From: Sinohyriopsis cumingii
Lineage: Eukaryota > Mollusca > Bivalvia > Unionida > Unionidae
Direction: 5' to 3'
Length of the DNA: 64,000 nucleotides
NCBI GenBank assembly: GCA_028554795.2
Contig: CM068829.1
Location: forward strand, 133,690,579 to 133,754,578
Shown: piece by piece, positions 1-64,000 of the stretch
Position numbering within the stretch: the stretch's first letter is position 1
Layout of the letters: each line of letters starts with the position of its first letter
Translations under genes and position numbers: made by a program
Notes under the pieces: model-generated
Databases searched by the model: none
Seen by the model: the letters and a program-made list of their open reading frames with translations, nothing else
What the model was told of the DNA's origin: nothing

Positions 1-3000
1 AATATAGTATCACATCAAAAACTAATTGAATCCAACGATTCCAATCATCTTAAACAGTTGATTAGATATAATATATTAGATAAGAGACAAATGTCATCAG
101 TAAATAAGATTAGCTCACTGTCTACTGTTCATACACAAAGAATAATTCATTCACGAAAAGACAGCCTCTGCAGATAATTACATTGCTGTTGCTTGCGATC
201 ACCTTCCTTTGTCGTTTAAGTCGATTGTTGTACACCTTGAATTCTTGGCTGAGTTCCTTTATACTAGAACAAAGATCGATACAATGTAATTGATATTATA
301 ATCGTCCATTTTCAATAACAATTCAGCTATTTATAACAACAAGTAAAACACGTTAAGATACAATATTCCCACTTTCTAGCAACCACATATTTTAACAATT
401 TTAAAAATTATTTAAATTCCTTTCTCTGTACGAGTTATGTAACTAACCTATATCGAAGTATCAAAAGACGTTCCTGCTATCATGAACTGCTGCATGTGTA
501 TTTTTATTTAAATGGTCGACTTTATTACAGCGTTTACCTGCCCTCGGTTATAATGGTATTGCTTATATCTAGTTTTACATGGCTTTTTGTCCCATAATTT
601 CAATGTGCATAAGATATTTTGATGTAATATATACACCGTGATAATTTGACCTTTTGCTGAATTATATTTTTGTGTATGCGAGCATTTGTAAACGATAATT
701 TGACGAGCGGAATAAAATCGCAATCAATTTTGGCATCCCAAACCTTTGAGACAACTCCTCATCGGTAAAGTACGTAACATTGTCATGGCGTACCTGTTTA
801 GAATCCATCATGTATTTGTAACAATAAAGATTAAATATAGTAACCAAAGATGGTTAAAACCGTTCAGATAGACGTTGAGTTCTTTAAGATGAATTTCATC
901 TCAGGCAAACAATGAGACTGATACTGTATATTTTCGTCTTTGATGAAAAGAACGCTTTTAATTATTTATCAATATTATCATGTTAAACATCCTCATCAAA
1001 TCTGGTTAAGATGTACAAATACATTCCAAACTCCTGCATCCTTAAGAAGTGATGATTATGTCTATTAAGACCATCTCAGAGAGGAATGAAAATAAGTCCA
1101 TTTTGTGATACACTTTCTTCATATGCCTCGGTGGATAATATAAAATATAGTAATTCCGTGAATTTATTATGCATATTGGTGGGGGTAGGGATGATAGCAC
1201 ATACGCATCCTTGACATCCACTTATATTTTCGCATAACATCATTATCATCAACGTATTTTTATAACAACCGCCGACACGCTCATTAGAACTCATCATCGG
1301 TGTCCTCCTTCATATATGCCACCGATTTACTTCAACGAATTCGTGCTGGTAACGTTGTCGGGTCCATTATGTTGCTGGTAATCACCCTCTGTCAGATCAA
1401 TCAACCTCTTGTAGATCAATGTTACTCCACTGATCACTTTTGCCGTTGTCTTACCAATTGAACTGACCCCCGATCATCTCCAACCAATCCACACGTTCGT
1501 GGACTCTCTCCTGGTCCATGATACGCATTTGAACCCTGTTCAAATTTTGTTGGCAAAGTCAATTTGTACTAAGGTGGTTGTCCTTGTGTAAGATTCACAA
1601 TTGTCTTTTCGAGTCTACTCGTACATTTTCGACTATTTCAACATCCTCACCGATGCCTACACATACGCCTCTGGTTGCGTCTTTCTTGGAATCTCACAGT
1701 CCCCTCCCACTTGCGCTAGATGGTCGCAGCCGTTACCTTTGTGGCTTACTTGATATCATTTGCACGTTTGGCTGTCTTTAAACGGGACCAAGTAATGTTT
1801 CTGTTCGTATCGACTGTATCACATGTTCCACGGTTTCAGCTCGGGGTTGATTAGCGGCACAAACGTTTGTTTAACGCCAGTTGCCAGGTTTTCCCATGGA
1901 GTCTGTCAGAAGTGAAATATATCATTGTCACATCTATGTAATCCTAGTTCCGATAGTTCGCGGGCAGTTCTTAGGCATTGGTCGGCACCCAGTGCTACAG
2001 CTACACTGACGGTATTTGTTATTTCTCTTTTCAGCACTGCATATATCCATCGTGATTCTTAAATTGACTTATGAGACACATGTGTATCTAAATGTCGCAA
2101 TACTTTCCCGTGTTAGAAGACAAAGCCCTCTTTCTTTAAGATCCAAAGTCTCTCTTTTTGTGTTACTGGAGATTTATGCGAGCATATTCCGAAACTCATC
2201 CCACGAACAATTGATGGTACACAAGGTCAAATGATTATTAGCCAGACCATGCAAGTCAAACACACACAATTTCATTAGCATCATTGATTTGTCCTGGATC
2301 CCTTTGGGTACGTTTTGATATCACATGCGTTACACCTGTCCACTTCTTCCGACACCACAAAACGTATTGTCCCGATAATCTACTGGTTCCTAAGCATCAC
2401 ATCGTTGTACGTGACAAGATAAGATAATTGTCTTATAGGTCATGTTTGTTTATAATAGGAGCTACATCGATCATGGAAAATAAGTGGATGGTAGCAATGC
2501 TGCTCCCAGAAACAAGTAAGCCAAAATATCTGAGTACGTTCTAACATTCAGTAACAGATAAATTTTCCAGAGCGGGCAGAACCAATACTTAACGCGCAAA
2601 ATGAGTTTATAAGCACGTAACTCGTTACATTGGAAAAATGCCTGGGTGTTCGAGGCTGTGCCAATGTAGAGAAATCAGTGGCAAAATGTGTTTTTCCTCA
2701 AATTGTGTGCGATGCCGCAAGATAACTAGCGCCACAAATTCACATTAGATTCTAACGTGTAATAACAGGACAACCATCACTGAATCTTGTTCCTATTGTG
2801 GAACAAGGACATTTACCTTTGAAGGGTTCTAGAGGTCCATCATATCCATGCTTGAAAACTAAACTTTACAGAGACAGACCAGCTGAGTTAATGAAATTAC
2901 TTGGTAGTCCGTGAAGGAGCTATCTTGGCGAAAAGACTATTTGGATCTCTCCATGACCAGATACAAATATTGAGGGCAGGGAAGACGGCTAGATATACTC

Positions 3001-4640
3001 ACGGATTCCAATAACCGACAGAAGCCCAGAAAAGTGTATGTATCCGACGTCGATAATGTGTGCTACCTACATTATTTTGCTTACAGACCATGACACAATA
3101 TCCACGATTGTCAAAAGAAAATGTGAATCATCATCAAGATCACTGGACTGTTGTTGGAGAAAGAATTGCTACAGGTGCTGTCAATGGAGTCTCGAAGGGC
3201 AAGATTGCAGACCGAGGCAAGTTCTCCTGAGGATAATAGATCCTGTCTTAGACAAAGTCCAATGGTCAGTTACTAAAACTCCCCTTCTAAATAAAAGCAC
3301 TTTAATATAATAAACATCGACAAGAAAATGGCCGACATAAAATACAGTCCCAGAGTTTATTGTAAGGTTGAAGCAGTCGTTGGCAAGTCAGCGAGAGCGT
3401 CAAAATGTTACCTCGAATGTCTCCGGAACGCAGATGGTTAAACAAGCCTTCTGGCAGATTTAGTTACCACATCCCCGAGAAATATTTTCCCGTGGATTAT
3501 TTGATGTCTTGAGGCCCTACGAAGTTCACCAAGCTGGTATATTGTTAATATCACGTCGCAGATTTTGTCAGCAGATGTAGTGAAGCAGAACTCCTGACGT
3601 CTAAGGATTCATCATGTCGCAGGCGCGTTTAAATACACATATGCTTGTATGCCGGTAACAGGTATGTAGATTCCATGGGTTTATTTACAATCTGAGCATC
3701 CGTGTACTCACGAATTACTGATTACCTAAGAATATTGAGACTGGATGAGGCGATCTCACTCTGTCATAGCATCGTTGTATAATGTAATTTACACTTGCGA
3801 CATGTGAAACTCCATCTGGTGCAATTTTGGAAGAAATGTTTAGTCCAGAACGACGAAGTGGTCGCACAAGACAGTTAAGAGTCCAGAGCGGTTCAGCCTC
3901 CGTGGTTAGGCTCAGTCGAGAGTTTGTTTTGGTTTATGTATTCCATGGACGAGTTATTAGGTTGGCAAGCTCTTGTTTCTGACCCTGTTCGGTCCTAAGA
4001 TAGACTTACTATCTTAGACCTAATTGATGTTAAAGGATTACAAACGTTCCACCATTTAGCAGCGGCGTGGATAAACACAATACAAAGATTAGTGAAGGAT
4101 GTAAGTGGGGCATATGAGCGAGAAGAATTATACGTTTCTCCTGCGAACTCAAAATTAACACAAAGGATTATGTGGAGACACTCGATCATGCCCGTTCGAG
4201 CCAATGGTGATGCCATCATGGAACATCCCCAGGGTGGTGTCAAGGACAAACTTACCTTAATGCGATGATATACACCGATGTGAAGAAGATTTGTCTGATC
4301 CGAATTAAGGTTTTTGCTTGAGGCACTACATGTACATATTCCTGAAGAACTCCCTTAGCCTTTTATTTTACAGAATAATCGGCAGTGACGCTTTGTTCTC
4401 TACCACCACCAAGGTGACAAATACCCAAACACAATAAAATTTGGACAGCAGTGGCATGCATTTCTCAAATACCTTTCCCGATAGCCGATCCTTAAATTTG
4501 CTGAACTGGTACTTTTGGGTGTGAATTTTTTTTGCAAGCAATGTTTACATATTTGTGTGCTCATCATCATTATATTGTCGCCATAACGTGGCTTGTTCGA
4601 GTAGTAGTAGAACGCGTACATGAGCAGCTGACAGATCCAA
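1..4640. other. No gene recognised
   Basis: Only short open frames occur on both strands and none shows a family I can name. The stretch near 1630-1700 gives a short RNase H-like reading (ILTDAYTYASGCVF) that could be a retroelement relic, but nothing around it supports that. I see no tRNA and no long repeat. Confidence 0.5.
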
Positions 4641-5307
4641 CATAAATAATAATAATAATAATGAGGACTTTGTATAGCGCTTAATCTCTAGAAGCTCTAA
4701 GCGCTTTACAACTTTAGACAACACCTATAAGATAAGAAACATAAAAATATTATTACAAAAATAAACAACATGAAAGTATAAAAACATTAAAAAAATAAAA
4801 ATCATGCTGAGAATATTTCAGGTAGGAAACATTATTAGGTCTTTAAGTTTGTTCTTGCAGTCGAAATAAGTGAGTTTTGAGAGCCCTCTTGAATGTGATC
4901 ACTGTGTCTTTGTGTCTAAGATCAGTGGGCAATTAATTCCACGTTGCTGGGCCCTGGTATACAAAAGAACGCTGTCCATATGACTTTGTTTTCATACTTG
5001 GAATAATGAGTATACGATTGTCAGAAGAGGAGCGTAAGTATCTTGCTGGTGTGTACAAATGAGTGAGGTCAGATAGGTATGTTGGACTAGAGTCCGACAG
5101 TAAGCACAGAGAACAAGTTTTGTGTTTGATTCTGGATCGAATGGATAGCCAGTGTAGGGTACAGAGCAGCGGGAAGGTGTGCTCTGATCGTTGTACTCTA
5201 AGTATGATCCGAGAAGCTGTGTTTTGAACTTTTTGAAGTTTCTGGAGTCGATATTGAGATGAATCAGACAGAATTGAGTTACAATAGACCAGTATTGAAA
5301 GTACTTA

Positions 5308-5592
5308 TCAACACACAAGTGTTTTAGTGGCATCAACTGAAAGATATTTGCGAATCGAACTGATGCATCTCAGCTCCAGATATGCAGACTTGCATATGTT
5401 CATGACATGTTGGTGCAATGTGAGAGTACTGTCCAGAGTAACACCTAGATTTCGTACTGATTGTGTGAATTTAATGCTGGCGTTTCTGATATTCATTGTT
5501 TTAGGTAAAGGATGTGAATGAGAAAGTCTTTGTGTTGTGATCAGAATGGCCTCAGTTTTATCATCGTTCATCTGCAGCTTGTTACAAGTCAT
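5308..5592 (-). pseudogene. LINE reverse transcriptase, thumb region
   Basis: This continues the RT after the break at 5593. It shows LQMNDDKTEAILI and VRNLGVTLDSTLTLHQHV, the thumb-side motifs that follow the YADD box in CR1-like elements. The frame is lost again near 5308. What follows down to 4644 is degenerate coding sequence and the 3' UTR. Confidence 0.7.
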
Positions 5593-6130
5593 CTATGATT
5601 TCACATCAGAAATGCACCTCTCTACACCTTGGATGGTAGCATCAACTTCAGTTGGGTGGCTAGATTTGTATATTTGTGTATCATCAGCGTAGAATTGATG
5701 AGACACTGAATGAAGATCTATGACACTTGAGAGTGACTGAGCGTACATAATGAAGAGAACAGGTTTAAGAACAGACCCCTGTGGAACACCACAACATAGA
5801 TAAACTGGGTTGGAGTGTATTCCATTTGCAGATATAATTTGTGTCCTGTTGACCAAGTGGGACTTGAACCACAGTAAGGCTGTATCATGAATGCCAAATA
5901 CATGCTGGAGACGGTGAAGTAATATATCATGGTCTATTGTATCAAATGCTGCAGACAAATCAAGGAGGGTGAGGACTGTAATCTTTCCGCTATCCAATGC
6001 AGAGAGAATGTCATTAACTACGTTTAGAAGAGTAGTTTCAGTACTGTGGCAAGAGCGATATGCAGATTGTACATTGCTAAAAAGACTGTTTGAATTTAGA
6101 TGAGATTCAAACTGGGATAGAACAACCTTT
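5593..6130 (-). pseudogene. LINE reverse transcriptase, palm domain
   Basis: The minus-strand frame contains the classic non-LTR RT blocks: LLDLSAAFDTIDHDIL (block with the first catalytic Asp), GVPQGSVL, and YADDTQIY, which holds the catalytic Asp pair. The methionine at 5997 is internal to the domain; homologous residues continue upstream to about 6160. This is the polymerase that copies element RNA at a nicked target. The frame ends with a stop at 5593 and the domain resumes in another frame below it. It has no intact ORF2, so it is not expected to work. Confidence 0.8.
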
Positions 6131-6164
6131 TCTAAGATTTTTGAAAAAATGTACTGACCTTTGC

Positions 6165-6974
6165 TCCAGTGTGAGTGTGGTTTGGACTAGTGAATTTTGT
6201 GGTGTAGTTCAGACGTTTTATCATGGAGTTCTTTGTAATGACAGCAAGTCCACCTCCGCGAGAATTACGGGGGAACGACTTGATGGAGTAACCAGTGGGT
6301 GTTAGATCCGCACACTTGGGCTCATCGCCTGATGTTTTTAGCCATATTTCTGTCAAGAATAATATGTCAACATTTTCGTCGTTGATAAAATTAACTATTT
6401 CTGTGCGTTTTTCCGGTGGTCCTACTGACTGGGCATTGAATAATGCAATGCGCAGAGGTATTTCTTGGATAGTTGACATAAAGGTTGACAGATTAATTGG
6501 GATTTGACTTAGGTTATCTAAATTGACGGTCGAAATTTTTTTAAATGGTTGTGTCGAAATAATGAAGATAACTGGAATTCTTCTTCCTGTTCTACGCCGA
6601 CCAGCTTTGAAACAACGTTTCTTTTTTCGCTTCAGTTTACATCTGGGTAATGATGAATGTAGTCCCAGTTCGTTTAGTCTAGAGCACAATGTAGTGTGGA
6701 GAGCCAAGATGTGAACATTTAAAGCAATTAATGAGGGTCCATCATAGCATAAACGGGTTGACAGGCGAGTATCACGTGATGGTGGTTTGTTCAAAAACAG
6801 TGGAGCAAGACAGCTGAGAAAAAGTCTAATTATTCTCGTTTCCAAAACAAGGGGATGAAGAAACACATACGAATTTAACAGCCAATACATAATGAACACA
6901 ATAACGAAGATGAAAACAGGCAACAAGCACAAATATCGTGAAAACGGCACTAACAAACGGAACAGCTGCTTCAA
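6165..6974 (-). pseudogene. LINE 5' region and truncated endonuclease
   Basis: The open frame starts with a hydrophobic and then Arg/Lys-rich leader. This is followed by the first third of an APE-like endonuclease: the IALFNAQSV block, a Glu in FLTEIWL, and the GGGLAV strand. The histidine and aspartate catalytic motifs further downstream are absent, because the frame runs out at the junction near 6160 where the RT begins. This is direct evidence of internal deletion. The endonuclease would nick target DNA in an intact relative. Confidence 0.65.
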
Positions 6975-7120
6975 GCCGGTTAAGCGATAGCGGCCATCTT
7001 GTGCAATGCGTCAACGTAAATTGTGCTGTCAACTTCCTCTCTAACTTTGTACCATATATGGGAACGTGTCCACCGTCATATATTTTATTTTACTTGAATG
7101 CTTAATTTGTGAAGTTTTAG

Positions 7121-7196
<76 letters not shown>
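7121..7196. repeat. (AT)n microsatellite
   Basis: Uninterrupted AT dinucleotides. Confidence 0.97.
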
Positions 7197-7199
<3 letters not shown>

Positions 7200-7200
<1 letters not shown>

Positions 7201-8740
7201 CCCTAAGCGAGGTTAATAAAGACAAAACTTCCTGGTCTTTCATCAGACGTTTTAATTTGTTATTGGTCAATGATTAACTAATCTCTTTAAAATATTGAGC
7301 ACTGATGTCGTATTTTTCAATGGGTAATAAGCTTATTAACGGAAAAATTCAGACAAAGGATATTAAATTTTACCTAAAGCAGAATGAATTTATTCATAAG
7401 AATGGATCAATACAATTAAATTAGATAATTGTCAGAAACAAGCAATTCGTTGGAGGTATTCATTTTTTGATTCAATGTGTCAATCTATGCTTGCTACATG
7501 AATCACCGTGATAAAAAACAAGGGCAAAATATCTACCCTCACACCATGTAAACTCACCTATCTGCATGTGTAAGGTCTAATTTACTTCCGCAATTATCGC
7601 TCTCTATTTGATCGAATATTTGCCTAATAACAAAAAAAGTTTTAGACAGGAAATGCTATATTTTGCTTTTGTTTATGATCGTGAACATATATATGTACAA
7701 AAATAAAGTGGATTCCTTTTTTTGAACAAATAGTTTACGTACCTGACAATCCAATGTACCAACGTACTATGGCATTTCCAGATATTGACGGGTAGGTCTT
7801 TGTGGTAGCAATCAATAATTTGGCAAGTTAAATTTTGGCCTTGTTTAGACCTGCCGTTTGAATTGACTTCCTTGAATAGCTTGTACTGGGAACCGCTAAT
7901 AAGAGAACATCCCTTCAATGTATACATGTAGACACAAATTGTATTACGAGTTTCAAAATGGATCAGAATAACCTCTCGCTCTTATTCTTAATGATACTGA
8001 CAATTATGGTTTAAATACCTAGTTTGGTTATTTAGAACCACATGACTTTGCACTTTCACAACAGATATGTACATCGGCAGTTGATTCTAACTATTCTCTT
8101 GACATTATGGTAACTGCCAATAATTAAAAGATAATTGATAAACTCTCACCAGAACAATCAATCTTGTTCCAGTCCCTAACCTTTCATAAATCTATAGTAA
8201 ACAGATGCTATAAATGGACATGAGATCACTGTCACATATGTCTTGCACTGGTGACCGGTTATCTGTTCAAACATAATGGTAACTTGAATTAAGAGTAATG
8301 ATGAAGTAATGACTTTTTCTACAGGTGATCTATGTGCACCGTAAGACGTGTATGCCCTTAACAAAAGTGCTAGCATAAGAAGAGAATGAACACAAGCAAT
8401 ACTTCCAGCATCCTTTGTATATTTAATTTTGAATACAGGGTCACAATAACTTACAAAGTTATAAACTGCATATCGATCTTTTGTAGAACAGTTGAACACG
8501 TTACACATATTAATCTGTATAAATATAAAACAAAACAATACATTCTATATGACTTAACCGGGATCAACATAACAGTTTCAGAAATAGAATTGAAATGAAT
8601 TATTTATGTACCTTCACTAACAACTGTCAGTTTCATGGGATTGGATGAACACATCAAACGTACTTAAAGGACTTCTATCCGAACAATATGATGACAACGT
8701 GCAGCAACATTAATCAAATTTTGTATCCCTTTGAACTAAC
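7200..8740. other. No gene recognised
   Basis: AT-rich DNA with only short, unsupported open frames on either strand. No domain or RNA gene was recognised. Confidence 0.5.
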
Positions 8741-9085
8741 CGCTCCGGTGGCCTAGTGGTTAGAGGGCACGCCTCGGATGCGAGAGGTCGTGGGCTCTAT
8801 CCCGGCCGAGTCATACCAAAGACTTTAAAAAATGGTACTAACAGCTGCCTCGCTAGGCGCTGAGTATTAAGAGGCTAGTGTTAGGACTGGTCGGCCTGGT
8901 GTCAGGATAATATAACTGCGGGGGGGGGGGGGGGGATATCATGCTACATTGCGGAGTGATGACCCAGTTCTAGATATCACGATAAACTGCCACACTGCCA
9001 CACTGCAGACATCGTAGCGATATGATTCCATTTGTTTTAAAGCTACGTTAAAAATCCAAATCACACACACACACACACACACACA
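8741..9085 (+). mobile_element. tRNA-derived SINE
   Basis: The head carries RNA polymerase III promoter boxes: an A box (TGGCCTAGTGG, about 8750) and a B box (GGTCGTGGGCTCTATCC, about 8787), in a tRNA-like fold. The body follows (CTCGCTAGGCGCTGAG near 8850 and CCACACTGCAGAC near 8996), interrupted by a G run at 8920-8935. The tail ends in (CA)n at 9062-9085. The body is shared with a fragment at 46379-46590, which confirms a dispersed family. The tRNA head is too diverged to be a working tRNA gene. Confidence 0.8.
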
Positions 9086-9089
9086 TTTG

Positions 9090-10349
9090 TGAACCAATCC
9101 TGTAGTTTAATCAACCCGAGGTTGTCATATTTCCCATGCAAGAAAGTAATGCAACATTTCACGAATATACAGATATTTGACAGACGTAATCTGCATTACC
9201 TGGGTTATAAATAGCGCATATTATGTACCCACTTGTAATCTTTCTCGTTCAAGTCGTGTTGGTTTCGAGGAAAGAGGTCCACTTGAGGTCGGATAATAAT
9301 TAATCTACTATAATGTATCAAATGCAAACCATTACCGATCTTAAGAAGCACACCTATCGTATGGTGTCGACTCTACCAAACATTCCTGATTGTGTAGATG
9401 AAGCTCTAAAAATTGCCCATTAAAAAAAACAAAAAAACAAACAAAATTATTTTTTAATTTCGACAGTATTCACAATTTAAACCATTTTAAAATGAACCGT
9501 TTAATATCACAGATCACTTTTGTTGTATTACGATCGATAGATCAAGAGAGAGAGAGAGAGAGAGAGAACATAATGTGTGTATTTTGTAACAAATTTCATA
9601 GCTTTTCTGAACTGATGGAAAGCTGAAATAATTATATTTATTAAACTTACATATTGTATTCATTCAGAGTTACCTTCATCATTGTCATGCACATGGACGC
9701 GAAATTATGGCAGATAGTGTGGGTTAAATTTAGACTTTGTCCAAGATATGTATTCACTACTAGATACAAGTAAATGATTAGCGTTTTAAAAAGCAAAACC
9801 ATTTTTTTGTGTTGTAGATAATGTTCACAGCGCTTTTAACATACTGTTGAAATTATCATGCCGAGGAAATGGGAACTAAATACCTTTCTCTAGGAGACAC
9901 TAAGGCAGCCGATCCTGGCTTGAATAGACAGATATCGCCGATTTGATACATCTTTCAAATGTGTTAAACAGGCTGTTAGAAACACTAAACCCCATATTTA
10001 TGGAGTATTTTTCACATTCGATAGGTTAGTAAATTATCAAGGTAACAATTACTCTTCCAAAATTCGAACATGGTCCTATATCAAAGTTTAGCTTCCTTTG
10101 ATATAGTGGCTTACATTGTCCAACTTGAACTTGACGTGTACTTCTGTTCAAAAATCCATTCTTATATGAAATAGTGTTAACGATTTCATTATTTGTAAAA
10201 CAAATGTTTCTTCATTATTTTCGAGAAAAATGAAGTACCATATACAAGTTTTTCTATTTGGACGATAACATCTATTTTATTGAACATTTAAACACGATCA
10301 TTTTCTTGTTCACTCGGCTTAAGTACGCAACAGTACTGAAAGAAAAAAG

Positions 10350-10422
<73 letters not shown>

Positions 10423-12340
10423 GGGTTGGCTTATATCAAAACTGAATATAATACGTTAAATCCCATTGTTCTTCTTCATTTGTAAGCAACAATAATGCAG
10501 TAAAGTTCCTATCAGTTACTACCCATTATATAATAAATTGGCGAGGTTTTGTTCAGGTAAAACACCCATTTATGATGCGTGTTATTGCAGATACATCCAT
10601 TCCATTTACACCGTGGACGCTCTATTGTTAAACTGCTAGATCGACAATGATATCACTACCAAAACAAACGGATCCAACTTCAAGGTGCCTTTGTCGTCTG
10701 TACGTGATGCTTGGAGGGAGTATTCAACCACGATATGAAACTTTACTTATGTGGAAAATACCGCCCAACCTATTTGTCGAAAAGTGGGATCTTACATAAG
10801 CCGGCAAGAGTTATCGTTTCCAAGATACAACTAGGCAGGTAGGCGGGTCATTTATAAGCATATGACAAGACACAGTCTTACGCATGTAGCTGAGATGTTT
10901 ATAGTGACACTAAAAAAAACCACATTGAAACAGAGAGATGTTCATACACATAAAACGAGTTCGGGCACAAACAGTCGAATATCATCTGTATTGTTTTGAT
11001 TATTAAATTCCATGGAAAGTGCAAATTTCATCCCTTGCGATGTACAAGGTTGAATATATGAAATGTATTTAAACCAAGAAAATAAATAAAAGGTGGAGTT
11101 TCTAAGTACGCAAAATGTTGGTTGTTATTGTATAGTTGTCCTTAGTAGTTTTACGTGAGGTGGGCTGCATCCCGGACATAAAGTACCGTTATTATCACTA
11201 AGTATTTCTACAGATGACGCACTCAAAATGGCTTGTTATATCAAGAGGACGAGTAACGAAAACATATATGCTGATATTATATATGTCTAGTGGATATGGA
11301 AATCAAATTTAATGAAATTGTTATCAACATAAATACGGATAATCTTTTGCTGAGTAATTTAGTGCAAACTTGAGAAGTTTAACTTAATTCAGAATAGATA
11401 AAATACGAATTCAGCTGCATCAGCTCCATCTGAAGTGGTAGATATTTGTTTCAACACTCGTAGGTAGAGAAAGGAAAAACGAAAAATAGAGATGGTATAA
11501 ACGAAAACGATGCTTTAAAACACAAATTCAAAGAGAGCAAGGTAGACTAAAATTATAAAAGATGATGAAGGATAAGAAGTTTGCAAACCAATGTTAAAGA
11601 TATGGTGGAAAAAGGGAAACTTTTAATATTTATGAGCTTACTGAGGCAAGTAAAGCATATATAGCGGGGTTTATCATCAATTAAAATGCTAAAATATAGG
11701 AGCATTTCTCTGACATAATGACCATCATATGGGTTGATATTGTACCAAAGGTAATTTGTGGATACAATAGCAATCATCACACCTCAAGAGACAATAAGAA
11801 AATACGAATGAGGCAAGTAAAAACGAAAACTCATCAAAAGTATAACAAATTTATTCTGTGATTTTAGAACACATGTGTAGTCTCACAGTCCACAGTGACT
11901 AAAGAGTCAGAATTTCAAAACATAAAAGCTATATTTGCACAGGAATCCTTTCTAATTTTACGAAGGAAATATTCAAAACACATTCAAGTGATAAACGAGA
12001 TGACATATACAAAGTTGGCAGGAGGTTTAACATCATGTGCATGCACGGTAAAACGTTTGTACATGCTAGGATGAAATATATCACGAATAGTGTTTAAACT
12101 GTATACCAGCCGAAAGCATTATTCCTTGTCATAGTTGCAGCACGAACAATACATAAATCCCTATATTATTAGCCATACAACTTTGGATTTCTGAATGAAA
12201 AGAATTTTCTAACATTGAACATATGTACCAAACCAGTGAAATAGAAAATGAAGCACTTAATACGTGCTCACCATGCGGATTCGTGTTGATTAAAAATCCA
12301 TATAGAAGAAATAAAGTACATGCAAAACATCACAGTTAAG
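9090..12340. other. No gene recognised; two microsatellites
   Basis: Contains a (GA)n run at 9544-9567 and a long (AT)n run at 10352-10420. The open frame at 10258-10485 is created by the AT repeat (alternating Ile-Tyr) and is not a gene. Nothing else is recognisable. Confidence 0.55.
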
Positions 12341-12344
12341 CAGC

Positions 12345-12556
12345 ATGGTGGTACATTTAAAGAACGCTCGAGGGCAAACAAAATATAGGAACAACCTGGT
12401 GGTACACTGGAAGAACGCGAGAGAACACATACAACCTGTTTGTACCAGGGAATAACGTGGGAGGGCAAAGAAAACATAGGCAACAAGCTAGTGGTACGCT
12501 GGAGGGCACATAAAACATAGGCAACAACGTGATGGCACACTGGAAGAACGTGACTG
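12345..12556. repeat. Imperfect tandem repeat, ~45-60 bp units
   Basis: Four to five diverged units follow each other. Each has a variant of GGTGGTACACTGGAAGAACG followed by GGGCAAA..AAAACATAGGCAACAA. Unit starts fall near 12346, 12397, 12428, 12485 and 12529. The minus-strand frames here (rich in Pro, Leu, Phe and Val) simply translate the repeat. Confidence 0.7.
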
Positions 12557-12981
12557 GGTAAGTAAAACCGATGCCTACTTGAAAAACATGATAAATCAAC
12601 TAAAACATATTCAATGCTTTATTGTAGCATTACATAACATCAACGAATAAATAAACACAGATACCTTTCACGATATGGATGTTAATTACCTCTCCAAACC
12701 TCTGAGAAAGAAATATAATGTAACAGGTTGCATTCTGCTCTTTCTTAATTTCAAACTTATACTTCAGCTAGATAGAATTGCCACAAATATGACCAAACAC
12801 CAGTTAATATGGGAATAACTAATACACCATGTGGATAATGTAATGGCCAGTACACCTTCAAACACTGAGATATGCATATTGTGGATAGCACTTTCAGATC
12901 TAAAAGGTATACACACCGCCACCCACATGCAACCACACACAAACATACAGCCCCACCTATCAATGGGATACCACAAGATGC

Positions 12982-13041
12982 ATACATTTTTCATTAAAAG
13001 GAGACGAGGCAAGCCGATATTCCTTTTAATGAAAAATGTAT
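12982..13041. repeat. Perfect 21-bp inverted repeat
   Basis: The arms are 12982-13002 and 13021-13041 (ATACATTTTTCATTAAAAGG and its complement). They match over 21 bp around an 18-bp loop. This could be a small MITE remnant or a hairpin. Confidence 0.85.
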
Positions 13042-13423
13042 ACAACGATTGGAATATTATTGATACAACGTACAAACTATACATATAGTTTATTTATATC
13101 ATATACAAATATACATATTTGCACTTTGAATGGAGTTACGATATGCTCTTTGCAAATGTGTATTGACCGAGTGAATGACCTCCTCACATTCCTGCGAGCG
13201 TGTCCTCTACAAACTGTAATTCTACTTTTCGTCTTGCAAATTTATAAGCTGATTGTTTTCTTTTTCAGTTTCTATTTTTATTCACATTTATTAAATGAAA
13301 ATAAGACACACTCATGATTTAAACATGAAATATGGTTTTAATGAAGAAAGTATTGCACCTCAAAAACAGTTACCCTCTTGTACACTAAACCTGTACCGTC
13401 AGGCATTCACGTACAGGCGCACA

Positions 13424-13567
13424 GGGGTTCGTTACAAAGAAAATTAGGATTATTCGTCCATGAATCAAGCGATGGGAGTTCTAACCTGTGTTATACTGTT
13501 ACAGGTTAGAAAACACATACATTGATTAATGGACGGATACTCCTAAATTTTCTATGTAACGAACCCC
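13424..13567. repeat. MITE-like long hairpin
   Basis: The sequence starts GGGGTTCGTTACA and ends with the complement TGTAACGAACCCC. Imperfect complementarity runs for about 65 nt on each arm, with the best matches at the outer ends and at TTCTAACCTGT / ACAGGTTAGAA beside the loop. There is no coding content. It fits a non-autonomous foldback element; no target duplication was established. Confidence 0.7.
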
Positions 13568-13672
13568 GTATACTGGAATATGGAAATAAGCATGGAATAG
13601 AAACTAAGTGAAATGACAAACCAGCAAGAGGTAAATAAATTATTTAATAAATTAACAGTTCCTCTAAGTCAT

Positions 13673-13675
<3 letters not shown>

Positions 13676-13712
<37 letters not shown>

Positions 13713-13830
13713 GATGGCTTGACTAACATTAACACCATTCACAGGTCCAGAGACATCGTCATGTAACACAAGCGAAAGTCTCCAAATCTCGTATCTGCAT
13801 GGATGTTTGCCCATATCTAACTACGATAAT

Positions 13831-13865
<35 letters not shown>
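13676..13865. repeat. (CT)n and (GA)n microsatellites
   Basis: (CT)n at 13676-13710 and (GA)n at 13833-13865 are complementary and 120 bp apart, so they could pair as an imperfect hairpin. Confidence 0.9.
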
Positions 13866-13867
<2 letters not shown>

Positions 13868-14293
13868 AAGTTTATATTTATTAATTAATAATCGACTTTT
13901 ATAATATTATAATAGGTTTAAGAAACAACAACAAAGTCATAAAACACAATAACAGTGTGTATGCCTCGTAAACGACAAATTTAACATATAAGCCTAGTGT
14001 CGGCTATCTATTGCAACTATGTATCAGTTATATTACGAACACTGTAGATAGATCTCAAGTAAAGCGTAAACTTATCGTTATAATGAACCTGATTACTGTA
14101 GGTTACTTGATACAAGTTACGTTTTAATGTTTTCATCCAGCGCATTGTTATTCTCTATCACTCCAGAGTTGTCCTTATTTTGTCAATTAAACACGTGAGG
14201 GGAATAGAAGCACAATTTGATATACCAGTAGTATTGGTTTATCAATTTGATTTATACCAACACTTTAAATGCCATGTTATTTTTAATGTATGT

Positions 14294-15847
<1,554 letters not shown>

Positions 15848-15853
15848 TGTGTG
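15848..15853. repeat. Target-site duplication, left copy
   Basis: TGTGTG directly precedes the element terminus and is repeated at 34632-34637. A 6-bp duplication is the known size for Polinton integration. Confidence 0.85.
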
Positions 15854-16210
15854 AGTAGTGAAGTGGAGCGATTCAGGGACAATGGGACTTACCATTAAAA
15901 ACAGGGTCCCGGCACTTTGGGGACTATGTAAATTAAACATGGGGAAAACTGGCCCGGCACTTTGGGGACAATGGGAATTAACATGGGAATCTATTTTGGG
16001 TCAGTCTAGGGACAAGGGAAATTTAACATGGGAGAAAAAAGCAATTCTAGGGACAAGAGGAATTGAACATGGGATTTTTTTTTGTTTTTTTTTTTAAAAT
16101 AAAAAAAATAAATAAAAAAAAATAAAATAAAAATAAAAGAACGGGTAGGCAATTGAAAGTCTATCTCTTTTCGAGAGATTGGAGTGGCCCTGAAAAGGGC
16201 CTTTGGGTTT
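15854..16210. repeat. Left terminal inverted repeat (~357 bp)
   Basis: The outer ~220 bp match the complement of 34631-34410 with only a handful of substitutions. Then comes a variable A/T-rich block (16070-16140), then a conserved inner part that contains a histone-type stem-loop on the minus strand. Inside the outer part a ~45-bp motif (variants of GGGACAATGGGAATTAACAT) recurs four to five times between 15880 and 16075. Confidence 0.93.
16160..16207 (-). terminator. Histone-type 3' stem-loop, left TIR
   Basis: On the minus strand the stem-loop GGCCCTTTTCAGGGCC occupies 16201-16186. It is preceded by CCCAAA and followed by ACTCC, then by a purine-rich AAAAGAGATAG element. It starts 8 nt after the stop of the 79-aa minus-strand ORF. 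The metazoan histone 3' signal has the same 6-bp stem, four-base loop and downstream purine element, which are bound by SLBP and U7 snRNP. Confidence 0.75.
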
Positions 16211-16448
16211 ATGTTAATGTATCCATTAACATAAGGGGCACCGCATTGGTCTTCTTCTTGTCCTTAGGCTGGGTCTCACTGTAGGACCGTAAATCAGGAC
16301 TCTTTTGAGGCATCCTTGTCTTTCTACGTATCCACAGACTGGTGTCTGTCCTGTGGACAACTGTCCAGTTGGATCGGACATACATGGGTATGTCCGTCCG
16401 GAACATCATTGAAGACACAAGCGTAGAAGATTGCACATCGGTCCACAT
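16209..16448 (-). CDS. Small terminal ORF of unknown function (79 aa)
   Basis: I do not recognise a family. The protein is polar with several Thr, Ser, Arg and Lys residues and no clear membrane segment. The case for a real gene rests on context. It begins with ATG, and a TATA element (CTATAAATAAG on the minus strand, about 16503-16493) lies about 50 nt upstream. It shares a CCAAT-containing divergent promoter region with the gene at 16668. Its stop codon lies 8 nt before the histone-type stem-loop in the left TIR. It mirrors the small stem-loop genes at the right end. It could still be a chance frame. Confidence 0.5.
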   Translation of the reverse strand: MWTDVQSSTLVSSMMFRTDIPMYVRSNWTVVHRTDTSLWIRRKTRMPQKSPDLRSYSETQPKDKKKTNAVPLMLMDTLT

Positions 16449-16489
16449 CTTGAGGCGCCGAGAACAGGTGGATCAATGCAGTGAACTGC

Positions 16490-16645
16490 GCTTATTTATA
16501 GGTAGAGGTAGGATTGAAACGGATTGAGTCTGTTGACCAATCCAAACACGCGTTACAAAATTCAGTCAGCCCGCATCCAATCCGAAGAGAGCAGTCTGTG
16601 ACGTCACGTGGTCTATATAGATTCGCTAACGCCTGTGTGCAGTCA
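16490..16645. promoter_or_regulatory. Divergent promoter with CCAAT, CRE/E-box and two TATA elements
   Basis: Going rightward there are CCAAT boxes near 16537 and 16576, a composite CRE/E-box TGACGTCACGTG at 16599-16610, and a TATA element TCTATATAG at 16612-16620. The ATG follows at 16668. Going leftward, CTATAAATAAG serves the 79-aa ORF. CCAAT plus TATA is also a common arrangement in replication-dependent histone promoters (established knowledge); the link here is inference. Confidence 0.6.
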
Positions 16646-16667
16646 ATCTATGCGACAGTGATTCAAC

Positions 16668-17216
16668 ATGACGGAAACTCAGAAAACGATCCATTGGGGT
16701 GCACCAGCAGTGGAGACCGCCCAAGGGAACCCGGACTTACTTTCAGAAGAGGTAAATTGGGATTTTGTGGATTTTCTTACCTCGCAAGAATTTGTTCCGG
16801 AACCTTCGTCACCTTCATTACCGCAAGTGGAGAAGTTTAGACAGAGACAGAAAGAAGAATTGGAGAAATGTATACAGCGGCAAAAGGAAGCAGAACAAGC
16901 TTTTCTCCTACAGCAACAGCAACAAGAAGAAGAGATAAGAAAAAAACAACAAGAAGAAGCAGCAAAGAAACAAGAGGGTGAAAGTCAAATTGTCACGGTA
17001 CTGTTGGACATTTTAGCGGAGTTAAGAAGTCTGACACAAATGTATCAGACTTCTTTATCACGACCGAAGAGAATTCGACCTTCCCGAGCTAAACACCCCA
17101 ACCCTGTGACTAAGCCTACCGTACCACCCTTAGTGATTTCAACCAAATCATCATCATCATCAGAAGTAGGCCTCGGCCGTGGCAAAGGCTTAAGTCAGCT
17201 AAAGTTGATTGCTTAA
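16668..17216 (+). CDS. Gln/Glu-rich coiled-coil accessory protein (182 aa)
   Basis: Family not recognised. The N-terminal ~50 residues are acidic with aromatic residues (WDFVDFL). Residues ~60-105 form a strongly charged coiled coil rich in Gln, Glu and Lys (FRQRQKEELEK, a Gln run, then EEEIRKKQQEEAAKK). A leucine-rich helix follows (VTVLLDILAELRSL), then a basic Pro/Ser tail ending in a Gly-rich stretch. The start at 16668 is the first ATG downstream of TATA (16612). A longer overlapping frame at 16514 lacks a promoter and is a shadow. The TAA lies 23 nt before a perfect histone-type stem-loop. A regulatory or DNA-associated early protein is possible but unproven. Confidence 0.8.
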   Translation: MTETQKTIHWGAPAVETAQGNPDLLSEEVNWDFVDFLTSQEFVPEPSSPSLPQVEKFRQRQKEELEKCIQRQKEAEQAFLLQQQQQEEEIRKKQQEEAAKKQEGESQIVTVLLDILAELRSLTQMYQTSLSRPKRIRPSRAKHPNPVTKPTVPPLVISTKSSSSSEVGLGRGKGLSQLKLIA

Positions 17217-17238
17217 ACTCACCCCTACACCAAAAATA

Positions 17239-17279
17239 GGCCCTTTTCAGGGCCACCCACGTCTCTCGAAAAGAGATAC
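17239..17279 (+). terminator. Histone-type 3' stem-loop after the coiled-coil gene
   Basis: GGCCCTTTTCAGGGCC at 17239-17254 is followed directly by ACCCAC, then by TCTCTCGAAAAGAGATA about 8 nt downstream. The stem has six perfect pairs with a TTTC loop. This is essentially the textbook histone signal, with a candidate U7-binding purine tract (GAAAAGAGA). Confidence 0.85.
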
Positions 17280-17491
17280 ACTTTCAATCGCCAATAATTC
17301 AAAAAAAAAACCATTTTACCCCTATAGTACGTGTATATGAGTGCGTGAGCGTAGCTTCTTATTTAAAATCAAAACTCAAAGACACTTACCTTTTTTGTAC
17401 CTAATTTATTCTTTTATAAATAGTTACAATCCAATTCACAATTCACAACAGAGCACTTTAAAAAGTACATTCACTTCTTCTGTCTGACTGT
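17280..17491. other. Intergenic; poly(A) signal for the minus-strand gene
   Basis: An AATAAA on the minus strand (17410-17405) lies about 85 nt beyond the stop of the zinc-knuckle gene and is a plausible polyadenylation signal. The rest shows nothing. Confidence 0.5.
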
Positions 17492-17917
17492 TTATTCTCT
17501 CTGTTTTTTAAATTTCTTCGCCGTCATAGTCTTTTCCTCCTCTTCCTCCTCACTTTCTTCCCTTCTTCTTTTCTTCTCCTGTTTCTTTTTCTTCACCTGT
17601 CTGCTATCTTCCTCTGAAGAATCCCTCTCTTCTTCTGACTCCTCTTGTTTCTTTTTTGGGCAATCTGGAGACCAATGTCCTTTTTCTTGACAATAATAAC
17701 AGGTATCTTGACTTTTGTCTCTTTTAACCCCTGTTTTTCTTTTTTGACGCTCTGGACACTCTGAAGACCAATGCCCTTTCTTTTGACAGATATAGCAAGT
17801 ATCTTCACTTTTATCTCGAAAAGAAGGAAAGTAGTCCGAAGGCTGGTCTGAAGAAAATTTTCTAATGACCCCTCGCAAAGCTCTGATGAAACGTTCGATT
17901 TGGTTTGTCTCTTCCAT
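17492..17917 (-). CDS. Double CCHC zinc-knuckle protein (141 aa)
   Basis: Two Gag/CNBP-type zinc knuckles of the form CX2CX4HX4C are plain: CYICQKKGHWSSEC at residues ~44-57 and CYYCQEKGHWSPDC at ~72-85, with basic linkers. Such knuckles bind single-stranded nucleic acid. The C-terminal ~55 residues alternate acidic runs with Lys/Arg runs and look nuclear. I chose the ATG at 17917: the frame extends to 17965 only through a GTG, and a TATA-like ACATAAAAGGG on the minus strand lies ~57 nt upstream of 17917. It is divergent from the polymerase gene, sharing a ~130-bp promoter region. Unlike the terminal genes it has an AATAAA downstream and no stem-loop. Confidence 0.85.
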   Translation of the reverse strand: MEETNQIERFIRALRGVIRKFSSDQPSDYFPSFRDKSEDTCYICQKKGHWSSECPERQKRKTGVKRDKSQDTCYYCQEKGHWSPDCPKKKQEESEEERDSSEEDSRQVKKKKQEKKRRREESEEEEEEKTMTAKKFKKQRE

Positions 17918-17969
17918 CGTTGTGCTCGGTTTGAGAGTGAAATGAATAGTGAAAGGACAAGACACACAC

Positions 17970-18010
17970 CCTTTTATGTAAGCTGGTCTGCCATGACTAT
18001 AAATTAGTCT
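17970..18010. promoter_or_regulatory. Back-to-back TATA elements for the zinc-knuckle and PolB genes
   Basis: ACATAAAAGGG on the minus strand (about 17980-17970) and CTATAAATT on the plus strand (17998-18006) sit ~20 bp apart. Each is ~50-57 nt from its own ATG. Confidence 0.6.
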
Positions 18011-18051
18011 ATGGTGTTTAAACTTGAGTCATTTGACGTTTTGCACTCAAG

Positions 18052-21000
18052 ATGAAACGATCCAATTCATTTGAGAAGAAAGAAGAAGAAAGTAAGAGGT
18101 AGAAACGTGATCTATCGCCTCGTACCAGGGCTGAAGTCTTGTCACAAATTCATGCCAGTGATTTTAAAGAGGACATGAGTGAACCAGAATCCAAACCCTC
18201 TAAACAAAGTTCGCCACCCTTAGTCAACCCTGAAAAATACTATTCCGTTCGAGAGACCGAAAAGCGCTCCTCTAGAAAATTTAGAACCACGGCTTACAAA
18301 TACACGGTGAAGTTTAAAGATTTTAAGTCCGAAGTACCGTTAGAGAATGCAGAAGGGTTCATCACTGGGGTGTGGGATTCTTTGCTCACCACAATCAAGC
18401 GACAATATTCAACCCAAAGAAGACGATCGCTTGAGACTCTCCATACAACACGACGGTTTGAAATCCCCTGTTTGGATCGAGTTTAGCACCCCTGCAGAAT
18501 TGACCGCTTCCAAAGTCATGGACAAGATTCAACACGTGCAACAAACCAATGACCAGTTTGACATCACCGATGGAAAAGCCACACTCGACATGACCAACGT
18601 CTCTCCTCCTCAAGGGACCGGACAACGCAATAAGGTGTTATTGGTGAACGACCTTCGCAGCACCAAAAAGAGTCTCGTCATAATTCACAATTCTCAAAAC
18701 CAGATGTGTTTAGCCCGAGCCATCGTGGTGGGACGAACCTATGCCGACAAGAACGACACGGCTGAATGGAAAAGAGACTGGGAGAACATTCGAAAATCGA
18801 ACCGAGCCAAACAACGAAGTGAAGCAGAACTCCTGTTGCAACAAGCCGGCCTGTCCAAAGACACACCCTGCGGCATTCCTGAAATGCAAAAATTGCAAGA
18901 TGTCCTAGCTCCATTCTACACCTTGAAAGTGCACCCTCAAGAAGTGCGCGGACCTCTGTTGTTTCGAGGGAAAGACTTTAAGGATGGAAAATACATTAAT
19001 GTCTATTATCACGATGACCATTTCGATACCATTACCAGTATCACTGCATTCCTGGGATACAGTTATTACTGTGAGAAATGTGACTATGGCTATAAAAATC
19101 GACAGCAACACAAACATTGCGGATCGAAATGCTCAGGATGTTTAGCCTCTCCACCCTGTCTGAGCGAAGGGCAAAAACCATTGCATTGTCCTGCTTGTCT
19201 GCGCACGTTTGTCAGCCCTGCCTGTTACCAACAACATCTGAAGACGCAAGGTTCACAGCAGAAATGTGCTTGTCAACTCCTGAGATTGTGCCCTACGTGT
19301 GGACAAGGCATACGTACCAATAATGCCAAGGCACACGTATGTTCAGGAAAGAAAAAATGTCACATTTGTCACCACATCGTGGACTTGGAACACCAATGCT
19401 ACGTGCAAATATACCAACCCCCACCAGAGAAAGAGGATGGACACAAGAAGAAAGGCAATTTCATCTTTTTCGATTTCGAATGCATGCAAGAGACCGGTAT
19501 TCACATTCCTAATTTCTGCGTGGCTCATCGAGCGTGCGAGAAGTGTATTCAAGAACCTATCTTCAGTCATTACCCTCACTGCAGCAAGATTCCCGGAGGG
19601 CGTGAAAAAATCTTTCGGGGACCGAACACGCTGGCCGATTTTGCCCAATGGGTCTTAGACCCCATCGACAAGACGTGGAGCCAAGAGGACATCGAACGTT
19701 ACGGAGATTGTCATTGTCATGCCACAGTGATGGCTCACAATTTCTCCTAATACGATGGACAGTTTCTTTTGAGATACTATACGGAACAAGGCACCGAACG
19801 TCCTAAAGTCACTTTGAACGGAGCCAAAATCATTTTCATGCAAGTGGGACAAGTGCAGTTTAAAGATTCGATGAGTTACTTAGCCATGCCTTTGAGTCGA
19901 ATGCCTAAAACATTTGGAATGACAGAAATGGCTAAAGGGTACTTTCCACACTTTTTCAATACGGAAGCCAATCAACACGCCGTTCTACCCCATTTACCTG
20001 AGGCTCACTATTACGACCCTGACAACATGCGTACCGAACAACGAGAAGCTTTCTACGCTTGGTACCAGGCTCACGCCTCGGACCCTTTCGGCTTTCAGGA
20101 AGAAATGTTAAAGTATTGTCGTTCCGACGTGGACATTTTACGACGTTGCTGTGGAAAATTTCGAGAACTTTTCATGGAACACGGAGGGGTCTATCCTTTG
20201 AAAGAAGCTTGCACCATTGGCAAAGCGTGTTCCTTAGTGTACCGGCAACGATTCATGCCTGAAAACACCGTGGCTGTCATCAGTCCCCAAACGACCAACT
20301 ATGTCAAACGTCAATACTCGGTCAAAGCCCTACGCTGGTTACATTACCTGTGCGACAAGGAGGACAAATGCATTCAGCATGCCCAAAACGGAGGAGGCGA
20401 AAAGACCATCGAACGCAATCGGTCGATGGCTGGGACTTAGAGAACCCCAAGATCATGTACGAGTTTAACGGTTGCTTATTTCACGGATGTCCCGTCTGTT
20501 ACCCTGACCGTGGCACTAAAAATCAGTTTTTACAACGAATCATGGAAGACTTGTACCAGGCCACTTGTCAGCGACGCCTAAAGTTAGAACAGGAAGGATA
20601 CCAAGTGGTGGAAATGTGGGAACACGAGTACGATCACCGTTTGAAAACCGATCCCGAGTTTAAACGCCTCGTGGAAAGTTACCAGTTCATGGACCCGCTG
20701 AACCCGAGAGATAGTTTGTACGGAGGAAGGACCAATGCCACCTGTTTGCTGTACCAAGCCGACGAAGAGAAAGGAGAAGAAATCAAATACTTGGACGTGT
20801 GTTCGCTGTATCCCTACGTGTGCAAATATTGTCGCTTTCCTGCAGGGCACCCACAATTGTTAACGGAACACATCGACCTGAAAAACATTCGACAATACGA
20901 AGGCTTGATCAAGTGCAAAGTTTTGCCTCCCACGGACTTGTACCATCCCGTCTTACCTCACCATTGCCAAGGCAAACTGATGTTTCCTTTGTGCCGTACT

Positions 21001-22111
21001 TGTGCCGAAACGTGCAACCAAGACCAACCTTGTCAGCACACCCAGGAAGAACGGGTCTTGACGGGAACCTGGGTCAGCGTGGGATTGTTCAAAGCTCTGG
21101 ACATGGGATACCGACTGTTAGAAGTGTACGAAATTTGCCACTTTCCTAAGACACAACAATACCACAAGGGTGACCCTACTCAGAAAGGCATTTTCGCCGA
21201 CTACGTGGAAACTGAAACAAGAAGCCAGCGGCTATCCTTCCTGGTGTCACACTCCCGAAGACCAAATACAATTCAAAGAGAAATACTACGACCAAGAAGG
21301 CATCACTTTAGACCACATCGAGAAAAACGAAGGCAGGCGATCGTTTGCCAAAGTGATGTTAAATTGCTTGTGGGGTAAAATGGCACAACGACCGTGTTTA
21401 CCCAAGACGGAATATTTGACACAACCTTCCTGCTACTTCCAGATGATTCACGACAAAACCAAATACATGAAACACGTGGACGTCGTTCGAGAGGATTTGA
21501 TCTTGGTCAATTACGAAGAAGATCTGGACTTTGTACAAGACGACCCTTTTGGAAATGTCATCATTGCGGCTTACGTGACAGCTCATGCTCGCTTAAAATT
21601 GTACGAATCTTTAGAACTGTTAGGGGAACGCGTCCTGTACTTTGACACGGACAGCTGCATTTACATCCATCACCCGAGTTAACAGCACCCTGACATCGAA
21701 GGAGACCGTTTAGGAGCCTGGACAGACGAGCATCCCGACGACAAGATTCTAAGTTTCGTCAGTGGCGGTCCAAAATATTACGGCTACGAATACCGTGACC
21801 CACAAAGAGAAGTGCATACGAAGTGTAAAGTGAAAGGATTGACTCTGAATTATCGTACCAGTCGTGTGGTCAACTTTGGGGTATTGAAAGAAGCCTTGCA
21901 ATCTGGAGAGGATGAACACTTTAAAGTGACCACCTATCAACCAAACAAGATTGTACGTTTACCCACTCACCACATCGTCAGTCGACCCTTGGAAAAAGTC
22001 TACCAAATCGTGTACCAGAACCGAGTGCGACTTCCCAATCATTTCACCTTACCGTATGGACACGTCGGTATTGGTATGTATATAAAAAGGAAACCTAGGC
22101 AAGATCGATAG
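18052..22111 (+). pseudogene. PolB: Protein-primed DNA polymerase B, broken
   Basis: This is the replicative polymerase of the element. After a Lys-rich leader comes a Cys/His-rich zinc-binding region (about 19070-19400), then the 3'-5' exonuclease motifs: FFDFECMQE (ExoI), MAHNFS..YDGQF (ExoII) and YCRSDVDIL (ExoIII). The polymerase motifs follow: DVCSLYPYV (motif A), KVMLNCLWGKM (motif B) and YFDTDSCIY (motif C, catalytic DTD). I place the start at ATG 18052, ~50 nt after TATAAA. In-frame stops lie at 18100 (TAG), 19748 (TAA, inside ExoII) and 21680 (TAA, just after motif C). Frameshifts fall near 18405, 20410 and 21210. Catalytic residues survive, but the gene cannot give a full product. 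The end at 22111 overlaps the next promoter (TATATAAAAAGG, about 22077). Confidence 0.93.
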
Positions 22112-22143
22112 TTCGTTGTGACTACCAAGACCTAGCGAACAAG

Positions 22144-22779
22144 ATGAATACTTTCAGAGAAACACAAAACAAGTTTAGAAAGGCACAATTCAAGTTTGGG
22201 GCTTCTGAAGTGGAATGCGATTGTGAGCCTTGCGATGGGAACGATGCTGTACGCTGTGACCTTAGCGATGCAGTAAAGCATCATGGGAACTTTGTTCTCA
22301 CTACCCCTATCATGGAAAGTGATGCTGTGTGTGTCAAACCTGAGGGATGCGAAAGCGATGCCTCTCGTCCTCTTGGACATTTTACTGGGTTTCGTTTTAA
22401 AGGTGGATGTTCACCTTCACGTCTACCTCCCTACGGATGTCATCTAGCCCTGAGCAAACTCCTGTCCATGTCACCCAGCCCTCATCGAAACGAACCTGTG
22501 AAAGACGAATATTCGTTTCCTGTGCGTTTGTCGGAATACTGCGACTTTGAAAATCGTCTTCAATCGTTCAAAGGAAAATGGTCTAAGTATCTGGGGGGAC
22601 CGACCCCCGAAGAATTAGCCAGAGCCGGATTGTTCTACTTGGGCGAAGGAGATAAAGTCAAGTGCTTCAGTTGCGGTGTGTCACTTCACCACTGGGAACT
22701 GCAAGATTCGGCCTACGTTGAACATGCTGGATGGTCACCGAATTGTCATTACTTAGCCTTAGTGGGACCGACACATTGA
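22144..22779 (+). CDS. BIR-domain (inhibitor-of-apoptosis-like) protein (211 aa)
   Basis: The C-terminal ~70 residues form a baculoviral IAP repeat. It has an upstream GPTPEELARAGLFY helix, then zinc ligands in the canonical CX2CX16HX6C spacing (CFSCGV ... EHAGWSPNC), with the conserved Trp and Asp between them (HHWELQD). In IAPs this fold binds caspases or IAP-antagonist peptides. There is one BIR and no RING. The N-terminal ~130 residues have scattered Cys and Asp and no fold I know. The reading frame is intact, and it starts ~60 nt after a TATA element at 22077. An anti-apoptotic role is inferred from the fold. Confidence 0.88.
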   Translation: MNTFRETQNKFRKAQFKFGASEVECDCEPCDGNDAVRCDLSDAVKHHGNFVLTTPIMESDAVCVKPEGCESDASRPLGHFTGFRFKGGCSPSRLPPYGCHLALSKLLSMSPSPHRNEPVKDEYSFPVRLSEYCDFENRLQSFKGKWSKYLGGPTPEELARAGLFYLGEGDKVKCFSCGVSLHHWELQDSAYVEHAGWSPNCHYLALVGPTH

Positions 22780-22801
22780 AGTAACTTACCATAATCTGTT
22801 T

Positions 22802-23242
22802 ATGGATACTTTACAAGAGAACATTCGCACTTTGCCTGTGGAGTTGAGAGAAAGGATTTACCGAGAGCTGGTCAAAATACAAGTGAAACGTAAAGAACAA
22901 TTGCATCCGTTACGTCACCGGTGTTTGAACCACTGGTACCTGAATGCTATACAAGGACTGATTCAGTTGCAAGTGTTCCATTGGACAGACATTGATCAAC
23001 GATCACCTAGTTTTAAAAAGGATTGGTTTGCTATTGATGATTCTATCTACTACATTGTAAACTTACTGCATCGAATTCCAGAGGAAGAGTTAACGAATTA
23101 ACAACATCTTGTACAGAATGTCAACTTAGTGAAAGAGGAAACTTCTGAACGAATTGTAATGTGTAAATTAGTAACTAGACGATTTAAATTCGACACTGAA
23201 GTAAAACCATGTCTGTGTCAGACAAAAGAGGATTTAGCATGA
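22802..23242 (+). pseudogene. First copy of a duplicated gene of unknown function
   Basis: The N-terminus (MDTLQENIRTLPVELRER) and the next ~45 residues are nearly the same as in the following gene at 23250. The frame has a TAA at 23099. Beyond it the same frame continues to TGA at 23240 with clear similarity to the rest of the paralogue (for example QHLVQNV against QHILRGI, and RRFKF against ARFRF), so the TAA interrupts the gene. The protein is helical and basic with the motif LPVELRERIYREL, loosely like an F-box start. I do not recognise the family. Confidence 0.7.
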
Positions 23243-23249
23243 CCTATTC

Positions 23250-23741
23250 ATGGATACTTTACAAGAGAACATTCGTGCTTTGCCTGTGGCGTTGAGAGAA
23301 CGCATTTACCGAGAGCTGGTCAAAATACAAGTCAAACATAAAGAACAGTTGCATCCGTTACGTCACCAGATCCTTAACCACTGGTACCTGAATGGTATAA
23401 GAGGACTGATTCGTCAGAAATTGTTTCAGTGGTCAGACCTTGTTGAACACTTTCAGTTAGTGAATGAACTAAACGTTCGTAATTTTGGTTACTTCGAGAT
23501 TCATCTAGTGCAACGTATTGAGGAAGACGGGTTCAAGGATTACCAACATATTTTACGTGGAATCTGCGTAGCGGAAGACGAAACACCTAGACAAACTCTG
23601 ACGTTTCGGTTACAGTATGCAAGATTTAGATTCCCTACTGGAGAACGAAGATGTCTAGTTAGAAAGTACCTTTATTGCTTCCGAAACAAAGAGACTATAA
23701 AATCAGGAATCCATGCCACGGCTTATGTCACATGTAATTGA
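23250..23741 (+). CDS. Second copy of the duplicated gene (163 aa)
   Basis: Intact paralogue of the gene at 22802. Residues 1-55 are ~85% identical to it by eye and the rest is more diverged. It contains HWYLNGIRGLI and a basic C-terminal half with several Arg-Phe pairs (ARFRF). The start ATG at 23250 lies 8 nt after the TGA of the first copy, so the two are direct tandem duplicates. Its 3' end overlaps the next ORF in another frame, with a TATA element (ACTATAAAATC, about 23694) inside it. Family unknown; the LP..LRERIY start loosely recalls F-box or SOCS-box starts, which is speculation. Confidence 0.75.
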   Translation: MDTLQENIRALPVALRERIYRELVKIQVKHKEQLHPLRHQILNHWYLNGIRGLIRQKLFQWSDLVEHFQLVNELNVRNFGYFEIHLVQRIEEDGFKDYQHILRGICVAEDETPRQTLTFRLQYARFRFPTGERRCLVRKYLYCFRNKETIKSGIHATAYVTCN

Positions 23742-23937
23742 ACAGATTCCGTGGAAGGAACTCAATGACCATATTCAAACCGTGGATCATTGCCATCGAT
23801 TATTACAAAAACTGTATCCATTCAATTTGGGTCGACAAGTGGTGTGTGTCTTAGTGACTTGTTTTCTGGGATTTCGTTTACCAGCCGATTCCTTGTGGAC
23901 TCTTTACGAACAGTACTTACCACCCCAATGGCCTTAA
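23713..23937 (+). CDS. Small ORF of unknown function, overlaps next gene (74 aa)
   Basis: The ATG comes shortly after TATAAAA at about 23696, so translation might begin at this ATG or at the Met five residues on. The protein is helical and hydrophobic, with FNLGRQVVCVLVTCFLGF in the middle and YEQYLPPQWP at the end. The NLGR segment faintly resembles the BH1 motif of Bcl-2 proteins (NWGR), but this is not enough for a call. Its end overlaps the ATG of the next ORF (23928) by 10 bases, a compact arrangement typical of viruses. Confidence 0.5.
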   Translation: MPRLMSHVIEQIPWKELNDHIQTVDHCHRLLQKLYPFNLGRQVVCVLVTCFLGFRLPADSLWTLYEQYLPPQWP

Positions 23938-24432
23938 ATGGTCACGAAAGACTCCTTTTGCTCAAAGCCTTGCGTTTTCATCTGGATACTTCTCGACCTC
24001 TACGGGAAAAACAGATTCGTCAACTTTTAGCTACCGAAGACGTGTATGACGATGTGTGTGTAGCTTGTGACTTACACCCCCATTGGACAGATGTCCGTGA
24101 CTGGGTAAAAGGGGGTTTTGAGGCTTGGACCCAAGAAGTGGCCCAGTATGCACGAGAGTTGTTCAAGGAAAAAAGTTACTTTTCAACCTGTGTTAGTGAC
24201 AGTGCCAGAAGAACCCGTCACCCAGGACAGGACTGTCGTGGACATGCCTGAAAGACCCTTTCGGGAGGACACTTGTGTGACCTTACCCCCTATAGAACTG
24301 GTCAGAACATTACCCGAAACATGTTGTACAGACACTTGTGTTTATTCCACGTTGATGGTTATCATGTGTCTTTTATCGTTGTACTTAAGCCTTTGGCTTT
24401 TATGTATTTTTGTCTTTCGTGTTCATGTTTAA
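23928..24432 (+). pseudogene. C-terminal membrane-anchored protein, frameshifted
   Basis: From ATG 23928 the frame gives a helical cytosolic domain (HERLLLLKALRFHL, then DWVKGGFEAWTQEV). Near 24170 the coding signal passes to another frame, which runs to TAA at 24432. That part is an acidic/Pro/Thr linker with several Cys, ending in a ~25-residue hydrophobic segment (VIMCLLSLYLSLWLLCIFVF) and three polar residues. The layout suggests a tail-anchored membrane protein. WVKGGFEAW is faintly like a BH2 motif; with the NLGR of the previous ORF this raises a weak Bcl-2-like idea. A poly(A) signal follows. Confidence 0.55.
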
Positions 24433-24439
24433 AACATTC

Positions 24440-24445
24440 AATAAA
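24440..24445 (+). terminator. Poly(A) signal AATAAA
   Basis: Eight nt after the stop at 24432 and just upstream of the TATA of the ATPase gene. Confidence 0.6.
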
Positions 24446-24460
24446 CGTGTCCTGAAAAAA

Positions 24461-24470
24461 GTATATAAAC
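24461..24470 (+). promoter_or_regulatory. TATA element of the ATPase gene
   Basis: GTATATAAAC lies ~50 nt before ATG 24516, the same spacing as for PolB and the BIR gene. Confidence 0.6.
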
Positions 24471-24515
24471 TCTTGTCTTGTCTGTTTTCGTGTCACAAGT
24501 GACATTCCTAAGACT

Positions 24516-25244
24516 ATGGCTACCTCTGCTGTCTCTGCTCCCTCTTCCTCTACTGTCAAAGTCATAGACGAACACTTAGATTGTGCCAGTTGGGAGGTTT
24601 TGTATCTTCGCCATCCCTTTAACATGCCCATTGCTGGACCTAGCGGTTCAGGCAAAACCGAATTCGTCAAACGCTTGATCGAACATAAACATCATTTGAT
24701 CGATCGACCACCTCAGCGCATCGTGTGGTGTTACAAAGAGTGGCAATTGGCGTACAGCCTCTTGCGAGAAAGTCAAGGCGATTCCATCGTGTTTGTGGAA
24801 GGCATTCCTAAAGAAGACGACGGCATCGTCTCTGACTCCCGTCAAACCCATTTGGTCATTTTCGACGACATGTTAGGAGAAGACGAAGAAGAAATTAAAC
24901 TGTGGTTCACGCGCAAATGGCATCATCGTAATGCCAGTGTCGTTTATATCACTCAAAATTTGTTTCAACAAAGTAAAGCCCATCGCACCATCAATCTCAA
25001 TGCGCATTACGTGGTCTTGTTTAAAAGCCCTCGAGATAAATCGCAAGTGCAAGTCTTAGCCAAACAGTTAGGAACGCCTTGGCTGACTCAGGCGTACGAC
25101 GATGCCACCCAAACGCCACAGGCCTATTTACTCGTCGATTTGAAACCTACGACCCCCGAGGATTTGCGATTTCGTACCCACTTGTTTCACCACTGGTGCC
25201 AAGACAGAGGGCCTGTCCTGTACACGTCTCCGTCCTCGACTTAA
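24516..25244 (+). CDS. A32/FtsK-HerA-type genome packaging ATPase (242 aa)
   Basis: A P-loop ATPase that pumps the genome into the capsid in Polinton-like viruses. Walker A is GPSGSGKTEF at residues ~42-51. Walker B is HLVIFDDMLGE at ~109-119. A sensor-like Gln follows in VYITQNLFQQ at ~147-156, and a conserved RTINLNAHYVVLFKSPRD segment comes next, as in the A32 family. Length and motif order match the adenovirus-independent ATPases of Polintons and virophages. The frame is intact with a strong start after TATA at 24461. It is the best preserved core gene. Confidence 0.93.
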   Translation: MATSAVSAPSSSTVKVIDEHLDCASWEVLYLRHPFNMPIAGPSGSGKTEFVKRLIEHKHHLIDRPPQRIVWCYKEWQLAYSLLRESQGDSIVFVEGIPKEDDGIVSDSRQTHLVIFDDMLGEDEEEIKLWFTRKWHHRNASVVYITQNLFQQSKAHRTINLNAHYVVLFKSPRDKSQVQVLAKQLGTPWLTQAYDDATQTPQAYLLVDLKPTTPEDLRFRTHLFHHWCQDRGPVLYTSPSST

Positions 25245-25265
25245 TTTCATTCCACAAAAAAAATC

Positions 25266-25272
25266 TATAAAA
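25266..25272 (+). promoter_or_regulatory. TATA element before the basic core ORF
   Basis: TATAAAA, 17-23 nt before ATG 25289; closer than for other genes of the element. Confidence 0.45.
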
Positions 25273-25288
25273 ACCTCAGACCCTTCAG

Positions 25289-25689
25289 ATGTCACCCTCC
25301 AGAAAACATCCCTCTTCTAAACAACCCCAAGGAAAGAAAAGGAAAGGACTGCCTCCACGTTTAGTCAAACATGGGGACATATTATCTGTCCTGTCCAAAG
25401 CTTCTCCGCCCCTACGAAAAAACTCATTCAAACAGCTTCCAAAGAGGTCATCGATACCGAGTGCGAATGTTGTTTGAACGTCTTGAAAGGTACGATCCCT
25501 TTGTCCAAACACCAGAAACAATGCATAGGCAAACATCGTCACGTTCTTCGCCAAATGGTTCAAAAGAAAATCCCCCATCGTCAAAAGAAGATGCTGGTCC
25601 AACGTCGAGGCATTTTACCCCTCTTGTTAGGCCCCTTGCTGAAAGGAGTCTTGGGAACCATATTGGGAGGACTGATGGGAGCAAGATAA
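25289..25689 (+). pseudogene. Small basic Polinton protein, frameshifted
   Basis: The N-terminal part (Lys-rich, then HGDILSVLSKASPPLRK) is in one frame to about 25420. The rest continues in another frame with ECECCLNVLKGTIPLSKHQ, then RQMVQKKIPHRQKKMLVQ, and ends in the Gly/Leu-rich LLLGPLLKGVLGTILGGLMGAR. I recall this order (A-S-P-x-x-R helix, EC..NVLxG, basic stretch, GG-L tail) from small ORFs in many Polintons and adintoviruses, where no function is established. The break is one base lost in an A run near 25420. The hydrophobic tail may be membrane-active. Confidence 0.65.
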
Positions 25690-25738
25690 AAAGGCCCTCG
25701 GAAGTCCCAAGATCTCAGAATCGACCCTTGACAACCCC

Positions 25739-26362
25739 ATGGAAGGACGAAAACTAGCTTTAGTGCGTTACAAACGATGGATGGAATACCATCGTTGGCA
25801 AGAACAACACACCCCGCATTTACCTCCCAATCCCCATTTGAGCGAGATGTCCCAGTTACAACACGAATTGCAGTCCTTGATGGATCGCCAAGATTTGTCC
25901 AAAACAGAAAAATCGCAAAAGTACGGTCAAGTCTTGCAACGACTGCAACACTTTCACCAGAAAGCTTTAGACGAAACAGCTCTACCCACTCTGAAAGATT
26001 TTAAGACCTTGATGAAAAGTCCAGCACCATCACCAGTACTACCACCAGTACCACTGACCAACACAGAAAAAGAAGAAGAAGAAGGGTTTCAAACTCCACC
26101 AGAAAAAGTACGCAAGTTAACAACACCACCTACCTCCAGAATTGGATGGATTAAAAAGATGATGACCACCCCTTCTTCATCACAAGAGAAAAATAAAGTG
26201 AAGACAGAAGTGAAGACAGAAGTGAAACAAAAACCGATATCCCCTGTTACGACATCCTCCTCTGCGACACCTATTGCTGGTCGCACACTCAAAGCATTGC
26301 AATCCAAGAAAGTACCCCAAGAGAAAAAGAGTAGCATCTTCCAAGAGTGGGTGCCTTATTAA
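25739..26362 (+). CDS. Conserved Polinton protein next to integrase (207 aa)
   Basis: Intact frame. Residues ~36-75 hold a helix pair (LQHELQSLMDRQDLSKTEKSQKYGQVL) of the kind seen in an uncharacterised Polinton/adintovirus protein that usually neighbours the integrase. The remainder is disordered, rich in Pro, Thr and Ser, then Lys/Glu (KVKTEVKTEVKQK, a short repeat), and ends SSIFQEWVPY. Its stop is 14 nt before the integrase ATG. Function unknown; a scaffold or capsid-interacting role is possible. Confidence 0.65.
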   Translation: MEGRKLALVRYKRWMEYHRWQEQHTPHLPPNPHLSEMSQLQHELQSLMDRQDLSKTEKSQKYGQVLQRLQHFHQKALDETALPTLKDFKTLMKSPAPSPVLPPVPLTNTEKEEEEGFQTPPEKVRKLTTPPTSRIGWIKKMMTTPSSSQEKNKVKTEVKTEVKQKPISPVTTSSSATPIAGRTLKALQSKKVPQEKKSSIFQEWVPY

Positions 26363-26376
26363 CACACAAACACAAA

Positions 26377-27478
26377 ATGGAAAAAGTATTAGCCAGCATT
26401 TACTACGATCCCTCGCATCCTGCAGGTTACGCAGGAGTTCAAAAATTGTATCGTGCTGCCAAAATGCGACTGAAAAGTCTCCGTTTGCCTCAAGTGCAAC
26501 GATGGTTACAAGAACAAGCTGCCTACACTTTACACAAACCCATTCGAGGCAAGTTTTCCAGAAGTCGCACCCAAGTGGAAGGCATCGATCATCAATGGCA
26601 AGCCGATTTAGCCGGTGTCTCTCATTTGGCCAGCTACAATCGTGGCTATAAATATTTATTTTGTGTCATCGACGTCTTTTCCAAATTTGCCTGGGTCATG
26701 CCCTTGACTTCCAAATCGATCAGCGAGTTAGTGCGACCCCTGCAACGGGTGTTGAAACAAAGTGGTCGTCACCCTCTTCGATGGCAAACGGACAAAGGTA
26801 CCGAATTTCTGAACCAAGCTTTCCAAAAAGAATTAAAGAAACGTGGCATTCATTTTTTTACCACCGAGAATCCCGAAACCAAAGCCAGCATCGTGGAACG
26901 TTTTCAACGCACTTTGAAAGAACGCATGTGGAAATATTTTACGCATCACCACACTCTGAAGTACATCGACATCTTACCGCACCTGGTGCAAACGTACAAC
27001 CAATCTTACCATCGAAGCATTGGACGTGCCCCGCAAGAAGTGACTCCCGAGAACGAAGTGCTGGTGTTTGAGAGCCTGTTTGGTACGTCCCCGACGAGGG
27101 CTGTCCCAAAGAAAAGTGGAGAGTTGACCGTAGGAGATTGGGTACGCATTGGCAAAACCTTTCGACAAAGGTTACTTACCTAACTGGACGACCGAATTGT
27201 TTCGTGTCACTGGACGAGTGCATGGCCGTCATCCTGCCGTCTATAAATTGGAAGACATGAATGCAGAAGTGTTCAAAGGAACGTTTTATTTGCCCGAGGT
27301 ACAACGTTTCACCAAAACAGAAGACGACGTGTACGACATCGAAAGCATTCTCGAACGCATAACCCGTAAAGTGGGTAAACGACGTGTCAAAGAAGTCAAA
27401 GTACGTTGGAAAGGATATCCACCCAGTTTCGATTCTTGGATCGACGCTTCGCAAGTCATCGACTATAAAAAGAAGTGA
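26377..27478 (+). pseudogene. Retrovirus-like DDE integrase with chromodomain, frameshifted
   Basis: The integrase inserts the element by strand transfer. An N-terminal helical region (YYDPSHPAGYAGVQKLY) leads to the rve core: first Asp in HQWQADLAG, second in RWQTDKGTEF, and catalytic Glu in SIVERFQRTLKERMW. This is followed by QTYNQSYHRSIGRAPQEVT, typical of rve domains. Near 27175 the frame shifts, and the second part carries an SH3-like stretch and a C-terminal chromodomain (VYDIESILERI ... VKVRWKGYPPSFDSW) at ~27330-27475. Chromodomains read histone methyl marks and can steer integration to chromatin. I use ATG 26377; the longer frame opens only with a GTG. All DDE residues survive. Confidence 0.92.
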
Positions 27479-27483
27479 CCATC

Positions 27484-27813
27484 ATGCCCTTTCACACAGA
27501 CGCAGCTACGTCGACCACTCCTTCACCCAGTTCTTCTCTGCAAGATTTACAGAAACAACCCTTGTGGGTGTGGTGTGGAGAACGTGTGCCTAAAACGCAA
27601 ATCGTCTTTTTCTGCCAAATCTTCGTGGTGTATTGTGTCATCGGGGCAGCCATTGCCAATTTAAGTTTGCAACAAGGAGACAAACAATTGTGGACCATTT
27701 TATTGAGCAGTTGCATCGGTTACCTGCTTCGAAATCCCCTCCCTCAAATTCTCTTCCAACGGGAACCAGGGGAACCTTGTGTCCAGTGCCAGTGTCAGTC
27801 ACCACTCCAATAA
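27484..27813 (+). CDS. Small two-pass membrane protein conserved in Polintons (109 aa)
   Basis: After a Ser/Thr-rich leader, VWCGERVPKTQIVFF leads into a first membrane helix (FCQIFVVYCVIGAAIANL). A short polar link (QQGDKQLW) follows, then a second helix (TILLSSCIGYLL) ending RNPLPQ and a Cys-rich tail (CVQCQCQ). The pattern VP...F.Q..V.Y.V....NL ... LW..LLSS.IGYLL is shared by a small membrane protein of many Polintons and adintoviruses, sited as here between integrase and minor capsid. ATG 27484 lies five bases after the integrase stop; CTATAAAAAG at 27465 is its likely TATA. Role unknown; a virion membrane or egress function is inferred. Confidence 0.78.
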   Translation: MPFHTDAATSTTPSPSSSLQDLQKQPLWVWCGERVPKTQIVFFCQIFVVYCVIGAAIANLSLQQGDKQLWTILLSSCIGYLLRNPLPQILFQREPGEPCVQCQCQSPLQ

Positions 27814-27891
27814 CAACAACAACCCTATTTTGGGCGGAGACACGCCTCTGACGTCCAGTAACCCCTCGGACAGCCACAGAACTCTGGAATT

Positions 27892-28824
27892 ATGAGTCAC
27901 CAAAACCAATTTTACTTAACCTTACCCAGTGACAGTTCCATGGATGTGTTTCCCAAGAACACGTTGTGCTGTTACACGACCAAATTACCTCAGACCATCC
28001 CATTAGATCACGAAGCCCATTGGGAAGTGGCTTTTGTAGAAATCATTCACCCGACCCAAATCCTCAATGTCCTTCCCTATCAAAATTCTTTTGACGTGGA
28101 AGTTCATGACGAACAATTGCAACAGTACTTGGATACCTATGACAAATATGACAAGAAAACCCCTGGCACAAAAAATCAAAAGTACACCACCTATCACTTG
28201 TTCGTTCCCCCAGGCTATTATTTTAGTGGTCAACATTTGGTCAGCACCATAACCTTCAGGTTTAATGTCGTGTTTCTGAAAGCTTTGGAAAGTGTCAAAA
28301 AAAGTGTCACCATGGAATACCACAAAGCAGGTCGTCGCTTCTTGGTGAAATTTGACGGGAGTAAAATCGTGTCCCTTTAATTTTGTCCTGAATTGTTTGA
28401 CATGTTGGGTGGAGACATGGACATAAGAAAGGCCATGCTCAAGAAAAACGAATTACCAATCATTTACGACAACGAGTCTTTTAGCAAGTTATTTCGTGCC
28501 CCGGTAGAACTGAACCAAGGACTGAATTTGATGTTTGTGTACTCCGATGTGGTGGAGTACAACGTGGTGGGACACACCTCCGTGCCGTTACTGGGTGTCA
28601 ATCCTTTCAAAGTGGATTCTGCCACGGTCACTGACGAGGAAGGTGGAAACACTTACCACGTTCACCGCGAATTTGTACATCCTCACTATTTGCCTGTCAG
28701 CAAGTCGTATTTGGACACGGTCAATATTGCTATAAAAGGAGATCTGGGACAAAATATTTCATTCACCAAAGGAAAAGTCACGGTGAAACTCCATTTTCGA
28801 AAACGGTTCTCTCACGATTCGTAA
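27892..28824 (+). pseudogene. Minor capsid protein (penton, single jelly-roll), interrupted
   Basis: The start FYLTLPSDSSMDVFPKNT and the following HWEVAFVEIIHPTQILNV are signatures of the Polinton penton protein, which fills the five-fold vertices. The frame is stopped by TAA at 28378 and resumes at once (FCPELFDMLGG) to TAA at 28824. The second half ends in a strand-rich region (LDTVNIAIKGDLGQ ... VTVKLHFRK) typical of the jelly-roll C-terminus. No frameshift, just the one nonsense codon. It is followed four bases on by the core-protein gene; a TATA-like CTATAAAAGG lies inside its 3' part at about 28730. Confidence 0.88.
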
Positions 28825-28827
28825 GTC

Positions 28828-29253
28828 ATGTATCCAGTGTACCGAGGGGTTGCTCGACAGCGAGGACACGGTTTAGGAGATATGTTAAAATCGGCCTTTC
28901 GTTCGGTGGCCCCGGTGTTGAAACCGATGGTGACACGCGGATTGCACGCCTTGAAAGATGCGGCACTGACACAAGGCAAAGAATTTCTCCAAAATGTCAT
29001 CATCGACAAACAAAATCCTAAAGAAGCCTTCATGACGGCAGGCTAAAATGTCTTGCTGTAAACGGGCAAAGACCTTTTGGGCCGACGAGACACACCTATA
29101 AATGCCCTGCACGCTACCGAGTCAATCATTCAGCAAGGACAAGGCAGAAAGAGACGAAGAAGAAAACACCCTTTCACCAGACTTCACACTTCTAAAGCTA
29201 GAAAGGAAAAGAAAAGAAGAACCGTTCGAGACTTAGACGTTTTCGATTATTGA
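28828..29253 (+). pseudogene. pX/pVI-like basic core protein, interrupted
   Basis: The first part, MYPVYRGVARQRGHGLGDML, resembles the Gly-rich N-terminus of adenovirus-like pX/pVI proteins. It is followed by an amphipathic stretch (FRSVAPVLKPMVTRGLHAL) and LQNVII. TAA codons at 29044 and 29059 interrupt the same frame. It then continues with LLGRRDTP, an Arg/Lys cluster (GRKRRRRKHPF), a second basic block (KARKEKKRR) and a short acidic end (VRDLDVFDY) to TGA at 29251. Such proteins condense the genome in the virion and carry adenain cleavage sites. It sits between penton and hexon. Confidence 0.72.
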
Positions 29254-29266
29254 GAAAGAGAAAAAA

Positions 29267-30582
29267 ATGATGCATCGAGAGTCTTGTGCCTGTTCCAAGT
29301 CGGAACTGGATCTGTTTGCCATGCCCCCACCATGATGACCATGCAAGAATCCCAGTGGGTGGAATTTCATCCCGCCTCCTCTTTGACGGATTCCGCTCCC
29401 ATCGAGTTTGAAATCAAAGGACAACCCGAAGATTACATCGATCTGAATAGCAGTTACCTGTATTTGAAAGTGAAAGTGATCAAAACGGACAACACCAATC
29501 CAGGAGGCGATGCTAGAGTAGCTCCTGTCAACAATTTCATGCATTCCTTGTTCAGCGAAGTGGACTTGTACTTGAATAACAAACTGGTCAGCAGCAGCAT
29601 GGATACTTACCCATATCGTGCCTACCTGGAAAATCTCTTGACGTACGGAAAAGAAGCCAAGAATACTCATCTGGATGCTTGCGTGGTATGGAAACCTGAC
29701 ACGGCAGGTGTAGGCACGTTTAGCGACACAGTCCTGACAGAAGATGACAATGTGGGGTTTAACGACCGTCGTAAGAAAAGTCTGTAATGGCGAAGTTTAG
29801 AACTGATGGATCGTTTGCATTTGGACATGTGGTTGCAAGAAAATTATTTGCAGAACGGGGTGGATATCCGTCTGAGACTGAATCGTAGCAGTGCCGCTTT
29901 CCATTTGATGGCCCATGCCAATGAATACAAAACTATCATTCAAGAAGCCCGACTTTACGTGCGTCGTGTGGAAGTGTTACCTAAAGTGGGAAACGACGTC
30001 AGTCAGACGTTGAGCAGAACGACCGCCAAGTATCCGATGCGACGCGTAGAAGTGAAAACGTTCACCATTCCCGCTGGACAGCGATCTATGATCGAAGATC
30101 ATCTGTTCCAAGGACAGTTACCCAAACGTTTGATTGTTGGTATCGTCAGGAATTCAGCCTTCAACGGAACCCACGATCAAAATCCTTTTGAGTTTCAACA
30201 TTACAATGTGTCCAAGATCGAAGTCAGTCGCGACGGCAAGACCTTGTGTACCCGACCCTTTGAGCCCAACTTTGGTGTCGCGAAGAATTATTTGAGATAG
30301 TACTTGTCCCTGTACGAAGCCACCGAACAGTTAGGAACCAGCACAAGTCACGGTATTTCGTACGACGATTATGAAGGAGGCTATGCTTTGTGGGGTTTTG
30401 ATTTCACTCCAGACCAAGGCAGCGACGAGGGACATTTCCACCCTATAAAATCGGGTCAGATTCGTGTGGAACTTCAGTTTGCAAATCCACCTCCAGATCA
30501 CACAGTGAACGTCCTCCTGTATGCAGAATTTGACAATACCATAGAAATCAACAGTTTGAGAGAAGTCATTCTAGACTATTAG
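29267..30582 (+). pseudogene. Major capsid protein (double jelly-roll hexon), broken
   Basis: The tandem ATGs at 29267/29270 open a frame with SCACSKSELDLFAMPP, a hallmark start of Polinton hexons. A frameshift near 29330 follows. The next frame gives the first jelly roll (VEFHPASSL, SAPIEFEI, YIDLNSSYLYLKVKV, HSLFSEVDLYLNN). TAA at 29785 and TAG at 30298 interrupt it. Between them lies the second jelly roll (DRLHLDMWLQ, VDIRLRLNRS, KTFTIPAGQ, NPFEFQHYNV), and after the TAG the C-terminal part with GYALWGFDF and LQFANPP. Total length ~435 codons is normal for the family. The fold builds the T-number capsid shell. Confidence 0.92.
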
Positions 30583-30632
30583 AAGCCGTGGAATACTGTT
30601 ATCCCTCTTTGCCTGGTGGAGAAACTTTGAAG

Positions 30633-31085
30633 ATGGAATGTGAGGAGACCGGGGAAGAAGAATCTCAAGAAAAAGACGAAGAAGTTATCATGATGAAGTC
30701 AAGATGGCCAGAACAAGAAGCCCATTTAGTCTCCTGTTTTGCCAAACACTTGGTCGAAAAAATGACGGAATTGATCAAGAAAGATTACTATGGATGTCAA
30801 AACGATCATCCCAGTCAAATTCAGCACGATAAATGCCTAATGCTGAGTCAAGAAGAAAAATTGAACGAGTATCTGGACGAAGCTTGGAGTCTTATCTCGG
30901 ACGAAGTCGTGTTGCATCAGTGGTATAAAGACTTGCGTGAACATTCTTGTCCACCATTAACCACTCACGAGATCCATCGTATCGAAGCTATCCTGAATCA
31001 GAGTGGGGAGACGAAGCGAAGAAACGGTTATTTGTCAGACATTTTCAAGCAAAAAGTCAGGATCGAATTGATCACTTATTATTAG
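30633..31085 (+). CDS. Uncharacterised Polinton protein with a conserved Cys/His/DHPSQ motif (150 aa)
   Basis: I use ATG 30633; the frame reaches 30588 only via GTG. An acidic start (EETGEEESQEKDEE) leads into a helical domain with YYGCQNDHPSQIQHDKCLM at residues ~53-71. This Cys/His grouping could bind a metal, and I recall similar spacing from late genes of other adintoviruses without a known role. It ends in a helical stretch (DEAWSLISDEVVLHQWYKDL) and a basic tail. TATA-like CCTATAAAAT lies at about 30444. It overlaps the poorly defined 5' part of the protease gene. Confidence 0.65.
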   Translation: MECEETGEEESQEKDEEVIMMKSRWPEQEAHLVSCFAKHLVEKMTELIKKDYYGCQNDHPSQIQHDKCLMLSQEEKLNEYLDEAWSLISDEVVLHQWYKDLREHSCPPLTTHEIHRIEAILNQSGETKRRNGYLSDIFKQKVRIELITYY

Positions 31086-31107
31086 CTGTGAAGAAGAAAA
31101 AACACAC

Positions 31108-31628
31108 AAAACATAGATACCTGGGAACTTTATTACCTTTTGAACCACAGTTCGTACACGGCTTCTTGGAATCCTGTCGTATGTGCTAAAGATGAACTCC
31201 CTCATCGCAAACCTCAAGACCATCTAGCCTATGTGATCAACAGGGACGACAGTCATCTCCCAGGACCCCACTGGGTAGCCGTCTACTTTCCTCAAGAAGG
31301 ATGTGTGGAATATTTCGATTCGTATGGATTGCCCCCTTTGGAAGACGATATCATTGACTTTATGAGAAGAAATGCTCAGACCACCCGATTCAATAATGTG
31401 AAATTACAAGACACAGATTCCTTGGTGTGTGGACAATATTGTGTGTATTTTCTGCATCATCGCAGCCTGGGCTATTCCTTAGAACATTTAGTGACTCATT
31501 TTGATCCTCGTTCTTCTTCTAGAAACGATGTGAAAGTAGATCAATGGTTTTGTGACCATTATGCTTATCTTTTGTCTCAAGCTAGGAAACGTAGTGTCCA
31601 TCAATGGCCTAATGACTTCCAACAGTGA
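31108..31628 (+). pseudogene. Adenain-type cysteine protease, probably frameshifted near its start
   Basis: The maturation protease of adenovirus-like capsids. The catalytic set is present: His in GPHWVAVYF, the acidic residue in CVEYFDSYG, the oxyanion Gln in KLQDTDSL and Cys in VCGQYCVYFL. The C-terminal half (WFCDHYAYLLSQ) is also typical. The likely N-terminal strand (RYLGTLLPFE) lies in a different frame up to ~31165. I found no ATG in either frame at the right place, so the 5' end is uncertain. The main frame starts at a TTG (31140). An AATAAA follows at 31773. Confidence 0.85.
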
Positions 31629-31906
31629 AAATCACAGTTTCATTCACAACGTTCTCAGCCTTGTCCAATGGAGAAAAAAAAATGTTTGTCATTTGAAACA
31701 AATTATTTGATGTTATTTTGTTGGATTATTGTTAAAAATGTTAGAGTTGTTTATTAGTGTTAAGTGATTTTGAATAAAAAGTGTTGTGTTCTGAAAAAAT
31801 GCCTTGGTCTTTTGTTTGGCTATAAGAATTTTGATTCATGCTCTTTGACTTCTTACTATCCCTCTCATGGCACTCATTGAACGTTCCGGCTCGAAAACCG
31901 TGGAAG
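31629..31906 (+). other. 3' region of the protease gene with a poly(A) signal
   Basis: AT-rich, no coding. AATAAA at 31773-31778 is followed by GTGTTGTGTT, a GU-rich element as expected at a polyadenylation site. Confidence 0.6.
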
Positions 31907-31932
31907 GATGTTTTCCTTCACGTCCGCGCTTT
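31907..31932 (+). promoter_or_regulatory. Repeated promoter box, copy 1
   Basis: GATGTTTTCCTTCACGTCCG continuing CGCTTT. The same box recurs at 32761, 33548 and 33615. All copies lie 60-150 nt before a small stem-loop gene. The GC-rich core (CACGTCCGCGC) stands out in AT-rich DNA. Confidence 0.65.
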
Positions 31933-31994
31933 GACTTTAAAGCCAGGATAGCCTCTAGTCTAACCATCCATTGTCGACTCATCCTCCTACGAAG

Positions 31995-32351
31995 ATGTGC
32001 TCCAAACTAGCTAAGCTAAACGAAGCCTACGTGAATTTGCATAGGGTCAGACACAGTCTGATACCGAAGCCAGAAGAGATAGAGAATGTGAGAATGTTAA
32101 AAGTCACTGAAGACCTGATATAAGAGCTCTTCAGAGAAGAAGTGAACAGGGAGAAAGAAGAATGGACAGAGAAGTACAGACATCAGAAACAGCAGAGAGA
32201 GCAGCAACAGCAGCAACAGGAGCAGCAACCTGAACCTGACAGAGCCTTTGTCGATTGTCGTATCGACACCAAAGAGTTCTTCTCTTTCCGAAGAAGCAGA
32301 CCTATCGTCAGAAAGTCTATCGTCAGAGGACATCGCATTCTTAGAAATTAA
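31995..32351 (+). pseudogene. Terminal small gene 1 (paralogue of the gene at 32850), interrupted
   Basis: The first residues, MCSKLAKLNEAYVNLHRVRH, align with those of the gene at 32850 (LAKLLELHVHLEYARR). TAA at 32121 interrupts the frame after 42 codons. The same frame runs on as a coiled coil (LFREEVNREKEEW, then a Gln-rich stretch) and a basic tail with a short IVR repeat (RPIVRKSIVRG) to TAA at 32349. A histone-type stem-loop follows 29 nt on. Family unknown. Gln/Glu coiled coil and genomic setting resemble the gene at 16668. Confidence 0.65.
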
Positions 32352-32379
32352 AAGATTGCCATAGCAAACAAAAAAAAAC

Positions 32380-32419
32380 AGCCCTTTTCAGGACTACCCA
32401 ATACTCTAGAAAAGAAATA
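32380..32419 (+). terminator. Histone-type 3' stem-loop after terminal gene 1
   Basis: AGCCCTTTTCAGGACT at 32380-32395 with ACCCA directly after, then CTCTAGAAAAGAAATAG. One of the six stem pairs is lost (C opposite A), while the outer pair is A-U in place of G-C. Confidence 0.65.
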
Positions 32420-32760
32420 GTAATCCATTTACCAATGTGTGTATGTAGAGTAGTGTGAATATAAACACTGACTCTTTTTTATAGTGTGAGTAAATGTGTT
32501 TGTGTATATGATTGTGTGTTGTAAGTGCTCACGTACGTTTGTGTGGATAGTAGATTATGATGATGTTTTTGTTTGCTGTTTGACGTATGGGGAGAGTAGA
32601 TTTGGGGTTTGATTGGATTGCCTTGCATATGTGAATAGTATATTATTTGATTAATAAAATTTTAGAATAGTGATGGGTAGTGTAAAAAGTGAGTTAGTGT
32701 TTCTTTTAGGTCCGCGCGTTGTTTGGTTATGATCTAGGTAAGATCAATTTTGTTTTAGGG

Positions 32761-32795
32761 GATGTTTTCCATCACGTCCGCGCTTTCAGTATAAA
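32761..32795 (+). promoter_or_regulatory. Repeated promoter box, copy 2, with TATA
   Basis: GATGTTTTCCATCACGTCCG continuing CGCTTT, then TATAAA at 32790-32795. The ATG of the next gene follows at 32850, ~55 nt on. Confidence 0.7.
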
Positions 32796-32849
32796 TTAAA
32801 AATCGTTCGGCAGTCTAGCTACCCTTGTTGATTGATCAACACCACCAGA

Positions 32850-33167
32850 ATGAACACCAGACTAGCTAAACTGCTTGAACTTCATGTACACCTGGAATAT
32901 GCCAGGCGTATAGTGAATGAGCTGGCTGCAGAGGCCATCGTAGAAGAGGGAAGGATGAAAGAGGAGGAGAGAAGAAACAAAGAAGAGGAGGAGAGAAGAA
33001 ACAAAGAAGAGGAAGAAAAGGAGAGAGGAAATTTCAGAATCCCAGAGACAGAAGATTGGGGTTCTGAAGCCAGTTATCCCGCCTCTGCTCTCCCCCAAAA
33101 AAGAGTGAAAAGAGACTGGGGAAGAAGATGTGTGTGTGGTGCCAGGCCTGGAAGGTGCCATCATTAA
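32850..33167 (+). CDS. Terminal small gene 2: Glu/Lys-repeat coiled-coil protein (105 aa)
   Basis: ATG 32850 is the first after TATA; the frame extends to 32832 only by a TTG. Residues 1-30 are a leucine-rich helix shared with terminal gene 1. A repeat of EERRNKEEE units follows (three copies), then a Pro/Ser linker and a basic, Cys-containing end (RRCVCGARPGRCHH). The stop is 29 nt before a perfect histone-type stem-loop. In an alternative frame the last ~100 nt also stay open through the stem-loop. Unknown family. Confidence 0.65.
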   Translation: MNTRLAKLLELHVHLEYARRIVNELAAEAIVEEGRMKEEERRNKEEEERRNKEEEEKERGNFRIPETEDWGSEASYPASALPQKRVKRDWGRRCVCGARPGRCHH

Positions 33168-33196
33168 CCAGGTGTCACTGGAGTTCAAAAACAAAC

Positions 33197-33237
33197 AGCC
33201 CTTTGCAGGGCTACCCAATACTCTAGAAAAGAAATAG
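33197..33237 (+). terminator. Histone-type 3' stem-loop after terminal gene 2
   Basis: AGCCCTTTGCAGGGCT at 33197-33212 pairs perfectly over six bases with a TTGC loop. It is followed by ACCCA and then GAAAAGAAATAG. Compared with the TIR copies, the outer pair has changed from G-C to A-U on both sides, a compensatory change. Confidence 0.75.
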
Positions 33238-33547
33238 TAATCGATTTGCCAATGTGTGTATGTAGAGTAGTGTGAATATAAACACTGACTCTTTTTATTT
33301 GTGTGAGTGTGTGTTTTTTATGTGTGTGTGTGTGTGTGTATGTGTGTGTGTGTGTGTTTGTAAGCGCTCACGTACGTTTGTGTGGATAGTAGATTATTGG
33401 GTTATGTAAGAGCTTAAGTTGGTTCGTGTGAATAGTAGATTAGGGTTTCATTTTAATGCTTTGCGTGTGTGGATAGTAGATTCGGGGTTTGTTTATTGCT
33501 GTTTCACGTATGTGGATAGTAGATCATATGAAATGAGAAAAGTAGGT

Positions 33548-33640
33548 GATGTTTTCCTTCACGTCCGCGCGTTGTTTGGTTATGATCTAGGTAATATAAA
33601 TTTTGTTTTAGGGGGATGTTTTCCATCACGTGCGCGCTTT
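33548..33640 (+). promoter_or_regulatory. Repeated promoter boxes, copies 3 and 4
   Basis: Box copies at 33548-33573 and 33615-33640 (the latter CACGTGCGCGC, creating an E-box) precede the gene at 33699. A clear TATA was not found; AATATAAAT at 33594 lies between the boxes. Confidence 0.6.
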
Positions 33641-33698
33641 CACTGTAAGAACCCACAGTATTAGTCGTTCGCACCGTTCTAAGGAATAAACAAAGAAG

Positions 33699-34142
33699 AT
33701 GGAGGTGACAAAATTATTTAACGATTTGAGACATAGCTATTTTTGGTTCATGGATGGGACTTATGTAGTAGAAAGATTGAATAAGGAAGGAAGATTTGAA
33801 GGTAGCCTGAACAATGTGAAGAGTCTTGGAGTAGCAAAAGATCAAATAGGGGGAATGATTGACGAAGAAGTAGAAAGAATCAGAGGATTCATTGACCCAC
33901 CTTACGTGAGAGTAGGTACTTTAAAGGAAGCCTTGGATCATATCATAGAAGTCATGAGCTTCCTAGAAAATAGCTTTCATTGGACTGACTGGTGGTACGT
34001 AAAGTGGGGTTGTAACCAGTTGATTAAAACACAAGAACTAATTAGAGAGGTAATGAAAGAAGAAGTGATGAAGATAAAAGAAAAATGGAGCAAAGAGAGA
34101 AAGGAAGAAGAGAATAGGAAGAAGAAATTAGAGTTTGAATGA
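33699..34142 (+). CDS. Terminal small gene 3: aromatic-rich helical protein (147 aa)
   Basis: No family recognised. The N-terminal half is rich in Phe, Tyr and Trp (SYFWFMDGTYVVERLNKEG), with an acidic helix (GGMIDEEVERIRGFIDPPY). Then come EVMSFLENSFHWTDWWYVKWG, and a Lys/Glu coiled coil to the stop. After TGA 34140 the same frame stays open through an acidic stretch and across the stem-loop to TAG at ~34323, so the TGA might be a mutation. The stem-loop in the right TIR is 143 nt beyond the TGA, farther than in the other four genes. ATG 33699 is the first after the promoter boxes. Confidence 0.65.
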   Translation: MEVTKLFNDLRHSYFWFMDGTYVVERLNKEGRFEGSLNNVKSLGVAKDQIGGMIDEEVERIRGFIDPPYVRVGTLKEALDHIIEVMSFLENSFHWTDWWYVKWGCNQLIKTQELIREVMKEEVMKIKEKWSKERKEEENRKKKLEFE

Positions 34143-34275
34143 TTAAATAACAACTGGATGAAGATCCAACAGAAATTTGGACTGGATAACAGAGGAGGAG
34201 AAGAAGAGGAAGAAGAAAGGAATTTTGGGAAAGATAAGGGGATGGTGGAAGAAGTGGAGGAGTTAAAGGAAGAAG

Positions 34276-34631
34276 AAACCCAAAGGCCCTTTTCAGGGCC
34301 ACCCACATCTCTCGAAAAGAGATAGACTTTCAATTGCCTACCCGTTTTTTTTTTTAATTTTATTTTATTTTATTTATTTATTTATTTATTTTTAAAAAAA
34401 AAAAAAAAAATCCCATGTTCAATTCCCCTTGTCCCTAGAATTGCTTTTTTCTCCCATGTTAAATTTCCCTTGTCCCTAAACTGACCCAAAATAGATTCCC
34501 ATGTTAATTCCCATTGTCCCCAAAGTGCCGGGCCAGTTTTCCCCATGTTAAATTTACATAGTCCTCAAAGTGCCGGGACCCTGTTTTTAATGGTAAGTCC
34601 CATTGTCCCTGAATCGCCCCACTTCACTACT
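34276..34631. repeat. Right terminal inverted repeat (~356 bp)
   Basis: Complement of 15854-16210, ending CTTCACTACT. Substitutions against the left copy are visible, for example at the positions pairing with 15867, 15923, 15933 and 16013. The T/A-rich central block (34344-34408) differs in length and order from the left copy. Confidence 0.93.
34279..34325 (+). terminator. Histone-type 3' stem-loop, right TIR
   Basis: CCCAAA, then GGCCCTTTTCAGGGCC at 34285-34300, ACCCAC, and CTCTCGAAAAGAGATAG. This is the closest of the five to the metazoan histone consensus, including the CCAAA 5' flank and ACCCA 3' flank. Confidence 0.85.
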
Positions 34632-34637
34632 TGTGTG
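34632..34637. repeat. Target-site duplication, right copy
   Basis: TGTGTG, identical to 15848-15853. Confidence 0.85.
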
Positions 34638-37600
34638 ATCCAATACGACAATGCGAGTATTTGCTTTAGGTAATTGATAGTGTTTATTACTCGTATGTCC
34701 TACATAAGTCACGTTTGAATTTGTTTCCCAGTTGAAACCGATCAAATTATGAACGTTATCCGAAACAAATTAGGGTCTGTCAATTTTTAAGTTGATGCAA
34801 GTTGCTCTTCGACCTGACTGAAATTTAAAAAAAATAAACAATTATGCATTTAAATACATGTTGTGGTTATCATTGTTGCAATTTTGATCAGTATTAATAA
34901 AATCATCATGATCGTCATCATCATCATCGTCATCAAGGGATAATTCAAATCTTCAGTTCAAGATTTCTTTGAGTTAGGTGGAAAAAACTGAATAATCTAG
35001 CGTGTAGGTATGAATTTCAAACATCACATAGATAACAATACAGTTCCTTGAACTGCGAATGAATAATGTAGCAAGAGTTCTCAACTGGACCACCATTTCA
35101 CTTACAAATGAACAAGAGACGATTGGGTTAGAAATAATTTGACTTATGTGTGTTTCGCGATGTGAATTTAGTATCACTATTTGTTTTCTTTAGCCACCAG
35201 TTCAATGTTTGTTAAAATATAAAATAACACGAAATGTATTGAATAAGTCAGTTTGTTAGCGTGAGCTGAAAACAATCTCAGATTAGTGAATTCTATAATT
35301 ATTTATTTAAATTACGCTCTTGTCAACGGTTCAATTTTTAAGTTTTCTACAGTAACCCAAATTACCGGAAACAATCTTTTATCACTAAGTCATTTGCGTT
35401 CGCGTGATAATTCCACATAACTAATATAAACCTTGAACAGTTTAACAGGTGCAGTAAGAAACTGGGCACTAGGATAGTAAATTGTTAACGAGAAAAGGCA
35501 TATACTTCCTTTGGAAACGAATTGGATTGCGTCGGGTGTTACTTCTTAAACATAGCAAATTAAACGAAGGCTTGCTTATGAAGATAATATTACACAAGGG
35601 TTCAGTTTCAGGAGGAAAGATAGAAAACATATATAAACGAGGAAAGTTTCAATATTTTTATACTTTTTAGTTCAAACGAGGGCCAGTTGCCGGCAAAAAA
35701 AGGTGGCACGAAGAGCGAAACATGACGCTTTGTATGTGATGCCAACACCCCATGTAGTATTCTTTCTTCATTGTAACATACAATGTACACATTCGATCAT
35801 GGTAACTGTAAAATCTAACTAAATTCGAGATCTCTGATATAACTGATACCGGATGGAAACAGATACGCGGCTTTGTTCCACTGACCCTTACACTCATCAG
35901 GGAAATTTCAATTTTCACATTCACAAAGGTAAAGAACTATGTCATCCGGAAAATATTGTTGAATAATAACTCTCCCATACACGAAATGTAATTGTATATC
36001 GTATTGGTTGGTAACAATAGGTCGTTTCGGACTTCTAAAGATGACCAGATTATGAACCTTTGTCTGTAACCGCCAGATCTAATTTTTGCATTGTTATTGG
36101 GACATATCGAGTTTATTAGGTTGTAACATATACAAGTGTATATTCTGCAGAATCATTTCTTTTGGGGGCTATCTTGATTAATCAATGATTACAACCGTTT
36201 ATGTTTAAAAAATATCTTGACCCTCGTCATTATGCCTACTAAGGCAAGGCACTAGCATTCATATTTGGATGCGCGTTAATTTATATTAGATGTTTTTATT
36301 TTCATTGTTTCTATTTCGAACTACGCTACATATACTTTTCATTTCGAATATTATCGTTCTGAGCAAATATTTATACATAATCAGCCCATCTTATATGGTG
36401 CATGTCTTACTCGAGTATTTGTTTCTCACAATTCAAAATATGTAATTTACAACCTTCCGATATTTTAATAAAAGCTGAATCACTCGTTTTGACTCAAATG
36501 CCAACCCAAAAGTTGCATCCATTTTACAAGGAAGATATACGACGCACAAGATTTCAGGCACTTCCGCGAGAGTCCTGCTATTTGACGACAGAAAGTTATT
36601 TGAGACATCAAGAGTTCTGGCAATCTCAAAGTAATATATGTCCAATATATTTAAATAGCAACACACTAATATAATACACTTATGTTTTGTAGATTATTTA
36701 AATAGGACACCTATTACGCAGATGTTGTAATGTGGCTGAATCCAATTAAGCAATGCTGATATTATCATTCTAGTGTAATCTGTGACGTCAAGAGTTGAGG
36801 TAATGTCAAAATAGTATATGTAATACATTTTAGTTTCATAGGAACCTTACTTAACACATCCATTACTCAGATGTATTGTTTGTTTTCAATATTGATGCCA
36901 TCTCTCAAGTGTATGTTGCAAAGGTACACTATATTATATTTCAAATCTGTCCTTTATAAGATGAGACAATAATTTAAATAATCGCTTTAAATATTTATTC
37001 AGAAGCTTGCAATAGTTGGGGTGTTCTGCATAAACTATGATTCACATCATTTATGAATGTTAATTGAATTTATATTACAGCGTACATGCTATTATGATAC
37101 GTGTATTCATTCAGGGTGAGTGTCGGTAGACATGAATTTGCCATCGTATCCACGAGTGTTTCAACATAACCCCTAAGGCTAAACTTCAGACATCTCCAGG
37201 ATTGTGCTAATGTGCAACTTCAGAATCTGTAACTCAGTGTCCTCTGGTTAGTATATTGCTCTTGTGGACAGAGTCAAACCAATACACCGTTCTTTAATCA
37301 GAAATAAGATGAATATTTGTATTGCGAGACGTCTTACGTATTTACAGCTATTGAAATGGGCTATTTTCAATAATTGTTCAAAATTAAATAATTCCAGAAA
37401 CGTATTCATATGCGTAGAGTGGGCTTAATGATTGTCGACAAGTGATTAATAAGAAACTACGAACCAAAACTATTTTTACAAAAAGGAGCTTTGCGAAGAC
37501 CGTATGAATGAAGGTGTTTTAATGATACCGACATCAGGTACATGCATTCATGATAGACTTCTGCAAAGTTTTGTTAATTTAATGACAAGACAAATTGTAC

Positions 37601-37880
37601 AAACTTAATAACAAGTCCTACATCAGTTACTTCCACTACCAAAACCTTCCTTGATTCAATCTGGGTAAGTAGTAATAGATATACAATTCACAAAGCAATC
37701 TTAATACTGTATGGCGAAGTTGGTGATCTTAATAATCCTAATATAATAACAAGCGTTAATATGCACCTCCAAGCGGCCTACATGCAGCGCGTCTGGATTT
37801 ACAGCAAAGCTGATTTTAACAAATTAAGCACTCCAATAACGGTGACTAACTGGAGATATATATATTGCTAACACCAAAGG
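34638..37880. other. No gene recognised; right flank of the Polinton
   Basis: AT-rich DNA with short open frames only. A short ATC/ATG-type repeat is at 34906-34936. Confidence 0.5.
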
Positions 37881-37889
37881 GATACTGAA

Positions 37890-38570
37890 GTGGTAACTAA
37901 TATATTCACAATCAAATTATTTAAAACCAAGTTGATAGACTTCTCAACTTTGCACATCCCTTGGAAAACTGTAACATTTCTTCCAAACTATAAGCCGTGG
38001 TTTGATTACCAATTAAAAACAGTGGATAGAGCACGGTACTTTACCATCAATCGTGGTAGTCAATCGATGAAATAAATTCATAACAATTAGGACTAAAATA
38101 ACCAACATAAAAGGCGTTCTGAAAATCACTATATGGGTAATATTTATGAGTATCGTTTCGATTCTGAAAACAATGCTCCTAAAACATTGTAGAAAATTAC
38201 ACAATTCTTTTCCAAAGAGATAAACCTTTCAAATTCTATTCCACATCTTATAGGTACAAGAAATAATGCTTCGTTTTGCATCTTTGATGACAAGGAAAGA
38301 AATACGTTATTAAATGATCATTTTACTTCAATCTCAGCTACTGAATATAGTAATGTTCCTCCCTCATTCTACACACATAATGATATGATACCCGAAATGA
38401 AATTTCTTATACTGATCGAGAAATTAAATATATTATTAATTTTATTTCCGTCAACAAAACCACTGGACCTGATAGCGTAGATCATAGACAGCTTAAAGGC
38501 GCCATTGAAACAATATTTGCACCACTAGCATCTCGAACAGGATGCAACAACAAAGTCTGTTTAAATAAAA
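37890..38570 (+). mobile_element. Decayed LINE fragment (region before and into RT)
   Basis: Plus-strand frames, broken several times, give the typical inter-domain sequence of non-LTR elements: NYKPWFDYQLKTVDRARY near 37995, then ERNTLLNDHFTSIS near 38300, then FISVNKTTGPDSVDHRQLKG near 38440. The last matches the TGPD start of LINE reverse transcriptases. Both ends are lost. Identification is by motif memory. Confidence 0.6.
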
Positions 38571-38579
38571 ATTTTCAAT

Positions 38580-39796
38580 ACTTTGAATCCTTAAGGATGC
38601 AACGTTGGTAACAACTAAAAGTATATTCAAAGTTCAGTTAGGTGAGAAGAGAAGCGTCAACCTTCGTAATGGATATCTGATAGTGTGAAAGTAGGAATAA
38701 CGTATACATTCAAAGACAATATACAATTTTGGATAAGCAGACCAAGTTTAAATGAAAAGGACTTGTAATCATATGTGTTCTTAAAACAGCACACTATGTG
38801 TTTCTCCATCTGAAATCTGGTGTAGTTTTATCTTTCGAAGAGGCAAATAAATCACAGAACATTGCTTTTAGAAATTATAGTGCAAACGAATCACACAAAG
38901 CAATGATGTGTCATTATAATGGAAATAATGCAAATGAATTCAGATTGTGGAAATTCACGAGGAACCAGTTTAATATACTATAATATATTCTCAGTCTATA
39001 TATATAATCTATATTTTTCACTATGGCAACATAACGTCATAATACTATTATATTATTCTGAGTCACTGATAAAGTTTGTAAGTTGAAATATAAATATATC
39101 CAAAATGGAATCCAAACGTTCTAACAGCTGTAAAACGTTCTAGTCACATTCACCTGAGTACATATTCTCGTATTATGGGAATGGATTCAATGACGTCATA
39201 TATACGGACAATTACTGCTTTCTCACGTCATGAACATACAACTATATCACCATTCTGAATGTCGTTGATTGCGAAAATGATATAAAAAGTACCCCTAACA
39301 GAACTGTAAAGAAACCAAAACTTTGACAAATACCGAATTGTCTGCATACTTTATAACTATTAACCTGGATGTGTCACATACTATTTATTTCCTGTAATAA
39401 GTGTTACTTGCTATGTATACAGGTAATATGTCGCTCTATGACTGGGTGCAAAGGGTATAACGTCCCTATATACTACTAACGTCTATGCAACTTTCTTTAT
39501 CAATCAAATAAATTATGCCCCGTCATAACCTATGTAAAACATGCCGAGCTATACGACTTCGTGGTAAAACATTCAGATCTTTTCAATAGGTAATTTGGCA
39601 TCAAAACTATTACGATATTTTGGTTATTCCGATGAGCATGAGCATTGTTCCCTCTAGAATAGGGAGACTGTTGGTCTAGATCTTGCCATCAATAAGATAT
39701 ACAGAACTTGGCATAGGAGTTATGCATATTTGTATTGTTACACAAACCGTTTCAAGATTTCATACAGCATCCAATGTGTACTTGGTCCATTGAGGT
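38580..39796. other. No gene recognised
   Basis: AT-rich; downstream of the last exon of the MIEAP-like gene. May include its 3' UTR. Only short frames. Confidence 0.45.
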
Positions 39797-40126
39797 TTAA
39801 TCATCTAATATCGACACAGTCTGACTTTCTTTCTCACGTAATCCTTGGGCAATACCCCTCTCTAACATTGGCCCCCCTTCAAAGAGATATAGGGCTGGCC
39901 ACACAACAAAGTCAACGTATTGCCCTGTCTTTGTATATGATCGAAACTTCTCATTATCGAAATGCATCTGCCCGTCCTTTATTTCTACACTCGTATCAAG
40001 GTGCATGGGTTTCTCCTGCAGAGTCATTCTCCAGCAAAGTTCTATGCAGTCTTCCAGATATCTTCGAGTTTTCTTCATGTGCTCTACATGAAAATTAGTC
40101 TTGACTTCCACCATCTTTTTTAACAT
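39797..40126 (-). CDS. MIEAP-like gene, last exon (MIEAP C-terminal domain)
   Basis: 330 bp ending in TAA; acceptor TATGCTTACAG at 40127. It holds YLEDCIELCWRMTLQEKPMH, then FRSYTKTGQYVDFVVWPALY and FEGGPMLERGIAQG. The Trp-Pro core, the CxxLCW motif and the Gly-rich GGP....G.AQG end are the features by which I recognise the MIEAP C-terminal domain. The open frame extends past the acceptor to 40213 by chance. Confidence 0.75.
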   Translation of the reverse strand: MLKKMVEVKTNFHVEHMKKTRRYLEDCIELCWRMTLQEKPMHLDTSVEIKDGQMHFDNEKFRSYTKTGQYVDFVVWPALYLFEGGPMLERGIAQGLREKESQTVSILDD

Positions 40127-40309
40127 CTGTAAGCATAGGAAAGACATTCTACTGTAAATTTCATAATCAACGTGATCAATAGACCTGGGAACAGGTCGCT
40201 GCTGTATCTGCATCCATTAGCTGTGCGGATGTTTCATCATTTTACAAATAAAATATCATTTTTTGTACTGCATGTCACAACGATACAGTAACATACATGC
40301 AGATTATAA

Positions 40310-41050
40310 GGCTGTCAGTCGGTTGTTTAAAGGGAATAAAAGGTGAGGCTTATATAGTAGTTCGAAAATAGCACAATATGTTGTGTTTTTAAAACGCATG
40401 AACGTAAATGCCGTAGGATTGTCTATTTTGTAGGTTATATCGATCGCACATATTGTTTTGACCAAAGTGTTGATCAAGACATGAATCCTCAATACGTTGA
40501 CATTATCTTGTGCTTTTTAAAACTAAGTACCCACGATACGAGTATAAATATAGACAGTGCCCTGGATCTTGTAAAATGATGTACCCGGTTGGATAAAGGT
40601 TGTAGAACTACTCTGTAATCAGAAACTAGATGGCTTGTATCTACTGTACTTAACATACTCACGTGTTGCTGTGTAGTACATGAGTCCAGCGATAAAATGT
40701 TGAACTATATACGAAAGAGATATGTCCATCAAAATAATATTGTTTATTTTAATATTGTCAAGCAAAAATACAGAGAAAGCACTTAAGGTCAAAACCGCAA
40801 TAAATCAAATTATCGATGAAACCAGATCATCTTTCTAGTAAAAAAATGTTTCATGTATTAGCTTGATTCAAGTCTAACTAGTTAAAGCCGATACCCTTCA
40901 ATTTAAAAAAAAAAAATTTCAAACCAAATGTTATTATACACCAACAGAAACCCAACAAAACTGCAACTTTATCTAATAATGTAGTCACCATTAGGTCTGC
41001 AAAGAGTTGAAAGCCAGACGTATATACAATATAAACGTACAAGCAGATGA
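40310..41050. other. Intron; nothing recognised
   Basis: Non-coding AT-rich sequence within the MIEAP-like gene. Confidence 0.5.
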
Positions 41051-41069
41051 CATTTGTGGTTTACTTATC

Positions 41070-41070
<1 letters not shown>

Positions 41071-41152
<82 letters not shown>

Positions 41153-41178
41153 TGTGTGTGTGTGTGTGTGTGTGTGTG
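41071..41178. repeat. Compound (AT)n(GT)n microsatellite
   Basis: AT at 41071-41149, GT at 41153-41178. Open frames across it are repeat translations. Confidence 0.97.
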
Positions 41179-41426
41179 GATGTGGGTGGGTGTGGGGGTG
41201 TGTTTTGAAAACTGACTGATGATAAACAGTGACATGTATAAGTCTTAGAATAGACATATATACTACGTAAGAGAAAAATAAAGCATTTTTTAATGCAATC
41301 ATTTGAAAAGGACATTTACACCAACTTAAAACAAGATACACCTTGTTAGACCAAATTAGAAAAAAGGTCACCCTGACCTGAAAGGTTTTCGTTGAAAAAT
41401 AAATATGCCTCTTCGCCTTTAAAAAT

Positions 41427-41510
41427 GGCTGCCATTACGGGACATATAACAAGTCTTAAGTATTTTATTGGCTGCCATTACGGGACATATAACAAGTCTT
41501 AAGTATTTTT
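41427..41510. repeat. Direct duplication of ~41 bp
   Basis: GGCTGCCATTACGGGACATA and the following 21 bases occur twice in direct succession (starts 41427 and 41470), the copies identical apart from the junction. Confidence 0.85.
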
Positions 41511-42719
41511 TCTCCAAACCCCACTTTACACAATTTGAAAAGCGTTAAAAATTAAACCAAAAAGAAGTTTGCGATTAGACTCTTTCAAATTGAGTATCGC
41601 ATTTTTATTATAAGTTATATCTATTTCATATGTGTGTCACTTTTCTGACAGACCAAGCATGTAAAGTCTAAAACTGATCATGCCGAATAACTTATTTTCT
41701 AAACCGTCAGATAATAGAATGATATGATTGACAAGGATGTTAGAAGACAACAAGCATGTTCGGCCTATAACGTGCATGGGCAGTAAAGATCCTCCGAACT
41801 CATATACACATCGAACTTCAACGTGACTGGTATACAGCCATGTAAAATCGGGTAAAACTGTATATTGATGAGACGGACGACATATAAAAGGGAACACAGG
41901 GTTCAGTAATTTATTCATCCACCGTAACAGACGAAAACCAGTACAGGCACAAATTAGACTATATTGTTGTGTATGTGTGCGTGTGTGTGCGTGTGTGTGT
42001 GTGACAGAGAAAAACTGACAGACAGACAGACTGACAGACAAAGAGAATCCTGCAAAGATACGAATAACGGATACAGCAAGTCATCATATATGACAGAACT
42101 GTAATGAATCGGACACAATCCACTGACAGCATCCTACATATATTGTCTTGGTAAATAATTCATTGTTAGAACAACTCATTTGAATATAAAAAGACGACAT
42201 CAATGAAAGAGAATTTTAAGTAGATTCCGAACATGATACAATTAAGAAAATGCTTGTGTGCACGTATGTTAGTCGCCACGGGTCTTTCAACTTTTAATTG
42301 TCAAAATCGATAGTGGACAAGACAGTCCCTTGAGTACTTCATTAAACACACATTGGTTTGTTAAGTTAGCTAATCACAATATAGTAATATTATCGACATG
42401 GGAATATTGTTAAATAATAAACAGCAAATACGTGATCTGGGTGATTGGCACTTACATTATTCTTACCAAAATCTCATTTATCCTGTTCAAACGAGATTAT
42501 GAAAGAGAAATGAATACGCTGGCGAATACGCTGGCAATATTTCGATTGGCTTTTTAGGCCATTATTAACTGGAGCTTAGAATGTATGTTTAAGCTACTGC
42601 ACACCAAGCGTAGAATCACCACGTTGTGGAATATTCCATAGATACCAAAGAGAAGGAATATATGACTTTCTCTCTAAGGTGGGTTTGATATAGTTAATAG
42701 CGCTGGATATAATTCTTAC

Positions 42720-42824
42720 GGTTCTGATTTTCGATTCCGATGCTTTCAATGTTCCAAAACAAATTTGTTTTATGTGTTGCTTCTGCTCCAGTGTGAGGTC
42801 AACATTCACAATTACACCATTCTC
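42720..42824 (-). CDS. MIEAP-like gene, exon 8
   Basis: 105 bp, phase 0 at both ends. Acceptor GATTACTTTCAG, donor ACC|GTAAGA. Encodes GVIVNVDLTLEQKQHIKQIC. Confidence 0.55.
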
Positions 42825-42994
42825 CTGAAAGTAATCAATATAACACGAAATATTGTGATATACCAACAGCTTTGCATATATACATGCATGCATCCAGATA
42901 TAATACAGACATCTGAAGAGAGAGAGATAGAGAGAGAGAGAGGGAGGAAGCGAGAGAGAATATATTCTTTTCCGTCTTATACACAGTTGACACG

Positions 42995-43003
42995 AACACA
43001 CAT
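42995..43003. repeat. RTE target-site duplication, 3' side
   Basis: AACACACAT, repeated at 45155-45163 on the other side of the RTE element. Confidence 0.7.
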
Positions 43004-43026
43004 CATCATCATCATCATCATCAGTC

Positions 43027-44124
43027 TCATGACCTAGTGTGGTCGTTGAGGCACTGTGCTGCTGAACATCTGACCAGTTCCCTCCACTTGTCTCGATCAT
43101 GTGCCAATACCTGTGTCTCCGCAAAACTTTTCCTGGTCCATTCTGTGATGTTTTCAGTCCACTTTTTTCTCTGTCTACCTCTCCTTCTGCCACCCTGGAC
43201 GCTGCCCTGCATGACTGTTGTGGATAGACTGTTGGCTCTAGTGACATGGCCATACCATTTCAGTTTTCTCTTTTTGACGGTGGTGAGGAGGTCCTCATAT
43301 TGGTCTACTTCGCGCCTGATGGTGTTACGCACGTCTTCATTTGTGATGTGGTCCATGTAAGAGATGCCAAGGATGGATCTGTAGCATCTCATTTTAAGTG
43401 ACTGGATTCTTCGTTGTAATTCTGCTGTCAGGGTCCATGCCTCACATGAGTACAAAAAGACTGAGATGACTAGAGCTCGCAATAGTCTGATTTTAGTTTT
43501 CAGACAGATATTCTTGTCTCTCCAGATGGGTCTTAGCTTTGACATAGCTGCCATTGTTTGTGCTGCTCTTGACAAAATTTCTGCTCTTGATCCCTCCTCA
43601 GTGATTATGGAACCAACATATTTGAACTGGCTCACTGTTCCCAATTCATGTCCTCTGACTTCAATCTTGGCTGTGATTTGTTTGCCACTATTTGTCATCA
43701 GTTTTGTCTTCTCAGCGCTTATCTCCATGTCAAATCTGGAAGATGTTTCATCCAGGTTCCTCACTAAGGTGGCTAGCTCGTCTTCACTGCCTGCCAGTCC
43801 ATCAATGTCGTCTGCAAAGCGGAGGTTGGTGATGTTACGCCCTCCAATGCTGACTGTCCCACAGTGGTTTTCCAGGGCTTCGCTCATGATGCGCTCTAAG
43901 TAGATGTTGAAAAGCGTACGTGACAGGAGACAGCCTTGACGCACTCCCACTGTTGTCTGGAACCAGTCCCCCACAGCACCTTGGGCAATTACTGCACTGG
44001 TAGCCTTGGCGTACAGCTGCTTGATGGCATTGATTAACTTTTGACCCATGTTATACTTCTTCACTGTGGCCCACAATGCCTCATGCCACACTCTGTCAAA
44101 GGCCTTTTTGAAATCGACGAACAC
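43027..44124 (-). pseudogene. RTE reverse transcriptase, second part
   Basis: Contains FVDFKKAFDRVWHEALW (first catalytic Asp), GVRQGCLLS, FADDIDGLAG (catalytic Asp pair), the thumb (KTKLMTNSGK, QFKYVGSIIT) and a long C-terminal region with YGHVTRANSL and GGRRRGRQRKKW. These are typical RTE/BovB features. The frame is continuous for 365 codons. It joins the preceding frame (44140-44916) across a frameshift near 44130. The catalytic residues are all present, but without the endonuclease it cannot move on its own. Confidence 0.88.
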
Positions 44125-44139
44125 ATGATAGATATCTTG

Positions 44140-45154
44140 TTAGTGTTGCGAGTACTTTTCCCACAGAACCCTGAGATTGAATATTTGTTCTGTTGTGCTT
44201 CTTCCACTCCAGAACCCAGCCTGTTCTTCAGCGATTATTTCTTCTGCTTGTGGTTTCAGTCTGTTCAAGATGATCTTCAGCATTACCTTACTAGCATGGC
44301 TGATCAAACTGATAGTTCTGTAATTTTGGCATAGCTGGAGATTGCCTTTTTGGGGAAGTGTTATAATCAGTGACTGGGTCCATTGTGTTGGCCATTCACC
44401 TGTCTGCCAGATCTTGTTGCAGATTTTTGTTAGTAGCCCTTTCACTGATTCTCCCCCATTCTTGATAAGTTCAGCTGGAATGTTGTCTACTCCAGCTGCC
44501 TTCCCATTCTTCAGTGCTCTTATTGCTGACTCCACCTCTTCTTTGAGAATGGGGAAGTCATCATCATTTGTGGAGTTTGGAACTTCAAGTACCTCTGGGT
44601 CTCCTGTGGACTGATGGTTGTAGAGTTCTTTGCAATACTCAGTCCATCTTTCTGCAATGTCACTCGTTTCTGTGAGGCATTTTCCATTTTTGTCTTGAAT
44701 GGTACTGACTCTTGGTTGTTTCTGTCTGGTGAGGTCTTTCACAATTTGGAATGCCTTTTTGCTGTTATTCTTTATCAGACTGTTCTCCATTTCTGTGCAC
44801 TTTTGTCCAATCCAATTTTCTTTTGCTTTGTTCAAGTTTTTTCTGATATTCTTGTTTATTTCGCGGTACTTCAATGCCCCTGTTGTGTGTCTGGTGTTTT
44901 TCTCTTCGGGCATCACACAACTTCAGAATCTCTTCTGTAACCCAGGGTTTCTTCGTCGGTCGATGGAGGCCAATGATGTCCTTGGCAGCTGCTGTCATGA
45001 CTGTGTTGAAGGTGTTTGTCATCTCATTTACATCACCATCCATCACAAGGAGTGGAGCAAATTTTCCTCCAATTGTGGCTTGGAATGACTTGCAGATGTT
45101 AGGGTCCTTCGGTTGTTTAAGGTTGAATTTGAGCCTGGTGTTCTTTGGCTTGTT
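44140..45154 (-). pseudogene. RTE reverse transcriptase, first part and linker
   Basis: Two overlapping frames make up this part. The upstream one (to ~44890) has KKPWVTEEILKLCDARREKH. The downstream one has ERWTEYCKELYNHQ, AIRALKNGKAAGVDNIPAEL and QNYRTISLISHASKVMLKII, the N-terminal RT blocks. A frameshift joins them near 44900. The endonuclease domain is missing. Confidence 0.8.
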
Positions 45155-45163
45155 AACACACAT
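45155..45163. repeat. RTE target-site duplication, 5' side
   Basis: AACACACAT; see 42995-43003. Confidence 0.7.
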
Positions 45164-45985
45164 GGATTACTATTAATGGATTGACCTAATATACGTTCAT
45201 TCGGGCCCTTTGTTGTTAAGGACAAAGTCGGTTATATATATACACTTTATCTAACTATAGTGTAGGCAAGGTCAGATATCGGTTATTTTGCAAACTTTGC
45301 ACTTTTAAATAGTCTAGATTACTGGATGTATTTTGCTAACTGGAAAAATAAATATGTCATTAATAGTTCCTAGCTTCCATCATTAGTGCTCTACCCCATG
45401 TTGAATATGCAACCATTTCAAAAGAGGAAACTTCAAAGTGTGGGTTTTCTTCTTGTCACATTTATCCTGTACTTGCAAGGATTAAAGTATATTAAACATT
45501 GTTTACATAAAATTTACATTTGGATATAAATAAATAAGTTTGTTGTAAATTTTTTAATATAAGTCATCTCATCTGAATCTAGTGTAAAAGCCTAGGAAAA
45601 ACATAATGTGGCAATAAAATACGCAGTCCAATTCAGGATCGCATGCAAAGTATGTGCGCTAGCTACCTGGATGAGTTACAAAAGTTCGACGCTTCCTGTA
45701 AGAGTGGTAACTTGTCTAGATATGAATACACTCATAAACGAGAAGCAACGAAAAGCTGTTTTACCTCTCTTTTTGCATCACATTCCAATAGCCATGGCAA
45801 CTTGATGCTCGAACAGTCTTCCGTCAATTTAAGATAGCGAATCCATGTCACCTGCTTACATGCTAAATGGGTTTCCTGCAATTTCGTTAGATTACAGAAA
45901 CTGAAAAAGACTCTATATAATATCCTGCGATACCTCTTCATATCATGCAAGTAAAAATCCAATATTTGAAAACACATAAAGATTG

Positions 45986-45987
<2 letters not shown>

Positions 45988-46045
<58 letters not shown>
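45988..46045. repeat. (AT)n microsatellite
   Basis: Uninterrupted AT run in an intron. Confidence 0.97.
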
Positions 46046-46046
<1 letters not shown>

Positions 46047-46378
46047 TGTTTTGTTACCTCATACGACAGCGAATTTTACGTAACGGTGGGAGTTTACTTT
46101 CAATATGATACCTTTAAAAGCCAGTACTTCAACAAATACGTTAACGAAAAGTCTCTTGCAAGGTTGCTAAGGTTTATATATTATCTCCGCTATCCATCGA
46201 AGATATCATATCAAGATTTGCCTTATCTTCATATTTAATTTGGTTCTTCTTGTGAAAGAATTAAAATATATACAATGTCATTACCTTAACTACTAGTTAT
46301 TGCTATAGATAAACGAATAACGTAATGCTGTTTGATTTGTAGCATATGTTATCACAGTAAATATTCCATCAAATGTGT

Positions 46379-46590
46379 TGTCTAGCTAGGCGCTCAGCAT
46401 TACGAGGTAGTGTTAGGACTAGTCAACTTTATGTCAGGGTTATATGACTAGCTGATACTTGATGATGCATGTCTGCGGCATGATGTCTAAGTGCTAGACA
46501 ACTTTTTGAAATGCCACACTGCAGTCATTGTAGCGATATGATTGAACAATGCAAGATCTAAGTTAAAAAGTCAAAACCACACATCCTCCA
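46379..46590 (+). mobile_element. SINE fragment (5'-truncated)
   Basis: Shares the body of the SINE at 8741-9085: CTAGGCGCTCAGCATTACGA, GTGTTAGGACTAGTC, TGCCACACTGCAGTC and TGTAGCGATATGATT. It lacks the tRNA-like head. Confidence 0.75.
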
Positions 46591-46973
46591 AAGTCATAAA
46601 CCTTTTAATGTTATAATCAAATTATAATTCGAATAATGCTAAAGGCGGTGATATTATGACACAATAATTTTTTCAGCTTTGCTTTCTAAAATGTTATTAA
46701 TTTTCTATCGAGTTCAAGTATTTTTTACAATTAGTACACGAGTCCCAAATGTTTATTGTGTCAAGCTAACATTTTGAAAATGATTGTCTGAGTTTCTTTT
46801 CACTTCATGATATGAATGTGAATACAAACCTCGAAAAACAGTTATATTTCGCTATTTATTGATACAGACTTCATTTTGGAAGGCAGGCAATGATTGTATA
46901 ACTTGACCGGTACGAGTGTAGAATTCATCTACATGGCAGTAAAGATGTAAATGAAGTAGAAAAAAGAATATAC

Positions 46974-47172
46974 CATTAAAATTGTCAGAAGTAGCTGGGT
47001 AGGATTTCCATCTTTAAAATCATTATCCTGTAGTTCATCCAATGCTTCTGTCCACTGATTGTCGTATATTTCTGCCATCTTCTCTCGGAGCTTCTCCGGT
47101 CGATTTTCGTCGCTAAGGTCAACGATATCTGTATTTTCGTGAGTTAGTATGTTGCTTGCAGTCTCACTCAAC
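46974..47172 (-). CDS. MIEAP-like gene, exon 7
   Basis: Acceptor CCACGTTTAG. I place the donor at ATG|GTATAT, which gives 199 bp and joins exon 8 in phase. Without that splice the frame would run 46 bases further to a TAG. Encodes RPEKLREKMAEIYDNQWTEA and LLLTILM, similar to a module I associate with invertebrate MIEAP-domain proteins. Confidence 0.6.
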
Positions 47173-47610
47173 CTAAACGTGGTAGTATTTAAGATGCTGT
47201 TATACAGATATACTTAGATATATATTAGCAGATTAAAGCTTTGAACAATGCAGACATATGAGATGGAAAATTACATTCGTTACTCCAAATGTCTGTATAA
47301 CTACACTAGTACCTATTTATATTATATCTGATCCAAGTGGGATGTTGCGAACGAACAAATTAAATTCATCCTAAGTAATGCTGTTCATTTTATACATATT
47401 GGTTGCGTATCTAGAATATGAAAAGGGTATAACATCACATGTTTTATTTTACTAACAAATCCTCAATTTTACATTAAGTATCAATTGATTCCCCAATTAT
47501 GAATACGCTTGCTAGCCCTATTGTCTCTTAAAACATACTCCCTCCCGTACAAACATATCTTTAGAAGTGTGAGGCTAATAAAAATCAGTATATAAAATAG
47601 TTATACTGAC

Positions 47611-47760
47611 CTTTTGTAAAGATCGTCTTTTTCTTTCTTGAGCTTTGCGATTGTCTCTGCAGCTATTCTATTTTCCTCTTTAACTGAATTAAGTACGTTT
47701 TCATATTGTTTCAGTCTTGCGCCCAAAGCATCTCTTTCACTGCAAAGCTTCGCTTTTTCG
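47611..47760 (-). CDS. MIEAP-like gene, exon 6 (coiled coil)
   Basis: 150 bp. Acceptor GTCCTTTCTAG, donor AG|GTCAGT. Encodes a strong coiled coil (LKQYENVLNSVKEENRIAAE). Confidence 0.7.
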
Positions 47761-48544
47761 CTAGAAAGGACGAAAGTAACAATAGAAAGGAAGAAAGTAA
47801 ATATATAATCAAAGATAATCGGAGTCAAGTGTGAAACGAACCCTCGGTATGAATAATGACACCCCCGGTCTCGCCCTCACTGACCAACGTTCTAATCCAC
47901 ATGGTCATGCGATCTTTCTGCAAACAAGGATTGAACAAAGTAAAAGGCGGTCTCGATTTTAACCAGAACCATGTCATTAGACAACCGGAGATCGTTCCTC
48001 TGCTAAGTAAACAAATCTACTGGATTTCTTTCTAGCAATGACATGTTTATACATGAAAGTATAATTACGGATTAACGGCAATATACAAGATAGAGAGAAA
48101 GTGCATCTCCTCAAATCCCACATTGCTTGAATTGGTACATGATTATATAATATGCATTGGAATAGAACGTCACCGAGGCAGCCGAATGTTTTATATTTTA
48201 TTGCGAGCATTGGAGAGAAAATATTAAATTTAATCGTCAAGTTTCAGAATGCGGTATACATTTGACTGCAGCGTTTGGTTCAAATTATTATCCGATAAAG
48301 CTGGATTACTTGTCTAAATAAACTTAATCTTCGGACAAGGATTTTCTCCAAAACATTTACATTCATTGTACAAAATTTCTTTGACTCTCGTTACATTTAG
48401 TTATTGTTCAAAGATCCATAGCTTGATGAAAAAACAAAAAAATGAATATCACATGTGTTATAGAAAACATTATTACATTGCCTCTAATAACAAATTTCAT
48501 TATTTAGTTTTACATAAAATCAACAAATGATAAATTGTTCTTAC

Positions 48545-48610
48545 TCTTGCAGTTGACGCATTTGAGACGTGTGATCATCTCTTTGCTTTGACAGCTCTGT
48601 TGTCTCAGAT
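48545..48610 (-). CDS. MIEAP-like gene, exon 5
   Basis: 66 bp. Acceptor AACCTTTAAG, donor GA|GTAAGA. Encodes SETTELSKQRDDHTSQMRQL, a coiled-coil start. Confidence 0.6.
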
Positions 48611-50222
48611 CTTAAAGGTTGGACAAGAAAAATCAAGAATAATAAGACAAACAGTTTTGTTTTCTACATTTTATAATTCAAGCGGTCACATTGGTACGTT
48701 TTATGAACTACTTGCAATTACCAAAATAGAAAATAACATATTAAAATAATTTGTTCATGGACTCAGCTACATAGATATGACAATTGAAGTGTATACATTA
48801 ATGTGCAATCTGTTAGAAATATATAGGAATAAATTATGCACATCAAGAATCTATAGATTTCTTGCATAACAGAAAATATGTGTGTTATAAAAGTCTTCGG
48901 TACGGAAATAAAATCTTGATTAAGGAAAAAGACAAAATACGCAAATACCATGATGATGAAATCAAGAGAACAAAAAATGTAACACTGGTATGCCTTCTAC
49001 GAATTTTCTGGAACCCATGATGGTTTCTATTTTATAGGTATAGATGTTGTGTATTTTCGACGTACAAGTATTAACGACCTTAGCTAAATGGCTAATCCCC
49101 ACCTATTTCGGTATATGTGTGTCTCTGTCGTTCTGTCTCTATGTCTGATGTATCTCATACTTCGCGTATCAAAGCATCGGACACATTCGTGGATATATGA
49201 TAGTGCTCTCTATTTGTTTGTACTTATAGAAGAAAGGTAATTTTTATATATAAGTTAGGTATATTCATTTACATATTATTTACCTGAAAGGTTTATCTTA
49301 TAAACTGGCACATTTGCATTTCCAAACTAAGAGTAATATTTAGAGGGGAAGTGCTAAGAATTTTTATCCCTTTTATATACTGGTTCCCGACACAGATAAG
49401 GGGGTTCTGTGTGTTGGTATGGGGCGCGACTCTCTTATGTTCCCATGATTATATGTGTATATGGAGCAACAGATCAAGTATAAATCGCCTTCAACTTCTC
49501 TGTTGCGTTAATGTATCCATGGTGGTCCCAATTATCGTTAGAAAAATTGGAGCAATCAGCCTGAATTACTACCTGCGACCTTAAGGTCACGTTGTTGATA
49601 GAATTGAGAAACATTTGTTTTCTATATTCTTCCTTTGGGAAGTCAAATAATGTATACCTTGGTTTGTATATGCTTATTATAGCCCAAACGGCGACACAAT
49701 ATGGCATTATATCGGCAAAGCACGATAATCACATTAACCTTCTGTCCATGAGTAGCGGTTATGGGGCCCTTATCGGAAATTTTCATTTATTGATTTAATT
49801 TGTTTTGCATACTTTTGTAGTAACTTGTAAATATTTACGAAATTATGATGTTCCTTGCGTCTTTCATGATGCACAACGTGTACTAATCGAAATCTGGGAG
49901 GTATTGTTTTCGTGGGCAAGTACCTTTTGAACTGATATTAATAACACTCAAGAAACTTCAGTACATTCTTACATTGCTCTACATGACTGAGTTGGACAGA
50001 GAATTGCAAATGCCTATTTTCAGAAGAATTGGAAATACAACATGTACATGTGTAAATGTTCGTTTAACAGAAAAAGAGCAGGTGAAAGTATCATGACCTT
50101 ATTAATAGCTTAGAAAAGAATCATCAGTAAGAACGTTTAACACTAGTTATATTATGCAGTTCCGAGCTAAAATTACTCTAAAATATAAACATCCTCTTGC
50201 AGTTCCAAGAATGTGCACTCAC

Positions 50223-50297
50223 CCCTGGTTGAGATGAGATGGATAGATGTCAGTCTTAGGGCGTTCATTCTTCCAAGGCAAATGTCTTTTAAAACTA
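50223..50297 (-). CDS. MIEAP-like gene, exon 4
   Basis: 75 bp. Acceptor TTATTTGCAG, donor GG|GTGAGT. Encodes a Pro- and His-containing linker (FKRHLPWKNERPKTDIYPSH). Confidence 0.6.
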
Positions 50298-51366
50298 CTG
50301 CAAATAAATTAGGAAGTTTTATTAAAACTGAGGAACATAAATACAAATTTACTGTTTTTGCTCAGAAGGGTGTCTTAATTGAATAATGTGTAAATTTACC
50401 TCTGCCTTGTCATCATCAACGTTTTAGTATTCCAATGGTTCTGATCTAAGGCATTATATTTGCAGTTACTAATCTCTCTTCTTTCTAAAGTACAGACCCT
50501 GGTCAGTTTAGTATAGTTAAGGTTGCCTTAACGTTGCTGTTTCTGATGCTTTGCATTGCATTACCCTTATTTCTTATTCAGGACAATTATAACACTGTGA
50601 CCCTGCTATTGTTACAACCATTACGAAGCTTTACAAGCTTTGCTTACCGTTGTGTTGCAAGCATAATGTAGCGTTACCTTTCGTTACGGACTTTTGCACG
50701 ACAAACGTTTCTTACCGTTCTTAGACAGTCTCTGCTCTGCATTACAACTGTTGCAAACCGTTGTAGGACAACTGTTGTATTGAAGTTCATATCAAATATT
50801 AACCACCGGAATTGGTATTTTATCCAGATTCGGTTAATCATTTTGTACACAAACTTTAAAAAAAAATATCTACTTAACATTTTTACAAACCTAGATTTTT
50901 ATTAATCACATAGAAGTTAAAAAGTTACTAGCTGAAAATTGTAATCGCTTTAAAATATATCTAAACTTATACCTTGACCAACTATTTGCATTAAACCCAT
51001 TTTACTGTAGCAAGTTTGTATTATATCTCAACAGCATCAGAGTAAATTTAGCAATGTGTTTAAAAGTGTATATATAGGACAGGTTGAGATACGTAATACG
51101 AAGGTCTAGGTATAAAATTAATATGACTGGTGGCAGATAATAACGCATTTAAGATACTGCATTTGTTCTTAGGTACAAAAGTCAAGAATATAAACTCAAA
51201 TTAGCAATAATCAGATGAGAGAGATATAAATAAAGAGGAATTGTTAGTTCTATGTGAAACCTGTGCGCAATCCGGGCTTTGATGTATACAAAATTAATAC
51301 AGTGTACTGGCTTAATCGCATTAGGCGATGCATGCTCACTGCTTTATTAGACGCAGACTTGCAGTA

Positions 51367-51391
51367 TGTATGTATGTATGTACGTATGTAT
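51367..51391. repeat. (GTAT)n short repeat
   Basis: Five to six GTAT units with one variant. Confidence 0.8.
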
Positions 51392-51599
51392 GCAAAGGTT
51401 TGAATGATCAATAATTGCTGATGGTACCCCTTAAAAGTAAAAGTCAATGTAATTGCTCGACTGCTCATAGCGGAAATCATCATATCGCGTAATGATCCTA
51501 CAAAGCTGATTGAAACGGATAAGTCACGCACCTGGATCATTCGCTGTACCAGATACATCTACAAAACCGAAGGTTCGCACATGGCACATAAACTGACTG

Positions 51600-52720
51600 A
51601 ACACTTTAAATTAATGTGGACTAAATTACCAATATCCCATGAATACAAAAATGCATGCATCCATCGTCCACTTGTCCAGGATGAAAGACAACAGACATTC
51701 CTGTGACAACTATCAGGTAATGTCCCTATTTACAATTGCTAGTAAAGTCTTTGCCACAATTCTGCTAAATCGCCTCTTTGCACACAATGGTCAAGGGCTC
51801 CTGCAGATAATCAATGCATCTTCAGTAAAGAGGGAAAAACCACAGACACGGTGTTTGCAGTTCATTATCTCCAAGATAAGTTCCATGAACAAATCTGCAA
51901 CCTGTCCACAACATTCGTGGACCTGACACAAACCTTCTGCACAGCAATTGGAAGGTTCCCCAGGAAGACCATGAAAAATGTTGTTGCCAATCTAAATTCA
52001 TTGTTACGGTACGGTAATTCCATGAGGGCATGCTGGTCTTCAATGGAATAAAGAAGAGGGTTAGTATTGACCCCAACTCTCTTCAGTACGATGTAAGTTG
52101 CCGTGCTCACATATGACTTCCGTGACTGTAACAATGTGCTCCACATCAGATATCAGATAGCAATCTCTTAAATTTGAGTAGACCATGGGTAAGGACGAAG
52201 CTACATGATGTGACAGACCGAGATATTTTATTTGCTGACGAATGTTCCCTCAGACGTGCAACATAGAAGTGATCATTTGTCTTCAAGAGTGTCCTTTCAT
52301 AGATTGCGCGGAAATGTGTTGGTGCACATAGACAATATGCAAAACAAACTGAAGGTCTACTGGTATACTGGTGGTCTATTGTTACCGACCTTGCGTAATG
52401 CGCGCAAAACCTGAACAACGTACAGACGCCTTGTCAAGAAGCTGATCTACTTTGAAACAACCTGCATGACATGCTAATACAGACTCCATGGCAGCATTAG
52501 ATTCCACACAATAGGATTATCACACAGGTATTCATACTAAGCATCCATACTTTGATGATATCACTGATGAGATTTGAAGGCCACGTCACCGGATGCCTAA
52601 GACTCGACTAAGAATGATTTTATATTGTGAGCGGACTGAAGGAAAGGGATCTCTTGCAAGTAATTGGAAATGTTTCGACGACTCCGTTGAGTCCGTTGAT
52701 TTCTTGGAAAACTTAGCACT
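51600..52720 (+). mobile_element. Decayed LINE remnant with RT motifs
   Basis: Broken plus-strand frames follow the RT order. CDNYQVMSLFTIASKVFATI is near 51700, TVFAVHYLQDKFHEQ near 51850, FVDLTQTFCT (first Asp) near 51920, ILFADECSL (decayed YADD box) near 52230, and MPKTRLRMILYCERTEGKGS near 52595 (the C-terminal RMP..RLPK...Y.EL..GKR motif). It is opposite in strand to the host gene in whose intron it lies. Confidence 0.72.
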
Positions 52721-53288
52721 AACTTTGAGTGTTGGGAATATGTTGTGCAGGAACGTTCCTCCTGGCGCAGTCTCGTCTATTCTGATAACATCTCAAAACT
52801 GCTGGACATCCTATATTGATCAAGTAAACACAATTATTATTTGCATCCTGAAGACAGTTGAAAACTGAAACTGACATGGTTAACAACTAACATACTCACC
52901 GCAACCAAATCAGTGAAGCCGTAATGATATTTGAAGTTAATGGAGGATGAGCAAGATCTGAATCGGTAAGCATATCCTTCCCACATATTCCACTAACTTA
53001 CCTCGTTAGATTAGGTTAAACACACATATGCTTAAGGCCGACCTTTTATTGACTAAGGGAACAGCTCTTCCCAAGATTAAGCTGTAGTCTACCAAAAGAA
53101 CAATAAGACAAAGCATTTCTAAAGAATGATCATCGATACTTTGATACTAATGTGTATGAACCTTTTCTTCAAGTTAGGGAACTTTTTCATGATAGGTCGG
53201 TCTAACATTGACAAGATGCGAAAAGAGCAGCCTCAACGTATTGTATGTATTGTGTTTTCTAGAGAAATCGTTAGAGTGTGTACATGTT

Positions 53289-53291
<3 letters not shown>

Positions 53292-53334
<43 letters not shown>
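53292..53334. repeat. (GT)n microsatellite
   Basis: GT dinucleotides in an intron. Confidence 0.97.
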
Positions 53335-53335
<1 letters not shown>

Positions 53336-54298
53336 AATAAATACAATGCAAACATTATTTCTTCAATTCTTCCATCAAATTACCCAGCTTGAATACTTGT
53401 ACCAGTTACTAATACTGCAATTAATTTACAGTGTATTTCGACAGACTAATATTTATTAGTGGGATACATTTGTAGTTTGTAGTTCGTAAAGGGAATTTAT
53501 TATTAAAGAATACATAATACTAGAAATATAGATGAACTATGGGCAGTTAAATATTTCTTTCCGACATGTGTTTTGTGCCAACATAATAGGATTTCACAGA
53601 AACTACAATGTTACAAAACTAATAGAGTACGGCAACCGATCAATACAAGTGTCATCGAAGAGTTTCGGTTAGACCCTTGGCGTCCATAACAACTGTCCTC
53701 GATCGCTAAAGTAAATATTTAGGGAGTTAAGATCGACCCTTTAGGTTGCATATGTTTCATTTACGTTGAGTTGCTTTACGTTATCGTTGCTCTTCGTCAC
53801 CGTTATGAGTGTTACAAATAAAAGACTAGTAACTAGATGCCGCATGGAATCGATGAACAGAGATAAAAAGATACAAACATTATTTTTTGTTTATTTGCTG
53901 TTGTGTTTGTTTTGCTTTAGACTGGTGACGTATTGTAAGCAGTTGGAACATATAGAGAGACGGAGTTCACAAATCGTATACGTTACCGCTTTTATTCAAA
54001 CAATAAGTTGCCATTTAGTACCCCGCCGGCAGAGTTTTGTATGTAATAGTAATCATAAACCATTTGTACTTGTGCATTATACGCATTCAACTTCAAAATG
54101 CACAGATCTGGATAATGCACCGGTAGATCTATATCTATACAGTTTGTCAGGAGTAATTAATAAAGCAATAGCATATACTATGATCTGCCAGCACATTATG
54201 CGTCAGTAGTTCAGGTCTATATTGTATGCAATTGGACCTAACTTATAAGGGACTATGAACAGTGCTCATGAGTTAATCTGTAAAAACCCAGTGCTTAC

Positions 54299-54364
54299 CT
54301 CTTCCTTTCGGCCTCACCACTGGTGACTTTGGGATTTTCCTTGGCAAACTTCAATTCAAGCATT
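54299..54364 (-). CDS. MIEAP-like gene, exon 3
   Basis: 66 bp. Acceptor TTGCTTACAG, donor AG|GTAAGC. Encodes MLELKFAKENPKVTSGEAER. Confidence 0.6.
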
Positions 54365-54399
54365 CTGTAAGCAATGAAGTTTATATTTGCTAACTAAAT

Positions 54400-56980
54400 G
54401 ATAATTTAGTATTTTTAAAGATATCATGTTTAAATCAAAACAGTTGTGCGAACGTCCGATTTTCGTATAATATTTTAAATGTATGTTTTGCACTAAAATA
54501 ATGAATATAATATTTAATCCGAAAATGTTGAAACAAATATATTAAAAGAATGCAACGTAATTATAATTGTTTCTATACGGATGTATTATACGTCCTTACC
54601 ATACACAGAAAAATGTTAACATGTTTTGTCTACAAGTAAAGTTTTAAGCTCTACAAGAACAGTATTAAGCCTTGCAAGGAAACATGTGTGACTTGCATTT
54701 ATCTTCACATACACATACGTTTTTCAATCTCTGGTGATAAATATAAGTTTCAAAAGTCTTTGACATATAAAGGCATTGCTCAGAATCTACTGAATCATTA
54801 AGGCTGACTAAAACGTCAATTGAATATTTGGTCAATAGGTTTCTTGTGTACAAGAGAAAGCGCATATTATTGTCTACTTTCTGTACGTTAATACAACGGA
54901 ATTTGTTTCTGCTAATGCAGATAAGGTATTAACATTTATTTATTTAGTTGCGAATAAACGTTCTCTGAACGTATCTTGGGTGATTGACACATTGTTTCAG
55001 TATGGCGGTGCACAAGACCGAATGTAATTATGACGCTAATGGGGGGGGGGGGAGCGTGATCCAAAATGAGACGGCAGTTGAGCTGGAAGATATGAGGGTT
55101 TAAGATCTGATTTGATGTAGAAGATATAATCGTAATCGTTCTTTGTTCAATGCATTGCTGCGTACTAATAAATATAGGAATATGAATAATGTATTCTTTG
55201 TGTTACTAATACCGCGAAGAATAACATCAGTTAACAATACTGTCTCCTTGACATCAATTGTCGGGTTGTGGGATGCGAAGATTAAACGATTCTTTTTTGA
55301 TAGACTATGAGAAGAGCAAAAAGCAAAATGAATTTATTCGTGACAACCGGGGGCTCCAACATTAAAATATTACACTTCCAGACTTTTATGTGGAACTGAA
55401 AAATGACTTACAATACTGACAGGAAACATCTGAGAGGATATCAATCAGCAAACAGGTGCAGTGGTACTAGACAGTTAGATGTACCCCAGCACTGTTATTG
55501 TGCATCAGTTTTAATAGGCAGCAAAGTGTTTTCACGATCCCAGCGAAGCAGGAAATCATCTTATGATGCATTGAAAAAAAAACAGAATGACATATGTTGT
55601 CTGTGGGATTTATAAAGAATGCATTGCTCTGAATTATTAACGAAGAACCAAGTAAATGGTGATAACATAAATTTGCAGAAACGCTATACAGTGTCTCAAC
55701 CGCCGATCCCAAAGTGATACAATGAAAATGAAAACTGCTATTGGGACACTCCCTTCATGGCCTAAGGCCATGTCTAACCAGATTTGTTATGATACGTTAT
55801 CCCAAATATTTTTGAACAGGCATTCAGAATATCAAACCGTGTCGAATCTTAATGGACCGCATTCGTTGCAAACTTCGGATCGTGATAATGCAAGCGATTG
55901 CAACATTAAATTATTAACTGAGAAATTTGCTTTTCTGGTAAGTGAAGATTCTTCTCTCAGAACTCAGCCTCCTCCATTTCAAGGCCGATGAATGTGCTAC
56001 ATTGGAAGCTTTAACGGACGTTGTCATGCCACATACACAACAAGAAATACGATAACAAAAAGGGTATAGCAATATGCCGGTTTTGGCGAAGAGTGAAAAA
56101 TTGGAACCCAGATTAGAAATTGATAAATATAAATTTGTGCATTTAAGGGTTTGGTTGGCCTAGATTCGTTGACAATAAAAATATGTTTTCCGCAAAATGA
56201 ATCGTTGGAGAGTTTATCCTAATTGGACCTGAAGCACAATATAGACACTATTGTATTGATGGAATTTGAGTACTAAACAGGCCTGAATTTTAAATACTCA
56301 TTACCGAAATTAGCATCTGACTTGGTACGGAACTGACAACGCATGTTTCGAACACATTTTTTCTATACACCGACGATTTCATGAACGTTGTGTCTATACT
56401 GATGAATATTTGTATGATAGTGACAATTCAGAAATTTAAAATAATTTAATTTTTAATAATATATTTTTCAGAAATTTAAAGTAATTGTATTTTCGAAGAA
56501 TGGAATTTGCATAAGATTGCCCTGACAGCTGAATTAGTGCCGAGAGTCCCAAAATATAGTGGGGATAAGTATAATAAAGGGCAACATTTAAAGTAAACCG
56601 GGCTACTTTTACAGAGGGCAAATATGTTCCATACACTAAGGGCATCTGGCAATGTATAGATGGATGTGACCATTGCATCCATTAACCAGACACATAACTT
56701 ACTTTTGTAATGGCCAAACAACTTCAATCAAGCAAACCATTCAGCCCCAAGTGAGAAATGTGCTTTCTACAACAATCAAATCTATGGACATTAATGGTGG
56801 TATGTCAAACGTAGGAAGTTTCAAATCAGGTGCTTGATTTATTAAATAGGGATGGAATATGATCTTCCTCCAGTCCTTTGGCATATTAGTCAAGAAATCA
56901 GACCACAAATGTTTCGTAAATGAGTCTAGTCGTTTGAATTCCGTGTGAAAGACAAATGTTATATCCCTATCAAAGTATAA
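54400..56980. other. Intron; nothing recognised
   Basis: Contains a G run at 55041-55052. The open frame at 55722-55991 might belong to the 5' part of the Ty3/gypsy remnant downstream, but I could not match it to a domain. Confidence 0.45.
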
Positions 56981-56989
56981 GAAATATCA

Positions 56990-58470
56990 GAAACTTTCAG
57001 CAACTGTCAATACTTTGGATGTGTAGACTGCGTCTCAGGATGTCATGATATAACAACAGGAGAACAAGGTAGCAAGAAAACTGCATTTGTTTACTAAGGA
57101 TGCTTATATGAGTTTAACAATTGAATTTAGACCATGCAATGCTCCGAGCTTTCCAGAGCCTTATGATTCAACTACCAGCAGGAATCCAGTGGAAATCATA
57201 TGTTATGGCAAACATTGCTGATGTTATAATCTTTTCATCTGGCGTTGAAGACCATGAGTTTTGGTTACTGTTTTAAAGACTTGCAAAACATATCTCAACG
57301 TGAAACTAGCCAAATCTACATTCTGTAAACACGAAGTCCAGTTTCGCGTATAGGTTGTAATCAGTGATTAAAGTTTTAGGTGACAATTAAACTCGTGCTT
57401 AAGTCTTCAATACCCATAAATAATTTGTCATTATGTGAACGTCTATGTTTTGCCTCGTATTATCGCGGGCTTTTGAAAGGGTTCGCAAGTATTGCACAGT
57501 CACTAATTCGACGTTTGAATAATAATGAAACTTGGAAATAGAATGATGGTTGTGAAGTGACCTTTAACATCATATGAAGTGAACTGATCATAGCTCAAGT
57601 GTTTGGTTGCACGGACTTCTTTATACAATTCACCCTTTATTGACAGTTCTAGATTTGCCATGGGAGTTGTTTTGGCCCAGAAGGATAAACACATAATCTA
57701 ATAATAGCATATGCTAACAGACAGTTATAGGAATGTCAGCAAAAGTAATCTGTAATTGAAAAAAAAAACTGCAGGTTTTGGGGGTATGGAAGCCTCGCGC
57801 CAAGAAACGTTTGGTCGCAAATTCACAGTAGTAACCTACTGTTGTCCATTACAATAGCTTACGAAAATGAAAATTCAGAGTGGTAGGCTATCCTGATGGT
57901 CCTGACTATTCAGGAGTATGACATTACAGTTGAGTATTGGGCTGGAAAATCCTATGTAAATACAAATGGACTTATCCCTGCAGAAAATGGTTGTAATGTA
58001 TATTTCAATGGCGACGACAAATGATGCGAGGAACAAATAAAGAATGTCAGCACAGTAAAACTGGCTCAAAAATATCTCAGGTGTTTGCATTACAGGAGAA
58101 AGAACCCAATTTAAAAGCCATTAAGAGTTATTGTATGATACAGCCGTACTTCAAATGCACGAATGTGGCTTCTGTGGCTCGTGATTAATCACTCGTGATC
58201 ACCAGTCTCAAACAGAATTTGAAAACAATGATATCCAACTCATTAGTTGTTTAGGTCATACATTGCTATCATGACAACATATCTTCTGGACATCTTTGAT
58301 TCGATAAAACATAACAAAATGTGTGCAAAATACGTTTTACTGGGTTGGTAAGCATAAAGGCATAGACGTTTGGGCCGAATCATGTGTTGACTATGCCAGC
58401 AAGAAAACCCCAAGGCAACGAAGCCAGACTACTAATCCCGATCCACGTACATAGACCTCCGGGTAAGGAA
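56990..58470 (+). mobile_element. Ty3/gypsy pol remnant (RT, RNase H, integrase zinc finger)
   Basis: Heavily decayed, but the order of gypsy pol is clear when read across frames. RT: QYFGCVDCVSGCHDI and KKTAFV near 57010-57090, then GIQWKSYVMANIADVIIFSS near 57190 (decayed YxDD), then FCKHEVQF near 57330 and LCFASYYRGLLKGFASIAQS near 57450. RNase H: MGVVLAQKDKHI near 57660 and IQEYDITVEYWAGKS near 57920. Integrase HHCC end: VWAESCVDYASKKTP near 58370. LTRs were not seen. It lies antisense in the host gene. Confidence 0.75.
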
Positions 58471-58479
58471 TGACTATAT

Positions 58480-59850
58480 ATCATCTGGTAGGTTTAAAAC
58501 TTAATATAAGAAGTGTTCGCTCGCGATCACGTGTTTCCGTTTAGCAGATTCCTGATAATATTACAAACTGTTCTGGAGATTAGACGTTTAACAGTACCAT
58601 TGTTATGTATATGTAATGTAATTGTTTGTTTGTTAGTTTTAAAAGAAATTAATTTTTATTCCATTACATGCTACTGTAATGTAAGTTGGTTTACTAGATT
58701 TGATATTGTCCAGAATATAGTGAAGTTCTGCCTTTTTAATTTTTAATTTTATTTTCGACATAAACAATTAATAAATGATATATTCTATCTTTACGCTGAC
58801 CTTGTTTCACAATCAGTGACGAATTTGGTAAACAACTTTTTTTATTTTTTCTCAGAGTAAGAATAAGCTGAATCTAGGTCACAGCTGGTTGACGTGATAT
58901 TTGTCATGTAACAAACTTCCATTTGTTTCTAGAAAATTGAACTATTGACCCTCATCCGGGAATTTGTTTTGCGTTGTAGTTAGTTTTATAGCTGATGTTA
59001 CAAGAATTTGATCAGTTGGACCTTAACACTTCAGATTTCAAGTTGTTTTGTGTTGTGACCAGTTTAAGCTGATTTCTTTTCTTCTTCAAGGTATTGAAAT
59101 TTAAAGTGACTCATTTCCCTGGAAATACATAAGTGCTCTAATAATTCTTAGACAAAGACATACACTGGAAATTATATAGAATTCAAAATCTGGAATAATA
59201 ATTTTTGTGATTCAATAAGAAACGTTTGACACATTAATCCAACGCTGGCTATTACAGACGTCATCGCCTTCCATGTTGGATTCCAACCTGATTTGAACTT
59301 TGACTCACGTAGAACTTTTCATTGATATGATTTGTGTTTTTGAATAAATGGACTTTTTACGACTTAATTCGCAATACCGTAAGTTCCTTTTTCTTATTTT
59401 TCATCTAGCATTTTAGGGAAATAAATTATTTGTTTAACTTTACAAATCTTGTTCTTTTCACTCTTTTCTGTTACTTATTTCAAGAGCATAGAATCGAAAC
59501 AACAATACCGTAATAGCCGTTGCCAAACTCAACACTGAGTAGTAAACTTCATGGTTCTGTCTTTTGAACATAGAAAATAATACGTGAGCTTCTTTAAAGA
59601 GATATCAATTACCTAGTCTGTTTCTTGTATCAAAAACGTCAGTTTAATTACCTATACTCTAGTTCAACTTCAAACATGAAATTCATATATCGTAAGCAAA
59701 AAGAAAACAGATTACTTCGTGGTCTACATCATACAGTTGAATGTGTATTGCTTAATGTATAAAGTGTTTTCATCTTCTGTCTTCAGAGGAAATTCCTGAT
59801 ATAATATTGTTTTATTGTTTGCTATATATGAAAATGGTTATTGAATCTCA
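58480..59850. other. Intron; nothing recognised
   Basis: AT-rich; short frames only. Confidence 0.5.
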
Positions 59851-59851
59851 C

Positions 59852-59881
59852 CTGTTCGCGTCCTCCAAAGTTCTAATTTTC
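59852..59881 (-). CDS. MIEAP-like gene, exon 2 (30-bp microexon)
   Basis: Acceptor CATTTTCAG, donor CAG|GTGAGA. Encodes KIRTLEDANR, keeping the phase of its neighbours. Confidence 0.6.
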
Positions 59882-60006
59882 CTGAAAATGTAATGGAAAG
59901 AACATGATGTTATTCGTTCTTCTAAAATGTAATGAAAACATCAAAGCATCTATATCCTCCTAATAACTCGATAACAACCGAACTGTATATGACGTTACAA
60001 TGGACT

Positions 60007-60129
<123 letters not shown>

Positions 60130-60385
60130 ATGTGTATATGATAACTCAAATATAATTTAATCGAGGAGTATTGTCAGCATTAAACAAATAAATTAAACTC
60201 CAAACAAGAACTCCTCAGAAGCAAAGAATTAATATATAACAACATCGTACTGAAACGATCCTCCTTAAGCACTTGAATAAGGTTAAACAATTCACGCACG
60301 GCTAATAAATTATCACACAATAATTCATGCATATTTAGGCTTTATTTGAATTGGGAATATCCCCGCGTAGCTGATTAATACTTAC

Positions 60386-60451
60386 CTTCGCATTTCTTCG
60401 ACTTGTTCTCGGTAACTAATCATCTTTTCTTCCCTGTCACTCATTGGAATA
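60386..60451 (-). CDS. MIEAP-like gene, exon 1 of those seen
   Basis: 66 bp. Acceptor TTTCTTTCAG, donor AAG|GTAAGT. Encodes PMSDREEKMISYREQVEEMR, a charged helix. Confidence 0.65.
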
Positions 60452-60454
60452 CTG

Positions 60455-61034
60455 AAAGAAAATTACAGTACCTATACATATATTGATCAACATATTTTTT
60501 GCATCAATGGTGAATAACGTACCCTCCAAAGTTCACCTGTAAGTACAGTAATGAGCGAGAAAATTAAGTAAAAAAACAAATAATGAAACCAATACTATGA
60601 AAGTAGCAGCAATGTATAACGTTTAGTTAAATCAACGTAAAGATTTCGTCTTTTTGCGGCATCTTGAAGCTCTATTTAAAAAAAAAATGTTATAAATTGT
60701 TCACCTCTATTTAATATAAAAAAATTTTTAGCCGAATTCAAACCCAAATATGCTATCACATTTCAAGTTCACATTATTTTAACTTTTACATGAGTTTTCT
60801 TGATGGCTTCTCCAAAATAACTTATGTGCTTTCAAGTTGAATACTTCCTTAAATTTCATCTAGTAAGTACAATATAAAATTCCATTGTTGTCGCCGTCAT
60901 ATTTGGCATATACGAATACAATGTTAGAATCGTTGGCGATTGTCAGAGTTCCAGGATTGAATAATGATTATGAACGTGATGATGATGAACATGATGAGCA
61001 TAATCAGCGGCATCATTCATTAATAGTTATTTTT

Positions 61035-61072
<38 letters not shown>

Positions 61073-62589
61073 AATCTCGATATATTTCCCTAATAATATG
61101 TCTATCACTTGTATGGTGTATTTTCAAGTAGTTTGAGAATTAGTAGCATGGCCTCACTCAAGATTGCCTTGAATTGTATATTAGACTGAGACCACTAACT
61201 AAAACTGGTGTGGTCTCTGTTTGATCAGGCCTCATAGGTTATATCCATAATATGTATAAGCCGTCATATATTAACTTCTTTTCTCTTGGAAATATACTAA
61301 TTATTTCGTGCGTCAGTTACCTATGTAATTTATCGTCAAATGTGCTCTATACTGCTGATTACGTGGATGCGTCTGTTTCACACAGCTTCAGTTTTCTAAA
61401 AGCCCCTAGCCTAAAGTGCTCAGCTTTACTTACCACTGTCATCGCACCTATGTACGCTCGAGTCCATGCCACCATACATAGCCTATAGCGTGCTGCAAAA
61501 CTGCGTTAAACATAGAACAACATCCGTCTTCTGTCGTTTCCAAAACTTGTCTGTCACGTGTACATCATTTCTAAGTGTATAATAAATTCCAGTAGTTCTG
61601 GAACTACGGTATGAAGACTGTGTTGTCATTGTAAACTGCATGCTGCATTCGCTGTCACTGAATGGCCTATTTCTTATAAAAGTATTAGAACGACAACATT
61701 ATCTACTGCATGTGTATGTTCTAATTAAATTGAAAAGTAATGAAATATACAGCCATAATTATTAATTTGTTTGGCTTATCGAGGGAGTATGACCTACGAC
61801 CTGTGACTTAAAATTCGCTTTTCAATCTCCGTTCATCTTTTTTTTCTAACGCTTGCTGTTTTGCATTCTTAAGTATACTATGCAGTCAACGTGGCTGTTG
61901 AATTAAGTAGGGAATCATTGTGTACCATTGTTTTCAAGCATTCATACTGCCTGTGTCTCCTTGCAAAGTACTTAACACGCATTGCTAAGGAGCGTCCTAG
62001 ACTTTAATATATTCATGTGCCGTTAAAACTCCACACATAAACATAAATTCACTTCCTCATTTCATATACCTTCAGCTGTCAAAATGTTACAAAGGCTAGT
62101 CTAACCCATTTCTGTATTGATAAATATTATACTTGGTGTACGTTTTACCATCACATCATGGTTAACTTGTATACGTGTTATCACAGTTTTGATCGAAATT
62201 GTTTAGTCATTGCCTCTCAGTATCCAATCGTTCGTTTCTGACATAAGTTCAAATATGATCTAATAATATCAACTATGACATTGAAATTCACATTCTTTGC
62301 ATTTCTCTCTCTTACGGGACCTTTAAAAGAATGTGTCGGTATGCCTCATGAACCTAGGTTTTCGCTAGAGGTTATCGTTCAGTCTACCGAAATACCAACA
62401 TTAATTGCACAGGTAAACATTTCTGTGTAATATTTTCGTAGCCACATAATACTGTGCATATGATTGGACGAGAGACTGGGCCGTTGATTCCCGTAGGCTT
62501 GATTATAGGCTCCTTTATATCTCAGCGCGGGTTCAATTTTGGTTGTGAACTAATACAGATCTCAACTTTGTGTGTGTGTGCGTGTGTGT

Positions 62590-62620
<31 letters not shown>

Positions 62621-64000
62621 GTGAAATAATATCAACATTAGGAGATAATGATGGTTCATAATTCAGCCTAGTCATTCTGATTCTGCTTCGAAATGGGAAT
62701 ACGGCATGGGTGAGCTGGCTGTAACATTTTACATAGTTGCAGGTTTTTATTGTTGGTATTAATGTGTTTGTGTTCTCTGATTTCCTTGATGGTTAATCAA
62801 ATGCTGGACTCAGAGTACACTATGTGCCCAGCGTGCTCTGTCCTAAACGTTGTATACCTTCCTATCTTATTTAGACCATTATTCCGGTTAATTCATATTT
62901 AGTTATATGAATTTGTTCCTTGCGTTCGACGTGGAAAACCCTATGCCACTTCTGTGAAAACTATCAGTAATATTCTCAAATTCCATCCTTTGTCTTTTAA
63001 AGGGTAAAATTTCATATATTCTGTGATGTATGCTGTAGTTATGTACCCGGTAGTCAGTTTAATTCAGTCACAGTTTTTCTCATATTGTTTCTAACCTTGT
63101 CGCTAACTCTCGGAAGTATCGGTTATCTAGGAAGCTTATTAGTAATGCCTCAAGCGTATGTTTGTCACAAAGGCTAGGTTTTCGTACCGATGTCTGCATT
63201 CACACATATTTCTTTCCGCATTGTTCAATGGTTTGATTAACTATCAAACTGCACTTGTTATTACTATTTTGTCCGTAAGTGTTTGATTTTTTTTCCTGCC
63301 ATCCGCCATGGTCCTGTTTTGATTCTCCTACTTGACACCATTTTAGTATGTTGTCTACAGCCTTAATCTCAGCCATGTCTCATTTGGTTTCTAATACTCA
63401 AAGGACATTCTAAATTAGATGTCAGTATGCTACTTTAACAATATTTGCCACTGATACGTTTCTAGCATATATACACACACACGTACGCACACGTACACAT
63501 TTCAAACGCAGTGCACACTGGACATGAATGTAAGTGTTTGATATAGCCACCGATTAATTTAAAAACCTCAGTCGTGTGGGTACACCATCGATTCCGACAA
63601 ACTGGATGAAAGAAGGCCGAACTCGGGGTTAGCCCTTAATTCCCATTCCAAGGTACATATACTTAAATCTGCTGAATAATCTCAAGTGATGTGAATGCAT
63701 TCGTTAACGATTATCTGTGTAAAGTTTCAACCTTGAAAGAGAATGTCCTGACATTGATGTCCTTGGTAGAATACACTTTTGTGCCTTCTTGAGACAATTT
63801 ATATGCTTGAACACAACTAGGTAAAAATTACAACATATTTTATCATATACGCGAAACAACACATATTCTAGCAGAAGCAACACGTTTCAGCTTTATGACA
63901 CTCATTATCAAAGTATGTTTAAACCAATCTAGATAAACATGTGTATTTTTAGATATCCGAGGTATTGTTAAAATTGATTGTGAAAGTCAGACCTTATTTC
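60455..64000. other. No further exon recognised; repeats
   Basis: Upstream of the first exon seen. Contains (ATT)n at 61038-61071 and (GT)n at 62568-62621. No start exon for the MIEAP-like gene could be supported. Confidence 0.5.

Follow-up and report, generated by a model that had tools for sequence, protein, structure and literature searches.

Why do small genes at both ends of a mobile element in the bivalve Sinohyriopsis cumingii end in what resemble histone mRNA 3' ends, and what might the element gain from them? The window, the whole 64,000-nt stretch of DNA analyzed here, contains an 18,778-bp Polinton (15854-34631) with terminal inverted repeats (TIRs) of about 357 bp and a 6-bp target duplication. 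The two TIRs are identical at 340 of 360 aligned positions, and TGTGTG, the duplicated target, flanks both outer sides. Pfam identifies a DNA_pol_B_2 polymerase and an rve integrase, and the polymerase is predicted to be protein-primed. This PolB, the integrase, an A32-like ATPase, TIRs that begin with AGT and the 6-bp duplication are features in common with Polintons/Mavericks and adintoviruses. Its gene order, compared by eye, resembles that of three distant Polinton-like contigs (L002, L004 and L007). Open reading frames (ORFs) at the places of the capsid genes (double jelly-roll MCP and penton) have no Pfam match; their tentative placement follows gene order and a visual comparison with the same contigs. 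What sets the element apart from Polintons/Mavericks and adintoviruses is that its terminal genes have histone-type ends.

A stem-loop in combination with a histone downstream element (HDE), the purine element after the stem, defines metazoan replication-dependent histone mRNAs. Five sites in the window have both parts. All five lie in sense behind small terminal genes, as had been proposed, and none lies behind any other gene of this copy. The features, by position, are as follows.

15854..16210, no strand: left TIR, with the LEFT stem-loop at its inner edge
16164..16172, minus: LEFT HDE, GAAAAGAGA, 13 nt after the stem
16186..16201, minus: LEFT stem-loop, 6 pairs, 3' flank ACTCC; RF00032 35.9 bits (match 16206-16161)
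16209..16448, minus: outward gene at the left end, ORF of 79 aa, with an overlapping frame ending at 16226; other copies have related left ORFs
16668..17216, plus: U1 gene, 182 aa, no Pfam match; at least 150 relatives scored in the host genome
17239..17254, plus: U1 stem-loop, 6 pairs, flank ACCCA, 22 nt past the stop; RF00032 35.0 bits (match 17234-17278)
17268..17276, plus: U1 HDE, GAAAAGAGA, 13 nt after the stem
31995..32351, plus: C1 gene, with an interrupting in-frame stop (32121-32123)
32380..32395, plus: C1 stem-loop, one C-A mismatch, flank ACCCA, 28 nt past the stop; 23.3 bits (32375-32421), below cut-off
32409..32417, plus: C1 HDE, GAAAAGAAA, 13 nt after the stem
32850..33167, plus: C2 gene, 105 aa
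33197..33212, plus: C2 stem-loop, 6 pairs with an A-U closing pair, loop TTGC, 29 nt past the stop; 23.3 bits (33192-33238), below cut-off
33226..33234, plus: C2 HDE, GAAAAGAAA, 13 nt after the stem
33699..34142, plus: RIGHT gene, 147 aa up to the first stop, shorter than its homologues
34276..34631, no strand: right TIR, with the RIGHT stem-loop at its inner edge
34285..34300, plus: RIGHT stem-loop, 6 pairs, flank ACCCA; RF00032 40.3 bits (match 34280-34325)
34314..34322, plus: RIGHT HDE, GAAAAGAGA, 13 nt after the stem

Three of the five sites pass the Rfam Histone3 (RF00032) cut-off, a gathering score of 34 bits, and these are the sole above-threshold Rfam matches in the 64 kb; the two that fall short, C1 and C2, have E values of 0.014 and 0.013 over all families. 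A degenerate stem-loop pattern allowing up to three mismatches finds exactly the five stems first reported in the window, all at their original positions, against a mean of 0.14 and a largest count of 2 in 100 shuffles. A composite pattern (stem of at least 5 pairs, TT loop, AC flank) likewise yields these five sites and no others, with none in the 45,216 bases of flanking DNA; alone it is weaker (shuffle mean 0.83, maximum 5), and with the purine core added it retains all five sites against a mean of 0.045 and a maximum of 1 in 200 shuffled versions of the element. These controls rule out a chance origin. Two further candidates were set aside: a match to the bacterial sRNA sbrA on the opposite strand of two sites, which is below its own cut-off, and a histone gene remnant inside the element, which is excluded as no Pfam histone occurs in the scanned ORFs.

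The five sites are not five independent events. The outermost two are within the TIRs and those at 32380 and 33197 are within a duplicated cassette, so there are about three independent lineages. In the C-type stems the closing pair is changed on both sides, from G-C to A-U, which speaks for the histone-type reading; in a covariation test that used helix 1 only, the five close copies were not separated from shuffled controls.

The expectation of a 6-bp stem and an ACCCA-like flank throughout is correct for most sites, with exceptions in the C-A mismatch at 32380 and the ACTCC flank at LEFT. Likewise, stems were expected 8-30 nt past the stops, and this range covers U1, C1 and C2, while the left gene stops 7 or 24 nt before its stem, depending on frame. 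The 143 nt given for the last gene applies when RIGHT is read to its first stop. That gap exists because the window copy of this gene is broken: the C-terminus that matches its homologues is encoded in a different frame, with its stop 18 nt short of the RIGHT stem. C1, with its in-frame stop, was examined in separate pieces, and Pfam assigns no function to the terminal-gene products among the ORFs scanned. TATA-like words are present at -52 of LEFT, -54 of U1 and -60 of C2; they mark nothing special, since the ATPase gene and RIGHT also have them, at -54 and -104, and none precedes C1.

In overall form, the sites resemble the metazoan replication-dependent histone mRNA 3' ends that are handled by SLBP and U7 snRNP: 6-bp stem, 4-nt loop, ACCCA-like flank and purine HDE. 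The closest comparison is with the host itself. Its H3 and H2B genes share GAAAAGA and the 13-nt spacing with the element, and their stems are identical or almost identical to the element's; GAAAAGA begins 13 nt past the stem in all five window sites. The LEFT, U1 and RIGHT HDEs contain AAAGAG, which in mouse is the HDE core and base-pairs with the CUCUUU of U7 (PMC7026596). In contrast to metazoan histone 3' ends, C1 and C2 have AAAGAA together with the A-U closing pair, and the genes concerned are non-histone by Pfam and located on a mobile element. The signal may derive from the end of a host histone gene and have multiplied through duplication. Capture from the host is something we infer, because outside the HDE the host histone ends resemble each other at least as closely as the window copies resemble them.

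The terminal genes (the left outward gene, U1, C1, C2 and RIGHT) thus carry a complete, host-matched cis-signal for histone pre-mRNA 3' processing, and we are fairly confident that they follow this route. The stem-loop would then be bound by host SLBP, the GAAAAGA that begins 13 nt past the stem would pair with U7 snRNP, and the cut by the histone cleavage complex would fall directly behind the stem. The resulting mRNAs would have no poly(A) and would be produced and stable mainly in S phase, when conditions may favor an element replicating its own DNA. Processing, the tail-less state, the use of SLBP and U7 and S-phase timing are each predicted from the signal. Taken together, the arrangement suggests that the element ties its terminal genes to DNA replication. 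On balance, we favor a model in which the terminal genes of this Polinton family, probably early ones, give rise to tail-less mRNAs of histone type, tied to S phase through an adopted host signal with the host's own HDE and spacing.

Alternatively, histone-type 3' ends could be formed and serve merely as a compact terminator near the element ends, with cell-cycle control incidental or absent. The signals follow the stops by 7-29 nt and, in both TIRs, occupy the inner edge, and the gene products have no known function, all of which would suit such a role. Nothing direct speaks against it, although histone mRNAs with this signal are S-phase coupled according to PMC6303110, and we regard it as unlikely.

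Other copies of the family in the same genome keep the signal. In the 2.9-Gb host genome, all 75 Histone3 matches among those listed are copies of this Polinton family, and all are above the curated RF00032 threshold. ACCCA is present in 74 of these sites and an A-rich core 13-14 nt past the stem in 73; an ORF of at least 30 aa, the only length class counted, ends within 30 nt before the stem in 66, and in the other nine loci none does. Conservation among relatives, which the original prediction proposed to look for, is likewise evident in copies of the same genome chosen by gene. Of 30 copies picked by the U1 gene, 22 have an intact U1 stem-loop, 7 have a single substitution in it and 1 has lost part of it; a LEFT stem-loop is present in 29, with a flank that reads ACTCC in 13 of these and ACTCA in 4, instead of ACCCA, which speaks against the processing model. 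So do some gaps: among five loci picked by the right gene, the RIGHT stem-loop was not found in one, and the C-type stem was not found in one of five loci, nor in L123. Both gene-chosen sets include the window's own copy, and one locus, L121, also belongs to the 75 sites.

A very improbable reading, in our estimation, is that the signal began as the end of a captured histone gene, was multiplied by duplication and family amplification, and is now an unused relic, the genes relying on poly(A) sites further on. The copies are indeed related through TIR and cassette duplication, AATAAA occurs at 32653, about 270 nt past the C1 stem, and the stop codons of C1 and RIGHT each overlap an ATTAAA. Moreover, the U1-side stem-loop is conserved at 0.905 in the U1-chosen set, no better than its surroundings (0.75-0.98). 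However, the HDE is the best-conserved stretch in the U1-chosen loci (0.990 and 1.000), and LEFT and U1, which follow unlike genes, have 0.99 in common in the stem-loop (in the stem-loop-chosen set) and 0.89 in the HDE, yet only 0.28-0.34 in the outer flanks. The figures for the U1-chosen set count gaps as mismatches, which lowers values in A/T runs, and rest on 23 loci for U1, after removal of duplicates (L094, L111, L115, L116) and then of loci lacking a stop anchor (L095, L102, L105), and on 20 for LEFT, after removal of three more lacking a start anchor. AATAAA is also absent within 300 nt of all five terminal stops, which argues against a relic; this absence is not peculiar to the terminal genes, because just 3 of 14 other gene ends have one within that distance. 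Finally, that the hairpins work as DNA structures that serve replication or transposition from the TIRs, where two of the five copies lie, with histone likeness secondary, is a reading to which we give almost no credence and which we reject, given the three copies outside the TIRs, the placement of all five in gene sense behind a stop, and the HDE, spacing and stem that match host histone genes.

How far does expression from histone-type ends, as we propose it, extend? As a general Polinton trait it is not supported: the Histone3 signal occurs in none of nine distant Polinton-like contigs (L002-L010), although none of these is known to hold a complete element end, because the six checked for inverted repeats have no clear TIR pair. 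These nine are among 11 loci from an integrase alignment search of a prokaryote collection. A model built from the five window copies and searched in L002-L012 and the window scores the five at 69-74 bits, while everything else stays at or below 16.2 bits. The Rfam check suggested at the outset succeeds for three window sites and all 75 listed genome matches, and fails for two window sites and the nine distant contigs. Protein-query scans of IMG/VR confirmed no relative, a tblastn search of INPHARED with the integrase gave no match, and the one IMG/VR match to the exact stem-loop pattern, antisense to an ORF and below cut-off at 21.9 bits, was taken as chance.

The original prediction knew of no such description in Polintons, and among the matches listed from the open-licence PMC literature we found no mention of histone-type ends in Polintons, Mavericks or adintoviruses. 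The sole precedent found is a non-coding nematode transposon: PMC3169594 presents Tm1-HH/Cg-1 of root-knot nematodes as a transposon family that, like the window Polinton, bears a histone hairpin. As described there, Tm1-HH is of Mutator/Foldback type with a 9-bp target duplication and no coding potential, and its hairpin is between the repeats; the element studied here is coding, has a 6-bp duplication and carries its hairpins behind protein-coding terminal genes.

Libraries of poly(A) RNA would miss such transcripts, and the claim is therefore testable with total RNA. With many non-histone sites beside the histone genes they resemble, this genome should be useful for learning the requirements of SLBP and U7. 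If our model is correct, a class of mRNAs from a virus-like element would encode proteins other than histones and yet have a complete histone-type 3' end, and host DNA replication would be directly linked to Polinton gene expression.

Histone3 (RF00032) is the sole family of the 4227 in Rfam with above-threshold matches in the 64 kb, and its three matches coincide with stem-loops of the original prediction, which had claimed five histone-mRNA-type 3' ends on terminal genes of the Polinton and had proposed this model run as a check. The five sites lie at the left terminal inverted repeat (TIR) on the minus strand behind the left-end outward gene (LEFT), behind U1, a 182-aa gene, behind both genes of a duplicated right-end cassette (C1 and C2), and at the right TIR behind the last gene (RIGHT). 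Three pass the Histone3 threshold of 34 bits, but the other two fall below it, at 23.3 bits. A composite pattern of stem-loop and purine core returns exactly five stem-loop sites, the core being present at all of them, and none in the 45,216 bases of flanking DNA. Across 200 shuffles of the element, stem-loop plus core averages 0.045 sites (maximum 1), and the stem-loop part alone 0.83 (maximum 5). The five copies are non-independent: two are TIR copies and two belong to the duplicated cassette. No other gene of this Polinton copy has a site behind it, by Histone3 or by a model built from the five copies.

The element carries TIRs of ~357 bp that start AGTAGTGAAG and are identical, left versus right, at 340 of 360 aligned positions; TGTGTG flanks it on both sides as a 6-bp target duplication. 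Its ORFs named by Pfam include DNA_pol_B_2, an rve integrase, a Pox_A32 ATPase, BIR and CCHC knuckles, and named relatives of the integrase come from Patella, Branchiostoma and Saccostrea. Together with the named relatives of the flanking reverse transcriptase listed below, these are consistent with a marine host animal. Because several frames are needed to cover the polymerase region, the window Polinton is a decayed copy.

Features of the element and its surroundings
15854-34631: Polinton, 18,778 bp
16668-17216, plus strand: U1, with its own stem-loop
17492-17917, minus strand: CCHC zinc-knuckle gene adjoining U1, with AATAAA 82 nt past its own stop
22144-22779, plus strand: BIR (inhibitor of apoptosis) domain in a Polinton ORF
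22786-23448: 215-nt stretch in two copies, 84% alike, within neighbouring ORFs of unknown function
31894-33648: promoter-side repeat (GGATGTTTTCC.TCACGTCCGCGC-like; family D4) upstream of the three right-end genes
39797-40213, minus strand: ORF encoding a MIEAP (mitochondria-eating protein) domain, in flanking host DNA
43027-44913, minus strand: non-LTR reverse transcriptase pieces in flanking host DNA; named relatives in Branchiostoma, Petrolisthes, Aldrovandia, Ridgeia and Plakobranchus

The stems closely follow stop codons, 22 nt after U1, 28 after C1, 29 after C2, and 7 or 24 nt after the left gene, by choice of frame. The 143-nt gap claimed for the last gene holds for the window's stop as read, but the C-terminus that matches homologues lies in another window frame and ends 18 nt before the stem. 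Three homologues (191-195 aa) extend beyond the window's stop, and open frames of 194-197 aa occur in many of the 150 right-gene relatives scored in the genome. AATAAA is absent within 300 nt of all five terminal stops, which is a weak contrast because just three of the element's 14 remaining gene ends have one (at 82, 8 and 145 nt). ATTAAA overlaps the C1 and RIGHT stops, and an AATAAA lies at 32653, ~270 nt behind the C1 stem.

The host genome contains tandem histone repeats of ~8.3 kb each (150 scored of 662 candidates). We compared two short stretches of one repeat, with genes read as H3 and H2B from their last residues; their stops lie 28 and 34 nt before the stem, and their ends score 35.9 and 38.2 bits with Histone3. 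The H3 stem is GGCCCTTTTTAGGGCC; that of H2B, GGCCCTTTTCAGGGCC, is identical to the LEFT, U1 and RIGHT stems. GAAAAGA starts 13 nt past the stem in both host genes and at all five window sites, and the purine-rich histone downstream element (HDE) of H3 shares all eight letters with those of LEFT, U1 and RIGHT. Past the HDE, matching between window and host ends drops to 0.25-0.62; since H3 compared with H2B gives 0.62 and 0.35 there, the comparison gives no origin for the element's signal.

Genome-wide, 75 of 589,472 Histone3 candidates were scored, all above threshold; one of 14 control genomes gave a weak sub-threshold match. Every scored site aligns with the window element in blastn, at 67-97% identity over the best pieces; 29 follow the left gene, 23 follow U1 and 22 follow the right gene, with one not classed. 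Host histone ends score lower and fall outside these 75, so their number is not readable from this set. An ORF of at least 30 aa ends at most 30 nt before the stem at 66 of the 75, an ACCCA flank is present at 74, and an A-rich core lies 13-14 nt past the stem at 73. LEFT and U1 sites follow unlike genes. Compared with each other, they average 0.99 identity in the stem-loop, a figure biased upward because the Rfam model chose the set, 0.89 in the HDE, and 0.28, 0.30 and 0.34 in outer flanks.

Copies chosen by gene give a further view. The U1 protein search (150 scored of 30,413 candidates, 91-100% identical) yielded ~127 relatives with no internal stop. Among 30 U1-chosen loci, the window's own copy included, the stem-loop after U1 passes a strict scan in 22, carries one substitution (three forms) in seven and has partly lost its stem in one. 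LEFT passes in 29 of the 30 (27 six-pair, two five-pair), with 3' flanks of ACCCA (12), ACTCC (13) or ACTCA (4). The HDE is the best-kept stretch in these copies. On the U1 side (23 sequences), mean pairwise identity is 0.990 in the HDE, 0.983 in ACCCA, 0.905 in the stem-loop and 0.75-0.96 in other bins, and the U1 stem-loop is thus not kept better than its own surroundings; on the LEFT side (20 sequences), it is 1.000 in the HDE, 0.980 in the five bases before the stem, 0.963 in the stem-loop and 0.23-0.87 elsewhere. Four of five right-end loci of 3 kb carry a C-type stem-loop together with an HDE. A further selection by the right gene gave five loci, one of them the window's; the RIGHT stem-loop is unaltered in two of these, changed at one place in two and not found in one. 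In this right-gene set, L121, L122 and L124 have both the C1 and the C2 stem-loop intact, and there the closing pair is A-U in place of G-C, so that both sides have changed and the stem is preserved. At L123:437-2150, two right-type stem-loops lie ~1.67 kb apart, the C-type was not found and the right end is rearranged. Copies in the same genome mostly keep the stem-loop. Nine distant Polinton-like contigs carry no signal, a complete element end being established in none of the nine (six checked).

Excerpts of PMC6303110 place the cut in histone pre-mRNA after ACCCA, 5 nt past the stem, and in excerpts of PMC7026596 the CUCUUU of U7 pairs with the mouse HDE core AAAGAG. LEFT, U1 and RIGHT have this same core, whereas C1 and C2 have AAAGAA. 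Among the papers viewed in our search of open-licence PMC, none links the histone stem-loop to Polintons, Mavericks or adintoviruses. Histone hairpins are described, in excerpts of PMC3169594, in Tm1-HH transposons of root-knot nematodes, which resemble the Polinton in carrying a histone hairpin but are non-coding. Excerpts of PMC11071296, from which the word "stem-loop" is absent, describe histone-like proteins of adomaviruses and of a tailtomavirus. The simplest reading of these sequences is that host SLBP and U7 would process the Polinton's terminal-gene transcripts; S-phase expression of those genes would follow as a consequence.
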